Origin: Taxawa tesnikishii (nom. ined.)
Lineage: Eukaryota; Ascomycota; Dothideomycetes; Dothideales
Assembly (NCBI GenBank): GCA_030247885.1
Contig: JAPDRO010000002.1
Location: forward strand, 62,001 to 126,000
Length of the DNA: 64,000 bases
Reading direction: 5' to 3'
Shown here: positions 1 through 64,000 of the stretch, piece after piece
Numbering within the stretch: the first letter of the stretch is position 1
Layout of the letters: each line of letters opens with the position of its first letter
Program-made: the position numbers and the translations under genes
Notes under the pieces: generated by a model
What the model was told of the DNA's origin: nothing
What the model saw: only the letters and a program-made list of their open reading frames with translations
Database searches by the model: none

Positions 1-178
1 AGTGGTTGAGGGGAGTGAGAAGGGCGGCAACGGCGAAGGACTGCGAGTGAAGGCGGGCCTGCGATCGTCCCTCGCCTTCTCGAGAGATGCATATGGGTTT
101 GTTGCAAAGCAAAACTCTTTTTACATACCAACGGTGTGAGCTTCTATAGCCGCCGCGAGTGGAAGCTTTACGGGCCAT

Positions 179-1580
179 CTACCCTCCTGCTCCGTCGTCC
201 AAGTAGGCCTGCACGGCATCCCGAATCTGCACCCACCTTCGTTCCAACAGATCCAATTTCGAATGCAATGCGCCCTGATGATTGTGCTTCTTCACCCGCA
301 GCCTTCTCACTCCCTCGTTGACTTCCTGGAGGTATTGCTGCATGGATGGTTCAAGCCATCTCTTGACCTCTGCATCCTTGTTGCTCGCTAGATCCTCGCC
401 CGATCCCATGTAGTGTTCCCACTCGTTTGAGGTAAGTAGAACAGACCGTACGGCAACCTGCGTCTTGAAGCAGATGTCGTTGTCCACGGGTATGAGACCG
501 TAGCCACCGAGGTAACCGACGTCACGGAGCATGTCCTGCTGCGCTTGCGATAGGCGTGGCAGTATGACGTGGTCGAGGCGGATTTCGTCGTCGCTGTTCG
601 CCTCGGAGGGAAGGACGAAGCCATCTTTGTACGAGAACATGATGCGTCAACAAAGTAAACATGGAAAAGACACAGTGGCATAATGGAACCTACAGTGGAC
701 AAGTAACTTGTCGTTGGGATGCGCACCATATGCGGCAAGGATCTCCTCGCCGGATTCGTAGTTGCGGTTGGCCGTCAGCTCATACCCTTTGTCTGATTGG
801 GTCACTTTGCACTATACTTACACTTAGCAAAAGTCTACATCTACGGTGAGAACTACGCACGCCTTTGCCTTCAGGACAGTGGTTCATGTAATCGAGGTAC
901 GGACAGATAACCATGGCACCCTCCTTCCGCCCTGTGGGTTTCCAGTGGAAGCTCCTCGTGTTTGCAATCATCCAGTGATATAAGCCAGAGGCCTTGAACC
1001 TGTCCGATTGGTGAGGAACGAACTCGTTGTCGCGTTCATACTTGGATTCGATGGAAATCCTCGCTGAACCCAAGTCGGATTCCAGGTCTTTGAACAAGCG
1101 ATCTAAGGGTGCTTTGATCGAGGGCGGGATCACATCCTCGAACAGAGGGTTCAGCTGGTGATCCTCGGAACACAACATGCAGACATCGAAGTCTCCCTGC
1201 TGCGGCCAGACTGACTGACAAATCTCGTACCAATCCGATTCTGAGCCTTTCAGAGCTTCGAGCATCAAGGTTGCAGTCAGGTGTGCTTGTGGCGATTCCT
1301 CTTTGTTGATCGATCTGTGTACAACGTGATTCAATGCATCGGGGTCGGGTTTGATCATGGCCTTTTCGGGCACGAAGATGATTCGCTGGCCTTCCTTGAT
1401 ACTCTTCGTCGCGACCAAGCCAATACCGCGACCAGGTAGTTCAGCTGGCTTCACGTTGTTGACCTCGATGCCCCGCTTAATGGCCCAGTTCGCGAGCATC
1501 CTGTGTTTTTCGGATGGGTAGTCCACCTCAATGCTCAAGGTGTCCTTCGTCTTCTGCCTCTTCCTGGCTTTCGGAGACAT
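179..1580 (-). CDS. SET-domain lysine methyltransferase with LSMT-type C-terminal domain
   Basis: Predicted protein-lysine methyltransferase (427 aa) of the Rubisco-LSMT/RKM class. In fungi these methylate ribosomal or translation proteins; the substrate here is unknown. There are three exons, 1580-861, 811-694 and 624-179, with introns of 49 and 69 nt; all phases close and total 1,284 nt. The start at 1580 (MSPKARKRQK) is chosen because the in-frame codons upstream are not conserved-looking. The SET core runs from a GxGLVATKSIKEG motif (about residue 50) to MNHCPEGKGCKV across intron 1, then NYESGEEILAAYG and HYGFVLP across intron 2. This NH...YG pair is the SAM/lysine pocket signature. The last 130 residues (LDHVILPRLSQAQQ onward) resemble the helical Rubisco-substrate-binding domain. 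No other gene is seen near the left window edge. Family is confident; substrate is not. Confidence 0.88.
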
Positions 1581-3920
1581 GGTTGTCTGACAGTCGTGAA
1601 GAAAGTGCAGATACGGCCAGCATGCAACACTCGTAATTAGCAAGGCTGCGGTCTAGGAAATATGTAAGCCATCGTCTTCTGAGTATATAGAGTAGATGGA
1701 GCGACACCTACTCAGAATCGAGGGTGGATCAGGCTCGGCTCGCCGACGGAAGCGAGCAGTGGCCGAGGCCGAAGTTCTTCCACTGGCCTGGTTCGAGAAC
1801 ACACACTCTTTCTCTCGCTGCTGTCCTGCCTCTTTTTCATTCCTCAGCTTCTCTGTGCCTCTTGGCTTAGATCAAGTATAGTGTCTGTTCTTTTCAGCTT
1901 AATCTCTGAAACGTGGCTATGGTCACATTCAACGATTATACTTGTCTTTTGAAGTCAGGGCTGGTGACCTCTGGACTTGCTTATGTCGCCGGCCACAATG
2001 TCGCTCGTATTGCACTGCTTAGGGCTGACGCGGATACCTTTCATCAGTTCTTCAGTCTGTTGACTGGACACTGGCAAAGAGCGCTGATCTTTGCTTTTGG
2101 CATGATTACTATCTAGACTGCATGCATGTGTCCTATCTCCGCGTTGCAATTGCCTGTTTGTGCCTCATATCCCACATCACGGAGCGCTGTACTCCGGCCT
2201 TGGTGCTCATTCGCAAGGCTGATCAGCATTTGGTAGTCCTCACGACTTCGAGAGCCTGCGCGAGCACTCCAGCGGAAGAAGCAGCACCCTTCGGAGTATC
2301 CACTCCGTATGATCGATCACTGGATCCTCACCGGACGACTACTCCGGCGAACAGGACACATCATACAGACTCATAACCCCAGAGGACCGATGATTGGACC
2401 GGAAGCTGCACTCTGTCAACAGTCCGGAGTAGCACTCCCGTAGAAAGACCGCATCTTCCGGACAAATAATCCTAGCCAATGATCTTTCCTCCTGTCCCGG
2501 AGTAGGCCTCCGCTATTCTTCGCTCACCAGCCACACAATGCACCTAGCAATCTCTCAATCTCTTGAAGATAACCCCTCTAGCGGGAAGGGAGGAGCGACA
2601 GCGACTTTCCAACCTCACCTAAGCTACCCATACTCGTTTCGGCCATCATAGCATCTTGAGCTCTGCGTTGCACCACAATCGGCAATTTGTTTAAGCGTCG
2701 AAACCGGACATCGTGACTCACCATAGCCCTTTCTCCAAAAAGCAAACTCGGGGCAAGTCCGGACGAAACAAGAAAGAAGGCTACACAGCATTGTCGTGCA
2801 TGGCAAGTTGGAAGAAGTAGGCCGAAAAAGGGACAGTTCACAATACAGAGATGAGAGTCTAACACCGCCGATTCTGGGTGATCAGTTGCAACAGCATGCC
2901 CTCGAAGCGGGAAGGTGGTTTGCCTTGGAACGACCCTACTCGTTAAGGAAGACAACGAATACTGGTACAGGCATATGGAGTGTCCATTTCCGCAGACGAC
3001 AACGCAAACGTTCAGATGTTGTTGCATGTGCGCGACGATCGTCCGCATCTAATGCATGTAATTTAGCTGGATCGCGGACGATTCTCGGCTCGAGGAGTAA
3101 CATCGTTGGAAGACTTGCTGTCTTCCGTGCCAGAATCAGCGCGCTTGGCTTGTTTCAAGCTGTCGAATCATGGCGCATCAACTATCTACTGCACTCTAGG
3201 GACTAGTTGAGGTCCTAAGATGTATGGTCGTAGAGATGGGATGGTGGTACATTGTCACTTCAAATAAAGGGCTGTCTGCTCCTCGAGCAACGTTAGAATT
3301 CAAGCGCCGTGTGCGAGCTGACTCGATTGTCATACAGTCAAGGCCGTACCCGTCTCAGGTAGTGCGACGTGTTTACCATCAAGCACTCAATGGCAGCGTC
3401 ATTACCGTTTTAGTACTAGCTCGCCAAGTTTCGGTACGTACCGTGGAGTTTCTTGGAGCTATCTGCCTTCCTCCGCCTTGCTCGGTCGCAAGTCCAGCTT
3501 ATCGCTTGCATATACCACTACTTCAACAACATCCTTCACCTTCTGAGAGTTGTTGACGGCTAGATCATCAATGCCGGTGTTGTTGTTATTCGACTCCAAT
3601 TTCTCCATAGTGCACTGCCCCGTTCGTAGGTCTGCAGGCTCGTGACGATGCGTCACCCTGGCCGGCCACCCTCTCTTGCTAGCTCGTAAGCAGGTAGGTA
3701 CTTTGCTCGATTCAACTACAACGCGCGTTTTTCTCTCTTTTCCCACCTGCTACACTCACGAAGATTCCAAGCTGCTCTCTAGACCAAAAACACTAATTCC
3801 GCACGGCCTGGACCGAATTGAGCTTCGGGTAAGCTAACGTACAAGTAACACCTACAGCAACCCGAAGGCAGCGCGAGTCTCCTGTCCCAGGTCGATGACA
3901 TCAGCTGTTATCGTCCCACG
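1581..3920. other. Intergenic, 2.3 kb
   Basis: I see no supported gene. Open frames are short and overlap each other on both strands without splice-consistent extensions. The motif ccggagta recurs around 2300-2510 in both orientations, without a clear repeat unit. The region should carry the promoters of both flanking, divergently transcribed genes. Confidence 0.5.
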
Positions 3921-5136
3921 ATGTCTCCAAAACATTGGGGCTGTAACAGGCAAGAGGAGTGGCGGGTTATTTCTGAAGGAACCTTTCTCCGCACGAACTG
4001 CGAATCAGAAGGCTGGACCGGGTCGCCGGACGACTCCATTGAAAACGTAGTGTGTGAAGACCATATGGTATGCGGGCGATCTCGTCGTTTACGAAGCATT
4101 GTTCATTTCTCACGGGCATCAGGACCATGCGTTCGCTCAGGCCGGAACCGGTTTCGGTGACGATGTCCCAGGCATTGGAGCACCCACTGAGATCGCAGCC
4201 GACGACCTTCCTCCATATACCTTCAATCCTACCCCACTTCAAGAGCGACGCGAAAACGCTACGGCCGCTCTCCTTGCTGCCGACGAAGCCGGCTTTGGCG
4301 GCGACCAAGTCGATACTCAGTTCGTCGTCCCCCACCAAGGCGAATATGACGCGGAAGAGAGGGGGACAACGCACGGCATACAAGCAGACCACCAAACCGA
4401 GGAGGATGATGCAACCCAGGGCTTTAGTCCCATCACGGATTGGCTCTTGGACGACCTCTACCACCCTCATTTCCCAGACATGAATGATCCGACGCCAATG
4501 CATATCAATTTCAATACTCGCGGGACCTTCGCTCAGCCGCAATCGGACGCGTTAGCGCCACAAAATCCTGGGCCGGTCCATGCACTCTACACGAATCATG
4601 GCTCGGAGATGTTCCCTCTGCCTGACTGGTTTGTCGGCACACCACCGTCTAATGATGAGACAGCCGAGACCAAACAGGAGGTGATCACCCTCGACTACAA
4701 CACGACAGCAGGAACCAGTATGCTTTCCCAGTCAGAGGGGAGACATGAACGCTTGGATCCGATTGCACGGCAGTCCTCTTCAGCTAACACACCTTCGACC
4801 TCTGCTGTCCCGCCTCGTGGGATTGACAATGCTAATCTGTCCGTTCGTGCGAACTCCATGCCTAGAAAAAGAAAGGCAGACTCCGAACGCCCCAGTAGAA
4901 ATGGCGAGTTTTACTGCGAGACTCCTGGGTGCACGTACACACAGCCATTCAAGCGCAAGGACATGCTCAATCGCCACAAGAAGAGTGTGCACGACGAGGC
5001 TGATGGAAAATACTACTGCCTTGGTACCAACTGCTCTTACGAGAATGCTAGGAGTGACAAGATGAGAGATCATGTGCGCCGTTGTCCTCACGGGGCAACG
5101 ATGTTTGCTTTCAGGTTCCATCTGATGGGCGATTGA
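3921..5136 (+). CDS. C2H2 zinc-finger protein (putative transcription factor)
   Basis: Two-exon model, 3921-4067 and 4123-5136 (386 aa). The intron is 55 nt (GTATGC...CATCAG, phase 0); a second acceptor at 4139-4140 would also keep frame. The downstream reading frame has no ATG near its beginning, so the spliced start at 3921 (MSPKHWGC) is preferred. The N-terminal two thirds is acidic and disordered in character (DDLPPY, DEAGFGGDQ, TEEDDATQG). A basic patch PRKRKADSERPSR precedes two C-terminal fingers: FYCETPGC...H-x4-H (about residues 312-338) and YYCLGTNC...H-x3-C (about 345-370). The second finger ends in Cys rather than His. This arrangement is common in Pezizomycotina C2H2 regulators of unknown target. 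A 20-base C tract starts 16 bases after the stop codon. Function beyond DNA binding cannot be read from the sequence. Confidence 0.78.
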
Positions 5137-5152
5137 GATGGTCTCGAGACTG

Positions 5153-5172
5153 CCCCCCCCCCCCCCCCCCCC
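5153..5172. repeat. Poly(C) tract, 20 bases
   Basis: Twenty consecutive C residues immediately downstream of the C2H2 gene, probably inside its 3' UTR. It is by far the longest homopolymer in the window; the next are a run of 10 G near 52996-53005 and 9 C near 27478-27486. Its length is likely approximate given the homopolymer behaviour of this assembly. Confidence 0.9.
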
Positions 5173-5562
5173 AATGCGGGAAGATCATGTCACGCCGCTT
5201 CGATACAGTACGTACACCCCGTTTCGCAAGCTTTCGTTCGAATGCCGCATGAAACTAAACAATCCGTTAGTCGCCACCGGAGACGCGTCCTCGGCCCGTG
5301 TCAGAAACGCTGTCGTACATGCGGACCACGCCAGCCGCGCTTCGCGTACCCCTTGGATCTTGGGCGCCATGGAGGCTTCAAGAGGGAAGACAAGATTTCA
5401 AGAATTTTATGGATCGTCAGCCCAGGTTTATGCCACGTTCGACCACAGGCGGCTGAAAGCAGAGGATCCCGTCCGCTCTCCTGAACGTTATTCGTCAACC
5501 GTGTTGTTAGTATTGCAATGAGTGATCATAAGGAAAATTGATACGCCAAATATCACATCCCA
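5173..5562. other. Intergenic, upstream of tRNA-Gly
   Basis: No convincing gene. Short overlapping open frames on both strands have no recognisable motif. It holds the end of the C2H2 transcript and the 5' flank of the tRNA. Confidence 0.5.
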
Positions 5563-5661
5563 GCATCAGTGGTTTAGTGGTAAAATCCATCGTTGCCATC
5601 CTGTCCTTGATCTGGACACCCATAGGTCGATGGGCCCCGCGTTCGATTCGCGGCTGATGCA
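5563..5661 (+). tRNA. tRNA-Gly (anticodon GCC) with a 28-nt intron
   Basis: Complete nuclear tRNA. The acceptor stem is GCATCAG (5563-5569) paired with CTGATGC (5654-5660), and A5661 is the discriminator. The D arm reads TGGTTTAGTGGTAAAATC. The anticodon stem is CATCG/CGATG, with GCC at 5595-5597. The canonical intron lies after position 37 (5599-5626), where tRNA introns sit. The T arm contains GTTCGATTC (B box) closed by CCGCG/CGCGG. A TTTT tract follows four bases after the gene and fits Pol III termination. Confidence 0.96.
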
Positions 5662-6769
5662 CTTTTGATTGTATCTATGATTCCTTTTGCATTATGTTGC
5701 GTTGGACAGGGTGGATGGATGGTTTTGGTCGGGCGTAGGTTCGGCGTTGTGGGTCTTTTTGGTGGAGCGTGGGTTTGGCGTTGTGGGTCTTTTCCGAAGT
5801 CACGTCGGCATAACCTATTCTTCGGTTACTGTTGGAATGAGATGTTGTATGTATGTAGATACCCCTCTCGTATATGGCATTTATCGCTCTTGTGAATGCA
5901 CGTTTATCCGCATCCACCATCCGTCCCTACATCACGCGCGTAGACCTTCGCTCATGTCGACGTCTTGTCAGATGAGGTGCCAAGCTTCGTAGCTGTCAGC
6001 CTCAATGAGCTGCCAGCTATGTCTCCCTCGTTGTTTCCGAGAGAGGTTTGGGGAGATGGCGAGGATGGAGGGCGAACTTGACGAGGACGTAAGGACAGTT
6101 GCTGCAGAGGCAGAGCTGATGATGAGGGAGATTGAGATTGGGGATGTGGAGTACAGAGGAAGGGATGAATATTCGTTTCTCTATCTGCGACTTCTATATC
6201 CTGTCTAATGTCTACCGCCCGTTCACATTTACATTTGAACCGTCTGCGACAGGATGTGTGTCGGAGGTCTGATTGGACGAGCCACACCCGCAGTACGTCG
6301 TCCGTGCATATGCACAACCATGAGAGTTGAGAGTTCCATGTCCTCAGGACGTAATGGAAGGGGAATGAACGATACAGTCGCCCGTTAGCGCAATCCGAAG
6401 TAGCGACGAGAGTCGATACATGCGGAGTTGAGTAGGCTGACCACTCCGCGCTAGATGCATTGGGTGCGAAAACCGAGGTATGTCTTGAGTGCATCTGAGG
6501 AAGTTCATTCCCGAGTTGATCAGTGATGTCGATCTCGATGCCGTCTGCGTTGATTCTGAACGAATTTTCACGACGACGTGGTTCCAGAATTGCAACAGCA
6601 GATTGAAGAGCGACACCCCTTTGAATGGTATCAGACTGGTCGTTATCCGGGAAGTGGATTGCGCATGTTTGGGGCGTGTCGCAGGCCACGTATGCTTCCC
6701 AGAAACATGGGAATGGTTGGAACGATCCAACACTCTGAAGCCGTTGTTTGTTAATCTAATGTTCAGCAA
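5662..6769. other. Intergenic, with one doubtful open frame
   Basis: Downstream of the tRNA I see no confident gene. The minus strand has an uninterrupted frame at 5952-6689 (245 codons, ATG start). It has no recognisable domain or splice support, and a frame of this length can occur by chance in 64 kb. It would run tandem behind the CobW-type gene. I leave it unannotated. Confidence 0.4.
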
Positions 6770-7867
6770 TCACAGCACTCTCTTGACCGTTAATGTCCCT
6801 TTGTCCGCATCTCGAGCCAGAGCGACGTATTGTCCGCTCTCAATCCGTTTCAGCCACTTGTTGGATTCGTACCGACCCGTGAAAATTGACATACGCAGAA
6901 TTGGTTCATCGAATGCACTAGCGGAGTCATTTGTCCAGGTCCAACGTCCGAAAGACCAGTTCAAGATGTAGCGGCTGAGTACGTTGTCGCCTTTGCATCC
7001 AGGTGGAGGAGTGGGCGAGCACACGACGGCTTTTATCCTGTAAACCTCATCCTTTGGCGCATGTTTGAGCAGTTGTTCGAGCTTTTCTAGATCCACGGCC
7101 GCGTCCTTGGACTCCAAGGGCGCGTTCAAGGTGATGGAGAGGCATTCCATTTCGTCGTTGTGGTCGTGTTTGTGCCCGTTTTCGTGCTCGTGTCCATGCT
7201 TCGCTTCATGCGTAAGCCAGTCCCTTGCCATATTCTGATCGAAGCCGAACAGCAAGTCTTTGCTAATCCAACCCTTGTCCGACTTAACCTGCGGCGTCTC
7301 GACATCCATATCACCAAGCCGGTCCAGACAACGCTCGTAATCCATCTCGGACACGTTTTCCCATTTGTTCATGATGATCAGATCGGTCTGTTTGGCCTGC
7401 AGTTTCGCCGTGTAACTCGTGTTCGAATATCCACCCCAGTTCTCCACGTCGATGACCGAGATGATGCCGTCCAGCTCATACCGCCCCGTCTCCTCTGCCA
7501 ACCTCTTGATCTCGATGACCAGCTTGATCGGCTCCGCGCTTCCAGAGGTCTCGATGATGATCCTGTCCGGGTGGTATTCCTTGTCCAGGCTCGCCAGCGC
7601 ATCTCCCATCTGGCCGACGTTCGTGCAGCAGATGCACGCGCCTAGCAACTCGCGCGTGCCGGTCATCTCGGCCGCGGCCGCGAGTTGAGAGTCGACATTG
7701 AGGTCTCCAATCTCATTTTTTATGAGCGCGAGCTTGTAGCCCGGGTTGTCTTTTCGCAATTGAGGTAGGAGATTGAGGATCAATGTCGTCTTTCCGCTGC
7801 CGACGAAGCCCGTGATAATGGTGATGGGGATGTTGGAGGCGGATGCCTGTTGCGTTGGTACAGCCAT
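6770..7867 (-). CDS. CobW/ZNG1-family GTP-dependent metallochaperone
   Basis: Single-exon protein of 365 aa, the usual length for COG0523 G3E GTPases. Members such as eukaryotic ZNG1/CBWD deliver zinc to client enzymes (methionine aminopeptidase in yeast and human) using GTP. Visible features are Walker A GFVGSGKT (residues 20-27), the metal-binding C-x-C-C motif CICC (78-81), a SGSAEP switch region (108-113), G4-type NKWE (167-170) and a His-rich loop (220-237, HGHEHENGHKHDHND) that should bind metal. The C-terminal CobW_C domain follows, including a WSFGRWTWT segment. There is no signal peptide or intron, so a cytosolic location is expected. The reading frame is intact. The ZNG1 assignment is inference; other subfamilies (nitrile hydratase activator-like) share the motifs. 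Confidence 0.92.
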   Translation of the reverse strand: MAVPTQQASASNIPITIITGFVGSGKTTLILNLLPQLRKDNPGYKLALIKNEIGDLNVDSQLAAAAEMTGTRELLGACICCTNVGQMGDALASLDKEYHPDRIIIETSGSAEPIKLVIEIKRLAEETGRYELDGIISVIDVENWGGYSNTSYTAKLQAKQTDLIIMNKWENVSEMDYERCLDRLGDMDVETPQVKSDKGWISKDLLFGFDQNMARDWLTHEAKHGHEHENGHKHDHNDEMECLSITLNAPLESKDAAVDLEKLEQLLKHAPKDEVYRIKAVVCSPTPPPGCKGDNVLSRYILNWSFGRWTWTNDSASAFDEPILRMSIFTGRYESNKWLKRIESGQYVALARDADKGTLTVKRVL

Positions 7868-8451
7868 TGTGACAGTTGGAGTAAAGTATAGAAGGGCCTC
7901 TCAATGGTGAGTTCAGGAAGAAGAACGAGAACGGCATTAACCGGGCCGATGTTTTCTCACATGCATGCATCATCCCGAAGCTCCCCACGTCCCTGGCCCG
8001 ACCCCGGCCCTTGCATGCTTGGTTTGCAAAGCATTGCCCTGCCCAGTCTTCAAGAGACGGGCCAGAAACTTGGAAGCAACAGCTTGGCACACGGACTGGA
8101 AGCAGCGTATGCGCCGTACGGTGCATCAAGGCATTGGCACAGTAACTCGATATGGAAGCCATGGCCACGGCTTCAGCGCGAGCAAGCTACAGCTGCATAC
8201 GTCACATGTCAATGTACTCTCCGGTGCCTTGTTGACTGTACATATATAACAGCAACACCTGTCTCCCATTGAACTTCACTGTTACACACCTGTCATTCAC
8301 ATTCACACTCATATCCACACTCACATTCACGTCTATCACCTGCAGCAGCAACCTCGTCCTCCAGTCAAGTACGTTCCATCGTTGCACATCCCGCGTCACG
8401 CGAGCTCATTCGATTGCAGCCACAAACCCCGTCACACCAACACCAACAAAC
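7868..8451. promoter_or_regulatory. Divergent promoter region
   Basis: Shared upstream region of the CobW-type gene (minus) and the small stress-type gene (plus). A TATATAAC element lies at about 8243-8250, 200 bases before the plus-strand ATG. From about 8279 to 8340 the leader is built of imperfect TCACATTCACAC repeats, pyrimidine- and AC-rich, as expected of a 5' UTR in a highly expressed fungal gene. Confidence 0.5.
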
Positions 8452-8927
8452 ATGGATTTCGTCAAGAACTTCACTGGGGGCCAGAAGAGCACCGGCGAGA
8501 CCGCAGGACAGCCCACTGCCACGAACAGTGTCGGCGAGCAACAGGAGTCGAGCGGCGGATTCCTTGGTGGTATCGGCAACAAGCTGAACGCTGCAGCCGG
8601 TGGTGGACCAGAGAGCGAGAAGAACGAGGACTACCTTGACAAGGGTATGACACTCGACCAGATCTTTCACTCATCCACTGTACTGCATCCCCAACGCTGA
8701 CTTTGACAACCAGGCGTCGACTTCGTCCAGGAGAAGTTCCTTGGCCAGGGCCCACAAAACAGTAACGCATCTCCTTCCCTACAACCCGTTCTCGATACTG
8801 ACACGAACATCCAGACGAGAGCGCCGCCGAGCAGGCCAAAGACGAGCAGATCTCCGATTTCATCCGCGGCCAGTACAAGAGCACTACCGGATCTGACCTC
8901 CCCATCAAGGACAAAGAGAGGTTCTAA
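8452..8927 (+). CDS. Small conserved hydrophilic protein, stress/UV-inducible type
   Basis: Three exons, 8452-8644, 8714-8761 and 8815-8927 (117 aa). The introns are 69 and 53 nt, and both junctions restore a continuous conserved-looking sequence: DKG/VDFVQEKFLGQG and GPQNN/ESAAEQAKDEQ. The protein starts MDFVKNFTGGQKSTG, has a Gly/Ala-rich middle (GGFLGGIGNKLNAAAGGG) and ends in an EQISDFIRGQYKSTTG helix. From memory this resembles a family found throughout Pezizomycotina and annotated as UV- or DNA-damage-inducible; I cannot verify that here and no biochemical role is known to me. There is no signal peptide or membrane segment. A short second exon (48 nt) and an AC-repeat leader suggest an abundant transcript. 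Confidence 0.83.
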
Positions 8928-9624
8928 ATGCAGAGCCTGGACGGATGGAACAATGCTGGATGCTGAAGAGGTCCTTGACAATGGCGTGGAGACACTCGAG
9001 GGCAGCCATTAGTGACAGTATGGCTTGATGATCATACCTACGAAACGAAATGAACTCCCAAGCAATCTCCCATGTGCACTGGTTCTCCGCACATCCGTGA
9101 ATACGCATGACTGGCAACCGTCGTAGTAGTTTCTCGCAGTCCAGGAAAGTGATTGTATCTATCCGGATGTGTGCTGGCGAGAACATGTGAAGAACCTCCA
9201 GTCTCCATGCATGGCCCTCCATCACAGAACACTTGTTGCTAGGACACCTCGCTATCGCCGCCCTGCAATACTCCGTTTCAGCCATGCGTTTGCGGCGAGT
9301 CTGGCCCTTGTAGTTGCAACACCTTGAGCAGATGAGCACCCAGTCATCTAGTTCCAATTCGACGGAGGAGATGTTCTTGGAATCGAATAGCCGGAGATCT
9401 CGCCCGCATCGACATGTATGGCTGTCAGGTCGAGGGTCAACGTCGCCTCGTTGGTGTGAGCTTACAAGGTTGAGACAACTGCCGAGATCGTGAAATGATC
9501 GTCCTGGCGAGATATTTGCTGGTACGCTCGTGTCCATGCAGGTCTGGAAAAGCACCGAATGAACTTACTCAGTAAAGAGGTCACTTTGCTTCAGTCCCGT
9601 TCTCGATCGGAGAAACGAGAGCAT
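8905..9624 (-). CDS. Hypothetical zinc-ribbon-like protein (tentative model)
   Basis: I do not recognise it. An open frame from 9421 to the stop at 8905 contains paired cysteines (TCRCG ... LICSRCC ... RCPSNKC) reminiscent of a zinc ribbon. A clear intron at 9465-9422 (GTAAGC...CTGACAG, 44 nt) joins it to exon 9543-9466. A further GTAAGT...TTCCAG step (9568-9544) would join an ATG exon at 9624-9569. All phases agree, giving 216 aa, but that intron would be only 25 nt, below the normal spliceosomal minimum. The stop lies 23 bases inside the 3' end of the opposite-strand gene, a tail-to-tail overlap. Alternatives are a chance open frame, a longer gene with an upstream exon, or a decayed copy. 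Confidence 0.35.
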
Positions 9625-11817
9625 GCCACTCTACAGTAAAATATCCTTATAGACAGGTCGCAGGAGCGAACAAGTGCGTGCCCTGGAAATGCTTCGCGCA
9701 GAAGGTCACTCCGGACCCGAAACCACCGTCTCGTCCTCGCGGTCTCACTGTATAGCGTGACACGAGAGCCACTTGGATCGCGTCAAGTCGTTTGTTGTTC
9801 TTGTACAAGCGGATGGTACAGCGCGCACATGCTGTAATTGCTACAACTTACGCCGTCAGGACTTTTGACCACGAGAGTGCCTCTGTTATGCGAACCGTCC
9901 TCCCTTTTGTGCACTCCTCTCCCGACAACATCCCATTTCCGAAAGGGCCGAGATGCACGGTCCCGGCCACAGCACGAAGCGACGTAAGAACAAGGCGTAT
10001 CGCGTCGTCCAGCCGTGTGCCCACATGAAAGGCTAAGCTCTGGCAAACAACCTGAGAACGGATGTCGGCGCCATCAAGCGGAACAGTTGCGCTACCCCTA
10101 GGAGACGCCGCAGGACGCGGGACGCCCGAGTTGACATCGATCACAACGGCCGGAGAAACCCTCTACTGCCTCCGTGAATGGAGACGAAGGTCTGCCGGCA
10201 CGCACGAGATGAGAGACTCTGATGATCCTTGACGCGGGTCTGGCGATCCCTCATTCGCGTGCAGCTCTGCCACAGGAGCGGCTCCTCGAAAGATCACCTA
10301 CACTATCACTGTTCGACGACAAACAGAGAAACATGCAAGTCGATCCGGTCAAGGTCCACGCGCCGTTGAGCTGTCAAATAGGCTCGTAAAGTTGAACGCC
10401 TCCAAATAACCTCATCCCCAGAAAATGCACCGTTCATAGCGGCTAGGGCACTGGCCCTGCGCAACAGACCGGGTCCAGAACTCTGTCTCTACCCCATCCC
10501 ATCCCGCCTCTGCCTGCACCATCCAAATTCAGCCCTCCGATTGTGCGGATTTGCCTCCACCAATACGCCATCAGCCTGAATTCGGGAGACAGAGCGCCGC
10601 GCCTCAGACTATGAAGGCGTTTCAACTTGCCCTGCTGGTCGCCTGTCACCAAACAAGCTTAACCCTTATACGCTTATTGGGTTCCCGCTGCGCGTGCTCG
10701 AGACAGGGTCACCGACACGGTCAACAGAACGGGACGATAAGATTCAGATTTGAAATCATGGTCCCTGAACACTGGAGGGCAATATCAGCACCTCTCCTGG
10801 TAGAGAGTAACGACCGGCAGCCAATCAGTGCTTATCTCGACGATGTTGCCCTTGGACCCGCCTGCACTTGTCTGCAGCTCGAGCGTTAAATGTCATGCTA
10901 ATAGAGCTGCCTTCGACTGACGGCCATGGTTGATGTCAGCAAAGGAACCTTATCGACTGCGACCTCATGAGTTCGGTCCAGGAAAGTATCGCTGTTTCGT
11001 TGTCTCGCTACCGAGTCGTCTGGGGTCTTCAATGGGTGCCCGTTCGATCAAGTCTCCAATCGCCACATTACCGATGATTGCTGGTAGTCCAGCAGCCAGT
11101 TGTCTGAGATGTAGCCCTCGCGTAACCGCTTGCAACTCTTCCATGTCCGGGCGTTTAAGCTTAGCCCAAAAGCATACCGGTACTGTTTCATCTTCTTTAC
11201 TCTTACAGTATCCGGTAGCATCCTACTAACAGTCAGATATCTCCTCCTCAGTAAGCGACCGCTCTGACAAGGCACGAGCTGCTGTAGATTCCCAATCTGG
11301 TAGTGAAGGGATACGACTGTTGATATCTGATCTCAGCACCGGACAACAGCTGGATCTACTATCCGCATTGGCCACGCTTGCTTTCGACACTGTAATGCTC
11401 ATGTTGCCACGACAATCCGCCATCCACGAGGGTACCGTTGTCGTCCCTGATGCCGTCCAATAACTTGCAACAGTGGAGGAATCCAGATGACCGATGTTGG
11501 ATCTCACTCCAGACGACCACGAATGACTGTGAATGACCAAGGGCAACTGTGGGCGGTGACTGTCTGGACAACCTGCCGTCTCCCAATGGGTAGGGATCCA
11601 TCTCTATTGATTCGGGTGACATGTCGCAGGCGTCGAGAATGGCTATAATAGATCCCTTCGTCCAACAGACGGACTTCTTCTCATCCCACTCTGCTATCTA
11701 TTGTCTAAAGCTAGCAGATCTGATCCAATTCTCTCCATTCAGTCTACTATTCTTCATCCAACCTACTAATCTCCCTCATCCTTCTATCCAACTATTTTTT
11801 AATCCAGAGCTATCAGA
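9625..11817. other. Intergenic, 2.2 kb
   Basis: No gene is supported. Frames are short and mutually overlapping on both strands. The last 200 bases (11640-11817) become strongly C/T-rich, which fits the promoter and leader of the giant wall-protein gene that follows. Confidence 0.5.
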
Positions 11818-14800
11818 ATGCATTTTCAAAACGTTGTTGTCGGCCTCGCTCTTTCTTCCTCCATCGCTTCCGCTCTTCCCCAAGCCATCTTTGGCAGGGA
11901 TGCAGTCGCAGCTGCGGACGGCGAGAAGTTCGCGCGCGAGCTCTCGCTTGGCGCTGGTGCGACCATCGGGGCCGCCACGACTGCCAGCTCCATCAAGCCA
12001 ACAGGCACGAGCTCCCAAAAGTCTTCGTCCTCGACTCTGAAGAGCAGTTCCCACTCCTCCAGCCACTCGACGCCAAGCAGCAGCCACCTCAGCTCTGCTT
12101 CGACCCACTCGAGCAGCCACCAGGCCTCCGCTGCTACAAGCAAGAGTAGCAGCCACTCCGTTTCTCACGCCGCTTCGTCTTCCGTTCATTCTTCTGCTAA
12201 AATATCTACTTCTTCCACTTACTCTAATGCTAATATTAACACTTCGACCCGCACTTCGACCCACCCTACAACCCCGAGCCTGGCTAAGAGCTCTAGCAGC
12301 CAGACAACCACAAAATCCTCCAGCCATTTGTCCTCGCACACAGCGTCCACCTCTGCTCACTCTTCCGCCAAAGCGTCCGTCTCGGTTGGGCAGAAGTCCG
12401 CATCGCTCGCTTCGTCCGCGCACCTCAGCACTACCAGCTCGGTCAATAGCTCCAGTACCCGTTCGAGCACTCACACCAGTGCAGCTGCGACAAGCAGGGC
12501 TTCGACATCCTCAGCTCATGTTTCCTCCTCCGCCCACAGCTCCAGCATTCAAAGCAGCTCCAAGGCGGCGCAATCTTCGCCCTACACTGTTCCGGCTTCG
12601 TCCAAGTCGTCTTCGAAGGCTCAGTCCAGCCTCACTTTGAGCGAGACGCACAGCTCTGCGAGGTCGAGCACTTCTGCTGCCTCCACTAAACCCAGCACTC
12701 TGGCTGCTCAATTTAGCTCCGTGGTGGTTAAGGCTCCTAGTGTCGGTCCTGTGAGGGTGCCAAGCGGAGTCTCTCTTGCCCCTGAGAGTACCTCGAAATC
12801 CTCTAGTCAAACGAGCTCCCATACCTCGAGCCACGCTGCTTCGTCCACCACGAGCATCCATACGAGCTCCTCGCACCCTGCGAGCAGCAGTCTGAACTCG
12901 GGTTCCGCTATTGCTTCTTCGTTGGCTGTACGCTCTTCTTCAGGGGCCCGCTCTTCGTCTGCAGTCCATCCTTCGTCGGCAGCTGTTCACTCTTCATCCG
13001 TTCTAGCGAGCCAGGCTGTGTCTTCTTCGCACACAAGCTCGAAGCCATCATCAATCAGCATCTCACACAGCACGTCTGATGCACACACGATCGCCGTGAC
13101 CTCAATCGGCCCGAAGTCATCGTCGCAACCCGTGTCCGCCTCTTTCGCTAAGTCTAGCAGTTCAAGCGTCGTGCACCCGGTGTCGTCCAGCTCCGCCAAA
13201 GCGTTCACGTCATCTGTGCCCAACTCGTCTGCCAGCAAGCTTGCTTCGCTTGCAGGCTCGAGCAAGGCGGTTGTGAGCCCTTCGCATGTAGCATTCAGCT
13301 CGCAGCAGAGCTCTGCTCCAGTGTCCTCGCAACACGCTTCGACCCCTGCGTCTCACGTTTCTTCCGCGCCAGTTTCATCCAGCCACGCCACTTCCTCGTC
13401 TGTCGTCGCAATCCCCACTCTCGGCCCTGTGAGATTGCCAAGCGGTCTGTCTCTTGCTCCAGTTTCATCCAGCAGTACTTCTGTGCGCTCGAGCAGCTAC
13501 CCCAGCGCATCCACTGTTCCTGCTAGCTCGATCGTTAGCCATGCTAGCTCTTCTAGCATTCGTGCTTCCTCAGCTGCGGTCCCTGCTAAGTCCTCTGTTG
13601 TTCAGAGCACTTCTGTGAAGGTGTCTGCTGCTTCTACAAGCGCCTCGTCCGCAGCGGCCAAGCCCGTGGTCTCTGCAGCCGCGTCTGTATCTCACGCAAC
13701 GTCTTCTTCCGCTAAGAGCTCTGCTGCTGTCAGCTCCATGGCGCCATCATCTATGCGCGTCGCTACCCCTGTGCCTATGGCCTCTAGCTCGAAGGCTGCT
13801 GCTTCCGCACCAGCTGTTCCCAGCTCCAAGGCCGCTCCGGTAGTCTCCACTTCGACGGCCGCTTCTCCTTCGGTGCCAGCGATCCCTAGCTCGAAGACTG
13901 CAGTCCCTTCCGTGCCAGTTTTGTCTAACTCGAAAAGCAATAGTCCTTTCCCATCGGTGGCCACAAGCTCTAAGACTGCTATTCCGATTGTGGTCAGCTC
14001 GTCTTCTGCCAAGCCCTCGATCACTTCAGTCCAGTCCAGCATGGTGGCATCACATCCTTCCGACAGCAGCGCCGTCTCATCAAAGACTTTCGTGGTTGTT
14101 TCAAGCTCCGTTGCCGCGCCCTACTCCGCTAAGAGCCCATCTACTCTTGCGACTGCAGTCTCTTCCAAGGCCCTAACCTTTTCCTCAGTTGCGCCTGTCA
14201 GCTCTCAGGTCCTTGCAAGTTCGAAGGTCGGCAGCCTTACTTCATCGGCTTTTGCGACATATGCCTCTTCCGTCACCGCTCAGTCATCCACCGCTGGCAT
14301 AACCCTCGCTCCTGGCAGGGTCGTCAGCGGACTTTCCCTTGCACCTGAGGCATCCAGCACTGTCTCGGGTGGCGTCTCTTCCCGCGCTGTGACCTCGATC
14401 AGATCTAGCAGCAGTATTGCCTCCGTCAGCGTTAGCATATCTGCCATGTCCAGCTCGAGTACCCAGATCCCAGCAGCTTCGACTTCGTCCACAACACTGA
14501 GCCAGACCACCGTGGCTGCGCAGCAGTCTACGACTGTGCCAGCCAAGGTGGTTACCGAAACGCCGGGTCTTGTACAGAGCAGCTCTGCGTCTTCCAGCAC
14601 TCTTGCCCGCTCGAACTCGCTCGTCGGTGCAAGCTCCTTCGTCCAAAGCTCGTCGGTCAATGCTCTTCCCTCGCCGGTTGCCCCATCTTCTAAGGTTTCT
14701 AGCTCGAGTGTCTCGCTGGCAGCTACCGCTCCAGTTGCGCCAAGCAGTTCCTCCTCCAGCGGCAAGATCACTACTGCATCCCAGGTATCTAGCAGCGTAG

Positions 14801-17800
14801 CTTTGGCCGGTGCACAGACCACCTCCATGGCCAGCTTTTCGGTCGCTCCGCTTGCATCCAGCGTCGTTGTGTCGGTCACCTCTGCTCCAGCGGTTTCCAG
14901 CACTTCTGTTCCTATCCGTGAGCCCGTTCCCGTTACATCTGGTGAGTCGTTTTTTCTTCTTCCTCTACTCAACTGCAGGTCAATTCTTCCATCTTTCAAG
15001 GATCTGGTCCACGACCCGTCGCCGCTATCATCAGCACCACTTCCGCGGATCTGCCCGTGTCTCTCCCGGCAATGCTCAAGAATAGTTCGAGCAGTGGTTA
15101 CAGCACTACTGATGGCTTCGCGTCCCAAGCAACCGTACTCGCCTCTTTAGTCGAAGCAGACAGGGAAAACAGTGCATCATCCACATCGGCGAGCATCGTA
15201 GAATCTCTTTCTACATCCGAATCAGCATATCAGAAATCGTCGGCTCACCTTACAGCGGCGGTATCGAGTACTTCAGCGACTCCACCAGCGGCACCTTTGT
15301 CACTGAGCCAGCCAGGGAACTCTCCGTCTATCTTCGCCACGATTGCTGCTCAAGCTACGCTGTCAACCTCACAGCCGGCCGCCGAATTGGCCACGAACAG
15401 TTCGACGGTAGTACAGTCTGCTGTTGTGCCGACGTCAGCACATGCAGTGTCCATTGGCCCTGGCGGCCTCAGTCAGGCGACCTCGAACACGACCACATTT
15501 GCCGCACTTCCTACGCCACTTCCGACCTTCCCAACAGTCGACAGTGGGTCGGGTGATTACGTGCCTACGCAGTACACATCACAATACCTGCCCTCTTCAG
15601 CCGCGTCAGTGCCGATTTCCAGCACCACTGATAGCCAGAATTCAAGCTTGACCGTATCAACACAAACGTCGACCACCCTGAGCAGTGCGCTACCGCCAAG
15701 CAACAGCACCTCTGTGGCCAGCTCGATACCTGCCCCAACGACCGCTATCTCATCTTCAACCTCGGTATCCTCCATTGGCTCGGACTCGGCGACCAACCCT
15801 CAAAGCTCCACTGCTTCCGCGAGTTCTTCGGCCGTGGTTACCAACGCGCCCATGACATCGTCCTCGTTGTCTGCAGCGACACATGACTTGATACCATATC
15901 CAGTGGTCCCGAACTTGACAGTGAGCGCCAGCTCACTGGTGAATACTTCGGCATCAACCTCTGCCCCAAGCGTAACCGCCAGCTCTAAATTTTCCTCTCA
16001 GACCGTCAATTCGATCAACTCGACAGTTTCAAGCCAGGTCAGCGCTTCTGGACCATACGCCGCCTCTGACGCATCCGCATCTCCGCTAGTGGTGTCTTCT
16101 GTGATTGCGATTAATCCAAGTTCAATGCAACGTCCAGGGACGTCCACGGACTTCAGCGCGCAAATTGCCTTGTCATCATTTTCATCGGCAGCGGGGATTA
16201 CTCAAGGAGCACGGCCATGCCATCGAACAGCTCAGCTTCTGACACGAGTCCCGCGAGATCAGGATTTCCTACCGTTAATTCCCTGAGGGTGTCAAGTGGG
16301 ACATCGATTGCGCCGACGTCTGTTGCTACATCTTTGGGTAGTGCAACCCCGAAAGTCTGCAACCGTCAGACAATTTTATATCAATGCAGCTTACTACTAC
16401 ACCTATACGTGCAACCACTCCGGCAACCTCTGGTGTTCAAACGAGCTTGGGCAACGCGACCGCGACTGCAACACTGCCTGCAGTATCCTCATCCGTCAGC
16501 CTGGGCCATGCTGTCCCTGTGGTCTCCTCGAGTGCTTCTGTCGTTCCAACCGCACCATCAGCCTCCGATCCTCCTATTCCCACCCTCGATCTCAAGGCGA
16601 GCTGGTCAAATGAGCTCAACATCACTCTACCTACTGGATTCGAAATCCCACTGTCTGCTTCTGCTCCTAAATCAGCTGTTTATCTGGGAACGGTCATCGC
16701 TAACGGAGATTCTATAGCTCAAACTTCCACGTCCGTGTTCGGCACAGACGCAGCTGCGGCTACATCAAGCGCCGACCCGACCTCCATCGATGCTGACCTG
16801 AACGTCTCCCTCTCAGCTGACCTTCCCTCTTTTCCAACACTGACCACAGACATTCTTGCCGCTAGCGCAACCGTCGACGCAGGGATCGCCGCAAGCATCA
16901 CTGGTCTTGACGCCTCTGCCAGCGTAGGTGCAACGCTCTCTGCGGACCTTCCAGACGTTGCGACCGTTCTTGCCACAGCATCTTTGGGTCTCGACACCTC
17001 TCCATCTGCCACGCAGCTTGTTGGGGCTGACCTTGGAGTCACCGTCGGACCAGTCAGCGTCACTGTTGATGTTAGCTTGCCATCGGTTCCCACTCTAATC
17101 GCTCCTCTTGACGGCGACAATGACGATGACCCCAACGCTACGGACGGCTCGTCTATATCTCCGGTCCTCTCCGACATTACTAATCCCATCGCTAGCCTCC
17201 TTTCACAGCTTCCTGGATCTTTCCCGACTGATGTGCCCAGCCTTGCCACCTCTCCGCCAACCTCCACCGCCTCTGATGACGGCTCCATTCTTGATGCTGC
17301 CTCCACTGCGGTCTCTGGTATCCTTGACGGCCTTTCTACCGCTACCGCTGACCTTCTCGATCTTCTGACCGGTCTGCCCACCGACGCTCCGGTGGCCACG
17401 CCTGTTGCATCTCTAGTGAGCGGTGCAGGGTCAGCAGTCACATCCATCGCTGGCGATCTCTTTGATGACACCCATACTACCACCACTATCAATTCCGTTG
17501 TCAACGATGCAGGAGCTGCCGCGACTTCCATCCTGAGCGGAGTAGAGTCCGCTGCCACTTCTATCGTTGATGGCATCGTTGACGGTTCCTCCGTTCCCAG
17601 CAACATCATTGTCTCCGCAGTCTCCGTCGCCACATCCCTCGTCGGTGATGGTGAAGCCGCTGCTACGTCCGCTGTGGGAGGTATTGAGGCTGCTGCAACA
17701 ACACTTGTGGGTGAAGCGGGCGCGGCAGTGACTTCTCTCGCCGGAGAGGCTGCATCAGCTGCTACTTCCATCGCAGGTGAAGCGGCTCCTGAGGTCACCT

Positions 17801-18525
17801 CTCTTGTTGGCGGCGTTGAGTCCGCGGCCACAACCCTTGTCGGTGAGGCTGGCTCCGCCGCTACCTCCGTCGTCGGTGGTTTGGGCTCAGCTGCGACCGC
17901 CGCTGCTGGCGGTGTCTTGGACGGCGTTGGTGCCCTTTTGGACGGGGGTTCTGCAGCTACCCCTGCCGTTGATGGCTCAGCAGCTACGGCCTCTAACGCA
18001 CTCGGCGATCTTGGATCGGCCGTTACTTCCATTGCCGGTGGTATCCTTGACGGCTCTGCAACTACAACGACTGCTATCCTTCAGCCTGTGGTGACTGGTG
18101 TTGCTTCCGTCCTTGGCGACACCGGCTCCGCTGTGACCTCTGCTCTTGGTGGCGTCTTGGGTGGTGGCTCTGCTGTGACTTCTGCCGCTGGATCGGCTGC
18201 GACAGCCAGTTCTGCCAATGGAGGCCTCCTCGGCGGTGTCAACACCCTCCTTTCGAACATTCTTGTTGCGTCCCCGGCCAGCAGCACCTCCGCTGCTGCT
18301 TCCACTACTTCCACTGCAGGCTCTTCGTCTTCAGGTGGTGGTTTCCTCGGTCACGTTCTTGGTGCAGTGGTCGGCGGCGGTTCCGGATCCTCGACCGCCG
18401 TGCCCTCCACTCTCATCACCTCGACACGAACCTCCTCCTCTTCTTCCTCCAAGGCATCCGCGTCTCCTTCTACTACCACGAAATCTTCGTCTGGCATTCT
18501 CCGTCTCAGGTTCATGAAGCCTTGA
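11818..18525 (+). CDS. Giant secreted Ser/Ala/Thr-rich cell-wall protein
   Basis: About 2,216 aa. Exon 1 is 11818-14941 and exon 2 is 15001-18525; the 59-nt intron (GTGAGT...TTTCAAG) closes frame as TSG/SGPRP. Two one-base gaps in exon 2, at GGGG 16193-16196 and CCCC 16347-16350, must be bridged; with them the total is an exact multiple of three. A signal peptide is visible (MHFQNVVVGLALSSSIASALP). Residues 40-1500 are Ser-rich (SSS, SSH, SSK), a dense O-mannosylation target. An element near GPVR-V/L-PSG-V/L-SLAP recurs four times (about 12739, 13417, 14296, 16257). After about 16600 composition changes to Ala/Val/Gly/Asp with 11-residue repeats. There is no hydrophobic GPI tail: the C-terminus is GILRLRFMKP, so attachment is non-GPI or the protein is released. 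No enzymatic or adhesin domain is recognised. A role in surface coat, adhesion or hydrophobicity is inference. Confidence 0.75.
17653..17916 (+). repeat. Eight tandem 11-residue (33-bp) coding repeats
   Basis: Within the giant wall protein, eight consecutive units of exactly 11 codons follow the pattern x-x-A-A-T-S/T-hydrophobic-hydrophobic-G-E/G-x, for example EAAATTLVGEA, GAAVTSLAGEA and ESAATTLVGEA. Looser copies extend on both sides (about 17500-18200). Undecad periodicity is typical of extended amphipathic helices (group 3 LEA proteins, synucleins, apolipoproteins), where 11 residues make three turns. Units differ at the DNA level, so the array is old rather than freshly amplified. Confidence 0.85.
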
Positions 18526-18990
18526 AGCGGTCATCATGACACCCTCTGCGTCAGAATTTGTTCCTTTGTTTCATGCCATCATCACAAACATAATATGTGG
18601 ATCTCATCTCTTATGTATCTAGTTAGACCTTGACGGTCCTAATAGTAATATCACTCGTTCTTTTCTACGCACTTCGTATCCACGAAATCCGTGTCGTGAT
18701 TATCGCAGTACTCAATCACAGTCACTGAACCATCGGGGTCCTGGTATCTGTGTCTGCTATCGTCGTCATACCGGCTTTGACTAGCATCGAGGCCGCCCAT
18801 AGGTTACCCAAAATCTTTCAAGACGCCCGTTCATAGCGATATACAAGTCCGCGAACGCCTTACCTAAGCCGCCTGCAGAGCGCGGCGTCGCTGAAGGTGC
18901 AGGAGACGGGGGAAAGAGCATCGCTGGCACCACACTTCCAATCAACAGCCTGACGAAGTCTTGGTTTTCAAGTTCTACGACAGTGATGCA
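18526..18990. other. Convergent intergenic region
   Basis: 3' flanks of the wall-protein gene and the FAD monooxygenase gene. No open frame of interest, tRNA or repeat is seen. Confidence 0.5.
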
Positions 18991-20456
18991 CTAAGACGGG
19001 AAAATGCTCCTATGACGAAGTTCGGCCCGCATAGTGCGTTCCAGCTGAATGGTGCAGAGAACCTGGAAGCCTGCAGCCAAGTCGTCAACTGTAGCAAGCG
19101 CTGCGGCATACAGTCTCACACTGGTATATGAAATAGAATAGTAGTAAGCTTCTTCAACCCATATATGGCTGTTTACCCCATCCGTTTTCCGCGCACTGCG
19201 TTTCTGCTTAGTCGGGCCCCTGTTGATATCGAGAATCGGATAAAACGGCAACGGAAAACCCTCGTCTCTGGACTCGGTACTTCTCTCGAACTTGTTCGCC
19301 AACCAAGGCGTTGCCACGGCCTTGGAGAATGTCGACACGCCCACTTGGAACAGCCATCTCTTCCACGCTGACTCGGGGTGCGCAATTTCCGGAACGAAGG
19401 AGGGGATCTCCTGCGCCTTCTCGACAAATGGGCGAAAGGTGGTTTCGTAAGCCTCAAGCGCTCTCCGCGGATTTTCGCCGTCATCAAGCTTGCTTAGTTC
19501 GCCTGCGAGGACGTAGGCGCCTGTGATGGCCAGACTTGTACCCATGCCTGTGAGTGGCGTCGGGGCACACGCGGCGTCCCCCAAGCACACGACGCGATTG
19601 GCGAACCATCTGGTCATCTTGATCTGTTGGATCGCTTGGAAATAGAAATCGGACGTATGACCCATGGCGTTCAAGAGTCTCTGCGCCTGCCATCCAGCGT
19701 CTGCGAACTCACTTCTTAGGAGCTCTTCCTGCATTTGTCTGCCGCTCCTAGAAGCTCTTTGCCACGCCTTCTTCTGAATGTCGTTGCATGGCATGCGCGT
19801 AAACATCGCCCTGATGGTCCCATGTGGATCGGGCCTAAGAGTGATAATCTTCGATCCAAGAGCGTGGTAGATATTCCACCAGTCGTTGTCGCTTGCCAGA
19901 CGTGGAATAGTAAAGTACGCTGCGTACATGTCTTTGTCGATTATAGCAATCGAGTCCGGGGGAAGCATTGCTTTCGTATTTTGGACCACTGTCCATCAGC
20001 GGCGACTAAGAGATCGAACTCCTGCACATCTCCATTGCTTAACTCGACCTTGACCGCATCGGTCTCGTTCGAGATGACTTCCTTTACCGTAGTTCCGAAC
20101 AGGTAGTTGACATTCGGCAAGTCTTTCGTAGCCTCATACAGCACCGCAGCTAGATCACCTCTCAAGATCTCGAACTCCGAAGTCAGACTAACAGTGCTTC
20201 CCGGAAAGACTGCAAATGGCCGTCCCCTGGCGTCGATGAATTGGGTACCCTTTTCCGTCGTGTGGAACTCCCTAATCCGATCCAACAGGCCCATCGTCCT
20301 GATGGCGGTAACTGCGCTGCCTTTGATATCGATATTCTGGCCCTGGCGGAGTACAGACTGGCACTTCTCGACGAGCGTGATGCGTGCGCCGGCTTTGGAG
20401 AGGAACCACGCCAGCGTGGGCCCGGCGATGCCCGCTCCACTGATCAGGACGCGCAT
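18991..20456 (-). CDS. FAD-dependent monooxygenase (PHBH/salicylate hydroxylase type), one-base frame gap
   Basis: Group A flavin monooxygenase, probably hydroxylating an aromatic or secondary-metabolite substrate with NAD(P)H. It is intronless; bridging one base gives 488 aa. The N-terminus shows the Rossmann GxGxxG motif (VLISGAGIAGPTLAWFL) with an acidic ribose-binding residue at the end of strand 2 (ITLVEK). The middle shows the LLVAADGQWSKIRK motif (DG motif). The C-terminal half has the second FAD motif RVVCLGDAACAPTPLTGMGTS (GD). The frame changes at AAAG (plus 19972-19974 TTT): the two frames overlap so that WSKIRK is followed directly by AMLPPDS once one A is added. Either the base is missing from the assembly or the gene is freshly broken. 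There are no biosynthetic neighbours, so the substrate is unknown. Confidence 0.85.
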
Positions 20457-21317
20457 GGTGAGCTTTGATGCGTGACGTAGGGTTAGGGTCTGAAAATGAC
20501 TGCGTGTCTATGAGGGCTTATGATGGACTCAGGAACTGCAAAAGGTGAAAGAGAGTTAAACAAACGAGAAGAAGTCATCCGCAGGATTCATTTAAAACGC
20601 AAGGAACCCGCAGATGACACATAAACTTCGATAACGTCAAAGCATTGAACTAATGGGAAGGCCAGACTACTTCGTCGAATCCGCCATAGCCAAGACATCG
20701 TTGGTATCTCCATATGGAGTGTCGTTCAGGTGGCTCTCCACTTGGCGGCATCGAGAGATAGGTCCGAGGCGGCTTTTCCCCGCGGCCGCTAGTCCTATCT
20801 AGGCAATACCGCCGAGTTCCGACCCATCTTGGGAATCTATGGGACCGCAACAGCATGCCATACAGGAGGCACACCCCAATCAAAACTCAGAAGATCACCA
20901 GCACTAAGCCCTAAGCAGCAACAGATGTCCGCTTCACTCGTGCACGTCAGATGCTACGGACCGCGTGACAACTGAGTCTGCTATTTCGTCGTTCGTTAAG
21001 CTGGTATGTGGTTTTGGAGTCATCGCCGGCAATCAAACGTCTACCACGCGGGACGGAAAGGGTTGCAGAGGTTCGATACTATCGGTACTGCCATCTGAGC
21101 CAGCTACATGAGTAGCTTACAACACTGGAAATCTCACTGAAGTGGGAGCCATGCCACTGCGCCATCCCAGCCCCGGAAGCGAATGAGGAGACAAAGAAAT
21201 CAGAGAATCTGCCGGGAGCTACAGTCGAGCAAAGAAAGAAAACCAGTCGACCGCTTGTCCATGCCATGCCATGCCATGCATTCGCCTGAACGCCTCGCTG
21301 AGTGACACATCCGGTGA
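20457..21317. other. Intergenic
   Basis: No gene is supported. It contains a (CCATG)4 microsatellite at 21259-21278 close to the PARP stop codon, and the promoter side of the FAD monooxygenase gene. Confidence 0.5.
21259..21278. repeat. (CCATG)4 microsatellite
   Basis: Four perfect pentanucleotide copies just downstream of the PARP coding region, likely in its 3' UTR. Confidence 0.85.
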
Positions 21318-23323
21318 TCACATGTTGACGCGCAAGAGGTACCGCAAGCGGACCTGAGCGACATCGTAGCAGATATACTCGTTGTATTGGAGATACGCAT
21401 TTGCGACCCCTGTCGGGCCGGGAGGGGTGGTGGTGTCAGGCTGCGGAAGGGCACACAGATCAGTGACCGCGCATGAGGCGTAGGACGAGAGAGGGAGTTG
21501 GGACAGAACTTACCATGGTGACACCTGCCAACGACTCGTGGACACATCTGGCATCTTTCCAGCCCTTCGGACCGGTGACACCCTGACCCCACGTGGAATA
21601 CACGCCCATCTTTTTCGCCTCATCGCCTGCGTCGTACTTCGCGCCCTGGAGCACCTGCATCGGTTGACCAAGCTCAGCCTCGCACAGCAGAAGCAGCGCG
21701 TCGCCGCCTGAGATGTAGGGGTAGCAGTAGTTGGCAGACTTGGAGGACATGTCGGCGAGGTAGATGCCTGAGGAGCGCATGTCAGCTCACATACAAGGAT
21801 CAACAAGCGGAAGACGCGAGTACGTACCCTTGTCAAACATATAACCGGACACTGGTGCTTCCGGCGGCGCAATACGAAGACCTTGGCCAAGAATACCACC
21901 GTAGTTGGTGGCTCGCGATCCGTGCCACAACAGCCTCCGGTCGCTGGCAATCTTGGCGTAGCCGCTCTTCTGGAATCGGTCCAACTCACCTTGACGCTCG
22001 ATGCGGAATATGTCTTTGACGTTGTAGTTGATGTTATGGGTCTGGCCGCAGGTCTTGAGCAGGTACTGGTGGATCTCCCCGAATTCACTGCTCTCCGGCG
22101 CGAGAGGCGTCATCTCTTCCAGTCCAAGGGCCTTGAAGCGGGAGTCCAGAGGATGGATCTCGTCGCCCTTCTTCTCTGCCTTGAGGATATTGTCTGCATC
22201 CTTGAGGTCGCTGAGGCTCTCGAGTAATTCTATCTCTCGCTTGAGCATATCAGTTGTGGAGATGACCGGTGGGCGGTTCCGTCCGAAGGAATGCGGAATG
22301 AAAGAGTAGTACAGGTTAGACAAATCTTCGATTTGGTCCCGGTCTGGGTTCGCAATGGACGCATCGTCAATGAGTGCAGATAGATCTTTCAGCGTCTGGA
22401 ACCCGCGAGTGATAGTGGCTTTGCTGAGTTTACCCAGAGGCAGTTTGTTGGCGTCGTAGTTCATACTGTCCATGGCGGCTGCAAAGTACTGCTGGTTGAA
22501 GATGAGCTCCATCAAGGACTTGACCGCTGGTTCCAGTGTGCACTTGGGAGGGTTGTGTTCGCTGCGCTCGCGGGGGCGCCACTCCCGGTCAGAGGCTCCT
22601 CATCGTTGGAGTCCGGTGCATAGCTCTTTTCCACAAAGACGTACTTGCCAGACTTTGGGTTGGACCCTCTGTTCTCCCAAGCCAAGCCGGACTTGTCTTT
22701 GAACTTCTTGTTGAAACAATGCATGGCGTCCTCAAGGCTGCCGAGTCCCAGGATGGCATTCTGTCCATGCTCACCGACGCGGCCCCACCGAGTCCACGTC
22801 TTGTAGTCGCCAAGCGGACCCTCAAGAAGCTATTCAAGCGATCGTTAGTGTAGGGAAGCGTTGCGATGCTGACAGTGGTTTCGTACCTGAACGCGGTAGA
22901 ACTTGTTGTTGTTCTTTCCCGCGTTGGTCTGGTTCAGCGAGGCATCGTATATTATACCATCACTCGGATCGACGTATACACGATAAGACGCAAGCGGGCA
23001 TCCTTCGTCAACGGGAATGCGTAAGGTTGATGAAGTGGCGATTTGGGCCTCAGCAACTTTCGGTTCGGCTTTGGTCTTCTTCGGGGTTCATCTGCCGGGG
23101 ATGCGGCCCTCTTCCGCTTCTTGGAGGTGCCGTTGGCTGCAACTGTGTCTGCATCTGCATCTGCATCTGCGTCTGTGTCGTGTGGCGCGTCATGAGCTCC
23201 GTTGTCATTTGCTTCCAGCGCATCGGTCATCTGCTGCTTCTTGGAAAGACCGGTGGTAGGAATGTCGCGCTCTTTGAGGAGCGCTCTGAGTTCGGCAACC
23301 TTGAGCTTCGTATAGTCGGCCAT
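21318..23323 (-). CDS. Poly(ADP-ribose) polymerase with N-terminal SAP domain
   Basis: Nuclear PARP that would ADP-ribosylate targets at DNA breaks. Exons are 23323-22887, 22829-21828, 21767-21514 and 21440-21318; the introns (57, 60, 73 nt) all have good borders. Two one-base gaps, at GGGG 23083-23086 and GGG 22546-22548 (plus strand), must be bridged; the total then is 605 aa exactly. Domains in order are SAP (residues 1-35, KLKVAELRALLKERDIPT), a linker with an (Asp-Ala)n run and the NLS KKRKR, WGR (about 100-195, ending TWTRWGRVGEHGQ), the PARP regulatory helices (about 245-375) and the catalytic domain. The H-Y-E triad is present: LLWHGSRATNYGG, GIYLADMSSKSANYC and the C-terminal LQYNEYICYDVAQ. 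The SAP-WGR-PRD-CAT order is that of plant PARP2. The fungal PARPs I know best, such as Aspergillus PrpA, carry BRCT instead. Confidence 0.92.
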
Positions 23324-24086
23324 GACAATGGTCGTCTGTGTTCGCGCACCGGCTCGCTGAAGAAAAGAAAAGTAGAGTGTAGAGACGAAAGAAAGTGAAG
23401 TGTCGTCAGTTGCTTGCGGTCCGTGAAATATCAATTACATGCTTGTGCTAAGACCGCTCCAACATGATGTGGCATAGCGAGCAGGCAGAGGCAGTTTAGG
23501 CACCAAGGCAGCAATGACGCTAGGCCAGGCACGACGCGTCTGTGATTGGCCGAGGCTGGATTCTTAGCGCGTCGGACCCTTCTTGGCGCGACTCTGCTGC
23601 CTTCCATGTTCAGGTCAAGCGGAGTCCATCTCTCACACATAACATGACCTTCATCTCTCCCGCATAACATGACCCTTGGTGCAAGCGCATATGTCTGTCT
23701 GCTGCAGCGACGACTTCCAGTCCTGAGTCGCAAAGCAACACATACCCACATACCTTCACACTCCTTCCAAGCCAAGCCAGCTTCGCCGAAACTGCACACA
23801 TCAAGCCAACCTTCCTCACTGCCTCCTGGTTCCACGTGAAGTAAGTGCCCTTGTGAACCGTTCATCTGAGGGATCCCTCTACAGACGTTCGGTACACCAT
23901 ACCAACCTCAACCAGCGAGAGCAATGCAACAGACTCGCCCTTTTTGAAGCTGCTGTTCCGCACATCCGCTGCCCGCCCTGCTATTCCCGCAGCTGTCATC
24001 TCATGCTCCCAACCACTCGCGCCCCTCTCCTTTTTCACTGTGGAATTTTTTTCCTGTCATCTCATTCACAGATTGTTGCTGCTGTC
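23324..24086. promoter_or_regulatory. Divergent promoter region
   Basis: Shared 5' region of PARP (minus) and the F-box-like gene (plus). No open frame is believable. The last 100 bases before 24087 are C/T-rich. No specific operator is recognised. Confidence 0.45.
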
Positions 24087-25760
24087 ATGTCATTTCTGTC
24101 GTCGAACGAGAGGCTCATACGGCCCCTCAGGATGATGGCCTCCGCCACGGGCTTCCTTCAATTACCCCGGAGCTTGTCCTTCGAGTATCTTCCTACCTCA
24201 CGACTCCGGAATTAGGCCACTTCAGACGGACATGCAAGGACATCGAGGCCACGCTCTTCGACAGCTTCGCGAAAGAGTTCTTTACCAAAGGCAGTTCATG
24301 CTTGAATACGTAAGTCTTCAAGCACTTGTCGACATCGCCAATCATCCCAGGCTTTCTCGCTGGATATCCGAAGTCATCATTGGCGTTCAAGCACATGTCA
24401 GTCTGAACTCAATTCATGCATCGTCAAAACCAATGGAGATGTACAAATCTGGTTATCCCAGCCGCCACGCTTTACGAGCGAGTGGGCGCGATCGCGACAT
24501 GCTCGTGGAAGCTTTCTCCAAGCTCCCAAATCTGCAGACTGTGGGCCTGCGGGACTACAACGCAAGGGGCCGCTTTCGTGACGGAGAGAACGCGGTCTGG
24601 AGAAGTTATGGATGGTCGTGCAACGGGCTGTTTACCTCGGACAATGCCCGCTGTCTGCTCGACCGGGACGAGATTGAAGCTTCTTTGCCCTTGATTCTCT
24701 ATGCTCTTGGCCATGCTCACTCGACGCCAGGGAGTCTAGAGGTTTTTCTGCGGCACAGAGACAGACTGACCCCTCGGTCTTTCAACGTCCTCGACGGCTT
24801 CATGTCATCAGCTATCATTCCGGTCTTGGAAGGACTCAAGGTGTTGATGCTGACTACTGGTGGTGAGCTCAACCCCGATTATATGGTGCCGCCGGAAGAC
24901 CCTATTCTCGACGACGATAACGGCATCGAAGCTCCCATGAGGCGTTTTTTCCATTACACGCCGAACCTCGAAACCCTGCGCCTCAATTTCCAGCCCTATC
25001 AATGGCTCGCTTACCGATTCCTGAGCTGGTTCGCCAAGCCCGCGTCAGTCTTGTCATCACCCCCAGGCCCCGCTGTTTCGCCAGTTCCGCCGGTCTCTCT
25101 GCCCAACTTGACAAAACTTGATCTCGGTACGTACTGACGAGTCATACGCGCGTCGGGTCCTGAAAAGCTGTCGAACTGCATGACGGACTGTCGCTCCAGT
25201 CAACTATACGAACTGCCTCTCAGACCGCTGGTCGAGACGCCAGTTGACTTTCCTGCGGACTCTGCTGACAATTGCCAGGCATGCTCACCGTCAAAGATCA
25301 GACCCTCTTACAAGTCATAACCAAGTTCGACTTGACTTCCCTCAGCCTTTGGAAAGTCACTCTTCAGTGCGACGACCCCGGCGCTATCTACCTGCCTACC
25401 CACTGGGCAGATCTCCTGCGGAAGCTTTCAGACACTTTGCCCGCCTCGACTCGGCTAAAGCACGTGCTCATCGGGTATGCCTCTCAGAAGGGGCATGCGA
25501 CTGTCGTACCTGTCTTCTTCAAAGATTCGGAAGGCCAGCAGGCCAATAGAATCGAGTATCGTTCCAGATACGGATCTAACGTCAAAGACTGGCTGCGGGT
25601 TCGGGCAGCTGAGACCGCTGTGGAGGAGCCGCCGGTGATGGACAGCTCTTCTGAAAGTGGAAATCACTCTGGAGAGGACACGGATGGCGTTGACGAAGAG
25701 TACGAGGAAGACGACGAGAGCGAGTCGTCGCCATCTAACTCGGATGATGATGAAGCTTAG
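24087..25760 (+). CDS. F-box-like domain protein with acidic tail
   Basis: Predicted F-box-type adaptor. Exons are 24087-25126 and 25279-25760; the intron is 152 nt (GTACGT...TGCCAG), unusually long for this window, and could hide a small exon. Two one-base gaps, at CCCC 24123-24126 and AAA 24287-24289, must be bridged, giving exactly 507 aa. The start MSFLSSNERLIRP leads into ITPELVLRVSSYLTTPELG (about residues 27-45), an F-box-like leucine pattern. FAKEFFTKRQFMLEYVSLQALVDI follows once the second gap is closed; this resembles a family I associate with Dothideomycetes. The middle has Leu-rich segments around LETLRLNFQ and LTKLDLG. The C-terminal 40 residues are almost all Asp/Glu/Ser. Partner and substrate are unknown; SCF membership is inference from the motif. 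Confidence 0.72.
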
Positions 25761-25828
25761 GACAGAGAAAGGGGAGAGGGCACGCATGTAATCTTCCGTG
25801 TTCACATTCAGATTTGGTATTCGTACAT

Positions 25829-26695
25829 TTACACACACAGAATAGTCACAAGTCCACCCACCGTAAGTGCAGCCAACCCTCCTACAACGTTGACTCTGCC
25901 CGCTCCGCTGGAGCTGCTTGCACTGGTGCTCGCGGCGCTTGCTGTAGAAGACCCAGAGCCAGAGCCGGAGCTAGATCCCGAAGACGTCGACGAACCGCCG
26001 GAGCCGGATTTCGATGAGGCGGCAGAGGTGGAAGCAGTCGCAGTCGCAGTCGCACTAGCAGCAAGGCTCGACCCTGAGCTCCCCGCATCCGCAGCAGAGG
26101 AAGCGCTTCCGGACACGGTCGCCCGCGCCGCGCTACTACCAGTGATGGCACCAGCACCCTGAGGACCCGTCGCGGTGTAGTACAGGCTCACGGCGGAATT
26201 GCCAGGGTACCGATCACTCGTGACCGTGGCCGCGCCGGTCGCCGTCTGCGGCGCGGCCTCGCTGACGGCCGAGAAGATGGCCGCGAAGCTCGCGGTCGGC
26301 GTTCCGGTGCAGAGCTGGACGCTGGCGCTGGAGATGATGGACTCGAAGGCTTGGACGACGGCTTCGGAGCGCGAGCCGTGCACGTACTGGCAGTTCAGAC
26401 AGCCGTTCCAGTTGCTGAAGAAGCCGCCGTTGCACATGCATTGCTGGTGCGCGAGGTAATCGAGCGGCGCGGTGCCGTTCGGTTGGCAGGCTTCTTCGAT
26501 GTCGATGATGGCCTGGCAGGGCGGGACCGGAGACGTGCTGTTGGGCGTGCACATCTGCGCGATGTAGGCCTCTTCGAAGGAGTCTTGACGAGGGAGGAGG
26601 ACGCCGTAGTGGGTGCCTTCGGTGCGATCCGCAAGGGAGGTTGCTGTAGCTGTTGCCGCGAGGGCGAACGAGAGGATGTTGGTGTATTGCCGCAT
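25829..26695 (-). CDS. GPI-anchored Cys-rich secreted protein
   Basis: Single-exon protein of 288 aa. I chose the second ATG (MRQYTNILSFALAATATATS) because it places the hydrophobic signal core at the N-terminus; the first ATG, 24 bases upstream, adds MRAKANTT. An extracellular domain of about 120 residues has eight cysteines (AQMC, VPPC, EEAC, QQCMC, NGCLNC, QLC), probably in four disulfides. A Ser/Ala/Gly-rich stalk of about 90 residues follows, and the protein ends in a hydrophobic tail (VVGGLAALTVGGLVTILCV) typical of GPI signals. The cysteine spacing is not that of CFEM. It should be a plasma-membrane or wall protein. The function is unknown; proteins of this layout are common in Pezizomycotina. 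Confidence 0.8.
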   Translation of the reverse strand: MRQYTNILSFALAATATATSLADRTEGTHYGVLLPRQDSFEEAYIAQMCTPNSTSPVPPCQAIIDIEEACQPNGTAPLDYLAHQQCMCNGGFFSNWNGCLNCQYVHGSRSEAVVQAFESIISSASVQLCTGTPTASFAAIFSAVSEAAPQTATGAATVTSDRYPGNSAVSLYYTATGPQGAGAITGSSAARATVSGSASSAADAGSSGSSLAASATATATASTSAASSKSGSGGSSTSSGSSSGSGSGSSTASAASTSASSSSGAGRVNVVGGLAALTVGGLVTILCV

Positions 26696-28933
26696 GGTCG
26701 TGTTTGCCTTTGCGCGCACGATAAAAAGGGCTAGGTGATAAGGTCGTATCTAGTCACGAGCGCGAAGTTTGGCGATGGAGCGTCCCTTTATCATCACAGC
26801 TCGTTCAACCTGAGCAGTTACCAAGTGAGAGGCTCAGCCGCCGTTCGTATCATGTGCCTGTGTGTTCAATGAGAAGGATTTCGCGTGTCGGTATAGTCGA
26901 TGGTTTGATTGCTGAAGCGTTTGCCCTAGTCCTATCTGGGATCAATCGTCTTCCCCATCCGGCTCTAGCGCGTCGAGAGCACGGGCTGTAAATCATTCAG
27001 GAGTCGAAACCGTTCGACAACACCGCCCGGCAATGCTTCTATGCTAACGGCTCATCGGCAATCTTGCTACGACACCAGGCCCTACAGTCTGATACTGGCG
27101 CTGTGTCTGTCTCCTGCGCTTCGAAGAAAATTGCTGTGTGTCGACAATGCGCTGCACCGCATGGATACGCCTCGAGTCGAGATGGAGCTTTCCTCAAGCT
27201 TCGTTCACAGCTCGCCGACGATTAGACAGTCTGGCTTAGGGTCGCTGAAATTACCGTCGCCGAATCGCTCGTATTTGTAGGCGCCACACTTTGGTGGAAA
27301 CTCGAATCCCACATTGCGGATCGCGTCTACTCGCAAGTTGCCATGGCCGCCTTCATTCCGTGACGCGTGGGGTATGATATACCTACTGTCTTCTACACGC
27401 GATACCGAACTCGTCTGTACGGTTCTGACCCAAATGTCAGAGGCACATCGCCAGGAAGCGCGTTTGAACAGTCTTTGCCCCCCCCCAGGTCTCGGTGTTG
27501 TTTGATTGATTGTACGCCTGTTGATAAGACCTACCAGATTAAGAAAACTGACGGGCTCTGACTCCGGCATAATCTTCGTCTATGCCGGAATCTCTCCGTA
27601 AGCGCGAGTTTTGGCAAGGGCACGTGCCGCATGAGGGGGATGACTCTAGTTTATCACAAAGCTCTTCGGCCCGGGGTTTGATCGATCTGATGGCCTTCTG
27701 TAGGGGAAAGATCAGGTCTTCTCGAAGAGAAAGAGTGTTCCAATACCATTGCGGAAATAGATGATTGCCTGTCGGGTAGTACTTGCAACGTAACAAGAGA
27801 ACTGAACAAGACATGGGTTTAAGCAATTGTAGCTGTTTGAGTTGGAACGCGCAATAAAAACTGAAGAGAAACGTGGACGAACGAGTGAGATATAGGTGAA
27901 GGATGCACGGTGAATATATCGTTCCCCACAATCCCCGCCATACAGCATGGACGATCGATGGCTATGGAATGACCCTTGTCAGTATTGGTGAAGGCATTGT
28001 CAGGAGCCAAGGCCTCGAAGTGCGTGGCTGAAAAGAGCATTCAACCAGTCGACTAAGACTCTGCAAGGCTTCGAGCGTCTGGGCTGTGGAGCTTGGGCGT
28101 TCTTGTTAACCGTAGTGGCGTTCCGCGGTAGACGAGGCACGAAGAAGTGCTTCATCATGACTCTCTCTACGTTGCGGAGCCCCCAGGTACCCTACGCTTC
28201 TCCGCAATTCACTCTCTGGGGACGAGCGGAGACGGTCTTTCGATCACGAGCCATAACACAAGTACGTGTAATATTTGTTGCAATCGACGGATGTACACTC
28301 ACAGGTGCGTGCATGCAAGTCAGTGATACCGCTAGAAAGGAACCTTTGGGAAATGGAATCATCCCGTGGCTGCTAGAATCTCGTCGCTGATTTGGTTCCA
28401 GTCGAGCTCGCAGCGTACTATCGCGACGAAGGACGACTTGCTGACGTTCAGACTGATGATCTTGATTTTCCCATTCTCTACAGGACGAGTGGATTACTTC
28501 CTCCATGTAGGGAAGCTGCTATCGGCACACGTGTTGTGCCAGATGACGTCAACTGAGTCTTCCGCTTCAGATCATGGAGTGGGATCTACCTTCGGCGCGC
28601 GCAAGCGACCTGATATGGGGCGGCGTCATCACGTCCGCCTCTCCGTGTAAATTTGAACGAGCGGGCGGTGTCTCCATGTCGAGAAAGTGGTTTGTCTCTC
28701 TGCTGGCTGCAGCTAGCCTCGTGAAGAACTGCGACGTGCAATCTGCAGGCGGTGGTGGTGGTGAAGGAAGGGCGGGGAATCTCGGCCGGATAAACAATAT
28801 CCCCCAAAGAATAAAGCGAGAGAGAGAGAGAGGATCCCGGTTACGATTAAATAAGCGCATGTCCTAGTTCGCATGCAAAATTGTTGAGAACGCGTCCTTC
28901 CCTACAGTCCATCCGCTCGTATCTTATACCACG
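26696..28933. other. Intergenic, 2.2 kb
   Basis: No supported gene on either strand. It holds the promoters of the GPI-anchored gene (minus) and the Zn2Cys6 gene (plus), a 9-base C run near 27478 and a (GA)n stretch near 28817-28832. Confidence 0.5.
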
Positions 28934-31463
28934 ATGGAATCCTGTCCAATGTCCGCGTCAAAGCGATCCAGCAACACACCTGCGAAAGATCGGCTCTCCA
29001 AACGTCCGCGAACTGAATTGGCATGCACTTCATGCCGGAATCGCAAGACGAAGGTCCGTCGCTCGACATCAAACAGACGCGGTAGGCCACCGCCACTAGG
29101 TTAACTCATCACAGTGCAGTGGAGCGAGGCCTCAATGTGATTCCTGCGGTAAGTCAAACTTAGAATGTGTGTACGAGCAGCCTGCGCCGAGCAAAGCACA
29201 GCCGGCGTCCCAGCGTCGTACGACCAGACACGATCAACGATCAAAGGCCGGCGGGGAGTCACTGCAGACAAGGGTGCAAGCGAAGTACGGGCGCAATGAT
29301 TTGCCTACGCAAGACTTCCATGCCGACCTATATCGTGCCACGTCCGACCACGGTCAACCTTACGCAGATACGGCTGCCTCCAGAGAGATTGAAGAGAGTA
29401 TCGATGGTATGGCAGCTATTGCAGACCCTGAAGAAACTAGGACGAGATTTTTTGGACCATCGTCGAACATTGCATTCCTCCGAGAGATATCTGGCGCCAC
29501 CGAGAAGCTGCTCGAGGCAGCAATATCAAATCACGTCAACGGACATTCTGAAAGACCCCGGCCTTTCGTTTCTCGCAGGTCATCCCCAGTTTCGTCTCAG
29601 CTTGCGGTGTATCCCACACCAACTGAGCCGGTCAATACTCGTTCACTGCCTACGGATCGAGAAGCACGACACCTGATTGGCCTTTTCTTCTCCGATACAG
29701 GCACGCTGTTCCCTTTGTTCACGAACTGCACGTCTTCAACATTTACGCTGCCGCAGTAAGGCACGACTCGTCTGGCATCGCTGGGTCTGAGCTTGCTCTA
29801 TTGAACGTCATCTTTGCTATTGCAACCTATATCAGTGCCTTGCCTGATTTTCCGATGGATGGAAACGCCAAGAGGGCTGAGGTCTTCTTCGCTCGAGCAC
29901 GCCTGCTTATCTCAGACACCAAATACATTGCCGCCAGTTTCGAAACAGGTATCAGTTTGCAAAGGGCCGTTCCGCTGTTCGCCCATTGACAATGTGCAGT
30001 GCAAGCACTTCTGCTAATGACCCAGTATTGCACGGGCGCACAACGCTCGGACGAGACATGGAACTTCCATGGCCGTGCAGTGCGAATAGCGATACAGTTG
30101 GGACTTCATTCGAGTAGTGCTGCTGCAGGACTCACTGCTCTTGAATTTGAGGTGCGGAAGCGTACATGGTGGCAATGCTTCATCCTGGACTGTAGCTTGA
30201 GCATGACTTTTGGACGTCCTCCAGCTATTGCGGGTGGACACATCAAATTAGCCTTGCCACTGAACGTGACCTTGCGATCACTACCTGGACCAGGTGGTAT
30301 TGAAAGTCCGCTGGCTGGGGGATCCGAACACTGCAAGGGTGCGGAAACCTTTCTCGCTACTATGTATGCCATATCGACTATCTCAATGAACAATCTTAGG
30401 CTTACCGACGACAGTTCGTTATACAAGCTCTGCGAACACATTCTTGCAGATATGTACGGACAGAACATGAACGACAATTGCGATCTGGCGCCTGACCATC
30501 TTATTGAATGCGTTGTCAAGTACGAACAGAAGCTTTCCAACTGGCAATACGAACTTCCGCACGATCTCCAGTCTCGGCCATGGAAACATGATTCAGGTGA
30601 AGCGCCTGTACTCTGGGGCAATGATCAGCTCTCAAAACGCTTCAGCACCATATTGCGACTGCGGTTCTTGAACGCTCGATTGCTGCTGCATAGGCCCATC
30701 CTGTATGTTTTCCTCAAAGGCTTTATGCGCTCTGTATCATACAAGAGTTCGTTTCTCGCGCGTTGCGCAAATCAAAGCATAGCAGCATGCAACACAATTG
30801 CGACGGAAATCATCACTATCGTCCACGAATTGAGCAGGCAACCCTCTCTACTTGGTGCTTGGTGGTTCTCAGCTTATTACAGTGAGTTGTCTATTTACGC
30901 CTAGCCGAGCCGTACGAAACTGACTTACGCGCACAGCGTTCACAGCATCTTTGACTATTTTCAGCTGTTTGATCATTGTTGTGAGAGATCTCCCGCGCTC
31001 AGAGGATTTCTCCCACAGTGCGACTGACACAACTGATACAAATTCCATTTCCGCAATGAAGGCCACACTCTGCTGTGGTGCGGACACTATTGCTAAGCTG
31101 GGGAACGGTGCCCGATCAGCTCAGAAGATGCGCAGAACCCTCGTCAGGTTGCTACAAATTTGTGAGACTTTCTGTGAGTGCTCGGTCGATTAGTTGTGGT
31201 GTGTGGTTGCTAACACTGTTCAAGCCCAGGCGAAGCCAGCGAGTGACCACGAGCCATCTGCAACCTTTTCTGGCCCTTCGCAGTTTGTCGATTCGGAAGT
31301 CGGTACTCAATCTGTCGCCGATGACCCTCACATTGAACGCTCTGATGCCACTCTCTCACCACGCGGCTTACAGCCTGACATCGATTGGTCATGGCAAGAC
31401 TTCGATGTGCTTGCTGGCTTTGACGGCGCACAACCCGAACTATGCAGTTTTCTGGCCCTCTGA
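28934..31463 (+). CDS. Zn2Cys6 fungal transcription factor
   Basis: Binuclear-cluster regulator, 770 aa in five exons: 28934-29053, 29115-29948, 30000-30881, 30937-31173 and 31225-31463. Introns are 61, 51, 55 and 51 nt. One missing base at CCC 29711-29713 must be bridged, and the total is then an exact multiple of three. The cluster spans intron 1 and is perfect: Cys31, 34, 41, 48, 51 and 58 (C-x2-C-x6-C-x6-C-x2-C-x6-C). The middle homology region (fungal_trans) is clear: LFPFVHELHVFNIYAAA, GRAVRIAIQLGLH and EVRKRTWWQCFILDCSLSM. The family binds CGG half-sites and often controls neighbouring catabolic or secondary-metabolite genes. The P450 gene 378 bases downstream on the same strand is the obvious candidate target. 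The ligand and exact orthologue are not recognisable. Confidence 0.9.
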
Positions 31464-31841
31464 GCTCGACCTGGCACATAGATACGAGGACACTGACAAG
31501 CAGTGCTTGGAGACACCGGAGAATAAGGGGTGTCAAGCGGGGAGGCTCATCTAGCCAATCGGAATCGTTCTTCCCGAAGGTCTGTGTTCCCGTAAGCGGA
31601 GAACCTTATCCTCCACACCTACTGCGAATAACGCCATGTTACATACAAACCCCTCACTGCGGTCCGAGGTAAGCGGGCAGAACCATCGTGGTTTTGTCCA
31701 ACCGGAAAGCTGCTTCCCGACCATCTCAGACCTGGACGTTACATCTCTTACTCGTCTCGCAATGCAGTAGACCATAAAAGACATCCTGATTCCGATGGTT
31801 CGTCATGCTCAGCTCATTGAACATCATATCCACTGGACGGC
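31464..31841 (+). promoter_or_regulatory. Promoter of the P450 gene
   Basis: 378 bases between the Zn2Cys6 gene stop and the P450 ATG. CGG and CCG triplets occur (for example around 31515, 31662 and 31700), but I cannot assign a specific inverted or everted site. Confidence 0.4.
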
Positions 31842-33613
31842 ATGGCCATATCTCTTCTTTTCTCCTCCGTTGAAGCGCATCCCGGGGTCTTTTTCGCTGT
31901 TCTCTCGGTCCTTATCCTCCTAATTTATTGCGTATACCAATGCTACTTCCATCCACTTGCCAGCTACCCCGGCCCTACTCTTGCATGCTTGACCGATTTG
32001 TGGCAGGTACATCAGTTCTGGACGCTCCAACAGCCATACACCCTTACCCAACTCCACGAGAGATACGGTCCGATCGTTCGTTATGGCCCGGACAAGCTTA
32101 GCATCACGGATGAGCGAGCCATACCTTTACTGTACCAGAAAGGAGGGCGCTTGTTTCCGAAGACCGAGTTCTATGATGCTTTCGGCGCAGCTCATCCGAA
32201 CTCTTTTGGCATGAGGGATGAAGCAGTATGTCTAGCAATTTCCTCACGAGTCTTGACGAAGACAAAAACTCCCAAAGCTCACAGTCGACTGTAGCAACAT
32301 GCTGTACGCCGTCGCCATATGTCCTACAGCTTCTCCATTACCTATGTCAAAGAGCTTGAGCAATTTCTTGACATCAACATCGCTCTCCTGAAACAAAAAT
32401 CACAGCATACGCATCCTCTGGACAAGCATTCGACCTCAAAAAGCTCCTCCAATACTATGTAGTAGACGTTCTTGGGGAGTTAGCCTTCAGTCAGTCTTTC
32501 GGTATTCAAGAAGCTGACGATGAGTCGTTGGTACCTCCTGTCGCGGAGCACACCCTGCTCGCCTCCGTGACGGGCGCTTGGCCAAGCATGACCAAGACGC
32601 TGAAAGCATGGCTCCCACTTCTCCCCTATCGCCCGTTGCAGAACCTGTTTGAGGGTCGCCGAGCATGCGCAAGTCTGGCCGCCAAGTGTGTTGAAAAGCG
32701 CCTGAGTGACTTGCAAGACGCCCGAGAGAGTGGCAAGGTGCCTTCTGGACAGCGGAAAGACATCCTTACTAACCTGATTTTGGCCAGAAATCCAGAAAGT
32801 GGAGCGCTTCTGAGCAAAATTGATCTGCAGACGGAAGCGTTCGGGTTTGTGTGAGTGACACAGACTGGCTTGCGGGAAAGAGACGTGCTCATTTTCCACT
32901 CCAGCATTGCAGGGACTCATACCACGTATGCAACGGCCACTCTCCTGTTCTACCATCTCCTCCACGCACCCGAGCACCTCTCACGATGTGTCGCTGAACT
33001 TGACGCCGCTCTACCGTTGCTCAAAGACAACGAGCCTGCGTATGCCGTGACGGCCGTAGAATCCTCCACCCAGTTCTTGAAGCAATGCGTCAAGGAAAAC
33101 TTTCGCATCACGCCAATATTCACAATGCCGCTCGCCCGAAGAGTTATAGATCCCGCCGGCGTCACGATCGGGGATAACCACTTCCCGCAAGGCGTGAGTA
33201 AAATCGTTTATCATCACTAACAGCACTTGTAAGTCGCCGTCGCTGACACTCCGCTTCCACAGACCTCGCTAGCAGTCTGCAACCATGCCTTTCATCACGA
33301 TCCCGCCATCTGGGGCCCCGACCACAACGTCTTCAACCCTTCTCGCTGGGACGAAAAGGCGAACAACGATCGAGCGAGATATCTGATGCACTTCGGTCTC
33401 GGACCGCGACAATGCATCGGCAAGACGGTGGCCATGACCAATATCTACAAGCTGAGCAGTACACTGCTCAGGGAGTTCAGTTTTGAATTAGCAGATGCGG
33501 AAGAGCGGCAGGCTGTTGATCGTGGAGAATTTGTTGGAAAGCTGCCCAAAATGTATAGCGTAGGGATTAGTGACCTAGATGGTCCTCTGATGGTGACGGC
33601 GCGGGTCAGGTAG
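31842..33613 (+). CDS. Cytochrome P450 monooxygenase
   Basis: Microsomal P450 of 526 aa in four exons: 31842-32225, 32295-32850, 32905-33193 and 33263-33613. Introns are 69, 54 and 69 nt. One missing base in AAAAA 32395-32399 must be bridged, after which QKITAYASSGQAFDLKK runs on and the length closes. An N-terminal membrane anchor (VFFAVLSVLILLIYCVYQC) is followed by a proline hinge YPGP. The C-helix region has RRRHMSYSFS. The I-helix reads AGTHTTYAT, with His where most P450s have Asp or Glu. The K-helix ExxR is ENFR, and the haem signature is FGLGPRQCIGK. The acid residue before the I-helix threonine usually helps proton delivery, so His is notable, though known in some fungal families. 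Substrate is unknown; the adjacent Zn2Cys6 gene suggests a small regulated unit. Confidence 0.92.
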
Positions 33614-34354
33614 TGCTCAAAGGTTCTTGTTGGTCAATTCAACTGACTGACTGATCGCTGTTGCAAAGCAGAAACACCATATACCATATCAGCGTATCGA
33701 TTATCTTCTTGGGTTTTTGCTTGCCTTGTGGTTTCTCACCTGTGCGTATAGGATGTATCATGCTTGACCTTAATGCTGAGCCGCAGCCACAGAAGCAAGC
33801 AAGGCCTAGCAATTGGCATGGCAGACCACAAGCCGAAGTTCGCCGCCAGGATTGCGGACATCCGTCCCGAGTTTTGTGCACGCCCTGCATGCAACGGCGG
33901 ACGCGCAGAGTAGGTCGATGTCTAGTGGATCAGAGGCTGGTAGTTGAGGTGCTCCGGGCTAGCAGTTGTGGAGATTTGATGCTAGCATGACGAGGTGAGA
34001 CGTGTGTGTAATAGCCATGCTGTATTGGCGCGTCAGTATTCTTATGTGGACCGGGAAGGCAGGCTTGGACACGAACCACTATCGTGACGTGCTGGGGCCT
34101 TCTTGTTCAAGCTGGATATGTTATCGTTGAACACTAAATGTTGTTGTAGCAAGCAATGATAAGCCGGACTTCCTAGTGTCTCATCTTTTTGCTCTTGTGT
34201 TTGTATTTTGCGTTTTGAACGGCATTCAATGTGTGAGTGAAGCGTAAAAGAACAAAACAACTCACGCGCGAAAACCAGTTATTTAGTACAGTTGTATCCG
34301 ATGCTATCACATGTCATACTGATTCACTGTCAGTAAACATCCCACGCCAGGACC
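33614..34354. other. Convergent intergenic region
   Basis: 3' flanks of the P450 gene and the Hsp70-like gene. Short open frames only, none supported. Confidence 0.5.
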
Positions 34355-36886
34355 TTACTCTTCGTCCTCCTCAGCGGACCAGCTTGCGTCTGAACCCTCA
34401 AACTCTCCATCATAGCGGTCGCTCTCATCGTCCGGAAAGACTACATCTACCTCATCCGAACTCTCCTGCACATCTAACGGCTCTCCCTCTGCCACACCCT
34501 GACCTCCTCCTGCCGCCGACTGCTGACCGCGAAGTGCTGGGACCCGCACAGCCCTCCCATGCACCACCGAGAAGTGAGCTGGGTCCACAAGCTTGCGAAC
34601 CCTAACATCTCCCGCAGTGCCGGCAGCATCTGCATTGCGTGCATTGCGTGCCTTGCTCCTTGGATTCCGCATGAACTCGACGCTGATGTTCTTCACTCCG
34701 CCCTCCACCGTTTCGATCTTGAAGCGCGTACTGATGTTGTAGTACGCCCGGCGGGATTCGAACATGGACTTCGTAGCTCTGTATCCCAGAGCCTGTATGT
34801 TCGGGAGACGCTCCTTAAGATGCACTTGCACCTTGATATGATCACGGGCTTCTCTGTTGCGTCCTGACGGAGTGAAAAGCGACTCGTGCTGCTGGGCGTT
34901 TTCCCGCTTCGTCGCTAAAATGACCTGCTCGAACCATTCTTGATCCCTCGCAATCTTCCACTCGAGGATGGCAGAATTTCCCTGCAGCGGATTGCTTTCG
35001 TGCTGGGGGCAGGAATCGCCGTGCTGGCAGTCAACGTTGAACCATAGCACCCTGTTTATCGCATACTCTCCTTTGAGCAGCCTGGGATGCCCGACAGCGT
35101 CGTGGTGCATGGTTTCGTCGAAGAGCTCGTCTTGAGTGACACCGAAGACCCATCTGTTAAGCTCTTCTGTCACCGTTGTCTCCGACTTGGCCTTGAGCAC
35201 GCTGGAAAATTCGTAGAGGGCACCGATAGCAACAGAGTGCCTTCCTCTTTCCCTGTAGCTCTGTCAATATGTTGCACTGGCTTAGGAGGAAAGTTGTAGA
35301 ATACGTACTCCCCGTCAGTCCAATCCTTGTACAGGCTGATGCGTTCGTGCTTGAGATGATTTTCGATAGAACGCTGGAGGAATTTGTCACGACCGAAAGG
35401 GCCGGGGATCACGATGTGCTAGACGCGTGAGCCTCTGGTGAACCCGATAAGATGGCCCACTTACAATCTTCCCTTTCACCCGTGATGTCATCTCGTCGAT
35501 GAGGTCAAGGATATCCCCAACTCTACAGTCATCGTGATAGAACCTTTCCACAAGCTTCCTGAGAGGGCATCGGTGTGTGTTGACGATGACAGAGTACTCG
35601 AACCAAAGACATACCATTCTACCTTAAAGGTGTGCTCCTCGAGCTCCTGTTTCACACCTGACACGCTCTTGCAATCCACGATAAGTCGTAGGGGCTTACC
35701 CAGAACGAAGCCTATCCCAGACGTCTTCGCCTCTTCGAACTTCGCGTCCATGATCGCCATCAACTCCTCTAGGTTGTATCCAAGCTTTGTTGTGATATCC
35801 TTCCCGTTGCCCTCAGGTGATCGATAGCTGTCGCGAAGATACTTCTCCAATCTTCTGTTGAGGAACGACGAACCCGCCATGATACCTTTGACCTGTCAGT
35901 TTCCCAATGTGACATATGTTTGGTATTGGTACATTACCCCTCGTTGACCCTATTTGACGGTAGCCGATGTTTCCATCTGCCTGCTTGTGGAACCGAAGTA
36001 GCGTAGCATCCTAGACAACGTCAAAATTACCGGGAAGCAATGTGACGGATTCTGTGAACAGTCACGTAGCATCGAGTGTCCTGAGAGCACCGACGACAAG
36101 GGTCAAGACATACCGTTGTGCCTCCGCCGATGTCCGCGATGAGCATCGAATATCCATGCTGCTGACAGTCAGTAGTTGTAAGATTACTGAACACCGTCAG
36201 CCTACCTCTGACTGGATCATGTTCATGATGGAACCGCGTTGGGATGGGTCGTCCAGACTCTTTCGCACGACATACATTCCAGCCGAGGCGGCTTCGTCGA
36301 TGAGATAAATTCGTTGATGAAGTCTCTCCGCTGCATCTTCGAGGACGTCGTTCTCCTTCTCTCCCCACATCGTTGGTGTGGTGATAGCAATATGCCATTG
36401 CTGCTCATCCGGCAGCCAGTTCGCCGGGTCTTGTTGGAGCCGCTCGGTTCTCGCCCAATCTCTGACGGCAGCCTTGACTTCGTTGATGAGACACTGCAAG
36501 TTAATTGTCCAAAGGTCTTCGTGAGTCATGCCGCCCTTCGCCAGCAGTAACGCGTCTGTGTGAGCCTCGATGTCGACTGTCTGCGTACATTTGTGAAGGG
36601 CCACCTTCGCAAGCTTGAATATGTCTTTCTCTTGTACTGTTCCTCTCTCTAGGTTTCGTTGCAAGTCGTGGCCCCAAGTTGGTGGACTGTCTTTGTTCCG
36701 GGCTAGGTGTAGGATCGCGGGCGCCCTCGACTCACTAGTAGCTCTGCGATCAAACTTGACGATGATGACACTGGAGAGCGGTACCTTCTGCATATCGTCA
36801 TACCATAGAACGAAGGCTGCTTTATGGTACGTGGTTCCGATGTCGATGGCTATGTAGATAGCCTGAGGGTCGGTTGAAGTGGCCAT
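34355..36886 (-). CDS. Hsp70-like ATPase-domain protein (HSPA12-type)
   Basis: Divergent Hsp70/actin-fold ATPase, 743 aa in six exons: 36886-36206, 36161-36114, 36010-35938, 35885-35615, 35558-35465 and 35418-34355. Introns are 44, 103, 52, 56 and 46 nt. One missing base at TTTCCC (35248-35253, plus) must be bridged; all phases then close. The start MATSTDPQAIYIAIDIGTTYHKAAF gives the phosphate-1 loop. IADIGGGTTDATLLRF, assembled over an intron, is the phosphate-2 loop, and IVIPGPFGRDKFL corresponds to the adenosine segment. The C-terminus is not a canonical Hsp70 substrate-binding domain. It ends in a very acidic Glu/Asp tail (SSDEVDVVFPDDESDRYDGE), with no EEVD. Filamentous fungi have many such single-copy Hsp70-like genes of unknown role. 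Chaperone activity is not established for this class. Confidence 0.85.
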
Positions 36887-37919
36887 TGTCAAAGCAACGG
36901 CGCAAAGGTGCGAGCAGGTGACAGGGATCGGTTGCAAAAGGAAGATATGGAGACGCCAACAGGTGTGGATAGAAAGGTTCGTTATGGAGCAACAAGCGAT
37001 TGCAGCCAAGCGAAAGCAAAGCGATTGTGTGCCTCCCTTGACTCACAAGCAAAGACTGAGGAACAAGGAAGTGAAGCGTTAATCTGTACGAACTCTCCGC
37101 TGCGCGAGCAAATAGAGCAAAGGTCTGAAAGATTGATATGAAGGCAACCCACTCGATGAAGATTTACGGCCATATCTACCAGCCACTTGCTAGGATTCCA
37201 TCACACAGAGGCATTTTATAACAATCACCGGAAACGTGGACCGTTCGACTACATTCCACACGGCGCTCACCCGCATGTACAATCGTATGAAAGCACTCGG
37301 TCCTGTCTAAGCTCTAACATCTGCCATGCAACATGGAGCGTGATGAGCGTAATGCGATAGATTGGAGGTCGAGATGCGTATATTTGTTTGCGAGGTCTGT
37401 GCGAGAAAGTTTCGATCTAGACCATTTCGGGCTAAGATCTGCATGTGAGCCAAGAGGTTTACAGACAGGTTGTTATTTGCTACGTACTATTCATTGGGTC
37501 TCTGATGCTGTCACCCGTAGTGGAAGGATCACCCACTCTGCATGACAGCCCAAGGTGAACTCTTCGTAGTTCGTCTCCTTCACAGCAATCCTACGTCACC
37601 CTCACATCACTCTACGACCCATTCACCTACTTGAGAACGATGCACTGGCTATCACAGCCGATTAACTGCACCCATTCAAATCCGTGAGATCACGCGCTTT
37701 GCTTGAAAGTCCAACCAAGCGCGGCTGCCTCGTCTCTCTTTCTACCACACTCACCCGCTTCTCACCACCACTACCTTCTCTCAAGACATATCTCCTAAGA
37801 ACCACATCCTGTTTGTTATTTGGCAGTCGATCAGCGTTGCATGAACACCCTTCGATCTCTTGCCCTTCATCTCCAGGTCCTCTGTGGCCTGAGCGCTGAG
37901 CATCTCAATTCACGTCGAA
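36887..37919. promoter_or_regulatory. Divergent promoter region, 1 kb
   Basis: Lies between the Hsp70-like gene (minus) and the next plus-strand gene. No open frame is convincing. From about 37560 the DNA becomes C/T-rich with multiple CTCAC/CACTC blocks, which fits a promoter or leader. No heat-shock element can be claimed. Confidence 0.4.
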
Positions 37920-39737
37920 ATGCCCGGAATCGTATCTCAAGACAAACGGTCCTCATTGCTCGGCCTGTGCAACTTCTTCCAGGAAAAGAAAGGCAAGTTG
38001 AAAAGAAAGGCGAAGGACTCCAACGCAGTCTTACAGGATGTGGCTGCCGAGGCGGAAGAGCGTAACATGTACACGAGTCCCCACCACGGTGACCCTAAGA
38101 AGGTCCACAATGCTATAACGCTTCGAAGATTGCTTCAATCAGTCATCAGAGAAAAAGCCACTACATCGACGACACCTAGCGAGCTCGTCCTGACTCTTTG
38201 CACTGATGGCCCTCGAGCAGCGTTTAAGCCCAGTTTCCTCAAAGACGTAGGATTTCAGTCCACGTCCCAATCGAGCTTCAACACACGGAAGCCTGACATC
38301 ACCCTCTCCTCCAAGTCACCACACTCACAGGCAGAGACAACCAATGTAGACGTCACAAGAAAGCGTCCGCTAGGTTTAACAGCGGATCAAGAGGAGAACG
38401 ATTCCACATCGCATGCAACCAAGCAGGCAAAGACGGTTGCAAGCTCTCTCATCACCATCCCCGATAGCCCGTCTTCTGAGCGTTCGGTGTCTCCGCCTCA
38501 GCGCACCAACGACACTTCAAAGCGTTCGAACAAGCCGAGAAAAGATGCAGCAGCAGCAGTGGTTCTGGAAGAACAATCTACACAAGAGACGTTAAACACC
38601 GCACTCAGCATAGTACGTACAACTCCTCTTTCATCTGGAAGTATGGCTTACCTTCTGCTTTTATTGACGCAGTTCGCAGATCGCTACTAGTGGGCCTGGA
38701 GTTGAACAAACCCTTGCCATTCAGGTCTTCCAGAAAGAGACAGCTTCCACAAGCGAGACCGAAGAAGCTGCACATCCGAACGGAATCCTTCAAACGCGCG
38801 ACCCATCATCGAAGCACTACAACAAATCGACATATGAATCTCGTCTCTATAGCATCACTATGGGAGGCGGCCAGATCCGGAATGCTGCAAGCGAGCTCCG
38901 CTTTGGGACAGAGCAAGTTCTCCTCGAATTGCTGGAGAATCTTGGCTTGGAAACAACAGAGCCAACGAGGTTTCAGACAGATCCCAGCCCAGGATTGGCG
39001 CGGTTGTATTCAGCCGTTTTCGGCAGACCAAATTGGAAGCCGTGTGCAGCACAGTTGTTTAAAGAGGGGATCAGTGTGCGCTTCTTCGGTCAGGCTTTGA
39101 TTGAGACCTTTCTGCACACGGAAGTGATTGTGGCTCGGCAACCATGGCATCCCGAGAGCAGATTGGAGGCAATGTGCGCTAGCGGTATTCCCTACGACGG
39201 TTCGGATCCGCAAAGAAGTAAGGCCACAGACCTGGGCAAAGAAACCCAGCCAAGCGCTAACGTAGTACAGTTCCATCAGACACTCGCGCTTGGGTCAAGC
39301 ACTTTGTTTACTCAGAGCTCCATGACCCCCGGTTCCGCGAGAGCATTCTCCACAAAGAGGCGGAACGACTAAGGGACACGGCGATGCTTTTAATAAGCGA
39401 ACATTACATGCATCACCGCTCCACGAACAAGTCGCGCCGCAGCGCTAGCGAAAGCTGGGAAGATTCGCTGTTTGACACGATCCTCAGAGCGCTTGAGTTG
39501 AAGACCAAGCTAGATACCGGAACCACAGAGTATGAGTTTGTACGGCCGGCATTCGGAGCTGCACTGGACCGCGATCTTTGCTTCAGCACCAACCGCGGGA
39601 ACCAACCCAAGGGTACTGTTGATTCCGTGCTGGCTACGGGATTTCCCGCAGTCAAGGTCAAGGTCATGGATGGCTCTTTCATGGTCTTCCACAAAGCTGC
39701 TGCCGTGTCACGGCTAGCGGTTCCGGAGAAACTGTGA
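37920..39737 (+). CDS. Unrecognised, probably nuclear protein
   Basis: 565 aa in three exons: 37920-38612, 38680-39217 and 39271-39737. The introns (67 and 53 nt) have good borders (GTACGT...CGCAG, GTAAGG...TACAG), and the frame closes without correction. I do not recognise a domain. The N-terminal 225 residues are polar, with basic clusters (KKGKLKRKAK, TRKRPLG) and Ser/Pro stretches (PDSPSSERSVSPPQR), like a nuclear disordered region. The second half (about 260-565) looks folded. Recognisable blocks are QIRNAASELRFGTEQVLLELLE, LARLYSAVFG, SVRFFGQALIETFLHTEV, AWVKHFVYSELHDPRFRESILHKEAERLRD and VKVKVMDGSFMVFHK. The uninterrupted model argues for a real, constrained gene. Confidence 0.75.
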
Positions 39738-40554
39738 GACTGTCAACTATGCCTGAACGATATCAACATAACAAGGTTCAGTCATGATTCACGAACGTGA
39801 CGAAAGGCTATCTCGACCTTTTCGGCATTTGAACCGCCAAAGAACCTTCCGTATAGCCGCCGTCTACTATTCAAATAGATACACCGGACGCATTAGCGAG
39901 GAAGGACGGGAGATTTGGCTTGCAGTGGGGAAGTTCCAACATAGAGGGGTGGTCGTGGTCAAGGGATATTGAAGTAGAAGAGGGGATGAACACCAATGAA
40001 TACCTACTTGACCATGGCTGCCTGCACTGCCTCAGCTTGATGTCGAATCGTGCAGTGCCGCTTAGAGTGATGAGACATGCATGGGTTGTCACCGACACGG
40101 CGCGTTGTAGCTGGAAGGCCAAGAAGGTGTTGATCTGTCTTCGGTCGAATAATCTATCGTCATGTTCGTTTTTTGCATGTATGTTTGCCTCCCTTTGACC
40201 TCTCTGGTTCGACATGAGCTGAGGTTCCGGAGTGGTGATAAGCCTCGGTCGGATCGGTGGATGTTTGTTCCGTGGCGTGGGGCGAGAGTGAGCGGGTGTT
40301 CCCGAGAGCGGTGTGAAAAAGGCGGTATTCTGGATTCAGGCTGTCGCCCGGCGTCCTGCTGAAGCACGCTGCGAACTTTTGCCTCACTACTTGACTGTTA
40401 GCACCACAACCCTCTGTGCTGACCTCTACCACATCCTCTCACTCGGTCGCCGGCGACTGCTTCTGTTGCTTTTCTTAGCACATCCCGCTTCGCCGCTCAC
40501 TTCAGTCGACACCCACTTGTCCCACGCTCGCCGCACAAGGCGCAGATCGCCAAT
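39738..40554. other. Intergenic, upstream of NOG1
   Basis: No gene is supported. The last 170 bases before 40555 are C/T-rich, as in promoters of strongly expressed fungal housekeeping genes. Confidence 0.5.
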
Positions 40555-42588
40555 ATGAAGACCACCTGGAAGGACATTGCCCCCGTGCCAAACCACACCG
40601 AGTTTCTGGACATTGTTCTCAGCCGCACACAGCGCCGCTTGCCTACACAGATAAGAGCCGGGTTCAAGATCAGCAGGATAAGGGCTTTCTATATCCGCAA
40701 GGTCAAATACTCCTCGGAGACTTTCGCTGAAAAGCTGGAGGCCATCCTTACTTCGTTCCCCAAACTCGCCGATATCCACCCTTTCCACAGAGATCTGCTC
40801 AACACACTCTACGATGCAGACCATTTCCGTATTGCTCTGGGCCAGCTTTCTACAGCAAAGGCCCTTATCGAGCGGGTTGCGCGCGACTACATTCGACTTC
40901 TGAAGTACGGTCAGTCGCTTTTCCAGTGCAAACAGCTGAAGAGAGCCGCTCTGGGTCGCATGGCTACGATCACCAAGAGGCTGAAGGATCCACTTCTATA
41001 TCTTGAGGAAGTGCGGCAACACTTGGGAAGATTGCCATCCATCGACCCCAACACTCGCACACTCCTTGTTTGTGGCTACCCCAATGTTGGAAAATCGAGT
41101 TTCTTGAAGAACGTGTCCCGCGCGGACGTGGACGTTCAGCCATACGCTTTCACAACCAAGTCTCTGTTCGTTGGTCATTTCGACTACAAGATGCTGCGCT
41201 TCCAGTGCATCGACACTCCCGGAGTCCTTGACCACCCTCTGGAAGAGATGAACACAATTGAAATGCAGAGTATCACCGCGATTGCTCATCTTCGCTCCGC
41301 GATCATGTATTTCATGGATCTGTCGGAGCAGTGTGGATACTCAGTACACGCGCAAATGGCTTTGTTCGAGTCCATTAAGCCGCTGTTCGCTAACAAGGTG
41401 AGACTTGCGAGGAAAACGGGTCTAAAGATGCGTAGCCGCTAACACAAGGCAGCTTGTCTTTATCGTGATCAACAAAATCGACGTTACTCGTATCGAGGAC
41501 CTCGACGCAGAAACACAACAGAAGCTGCAAGAGATCGTCAAGGCCGGAAACGTCGAGCTCCTTCAGCTCTCTTGCGCCACGACCGAAAACCTCATGAGCG
41601 TCCGCAACGCCGTCTGCGACCGTCTCCTCGCCGAGCGCAACGCTCAAAAGCTGAAGGCCGGCACCAACAGCTCCGGTGAAGTGACCGGCCGTCTCGGCGA
41701 CGTCCTCCGCCGCATCCACGTTGCGCAACCACTCGGCGGCGTTGTTCGCGAGGCCTACATCCCCGAAGCAGCCAAGAACCGCATGAAGTACGACCCAGAA
41801 GACCCGAACCGGCCCAAGCTGATGCGCGACATCGAAGCCGAGAACGGAGGTGCCGGTGTTTTCAACATCAACCTGAAGGAGAAGTGGCTCCTGGAAAACC
41901 CGGATTGGCGCGAGGACAAGATGCCGGAGATGCTGGACGGGAAGAACGTATACGACTACGTGGACCCGGACATCGAGGCCAAGCTCGCGGCATTGGAGGA
42001 AGAGGAGGCGCGTCTCGAGGCCGAGGGCTTCTACGACGATCTGGAGGAAGAGCTAGAGGATGCGGAAGACGCGGAGATCAGATACAAGGCGGACCTCATC
42101 AGGGAGAAGAGGCAACTGATCCGCAACGAGGCCAAGATGCGCAAGAGCCTCAAGAACCGCGCCGTCATCCCGCGCAGCAAGAAGGCCGTCCAGCTCGAGA
42201 AGATGGAGCAGAGCTTGCAGGAGATGGGCCACGACACGACCTCCATCTCGGAGCGCGCACGCTCGCGGTCCCGCGCCCCCGCGGCCGTGCTGGTCCCGCA
42301 GGCGACGGCGACGCCGAGATGATGGATGTCGACGGCGCCGCGCCTGCAAGGCCAAGGAGCATCTCTAGGGCCATGAGCCGAACGAGAAGCCAGAGCAGGA
42401 TGAATAGACGCGAGGACGGTGTTACGGATGAGGTGGCGAGGGACAAAGCCGAGAGGATGGCTAAGCTAGGCCAGAAGAAGATGAACCGGATGGCCAGACA
42501 GGGCGAGGCGGACAGGCATACCACTGCTAGCAAGCAGAAGTGGCTCATGTCCGGTAAGAGGGGCATGGGCAGCACCCGCAGTAGGTAG
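40555..42588 (+). CDS. NOG1: Nucleolar GTP-binding protein 1 (60S ribosome biogenesis)
   Basis: Obg-related GTPase that joins pre-60S particles in the nucleolus and leaves in the cytoplasm. Exons are 40555-41397 and 41453-42588; the intron is 55 nt, between FANK and [10 protein letters not shown]. With one missing base restored in CCCCC 42276-42280 the protein is 659 aa, the family length. The N-terminus [20 protein letters not shown] is the NOG1 hallmark. G1 is GYPNVGKSS (about residue 173), G3 is DTPG and G4 is NKID. The C-terminal region is charged, and the basic tail after the gap ([32 protein letters not shown]) matches the conserved NOG1 end. Without the correction the protein would stop at 42322 and lose that tail. 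Because NOG1 is essential in yeast, the gap is best read as an assembly error. Confidence 0.95.
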
Positions 42589-43659
42589 AGTGGCTCTGCT
42601 TGCAATGCTTGCAATGCTTGCAATGGGGGAAACCGTGGTCATGCGGCGTTCGCTATGGGGAAATTTCCCTTTCTACATTGGCGTTTCAGGCGTGGGCGAT
42701 TGGGGGGAAAGAAAAAAGGGAGTTGGGCAGATTCCTTCTTCCTTGTTCAAGATCACATCACAATCTTTATAACGATAACTCCGCATTGTATAGTCCAAAT
42801 CCTCCCCGATTTTGCGTCAGAGCCTCGGGTGGCTGTACTCTACGCCCGAGTTTTCGTCGCTCTCCGCTCCTCCTCCTTCACCCCTCCTCTTTCCTCTCCT
42901 TTCATGGAAGCCGGACTTCTTGGCCCCGAAAGCGGCACCGCTCGCGCTTGCATCTGCTGGTCCTGGGCCTTGAGCTCGTGTTCAGCTGCTGAGGGTGCGT
43001 CCCCGGCCCCCAACAGCAGGCGCTCCCGCACCGGTAGGGACACCATGGCGTCACGAGCGCAGTTTGCGGGTCCGGATAGATGCAGTACCCGTCGTTCCAG
43101 TGCGGGAGTGGGCAGTTGCACGAACGTTGCGGTTATGGGAGCGAGCGTGATCTGGGTCAGGGGTGAGGTAGTGAAGTCGAAATGTAACAAAGGAAATCAA
43201 ACAGGATGGAGAGCTTTTTAGGTGGTAAATCTGGTGGTGACATGGATAGTATAGGGAAATGAAGCGATTGTACCCCGTCATCTGGTTTCGGGACGCTCAA
43301 CCGGGAAGGATCTGGTGTCGTGGAAGAAAGAGACGCGAGGTAGGATCTTCGTGCTTTCTTGAAGACCAGCCCAAAGCTGACTTGATCGGTGGGCTGCTGT
43401 AGGTAGGGAATGAGTGGGTAACAATTTCTGTTTACGCGTGAAGTTGGCGCTCTAGACTCTCCATGTTCTGTGGAAGAGCGCTAGTGAGCGTGGTGAGGAC
43501 TATATAACATGATCAGAGATCCTTGCCGTGACTGCCGACTATTGAGATGACCGTATAACTTAGAGATTGAGCGTACTCTTCGCATTTCGTTCGTCTATTT
43601 CATCTTCCATGACAAGCAAGATGCCTCCCAGCATACAGCAATGTGCATATCATGCATTT
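42589..43659. other. Convergent intergenic region, 1.1 kb
   Basis: 3' flanks of NOG1 and the PheRS beta gene. Overlapping open frames around 42650-43220 have no motifs. It includes three copies of a 9-bp tandem repeat at 42597-42623. Confidence 0.5.
42597..42623. repeat. Three tandem copies of TGCTTGCAA
   Basis: Perfect 9-bp unit repeated three times directly after the NOG1 stop codon, in the presumed 3' UTR. Confidence 0.85.
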
Positions 43660-45465
43660 CTACAACAGCGTCTCAAGGTTGAGCTCGAGCGTCGAGACCG
43701 GGCACGGCAGCTCGAAGTTCTTAAGCACACTAGGGTGCATGACACCAATGACGCCAATCTTCTCTGCCTTCTCGCCCAACTTCAGGTAAATGGAAGCACC
43801 GCGACCCGGGAAGAATGCCTTATCTGCAATACGCCGTTAGCAATGAGAATGCTGATTCTGAAGGGGACGTTACTGACCATCCGTCTCCTCGAGCCAGTAA
43901 CCCTTGACCTCTGGCTTCTCCAGACCATCTTCCCTCGTGATAAAAGCGCTTTTCAACATTGCCATAACGCGATCCAACAACCCGTGCACCTCCTCAAAAC
44001 CGGAGCTCTTTCCATACCAGCATGCGGCAAAGTGCCTCTCGTTCCTGGCTTTGCGCTCCGTGCTGTCATCCCTGAGACCCACGTCGCTGACCTCGAACAC
44101 CTTCATCGGCACCGCATGATGCTTGTTCTCGCGTATCGTCTTCAGCAGACCGGGCAGCAGACTCGTGCGCACGATCTGGTACTCTGCAGTCTTTGGGTTC
44201 TGAAGTCGGATCGCAAGGCCGTCGTCGTTCCTGTTCAACCACGCGTAGTTCTCGTCGTGTGAGCACAGGATCAGCGGCAAGACCTCCGACCAGCCGGACA
44301 TGGCGGCTTCTAAGCGGACGATGTCGGCGAGCTTGTTGATGGGTAAAGCTGCACCGACAGAGGTGGTGGGTGCGTTGAAGTGGCGAGGCAAGTCGTTGAA
44401 GCCATACGCGATGGCGGCATCTTCCATGATGTCCGCCTGGTGAAGGACATCAGCTCTCGTGATCGGTACGTCCACGTCAAGCTTGTCTTCTGTTGCAGAT
44501 GGTTTGGCGTGGTAGCCCATCTTCTTGAGCAGATCGCAGATCTCTTGTGGCTGCAAACTCAACCCGCACACGGAGTTGATGTAGCTGATTTCAGCTTGCG
44601 CACTCCGTGGTGTCAGATCTGGCGCTTCCCGGGATTCATTGTTGTGTGGCGATACGATTTTGACGGGCTCGACTGTGAAGGGTTCGGCACAGTATTGGGA
44701 GAACATGGCCACGATCATGTGATTCACGATCTCGACCTTGGTCTTGTCGGTGGCTGTGATGTCGATGAAGACGTTCTTGGTCTTGAGAGTGATTTTGGAG
44801 TGATTGCTGTTGATGATTGGAGGCATGGACAGCACTTGTCTGTTCTTGTCGTAAATGATCGGGTAGACAGGGGAATCGCGGATAATTGGAAGGTAGCGGC
44901 TGAGGTGCTTGTCCTTCTCGTAGAACTCCATCATCTCCTTGCCCGTCATCTCCTTCTCCCGATTGAGCGGGGCGAACTTTATCTTCTCCGGTGGCAGAGC
45001 CTCGTAGGAGAATGGTCCCTCAATAGTGTCCAGATCGTGCGTTCCAATGGCGACCAATGTCCGTTGTCTTGCCAAGTTCTGGTGCAGCTTGTCTTGGAGC
45101 GCGATGAAAGAGTCGTAGCGTTCTTGCGTGAAGGTGATGTTCCGCAGAATAGCGCATGAGAAGTAGGGCCTGATTCTCGCAGTATCTGGGTGAACTGTGA
45201 CAGTGTGAAGGTCCCCATTCGCGGGCGCGACCAGGCGGAAGTTGGGAAGAGACTGCCTGCCCAGGAAGACGTTCAGGTTCATGGCGATTCCCTCGAAGCA
45301 CAGCATATCATATCGGTTTGCGGGTATTTCGATCTTCAGATCCTTCTCTTCCCAGTCGTCCAGCTCAATACCGAACTGGAAGCACAGATCTTGGAACTCA
45401 TCCTCCGTGTACTCTTTTCCCAGACTCTTGAAAAGCGCCGCCCGGTCTACCGCGATGGTAGGCAT
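43660..45465 (-). CDS. FRS1: Phenylalanyl-tRNA synthetase beta subunit (cytosolic)
   Basis: Beta chain of the heterotetrameric alpha2-beta2 enzyme that charges tRNA-Phe. Exons are 45465-43878 and 43823-43660; the intron is 54 nt (GTCAGT...TTGCAG). The product is 583 aa, the eukaryotic cytosolic length. The N-terminus MPTIAVDRAALFKSLGKEYT is typical. The B3/B4 editing region includes NRYDMLCFEGIAMNLNVFLG and ATDKTKVEIVNHMIVAMFSQYC. The B5 region has PITRADVLHQADIMEDAAIAYGFN, and the catalytic-like core has RTSLLPGLLKTIRENK. The final exon (FFPGRGASIYLKLG onward) completes the C-terminal sequence. Human and yeast orthologues have the same layout. The frame is intact, so the homopolymer problem is not universal. 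The gene is divergent from the PP2A scaffold gene, with 1 kb between the starts. Confidence 0.96.
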
Positions 45466-46492
45466 TATGACAAGACAGGATGGCTTGAATCAGTATCTTT
45501 GGTGCGGAGGGTATTGCGCCTTACAGTGCGGCAAGCGTAGGAGTTGGGACGGCAGAGGAGGCAGCGAATGGGTCAACAGAAGGAAGTGACCATGAGCGCA
45601 ATTGCTGCTTTGCACTTTCCTATCCCGCCGACAATTGTTACTTGCGTGAGTCATGTTTTGAGACTGTGGCTTGTGACTGACTATGACTGACTGACCGCCA
45701 AGCCTCGCCGCCTTCACCGCAACGGTGACTGACTCTGCTCTCAACAGCGCTAAACGATTCTATCGCAAGTCGACGGCGTTTGTGCTGTTCTTGCATACGT
45801 ACAACGCACCTAGGTAGAGATGAAACTACTCTCTCCGTCTTGGATCACGGCCATGAGAGTACCATGGACATCTAGCACTCAAAGCACCTTAATTACCATC
45901 TAGAAATTGCGTTCGGATTGCACCAGTATATCTTATCAGACAAGTAAATAACCCTTGAAAACGCACATGGCCATCATTATAGACGAGCCATGGCTTGTGG
46001 CTGGTGAACGCCCCACGCAAAGCTGCAAGACGTAACAACCTAACGTCGGTCAGGGAAGTCGACCCAAAAACATCACCAGGAAGTACAACAACCACCACCA
46101 ACAACCATATCTCTCTACGCTGCCCGCTATCACAATCCCCAGCGTCCGAAAATATCCGACCGAGTAAGGACCTTCGATCTGCTTCGAGTGGTTACCGGCT
46201 ACGGCCGCACTCGGCCTGCACAACCGACTCTCTGCCCCACGGTTACATACTCGACTGTACCGTGCTGCAATAGCAGGCCCGCCCCGGACGCTGGTTGACG
46301 TGGATATGCAAAGAGCATTGGCTGACAGACGTCGCACGCAGATACTCAGCTTCATCCGTCGCACATACACCGGAGGCAGTCTACAGTACATCTATAACCC
46401 CCATCGTCCCTGCCGCAACTCCTCACCAGCCAAGGCACCTGAGGCGGCCATCACATTCCTTACCTTTTCATTGAGTAAACGACCTGTACAAG
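45466..46492. promoter_or_regulatory. Divergent promoter of PheRS beta and PP2A-A genes
   Basis: About 1 kb between two housekeeping start codons on opposite strands. Two small open frames near 45890-46390 look like chance. No TATA box is obvious near either start. Specific sites cannot be named. Confidence 0.45.
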
Positions 46493-48767
46493 ATGGATGC
46501 GCAAGGCCAGAACGACGAGCTGTACCCAATTGCAGTGCTCATAGATGAGCTCAAGGTTAGCGCGTTGGCACACGAGAACCAGAAAACGGGGCAGGGCTGA
46601 TGCCGACAAATAGCACGATGATGTTCTTCTCAGGTTGAACGCCATTCGCCGCCTCTCCACAATCGCGCTTGCGCTTGGGCCGGATCGCACAAGAGAGGAG
46701 CTGATACCCTTCCTCGACGGTACGCTTGGCGAATTGCTATGGAATGGGAGAGGGCACATTGGCTGATGTTCGCACAGAATCTGTCGAAGACGAGGATGAG
46801 GTGCTCACAGCACTGAGTGATGAGCTTGGCGGTTTCGTTGAGTACGTGGGCGGTCCGGAATACGCGCACGTTCTCCTTTCACCCCTGGAGAACCTGGCAG
46901 CGATCGAGGAGCCGCTTGTTAGGGAGAAGGTGAGGCATGCTTTTGTTTGCACCTCTTTAACCGGTCTGACTGTGGACAGGCGGTCGAATCCTTAAACAGG
47001 ATCTGCGAGCAGCTCTCCCAGGAACAGGTCGAGCAGTACTTCATCCCTCTTACCCTCCGCCTGTCAAAAGCCGACTGGTTCACCTCAAAAATCTCGGCTA
47101 CGGGTCTCTACACTGTACCCTATGGCAAGGCCAACCCATCCTCCCAGGAAAGCCTCAGACAGCACTTTGCGCAATTGGTTCACGATGATACCCCTATGGT
47201 GCGGAGACAGGCTGCTACCAATCTGGCAAAATTTGTCAGGTCCATGCCAGCTACCATTATTATTGAGGAAATGATTCCTCTTTTCCAGCATCTCGCAAGC
47301 GATGACCAGGACAGCGTTCGGTTATTGACGGTCGAGATCCTGATTGCTATCGCGGAGGTGGTACCAAGGGAACAACAATCAAGCCATGGTGTGCTTCTTA
47401 CCGCGCTCCGGAGTTTGTTCGAGGACAAGAGCTGGAGAGTACGCTATATGGTCGCCGACAAGTTCGAAAAGGTACGCGACAGGACAGGCCTTTGTGGTGG
47501 ATTCTACTAAGTCAGCATGCAGATTGCTAAAGCGGTCGACGAGGAAGTTGTTGCTCGCGACCTTGTCCCTTCTTTCATCAAGCTGCTCAAGGATACCGAG
47601 GCTGAAGTACGGAGCGCTGTTGCCGGCCAAATACCAGGTAAACATTTTGCAGGCGCCCAGCCTATCTATATCGACCTTGCTCACTAATTGACCCAGGCTT
47701 CTGCGCTCTCGTAACCAGAGAAACGCTGCTTCACGAGATTATGCCCGCAATTGAAGACCTTGTTTCGGATTCTTCTCAACACGTCCGTGCCGCGTTCGGC
47801 AAGGAGATCAGCGGACTCGCCCCGATTTTGGGCAGCCAAGAGTAAGGACCTGTGACGTCTCTGGAAAGGCAGAGCTGACATTTGCAAAGAACCCAAGAAC
47901 ACCTTCTCCCGATGTTCCTGCAAATGTTGAAGGACGATTTCCCCGATGTCCGCCTCAACATCATCTCTAAGCTGGAGCAGGTCAACAACGGTCAGTCTTG
48001 ATGCTTTCGCATTTCTGAAGGGCTTTATTGACATGGTTGCAGTCATTGGCATCGAGCTCCTCTCGCAATCCCTCCTCCCCGCCATCACCAACCTGGCTGA
48101 GGACAAGCAATGGCGAGTGCGTCTGGCGATCATCCAATACGTGCCCCTACTCGCCCAACAACTCGGCCAAAAGTTCTTCGATGAGAAGCTTGCCAGCTTG
48201 TGCATGTCCTGGCTCGGCGATACTGTCTTCAGCATTCGTGAAGCCAGCGTGCAGAACCTGAAGAAGCTGACCGAAGTGTTTGGTGTGGAGTGGGCAACCG
48301 AAGCCATTGTACCCAAGGTCGTTGCTATGGGCGGCCACCCGAACTACCTTTACCGGATGACGACCTGTTTTGCTATCTCTGTGAGTTCATCTGCTCTTGT
48401 ACCCGTCATCACGTTTACTGATAACCGACAGACCCTCGCTCCAGCGCTCTCTCTTCCCGTCATCGCCGAGCAAATTCTGCCCATCCTCAACAACCTCACT
48501 GCCGATCAGATCCCCAACATCCGCTTCAACGTCGCCAAGTCGTACGCCGCGCTCATCGACGCACTGAAGCGGCTACCAAACTCGACGGAAACTGTCTCGC
48601 AGCTTGAGAAGAAGGGCGAGACCGGCTCCGGCAGCGAACGCGGCGAGGCCCTCATCCGGGAACAGATCATGCCGAACCTGGACAAGCTGATGAACGACGA
48701 CGATGTGGACGTGAGGTTCTTCGCCGGCACGGCCGCCAAGTCTTGGAATGATTCGATGCAGACTTAG
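46493..48767 (+). CDS. TPD3: PP2A scaffold subunit A (65 kDa HEAT-repeat protein)
   Basis: Structural subunit of protein phosphatase 2A that holds the catalytic and B subunits; it acts in cytosol and nucleus in cell-cycle and septation control. I place nine exons: 46493-46555, 46614-46719, 46778-46929, 46980-47471, 47523-47637, 47697-47841, 47890-47990, 48043-48380 and 48432-48767. The eight introns are 48-59 nt. All phases close to 615 aa, with no base correction needed. The start is [21 protein letters not shown], continuing across intron 1 to [26 protein letters not shown] repeats run the full length, for example [37 protein letters not shown] and [20 protein letters not shown]. The intron at 48381-48431 is in frame and stop-free, so a careless model could retain it as 17 extra residues. 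Confidence 0.96.
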
Positions 48768-51247
48768 GATCTCGTATCGGAGACGAGCACCGATGCCGAA
48801 GAGACCTAGGCGGTCGACGAGGCCTTGGGAACTGAGTCTCTGGTGGTAACATCGAAGAAGAGGAACTGCCCCTTTTAGAGTTTCCTAATGCTCTGATGTT
48901 GAGGGGCTGGGAGCGCTTTTCTGCCCAAAACGAGACCCGAAAGATAGAAAGCATTGAGATACCTGCACGAAAAAGATAAACACATGTTCAACCCTTGTCG
49001 CATTGCTGCTTTCCGTTGTGCTGTAATTGCCGTGGTACCGGAGGCCTTCTGACACGCCGTATCATTCAGCGAACGAAAGGACATCTTGCACAGCAGCACA
49101 ATATGGACAAGCAGATATACTTGACATTTAATTATATTGCCATGTTAGCAGACTGTCTCCGGAGACGGAGAAAGTGTTTTTGACCAGAACTGTCCACTTC
49201 AACAATGCTCAGGGCCTAGCACAAGCCTGAGGCACTTTGGCTCTCATGCAGCATAAGCAGACAGGATGTAAGACCGATGGCATAATCACGATTGGTCGAA
49301 AAACGAATCTGTCGGGTTAATAATGCAAATACGATACCGATACTGATATTGCCAACCATATGGCCATTTGTATTCGCGACCGATGGCTTCCTGTCGCAGT
49401 CTTTTCTAGGAATTGCTCTAGGCGCAGCATTCCCAGAAAGCTCGTTCGCTTATTCTTTAGTTCACGATCACCCAAAGTGGCAAAGGGTGTAAGCACCATC
49501 TTGCAGATCGTCGGGGCAACACTCGCGATTGTCGCGACCTTCTGTTTAGCACCGCCATTGCATCGCTTCTGCACGATGGGGGTCTTTGGGCGCCTGAGGC
49601 AGCGCCGGGGGACGCATAGTGTCACTGCAGGTGAAGCAAATAACTCCTCGGGACCGTTCGAGGAAAGGATAGCCGTGGGGAATGACGTCTCTCACCGCTT
49701 CCAGATACCCCGCTTCTGCCGCTGGCCGCGATCACAGCGTTTTCAGTTCAGCAAACCCCCGAATGGCTGGTCTGTTCATCTTCACAACGAGTCTCGCAAC
49801 GGGAACGGGATTTCTACCTAGTGGTCGTGGTTGGGAATCGTGGCATCGAAACGACGGCGTGACAGTAGACGGGAATCTGCAAGAACGCGTGGGATAAGCG
49901 TCCAGCGTACGGGGAGCGATGCGTTTCTGTAAGATGCACTCGATCACGGCCATGGCACATCGTGCGGTATGAAGCCAACGTATTCTCGTCCTGCAAACCA
50001 ACAAAGGCATGTTATCTGGGTTCGGTTGTCTGCTATCCAGCCCTTCCCCTCCTTGATCCCGAAACCCCAATATGCCGTTTTGTTTTTGCCACGACTGCAG
50101 CACTTTCCAAGAACGGGCTCCGACAAGCCTTCCCTCCAACCCACTTCTCCATTCACGCCTCCAAACGTCTTCTGATGGCAGTCGAGCGACTGCTCATTGT
50201 ATCAGACGCCCCCTCAATACGATGCCAAACTCCTCCACCTGCCTGCAGTCATTGCTCCAACAGGGTACCATGGACCACTCACTATTCGCACAACCAACAC
50301 GATTTAACCACGGCACCATCACGCAAATCAGCCTGTTGCCTGCCTCATCCGCGGTATCCCCACCACAGCAGAAACGCCTCGTTCACGCTGCTGCCTTGAC
50401 AGGCTCCAGTAGCCGTGGCCACCGTGTGTGACATCAATCCTGCTCTTTGATCCCACCGACCTCGCCTCTCGCACAAACAAACAAGGGATCCCTAACCGAG
50501 GCCGAAACGGAGGGGCCACAGGCCGCAGCACCAGGAGACGGAAGGTTCGAAACCGGTCCGTTGGTCGCATCAGTGCCATAACGCTGGTCTCCAAAGGGGC
50601 TGTACCTTATGAAAACACGACGTGGATTATCCATCACGCATGCCGGTTCTGGCTCGAAGTATGGGCCGGGCCTGGCTTTGAGCCGGGCTTGAACCTAGGA
50701 CTGTGTGTTTTTTCACGTGGTAGGTAAGCGTTGCCCCCCTCCCCCTTACACTCCTGAGGCGGAAAGCTTAGCACGACGTCGCGGATCCGACTTCAGAACA
50801 TGCGCGGCGGTGCCAGTGGCTCTGATGGGTGACACAGCTGAGCCGATAGAGAGGAAAGATGGACGACGGGGAGGATGAAGTTGAGGGGATGCTATCTTGG
50901 TTCGAAGCCTTGAACGTTCAATGCCATTAAAGCTCGGGGATTGGGGATCCCTCATCACACCGAAGGCCAACCTTTCACAAGGCACGAGGGGTGCCGAGAC
51001 ACTTTCAAGAGTCAATCGGATCGATTCGGCAGCTATCAACGCGCTGTGCTAGCTATACACGTATCTTCCAACTGATCCTCCGTTCCCCCCCTCCTAGATC
51101 ACAAAAACCCGCCATCCCATTATCGAATTACCACGACCGCTCATCGCACAGCGCTATCGTTCTGAAAGAAGAAGTAGAAGGAAGGAAGAACGCCGAGTCC
51201 CGAAGGTATCATCAGAGCGCTTGACTCGCCTTGTCAAGTCAACCCGC
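48768..51247. other. Intergenic, 2.5 kb
   Basis: No supported gene. Several open frames of 60-153 codons at 49290-50430 overlap on both strands without motif or splice support. A B-box-like GGTTCGAAACC at about 50546 has no matching stems, so no tRNA is called. Confidence 0.5.
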
Positions 51248-52228
51248 TTACAGGAAGAAAGCGGCGAAGGCGCCGGCACCGACAAGGGCAAGGCCGGCGT
51301 TGAGGTGGCTGGCGGCGCCGGTGAAGGCAGGGCCAGTGTAGGCGGCGGTGGTGGTTGGCTGGCTTGGCACGCTGTAGGTGGCGGAGGCGGACGCCTTGCT
51401 TGGGGAGCCAGTGCCGGCGGAGACTGGGACCGGGTATGGCGCTGGGGCGCCGGTGCTGGCTGGGGAGACTGGGCTGGAGCTGGCGCTGCTCGAGACGGGA
51501 GCGGCTGGGGTGCTGTCGGAGCCGGTTGGGCCGGCTGGGGTGGAAGCGCTCGATGTGGCGGAGACGGGGGCGGCTGAGGAGGCAGAGCTGCTGCTGCCGT
51601 AGCCGACTGGGCCGGCTGGTGCGGAGCTGGAAGAGACTGGGGCAGCTGGGGAGGAGCTGGAAGAGCCCTCGGAGACTGGGGCGGCAGGCGAGGATGGAGC
51701 AGCCGAGGTCACGGGGACCATGGTGGTCGAGACCGCATAGCTGGAGAGAGAGGTGCGAGCTGGGCAGTTGGTGACCTCGGGAGCGCAGCTGGTGATGGTG
51801 ATCTCGACAGTGCTGTAGATGGTGCTGACGGTCAGGGTGCTCGTGGTGGTAGGAGCAGAGGTGGTGACCGGGGCAGCTGGGGAGGAAGAGGCGCTGGAAA
51901 CGCTGACCACTGGGACGGAGGAGGAAGAGTAGGCGGAGAGGGTGGTTGGGTAAGCTGGGACAGCAGGGGTGGTCGAGGCAGTCACTGGAGCGATTGGGCT
52001 GCCGCTGCTGCTGCTGCTGGCGAGCGTGATGGTGGTGGTTGGCACGGAGGAGGTGCTCAGCGAGCCTGGGCAGTTGGTGACCTCAGAGCCGCACGAGGTG
52101 ACAGTCTCGACATCGGTGCTGTAGAGAGTCTCGGTGATTGGACCGTAGCCCTCTGGCTCGTAGGCCTGGAGGGCTGGGGCAGCAACGGCAGCGCCGGCGA
52201 AGAGGGCAGTGGCGATGAAAGAGCGCAT
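51248..52228 (-). CDS. GPI-type Ser/Pro/Ala-rich cell-wall protein
   Basis: Single-exon secreted protein of 326 aa. It has a signal peptide (MRSFIATALFAGAAVAAPAL), then two copies of a short module with T-V/I-T-S-C-x-x-E-V-T-N-C-P (ETVTSCGSEVTNCP and EITITSCAPEVTNCP). These are separated and followed by Ser/Thr/Pro-rich spacers with repeated SSSPAAPVS units. The end is a hydrophobic GPI-type tail (HLNAGLALVGAGAFAAFFL). The paired Cys modules with Ser/Thr linkers are typical of structural or adhesive wall proteins in Ascomycota. No catalytic domain is seen. The opposite strand is also open over much of this gene, an effect of the repeat composition. Confidence 0.85.
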   Translation of the reverse strand: MRSFIATALFAGAAVAAPALQAYEPEGYGPITETLYSTDVETVTSCGSEVTNCPGSLSTSSVPTTTITLASSSSSGSPIAPVTASTTPAVPAYPTTLSAYSSSSVPVVSVSSASSSPAAPVTTSAPTTTSTLTVSTIYSTVEITITSCAPEVTNCPARTSLSSYAVSTTMVPVTSAAPSSPAAPVSEGSSSSSPAAPVSSSSAPAGPVGYGSSSSASSAAPVSATSSASTPAGPTGSDSTPAAPVSSSASSSPVSPASTGAPAPYPVPVSAGTGSPSKASASATYSVPSQPTTTAAYTGPAFTGAASHLNAGLALVGAGAFAAFFL

Positions 52229-54058
52229 CTTGACTGATGTGATTGACTTTTTGGGGAGGAAAAAAAGGTATGAAGGTGAGGAAGGGTATCGGAAGGAGAT
52301 TAGCGAATGACTGTAAGTAGTTGGAGTACTAAAAGAGAGGACGACCGAAGTCAGGCGACTGGGTATCTTATGTGTGCGAGGTTGTTGGCGAGGGTGAGAT
52401 GGAAAGGACCCAATACTGAGACACGAGACCAGGTTTTTGTGTTAAGGTCGGTCTTGGCGTGGGAAATGAGATGGTGCTTAGCGCCGGCTGGGATAGTCGT
52501 TAGGACGTGCGCGGCGCAGACGGTTGGAAGACCGGCAGACCGCAACGAGATTAACGCCGCCGCAGCGACCAGGGCCATATGCAGGTACGAGAACACAACG
52601 TTTGCTTTGCCTCGACCACCCTCTACCGCCTGTCATGCAACGTTTGCGCATAAGGACAACGAGAATCGCGACGCGACACGGTGCTGCCTCGAGCGCTTAC
52701 TGTTCTATCATGACTTCTTCGCCCTCAACCATGTCGCAAAAGCGCTTCACGGCACAGTTTCCACATAAAAGTGTCTCGGCCCTTGACTAGTGATCGGAGC
52801 ATTTCTCCCCGGGTGATCGATAGTTCCACTGTTGTTTCGCTAGCGCCATCAATCTCGGGTTTTTGAACCAATCAAGGAACTCCAGCGGCAGGCCCCGCAA
52901 GACACTGGTTGGGGGAACGAAATTGATTGTCTTGCGAGCCCAAGGAAAATGAGAGTGAATCGGTGTTTGCACCTCTGCTCTAGGACTGTTGATCAGGGGG
53001 GGGGGCTTTTGATTGTTCATGTGCTCACAGCACTCGAGTGGCATCTGTGCGAAATTGGGCTGATGTTGCACGTCCTCGAATGAGAGTTCTGCTCGACCAA
53101 ATGACTATAGCAAGCGACTGTATGATGGTGCCCGCAATCACCCTCTGTCTCCCAGGAACCCTCGCTTCAAATCCAATGCTCAAAAATAGAAACAAACATC
53201 TTCTCCACATCTAAAGGGTGTGCGCTCAGTGCGCTGTCTGAGTGAACGACGTCAGTCTGTTTGTCAGGCTCTTCACTCTTGCGCGGTAACGAGCAACTAG
53301 CCGCCTCTGCCATTCTCGATTCGGTGTTGGCCGCCGAAGCTGGAAGGTGAGAGGCCGGTCCAACGTCCGAGTTTGCCGAGGATACGACGAGGCTTGACTT
53401 CACGACATCCTTCGTGTCTTGGCGTCGAGGACTCAGCACTCTTCTAGAGACCCGAAGAGGTCATCGGTGGCCGTGCTCGCGTGTTGGATAGTTAATATCG
53501 TGCTCGGATATCAACGAATCTGCAGCAGTCGACCACTTCGCGCTCAGCTTCCTGAACTCACCTAGGGATGGTCCTCTTTTATTGATGGCCGCATTAACCG
53601 CTTGCTCCATACCCCGGTCCTGGGCTATAGTAGAGCCATTCCACCGGGGACGTACATCTCCTTGCTCGCAGCTCTGTGTGGCATGAGAGGAGCGGACGGA
53701 ACGTTGCATTCGGTGCACCGAACGTCCAGCACAGCCGCCCGAAACGCCCATCTTTTGGAAAGGCGCGAACAGCGACAAAGTATCGCTCAACACGTAACGA
53801 CTCGGCAACGCTTCGGCAACGCTTCGTTATACGTCTGGACGTTGTAGCGCAACACGAATGCCGGAATACTCGAGCCGGGCTCGCCTGAACAGCACAATGA
53901 CTCAAGACTTCGGGCCTCTCACGATCAAGACAGCCTGTCTGCAAACAAACACAGGTCCCCGCCTACGATAACAGTCGACACAGATCCCACTGCGCACGCC
54001 CGATCATGAATGTCGCTCAACGCTCAAAGCCCCACCCCATATCGTCCCGTTAAAATCT
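52229..54058. other. Intergenic, 1.8 kb
   Basis: Nothing supported. It includes the promoter of the wall-protein gene and a run of 10 G at about 52996-53005. Overlapping open frames at 53460-53950 have no motifs. Confidence 0.5.
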
Positions 54059-54277
54059 CTAAAAGTCGCCCCTCAAACGCTCAATACCCTCCCTCTTCAC
54101 TTCCTCAACCAGCTCCTTGACCTTCGGCGCAATAGTCTCCGCGTTGAACTCAGAGTGATGGTACGCCACTGCACCCGGCAGACTCTTCCCGAATGACTCT
54201 ATGCTGAACCCGGCATCCGCGTATCTCTCCCAGCCAATCGCCGCATAAGCTTCGATGGCCACTCTCGGCGCATTGCT
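54059..54277 (-). pseudogene. Transketolase / dihydroxyacetone synthase C-terminal relic
   Basis: About 70 codons on the minus strand read APRVAIEAYAAIGWERYADAG, then FSIESFGKSLPGAVAYHHS, then a Lys/Glu-rich helix ending in a stop at 54059. The R-V-x-I-E-A, G-W-x-R-Y and FG-x-S-x-PG pattern is the C-terminal domain of transketolase-like enzymes, closest to the dihydroxyacetone synthase branch as I recall it. Everything N-terminal, including the thiamine-diphosphate and catalytic regions, is absent. Upstream sequence switches directly into an opposite-strand dehydrogenase relic. I infer a truncated, non-functional remnant. Confidence 0.65.
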
Positions 54278-54490
54278 CCTGTGCCGCAGCAGTCGGCGAC
54301 TGCAATGACAGATCAGCTACTCGAACAGAAGCCGGACATTGAGGAGCAGTGGATGGCTGGCGCTTTGCTGGGCAAACTTGGAGTGCCTGAAGACTTCAAG
54401 GTACCAACGGTATTCCTTCTTGCCGAAGGTTCCTCTTTCATGACGGGTGCAGATTTGAGAGTTGACGGGGGTCATTGTGCTACAACATGA
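54266..54490 (+). pseudogene. Short-chain dehydrogenase (SDR) C-terminal relic
   Basis: About 70 codons read MTDQLLEQKPDIEEQWMAG and then LGKLGVPEDFKVPTVFLLAE, followed by SSFMTGADLRVDGGHCA and a stop. This is the classical SDR C-terminus (G-x-P-E-D, then FLLAS-x-x-x-F-x-TG-x-x-x-x-VDGG). The Rossmann TGxxxGIG and the catalytic YxxxK are missing. The part before ATAMTDQ resembles a decayed IAPGYI segment (RIAPVPQQSA). It abuts the transketolase relic head to head within about 20 bases. A truncated pseudogene is the most likely reading. Confidence 0.7.
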
Positions 54491-56433
54491 TGTATTTAGA
54501 AGCACGACTTAATATGGACACACTAAGATCAAGGATAACAGACAATGTTGCACACGGTCGGGAGTCGCCTTCGCTGCCAGGGAATGCCAGTGCGGTCTTC
54601 AACATTGTACTTGAGCTGGGACAATCTACAACTGGCGGCTTCAGTACACCAAATATTGCGCGTCTTCCACAGACACAAGCTCAAGGTTGGTCAATGAGAC
54701 TATTGGACATCATTCAGACCCGTCACTGCAAGTCTCTTCATGACTAGTTGACCCGGCCTGTACGTCCAGGACGCTCCCACTACGCCTGCTAGCCGCCATT
54801 GGACACCCTCAACGCCCTTAACTATCTTCTGAGACACCTTTAACCACTACATGTTAGACAAGGATACAGCCGCGAGTCCGGACTCCATTGCGCAGGAGCC
54901 GGACATTGCACAATCAGCCGGTGCAATCTAAGAACATGGCACAAGATCTAGACGACAGCGAGGTCGCAGCGGTGGCTGTCTCAACTCTCGCAAGCGTCGA
55001 AAAGAGAGCGATGAGAAGAAACCCACCCGCGCAAAGTGCACGCGTCAGGGCGAAAAGCGCGAAGGGGATCCTGGAGTCGCGTTTCGTCTGAGCGGAGTCG
55101 ATCCGGCTCAGCCCTTTGCTGGAACAGGAAGACATGCTCGAGACTCTCACGTGTTTAACGTTACCTTCGGTTCTACCACCCAATGTCGCATCGGACCGCG
55201 TGATCGCCAAGCCCGTCCTGATCCATCCGCTTCGCAGGACGAGGAGCACATCAATCTCGACGATAGCGAAGACACAAGAACTACAACCGGGAACGATGAG
55301 GGTCACAGGCATGTCATGGACGCGCCACGAACCAGGAGAGAGTCAGTGTAAGAGCTTGGATTCTTCAATCCAGACTTGTCTCGTTGCCAAGCGCCAGGGA
55401 ATACTTCTCTTGACGATGTACAGCGTGTCGACATGGAGCAGCAAGCGGTATCGGAACGTGGCACAGGGCAACGCAGTGAAGACACGGAAATGCGTCTAGG
55501 CCAAAATGATGTTCCTGGCACCTCGACCTCCATACAGACTCACAGCACGCTTTCGCGAAACAGGCGAGTGCCTGCCGCGCACGAAGCTGACCTGCTTAAG
55601 AGGGCCCGAATTGAATTGTCCTCCCTTCCGGGCCAGGGACGAAGGGATCACAATGCGCGTGTTGCAGTTGATCTGTCTTAGTAGCGTATCCGTTGATTAC
55701 ACTCTGGCCGCTTTGCGGAATCCATCGTCTGGACTGAACGTAACCAGGTATATTATGTTATTTGATGCGCGAAGGAAGATAATCGCACGAGGTTTTGCTC
55801 CGGCCCAAGGGGCACTGTTGTCGAAATCTACGAAATCGGTTGTTTCTTCGGAGGAAATTCTTGCTTTCGTCTTCGGCGAGCGCTGCGAAAGGCCTTCCGG
55901 GCGTGCAATGTGACGATTTGCAACATTATCAGCAGCCAGAGATTGGTGTGCCAGGTTAGCAACCCGGCCGGGAGAAGCGTGTCATGTCCGGTTCATCACT
56001 CCACCCGGTATGCAAGACCTTTTCCCAAACCGTTTCAAAGAAAAAAAGCAGTTTCCGATTGTCGTTCTGATCTAGACTGAGTGGTGGTTGACGTCTGAAA
56101 ATACACAAAAATCATCAAGTCAGATAAGGAGGACTGCAGTCAACACCTGGCCTGAACTTCCCCAAGTTGGTTCCGCCACGGACCCGATCTTCCGCGTCTT
56201 TAGAGTTCTGTTGGACTGTGGCGTTGGCAGCTCGGGCCCAGATCCTTTCCTCCGTTCCTGCCATCGAGACATGAAGCATTGCAATCTAGAATATCCATCA
56301 CGAATCTAGATCGCCGAAGGAAAGAAGTCGCTTTCCGATAGCTAGTAGACATCGTCATCTGTTCCGCTTAGCACGTTGTCCAAGCCATCATCATCATCAT
56401 CATCGCTGTATGTGTGCATTAAGCCTGCCCGTT
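54491..56433. other. Gene-poor region with unresolved open frames
   Basis: No confident gene. On the plus strand a hydrophilic frame near 54984-55350 (SRKRRKESDEKKPT, then DEEHINLDDSEDTR) is followed by another at 55376-55681 (DDVQRVDMEQQAV, then AAHEADLLKRARIEL). They could be exons of one nuclear protein, because GTGTAAGAG...CGCCAG separates them, but phases do not close without extra assumptions. A (CAT)6 microsatellite lies at 56386-56403. Confidence 0.35.
56386..56403. repeat. (CAT)6 microsatellite
   Basis: Six perfect copies just beyond the stop codon of the SNF2 gene (which is on the minus strand), probably in its 3' UTR. Confidence 0.85.
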
Positions 56434-59400
56434 CTAGACAGCACCAAGAAGCTCCTTGATCTCTCTGCAATATGGTCAGCTTACTCCAGATGTGTCTAGG
56501 AAGATTCTACGTACGAGAGTTCAAGCCCGCGTCTCGCCACGTTGTTTTTGTGGTTCTCCATACAGCCGTCAATCTCCGTATCCTTCCTCTTCTTGATGTC
56601 GGTCATCTTGTCTTCGATTGTGTTACGGATAGTTAGGTTGGCCAGGTAGGTCTCCTTTTCTTGTCCGATGCGGTACACACGACAAAATCCTTGCTGCTCA
56701 ATAGCCGAGTTCCACCTAGTAAGATGGTTAGCTATGACGACCTGGTCAAGCCATCAATTGCATGTACTCACCATGGATCCAAGTTGATCACTGATTTGGC
56801 CATGGTGAGATTGAGCCCAACGCCTCCGCTCTTGAGAGTCGAGATGAAGATCTTCTTTACTGGGTTCGTTTTGAAGAGACGCACTGCGTTGTCCTTTTGT
56901 TTGCTGTCCATATCCCCATTCAACGCGCAGCAACCCCACCCAGCTTTCTCGAAGGTCTGTTTCAGAATCTTGATCATAGGCAACCACGCGGTATAGACAA
57001 TGATTTTGGAAGCAGCATCCTCTCCAAGGATCTTGGTGATGATCGATGCTGCCTGGTTTGCTTTGGTGGACAAGTAGTAATTGCCGTATACGTCAGTCCA
57101 GTCTTCTAGTTGGTCTTGTTGGAGTTTGTTGTACTCTTTCGCCTTTTCTCTCGCCTTGTCTTTCTTGGAGCGGCTCGGCGCGTAAGGCCTGCTTGATATA
57201 TAATACGCACCACAACCTTTAGCTTTGCAAGAAGCCTGAGGTTCCCCACAACGAGCTGCTTCCTCGCCAGCATCCTCCAAACATTGTCGACAGTATAAGT
57301 GACCGCAGCTAGTCCTCCAAGGCTCAACAGCGGTCGACTCGCAGTCAACGCATTCTAGCTCCCCTCTTCGGACTGCAACGTCTTCAAGTCAGAGGGCGTT
57401 ATCTTTGCAAGGAGGTTGCCCAGCATCGAGAGAAAAACAGCGTCTTGATGACAGTGGTAGCGCTGGTCCGCTGCGAGCTCTTTGAGTTCTTCCACGTTCT
57501 CTTCGGAAAAATACTGAATGATGATTGTCCGAAGGATGTAGGGATGAGAGCAGAGTTGCCTTTCACGCAGCAAAGCAACCATTGCTTTCCGTCTGGTCAA
57601 GTGAGCCTCTTCCTTGACCCATTCACGTAGTCGCTTGACTACGATGCGATTCACTTCAGCCATTGCGGGACTGAACGACAGCTTCATGTCCTCCCGCCGC
57701 AACTCGGGAAGCTTGAACAGTGCCGCGCCGAACAGCATGCTCTCATGAGTTCTCCGCAACATGCATGAAGATAGTTGCTCTTCCAGCTGCAGTTCTTGGC
57801 TGAAGAATTCTTCTTGTGTATTGGTGATGGGGTGTCTGATGAAGTCGAAGAGTGCGTAGAACTCTGAGATGGTGTTCAGGACCGGCGTGCCTGTGATGGC
57901 CCACCGATGTTGAGCGCGCAGACTCCGGCACGCTTGAGAATACACACCTCTCGGATTTCTGATGTTGTGTGCCTCATCGAGGCAGATCCGGAAGAAGTCA
58001 CATTGGTGCAACAGGCCGCGTTCTCCTGCAGTATCTGTATCCGTCTCATCTCCATCTTCTGCGAACTCTTCCCCTTCTTCGGCTTTGTTGTGGTTCTGCT
58101 GCCCTTTATAGCTCTTCATGACCTCGTAATATGTGGTTATGACGATGTCACAATCCTCCAAATCGACCTTAGAGTGATCGTTGGCCCCTCTGTACTTGCG
58201 GACTCTGGAGATACCGTGTCCTACTGGCGTCCTCTCCCCAGTTTGATGCAGTGAGCCTGAATCTCATCGTACCACTGCTGAAAGATCGCCGACGGCACAA
58301 CGACGAGTGTGCTGCGTTGGCTCTGGTGTGGCGGGGGACGGCCATTCACGATGCATGCCAGAGTTTCAACAGTCTTCCCAAGTCCCATCTCGTCAGAAAG
58401 GATACCGCCCTTTGGTTGCTGATCACCGGTCTCTCTTCCTCTCATCCAACCGGCGGCCCAGATTTGGTGAGGCAAAGGGAGCTTGTCATTCCTTTAAGAT
58501 TCCACCTGGCGTCTCCTTTTTGCCCGGGCTGCGCGGCACGGTGCCCGAGATTACGAAGCATCTCCTCGAAGACTTTCTTGTCGGCCCTGGCTGCTTTCTT
58601 CCACTCTCGACTTACGCCCGCGACGATCTGCCTGAGAGCTTCCGCTCTTCTGTTCGTGGGATCGAAGACCGGTTGCGCAGCACGTTTCGAGCTTTCTTCT
58701 ACGGCATCGTAGAAACTCTTCTCTTTCCGCTTTGTCCTTTTTGCTTTCGCTTCTTTTTCATCCTTCTTGTCTCTGGTCCGCCGTGGTTTTTGGGCGACGC
58801 TCTTGCTCCTCGGGAAGTATCTGCGGCAAACCATCATCTCCGAAACCGTCGATCACTGTTTCCTGGCGACGCTTCCCCAGTTGTACAGCTGAAGCGTGGT
58901 GTGTGGTGTTTTGCTCCGAAGTCCACTGCGTCTGTTGGTTGGTCATCGAAAAGGGCAGGTTGGTGAAAGCCATGTAAGAACCCAATGCAGGGTCGATGTG
59001 GTTTGCTTCGTTGAAATTCCAAGTACCTGTAGCATTGAGCTCATCGTATTCCACTTCGTTCTGTAGTTGCGGGTAGGCAGTAGCCATGTCTGCACCTGAT
59101 GGAGCGGACACCACGGACGCAAGGCCCTGTACAAGTCCTTCGTTTGAGAAAAGCTCCGACAGATCAAAATCAGGCATCATCGTTGCTCCCTCCATCTGAA
59201 ATTGTTGCATGAAGGCCATGTTGTCCGTGGAAGCAACGGACTCTAGATTGGTGTCGGCCGCGTCCATCGTGTTGTATGTATACTCGGCTGTAAGCTCCAT
59301 TTTCATTGGATGTTCGGATCTAATGTTGCTGGCACCGGAGCCTTCAAATTCCGTGCCGCCTGGGATGACTGGCAAGGCGTAGGTCTCATGGGTCAAGATG

Positions 59401-59474
59401 ACATCGAAGGTATCAGCCACTTGGAACCCTGTGTGGCACGAGCCAAACAGCCAGAGATAGCCGTGCTTGCACAT
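56434..59474 (-). CDS. SNF2-family ATPase with internal RING finger (Rad5/Rad16-like)
   Basis: Nuclear DNA-dependent ATPase and probable ubiquitin ligase. Exons are 59474-56772, 56715-56515 and 56464-56434, with introns of 56 and 50 nt. Five one-base gaps must be bridged: CCC/AAAAA (two, 58787-58794), AA 58483-58484, GGGG 58236-58239 and GGGG 57361-57364 (plus coordinates). The total is then exactly 979 aa. The N-terminal 220 residues are acidic and disordered; a later start (59306) is possible. A Lys/Arg-rich stretch follows, then motif I DEMGLGKT, motif II DEAH (CLDEAHNIRN) and motif III ITGTPVLN. The RING is CVDC...CGHLYCRQC...C between the two helicase lobes. Helicase C has STLKSGGVGLNLT and EQQGFCRVYRIGQ. 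A RING between the lobes is the Rad5/Rad16/HLTF layout; no HIRAN domain is seen. Confidence 0.88.
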
Positions 59475-61638
59475 TGCGGTTATGGTGTATTCGGGTAGGG
59501 ATGAAAGAGGACTGCTCCGCGGTAGTGAAGTGGGGACACCAGATCCTTAAGCCAGCAAAGGCAAGTGACTAGATATATGCTCAGGGACTTCGGATATTTG
59601 TAAATGACCCTGTAATGTCCTCTGTTCAACTGTGGATTTGGAGGTAAGGCCTCTTAATACGTTTGTGGCGTAACCGGTGATGCTCAGAATGGAACCGAGA
59701 GAGTGGAACTATCTGTAGTAAACGAGTGTGTGGTGAGTCCTTTGTAGGCCCAGGTAAGACTGAAGTCAGCAAGGTGGAGGGTCGAGAACATCCAAGCTAT
59801 GGAGGTTGAGCCTGAAGCCGCCCGTGGTAGGTGTCGATGATAGTATAGTGAAGTCCTACACTCAGGAAAATGCAGGAGTGTGGTCTTATTGAAGCCGCAC
59901 CGAAGATGCTCAGGTCATAGTCTGGGTTGGCTGACTCGGAGCGTGTTGGTTCTTTGAAACCAGTCGGGCGAATTGATAGTGAAGAATCCCCGAGTGATGA
60001 CAGTGTATAGCTCTGCTGTACGGGCTGAGGTGAGCTGCAATGGTAGATCTGTGCTGGAAAACGTGAGGAGTAAGCGTTGCAACTCTTCAATTAATGCAGA
60101 AGTGACCGAGTGGCTCGGTACTCACAGGCAACAAGGAGTGCCGGATTAATGGCCAACACTGCGCAGTTGATTGCAACGTGCAAGGCTTGAGTTGTTGGCG
60201 ATACAAGCGAACACTCGTTTTATGAAGCTCCAGTGTGTCGGGTGAAGAGGAGAGAACGAAGGGTGAGAGGATTCAAGAAGGTAGATATGTCCCACCAAGT
60301 AGATGGAAGGACCAAGAGTTGCTGGCTGGAGGGAAGGTTGAAGATCGCAAAAGACAAGAAATGCAAGTCATCCAGAGCCACAGTAGATGATGAAAGAATA
60401 GGTCGGATGAGAGAAAAATGAGTGTAGGGATTGTCGCCGGAATGGGTAAGTTGGACTTTGGAGCAAGTACAGAATGAATGTACCTGAAGCTGAGAGACAC
60501 TGCAGCCTGGTAACTAGATTTTGATCAAAGCACTTAAACATGCTCTAGAAAGTGAATCTGAAGCAGCCTCTCTCACAGGATGAATTGTGGGATCATGGTA
60601 GAGAAACATATAGGATGGAGAAAGATTATTGAAGCCTACCATGGGACTTGCAGTCAAGTCTGGGACACGGCTGCAGCGATCAAACCCCGACCACAAGGAT
60701 TCGTCGACGGAGAGCCTTGCATTGCTTCAGTACCGTGCGTTGGCAGTACGCACCATCGATGATGTTGTCTGACGAAGCCCATGTAGCCCTGCGCATCTCA
60801 GCCGATTGCGTCGCAGGTTGCGCGCATCTCACATGTTTTAGCAGACCTAGCATCGGCAGACATAGTAAGGCTGCAGTATGATCAAGACACCTTTGAACAT
60901 ACAAGCTTGAGTATGAGCTTTCGAAACAATCACTGAGGGTGATGTCGTTTGTCGTCGGGATCAGTTGCGAAACTGGGATGAGATCGCGAACCACTCCCCA
61001 TTGCAGCCAGACAAGAGACCCACACACGACCGTGTCCTTGTGACATCCTGAAGATAGAGTGCATGAGGTAGAACAGCGGATGGAGACAGGGAAGAAGAGA
61101 GGGAAAGAAAGGGAGCCTAGGGAGTCGCGGGTTATCATCGGCAGCCTTGGCAGCATGCTTGGCATCCACATCGCTGATCGTTTCTATACAATCTCGACTA
61201 TACGAACATCTTTCTATGCGTGCGTCAATGAAATCGTGAGAGACAGATTGCTCGAAAGAGGGATGTCCACAATGCTGGTTAGTGGCTGAAAGGCCAGCCT
61301 CTTCACACCGGTCTACAATTGCACAATACGAATTCGCAGATCAGCACATGGGAAACGAACATCGCAGATGTGAAGTATACGGACGATGGGTTACTAGAGA
61401 ACAGGATCTGCATGTGGTCCACGGGAAGGGCTACCGACAGCACATGCATTGGTTGAATCAACGACCAAGCTCTCCTCACAACTACTCAACTCTATCCTCT
61501 AGGCTGGATTGTCCGTACCAACGCACGAGCACAGCTCCGCGTTGGGAAACTTTCGTATAATGGAGAAAGCACAGCGTAGGCTGACTCCTCGTTTGTGGAC
61601 TGTACTAGGCCTCGCGAAGCAATGTCCCAGCAACCCAA
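59475..61638. other. Intergenic, 2.2 kb
   Basis: No supported gene. Open frames are short. The DNA is A/G-rich near 60230-60420 and 61060-61120. No transposon termini, RNA gene or tandem repeat is visible. Confidence 0.5.
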
Positions 61639-62078
61639 TCACCAGCCCGGCGGACAAGCGGAGCGAAGCAACGCAGCCTCGTCCTGCTCGTCTTGGACCT
61701 CGAGAATCAGCTTCTTGCCCACGTCGGCGGGTGAAACAAACCAGTGAACCTTCTTGGCCCATTCTTGCTCCAGAGCAGACGAAGGAGAACGCAAGGCTGT
61801 TCGTGGTGTTTTGACTGGTTTGGTGCTGGTGTCAAGCGTGAGCTTCCAGCCCAATTCTGCGATTGTCAGTCCAAGCTTCTGAGAACAAAGGGAGATGACT
61901 TACTGCGTTCGGCAACAGTGGTGCCTTGTACGGTAGAGTGCTTCAGTGAGTACATCTCCATGCTGTGTGCACGGAGCCGGAAGTCTATTGATGAGAGTGG
62001 ATGATATGCTAGTGATACCGAGCTGCAAAAGAGATCAGTATTACTGTAGCAGATCAAACGTTCTGTACACAACGTACC
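61639..62078 (-). CDS. 3' part of an unrecognised multi-exon gene
   Basis: Two good introns, 62077-62023 (GTACGT...TTGCAG, 55 nt) and 61903-61857 (GTAAGT...CGCAG, 47 nt), join exons ending at 62078, 62022-61904 and 61856-61639 in one frame. The joined product reads VYPAPVG, then SVSLAYHPLSSIDFRLRAHS, then MEMYSLKHSTVQGTTVAER and LGWKLTLDTSTKPVKTPRTA. It continues through KKVHWFVSPADVGKKLILEV to a stop at 61639. I could not find a supported first exon upstream: the frame meets a stop about 35 bases before 62078, so at least one more intron would be needed. A minimal two-exon form could start at ATG 61961 (91 aa). No family is recognised. The splice structure argues for a real gene whose 5' end is undetermined. 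Confidence 0.5.
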
Positions 62079-63082
62079 CAACCGGCGCTGGATATACTGA
62101 AGTGCTTCGGCACAATCAAGGATTGGCAATGTGGATGAAGTGCAACCGAAAGATTGCACTATATCCAGAGCAGAGCGAACAACCTGATCTATACAGAGTT
62201 TCTGCTGGCAGGATGTAGATCGAAGGTTTGCTGGAATAATGTGAAGTGAAGCTGCCATACATAAAGCGTAATGTAAAATGAAAAGCGCGAGTCTTCTCAA
62301 TTCTCAACAGTGAGATCTTCCCTATTCATCATTGAGATTTATCGTGTCGTACTAGAGCAGATGATCATAACCCAGGTGCTATAGTTCCAGATACCTCTTT
62401 ATTGTCTTCGCAACCAGAGATAGGTCGTTCAATAAGAACAAAGACCCTGATGTTCCCGCTCTATCCATCTCTTTCTGTCATGCCTTCCCGCGTCTTGGTA
62501 GACCATGATGCTCTTGTTGTTGCAACTCCTGATCCAGGGATCTCATACGCTTCGAGTCGTACAATGTCTCATTACTTACTTGACGAAGGTGGGTTATTGG
62601 GGCGGTCTCGTGAGACCCGCATAGTGTTTCTTCGTTTGGCAGACGTGTTTTTGCACGGAATCGAGTGCTCCTATAGTGTGGTAAGCATTGCAATAGATAG
62701 CATTCATCTGGCAAGTGCTGCTCCATGACATGATTGTTTGGGAGAAGGGAGTGAGTGAGTGTGTGAACGTACGCGACTTCAGACGGAGACGCGCCAGGAA
62801 TGGCGTCATGCGGCTCAAATTCGTGCTTCCTTGGCGACATCGCGTTCTTTCATTGTGCATAATCTCCTTTGTGAAAATGTTACCGTCACGCAAGGCCGAA
62901 TAAGGCTGGAGCAGGGTATCTCCTTGGGTCAAGATCGTTTGACTCAAGACAAAGACAGACAAAACCAAGAGACATCAGCCAAATCGATGTTTGCCCGTAT
63001 CTCCAACGCCTGGCGCAGCGCGCTTAACCCATTAGTGAAGGTCCACGTTTACCTACCCTAACGATGATATAGTGCTACTCCC
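62079..63082. other. Probably 5' part of the preceding gene or intergenic
   Basis: Should contain the missing 5' exon or exons and promoter of the minus-strand gene ending at 61639, but I cannot define them. Overlapping open frames at 62400-62970 have no motif. Confidence 0.4.
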
Positions 63083-63826
63083 TCAGTTTCCGACCTCCTC
63101 GTCCACATCAGGCCAAAACTTCTCTTCAGCCCACACGACCTGATTCCAAGCTACCATACACTGATGCAATTCCCTACTCCTCTCATTCCTGGTGAACCCA
63201 TAGCTCTCTGCGAACTCATCTGTGAGCGCACCAATGCGGTCTACAAAAGCCTCAAACTCCGGATCCGTCCAGTTGGGAATCAGCACATCTCTTAACACCT
63301 TCGGCGTCTTCTGCTCCTGCTCCTTTACAGGCGATTGCGCCTTCGCATGCCGCCACGCTTCCAAATAGCACTTCTCCGTCGCCCACAGCACCGTCATCCC
63401 CACCAAGAGATCTTTGTCCGGCGCCGCGGCTGCCTTGAAGAGATTCTGGTAGACGGTTGTCTCCGGTCTTGCTTCATCCACCTTGTCTCCCTCCCCTCCT
63501 TTGCCCCAGTCGAAGTGCTCCCGCAGAATATCCTCAAACATGCCCACCTCGCGGCGGATATTGACTAGGGCATCGATGAGGAGATCGACGATCTTCCATT
63601 CAATGGTCGAGGTGCGATCGCTTTGGGCTGAGAGCTGGGCTTTGGCAAGGAGAGATCCGATGAAGGCGACGTAGGAGAGGGCGTAGAGGCGGTCTTGGAT
63701 AAGCCAGGAGGTAAGAGTCGAGGCGGGTAAGGTGCCCGAGCCGGCGCGTTTGAGGAAGGAGTGCTGGGTTGCGAGAGAGAAGGAGTGAGGGGAAGAAGAG
63801 AGGAGGTGAGACGTTAGTGGCATCAT
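63083..63826 (-). CDS. TENA/THI-4/PQQC-family protein
   Basis: Single-exon protein of 247 aa from the ATG at 63826 (MMPLTSHLL); an earlier in-frame ATG at 63934 adds 36 unconserved residues. The start region HSFLKRAGSGTLPASTLTSWLIQDRLYALSYVAFIG is the TENA/THI-4 signature: a helix with H-x-F-L followed by W-x-x-QD-x-x-Y. The C-terminal half has ATEKCYLEAWRHAK, a helix carrying the conserved Glu and Tyr, and ends with VVWAEEKFWPDVDEE. Family members include thiaminase II (TenA, thiamin salvage) and fungal proteins of unproven activity. The catalytic Cys of bacterial TenA is not obvious here, so enzymatic thiaminase II activity is doubtful. There are no thiamin genes nearby. The gene is complete, 174 bases from the right edge. 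Confidence 0.8.
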   Translation of the reverse strand: MMPLTSHLLSSSPHSFSLATQHSFLKRAGSGTLPASTLTSWLIQDRLYALSYVAFIGSLLAKAQLSAQSDRTSTIEWKIVDLLIDALVNIRREVGMFEDILREHFDWGKGGEGDKVDEARPETTVYQNLFKAAAAPDKDLLVGMTVLWATEKCYLEAWRHAKAQSPVKEQEQKTPKVLRDVLIPNWTDPEFEAFVDRIGALTDEFAESYGFTRNERSRELHQCMVAWNQVVWAEEKFWPDVDEEVGN

Positions 63827-64000
63827 GGGAGGGGCTTGACAGGAAGCAATAGGAGGGAAAGAGGTTGGTAGGGTGAGTGATGACCTATGCTTGGGGTTAC
63901 AGACTCTCTGACGAACGAGTGGGATGTTTACCACTGGTGTTTTGGAGGGGCGGAGGCTCTGCGGGTCTCCACAGTGGGGTTGTTTCCGGGCCCACTCCGG

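Follow-up and report, generated by a model that had tools for sequence, protein, structure and literature searches.

The one-base frame changes that interrupt conserved genes in this stretch of DNA very probably reflect errors in the assembled consensus, the organism's own genes being intact. The window, by which we mean the whole 64,000-nucleotide stretch analysed (positions 62001-126000 of its contig), belongs to an assembly of 29,367,862 bases (29.37 Mb) in 34 contigs. The host is taken to be a fungus because the window encodes a U2 spliceosomal RNA and a Zn2Cys6 regulator that includes a fungal-specific transcription factor domain and, according to our gene model, contains short introns. 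A search with the 5.8S family yielded no match. An initial annotation had listed about 16 one-base gaps in the window and read them as homopolymer under-calling in the assembly. Every listed run was found at its coordinates, and the reading holds up on several counts: breaks occur genome-wide, they are biased towards deletions and enriched at runs, no nonsense events are called, and a chaperone is among the affected genes. The purity of the one-sign pattern was nevertheless overstated, as half of the sites could not be established and about one-fifth of the breaks are of the insertion type.

The presence of a frame break at each listed run was tested in two ways: by domain homology on both sides of the run, for which open-frame pieces were searched separately for domains and homologues, and by an intron-aware hidden Markov gene model whose states represent the coding frames of either strand, introns delimited by splice signals, and non-coding DNA. 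One-base deletion and insertion steps were charged equally in this model, and the DNA used for its training was identical to the DNA later scanned. An earlier version, which called too little coding sequence and returned 12 deletions against 1 insertion, was subsequently retrained. On synthetic genes, the model recovered 57 of 60 deletions and 60 of 60 insertions, with 0 false events in 60. The number of events called depends on the charge: deletion-type and insertion-type events in the window amount to 15 and 5 at a charge of 8, 10 and 2 at 12 (in 34.3 kb of coding sequence), and 4 and 0 at 18. One window event, at position 4070 and only 5 bases from a start codon, is probably spurious.

Eight of the 16 listed gaps are supported by these analyses, namely one in the FAD monooxygenase gene, two in the PARP gene, one each in the P450 and NOG1 genes and three in the SNF2-family gene. 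At four of them, FAD monooxygenase 19972, PARP 22546, NOG1 42276 and SNF2 58236, homology on both flanks leaves too little space for an intron. In the FAD monooxygenase gene, positions 2-166 and 272-345 of the FAD_binding_3 profile lie in two frames, and the deletion-type change falls within 19944..19995 on the minus strand, the sole overlap of the two open frames (model event at 19981). The PARP gene shows a deletion-type change at the boundary between WGR and PARP_reg (22546..22600, minus strand; model event at 22571), where residues 224 and 221 of PARP2 are matched only 2 bases apart. NOG1, whose pieces match a PDB entry, changes frame in the deletion sense ahead of its conserved C-terminal tail (42274..42303, plus strand; model event at 42303), residues 553 and 568 of 8i9r being matched in two frames at a distance of 23 bases. 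A PDB entry is also matched by the pieces of PheRS beta near 43950, a gene that seemed broken as well until a 54-bp in-frame intron accounted for the break. The fourth site is a deletion-type change within the SNF2 domain itself (58224..58263, minus strand; model event at 58237), with profile positions 74 and 98 found 77 bases apart.

At the four other sites, PARP 23083, P450 32395, SNF2 57361 and SNF2 58483, support comes mainly from the frame model. The second PARP change, deletion-type and located in the linker between SAP and WGR (22955..23090, minus strand), is bracketed by its flanking domains, the linker itself being without homology, and was called at 23088. In the SNF2-family gene, the SNF2 domain and the RING/Helicase_C domains occupy two frames, with a deletion-type change between them within 57358..57388 on the minus strand (model event at 57363). 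Two changes, both deletion-type, were called by the model only. One lies 5' of the detected P450 domain (32372..32459, plus strand), where the event at 32399 gains 4.2 nats over paths that contain no break and the upstream piece matched no Pfam family. The other lies at the start of the SNF2 domain (58445..58493, minus strand; event at 58459), and the piece upstream of it gave no convincing Pfam match.

Six of the eight listed gaps that could not be established belong to the putative wall protein, F-box-like, Zn2Cys6 and 'Hsp70-like' genes, in which introns or non-coding DNA fit equally well. The two sites of the wall protein (16193 and 16347; 16101..16389, plus strand) lie in a segment that the model skips as an intron; either an intron or two breaks would fit, no Pfam domain was found in the flanking pieces searched, and a weak model deletion near 14956 in this gene was absent from the original list. 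In the Zn2Cys6 regulator (site 29711; 29609..29713, plus strand), Zn_clus and Fungal_trans lie in two frames, and an intron called at 29609-29700 fits. An intron at 35253-35308 likewise fits the site of the 'Hsp70-like' gene (35248; 35248..35308, minus strand). The name of this gene is not borne out, since none of its searched pieces matched HSP70 and a genome-wide HSP70 profile search, in which all 21 candidates were scored, produced no match there. The F-box-like gene (sites 24123 and 24287; 24123..24310, plus strand) has a weak F-box match in one frame (E = 0.015) that is compatible with a frame change in 24136-24310, and the model calls no coding sequence in this region before 24433. Permitting breaks brings gains of 1.2 nats in the Zn2Cys6 region, 1.2 in the 'Hsp70-like' gene, 2.2 in the wall protein and 0 in the F-box region. 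The remaining two gaps, a pair of deletions placed at 58787-58794 in the SNF2-family gene, are replaced in the model by one net +1, insertion-type step (58761..58852, minus strand; event at 58772, without homology), so that the assertion that no site needs a removed base is not established.

Frame breaks are by no means confined to the window. We scanned twelve 10-kb stretches outside it, which were taken at round coordinates and do not constitute a random draw, two of them adjoining the window, as well as 30 loci of conserved families. At a charge of 12, the 56.5 kb of coding sequence in the twelve stretches yields 19 events of the deletion type and 4 of the insertion type (37 and 13 at a charge of 8, 9 and 1 at 18), and the family loci contain 13 and 5 in 87.2 kb. 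Break density in the twelve stretches is similar to that within the window, and the window does not look special. At a charge of 12, breaks affect 8 of 20 gene-sized stretches in the window, 20 of 46 in the twelve stretches and 12 of 40 at the family loci, or 40 of 106 (about 40%) in all modelled DNA; at a charge of 15 the corresponding fractions are 5 of 20, 16 of 46 and 10 of 40. The 19 deletions in 56.5 kb represent a rate of about one per 3 kb of coding sequence; scaled very roughly from 19 per 120 kb, deletions in coding sequence would number about 4,600 across the whole assembly.

The same picture emerges from junctions between neighbouring profile matches in the CCT, HSP70, SNF2 and P450 families. 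Among 67 such junctions, 31 are intron-sized and 22 stay in the same frame; those too short for an intron comprise 11 with a net step of -1 and 2 with a net step of +1, and 1 further junction is ambiguous. One of the 11 net -1 junctions lies in the window, and one P450 junction (C33) has an 89-base gap that could conceal an intron. For three of the families the tally is restricted to rows that have a neighbour on their contig, and 92 of 127 candidates were scored in the P450 search; searches for AAA proteins (20 of 92 candidates scored) and sugar transporters (9 of 323 scored) were kept out of the counts. The junction tally and the model counts overlap at some loci and are not independent.

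The listed gaps had been described as all deletions and nearly all at homopolymers. As a bias, the former description is correct: deletion-type events outnumber insertion-type events by 10 to 2 in the window and by 42 to 11 in all modelled DNA (sign test, p = 2e-5), and since both signs are recovered about equally on synthetic genes, the 42-to-11 excess is not produced by the method. As a strict rule it fails. The link to homopolymers depends on run length. Of 3000 coding positions sampled from the window, 88% lie within 30 nt of a run of 3, which makes any association with runs of this length weak and uninformative. Runs of at least 4, by contrast, show a real enrichment: 33 of 42 deletions lie within 30 nt of one, against a coding background of 32% (p = 1e-9), and 25 of 32 do so when the window is excluded. 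The posterior for the position of the deleted base places a weight of 0.167 on such runs, where 0.033 would be expected (p = 0.0005, the lowest value attainable with 2000 resamplings). Synthetic deletions gave 0.041 when placed at random and 0.199 when placed in runs, and by this comparison the majority of the real deletions resemble those located in runs. Insertions lie near runs of at least 4 in 7 of 11 cases (p = 0.03), somewhat above expectation, as over-calls would be, and their position posterior at these runs is 0.058 (p = 0.18); the enrichment is far clearer for deletions than for insertions. The runs near deletions consist of T in 14 cases, G in 14, C in 9 and A in 7. Runs of at least 7 are scarce, with 14 in the DNA examined, but nothing about the sequencing platform was inferred from this as no error-free relative could serve as a yardstick. 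The window also contains C20 and G10 runs, which indicates that long runs are not shortened everywhere.

Consensus error has to be weighed against genuine gene decay, in which the window genes, or at least the SNF2-family gene, would be pseudogenes. In the SNF2-family gene, four events, of which one is insertion-type, fall within 2.7 kb (P = 0.026 at the genome rate, uncorrected for the choice of this gene); the simplest reading of this clustering is a locally poor consensus, genuine decay of this one gene being the less probable alternative. Moreover, not every one of the SNF2-family, P450 and FAD genes is indispensable. Decay is nonetheless improbable in view of the similar break density in the twelve other stretches and the strong excess of breaks at runs. 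Pseudogenes would also be expected to accumulate stops: when reading through a stop was permitted at the same charge as a frame step, neither the window nor the twelve stretches nor the 30 loci yielded a nonsense call, with a sensitivity of 54 out of 120 (45%) for planted stops. Nor are the breaks limited to dispensable genes. In CCT epsilon, on contig C1 near 528260, a GGGG run inside a conserved stretch marks the place where the two pieces join, the net step being exactly -1, and NOG1 has its conserved tail in a different frame. Both CCT epsilon and NOG1 are essential in yeast. A genome in which some 40% of gene-sized stretches were broken could hardly sustain life and, with essential genes among those affected, the breaks are most likely a property of the assembled sequence.

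Splice sites misread as breaks are a still less likely general cause. Overlooked introns fit at least equally well at both wall protein sites, the Zn2Cys6 site and the 'Hsp70-like' site, the two F-box sites lie in what the model takes as non-coding DNA, and the 31 intron-sized profile junctions point the same way. As an explanation of all sites, however, introns are ruled out by the flanks of FAD monooxygenase 19972, PARP 22546, NOG1 42276 and SNF2 58236, which leave them no room. Introns would moreover yield both signs about equally and without any link to runs, and neither is observed. Transcriptional or translational slippage, which would restore the frames of genes whose shorter runs are real and tolerated, agrees with the fact that the majority of breaks go in one direction and occur at runs, yet it is extremely unlikely: as far as the runs are concerned, the breaks show no shared motif, each of the four bases being represented near deletions, a minority are of opposite sign, and slippage would be required in 40 of 106 gene-sized stretches. 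It is hardly credible that a fungus should carry thousands of true one-base run deletions and make its essential proteins from broken frames through slippage.

Errors of the consensus thus remain by far the most probable source of the frame breaks. Under this explanation, the length of short homopolymers would have been underestimated by one base roughly once per 3 kb of coding sequence throughout the genome, while a smaller set of places would have been over-called or misread, presumably during long-read base-calling or consensus building. Some observations sit less comfortably with it, as about one-fifth of events are insertion-type and these also tend to lie near runs, four events are gathered in the SNF2-family gene, and C20 and G10 runs were called in the window. 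The one-base gaps are almost certainly an ordinary assembly artefact that reveals no biology. They have practical consequences all the same: annotators of this assembly may call about four in ten genes split, truncated or pseudogenic, and gene counts or gene losses derived from it are not trustworthy without accurate reads. The test used here, which combines the bias in sign, the enrichment at runs and the number of nonsense events from an intron-aware frame model, requires no more than a single assembly, without reads or relatives.

Two studies of fungal assemblies, here considered for the portions of their text available, offer what may be taken as precedents, although not as proof, for consensus errors of this kind. 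In nanopore-only assemblies of Drechmeria coniospora, conserved genes were interrupted by errors in homopolymer length, which the authors scored from a run length of 4 upwards and which short reads repaired (PMC7500977). In low-coverage Oxford Nanopore assemblies of ascomycetes, conserved genes, three of which were inspected, contained indels both within and outside homopolymers, and these became fewer with rising coverage (PMC9453082). As far as those portions go, the present assembly resembles the latter in the indels of its conserved genes, and the former in the genome-wide occurrence of one-base homopolymer length errors in such genes. It differs from D. coniospora in the direction of the errors: over-calls were the commoner residual errors there after polishing (PMC7500977), whereas deletion-type events prevail here by 42 to 11.

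Outside the window, the gene for CCT epsilon carries a net -1 frame step at a GGGG run (positions 2587-2596 of L004, the locus near position 528260 of contig C1 of the assembly). Within the window, the large repetitive ORF possibly contains an additional frame change at 14946-15147, placed near 14956 by a weak event in the intron-aware hidden Markov gene model (gain of 2.2 nats over paths with no break), which is absent from the sites listed in the initial annotation.

No A/T run longer than 8 was seen in the DNA examined for run-position enrichment, whereas long G/C runs were present. Those in the window include a C20 run in non-coding DNA (5153-5172), a G10 run at 52996 and a C9 run at 27478.

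Two RNA matches were also recorded in the window: a U2 spliceosomal RNA gene (1846-2040; 108 bits) and a degenerate match to 5S rRNA (5435-5554, or 67435-67554 of contig JAPDRO010000002.1), whose 37.8 bits fall short of the gathering score. The 5S genes are scattered across many contigs, with 47 matches listed.
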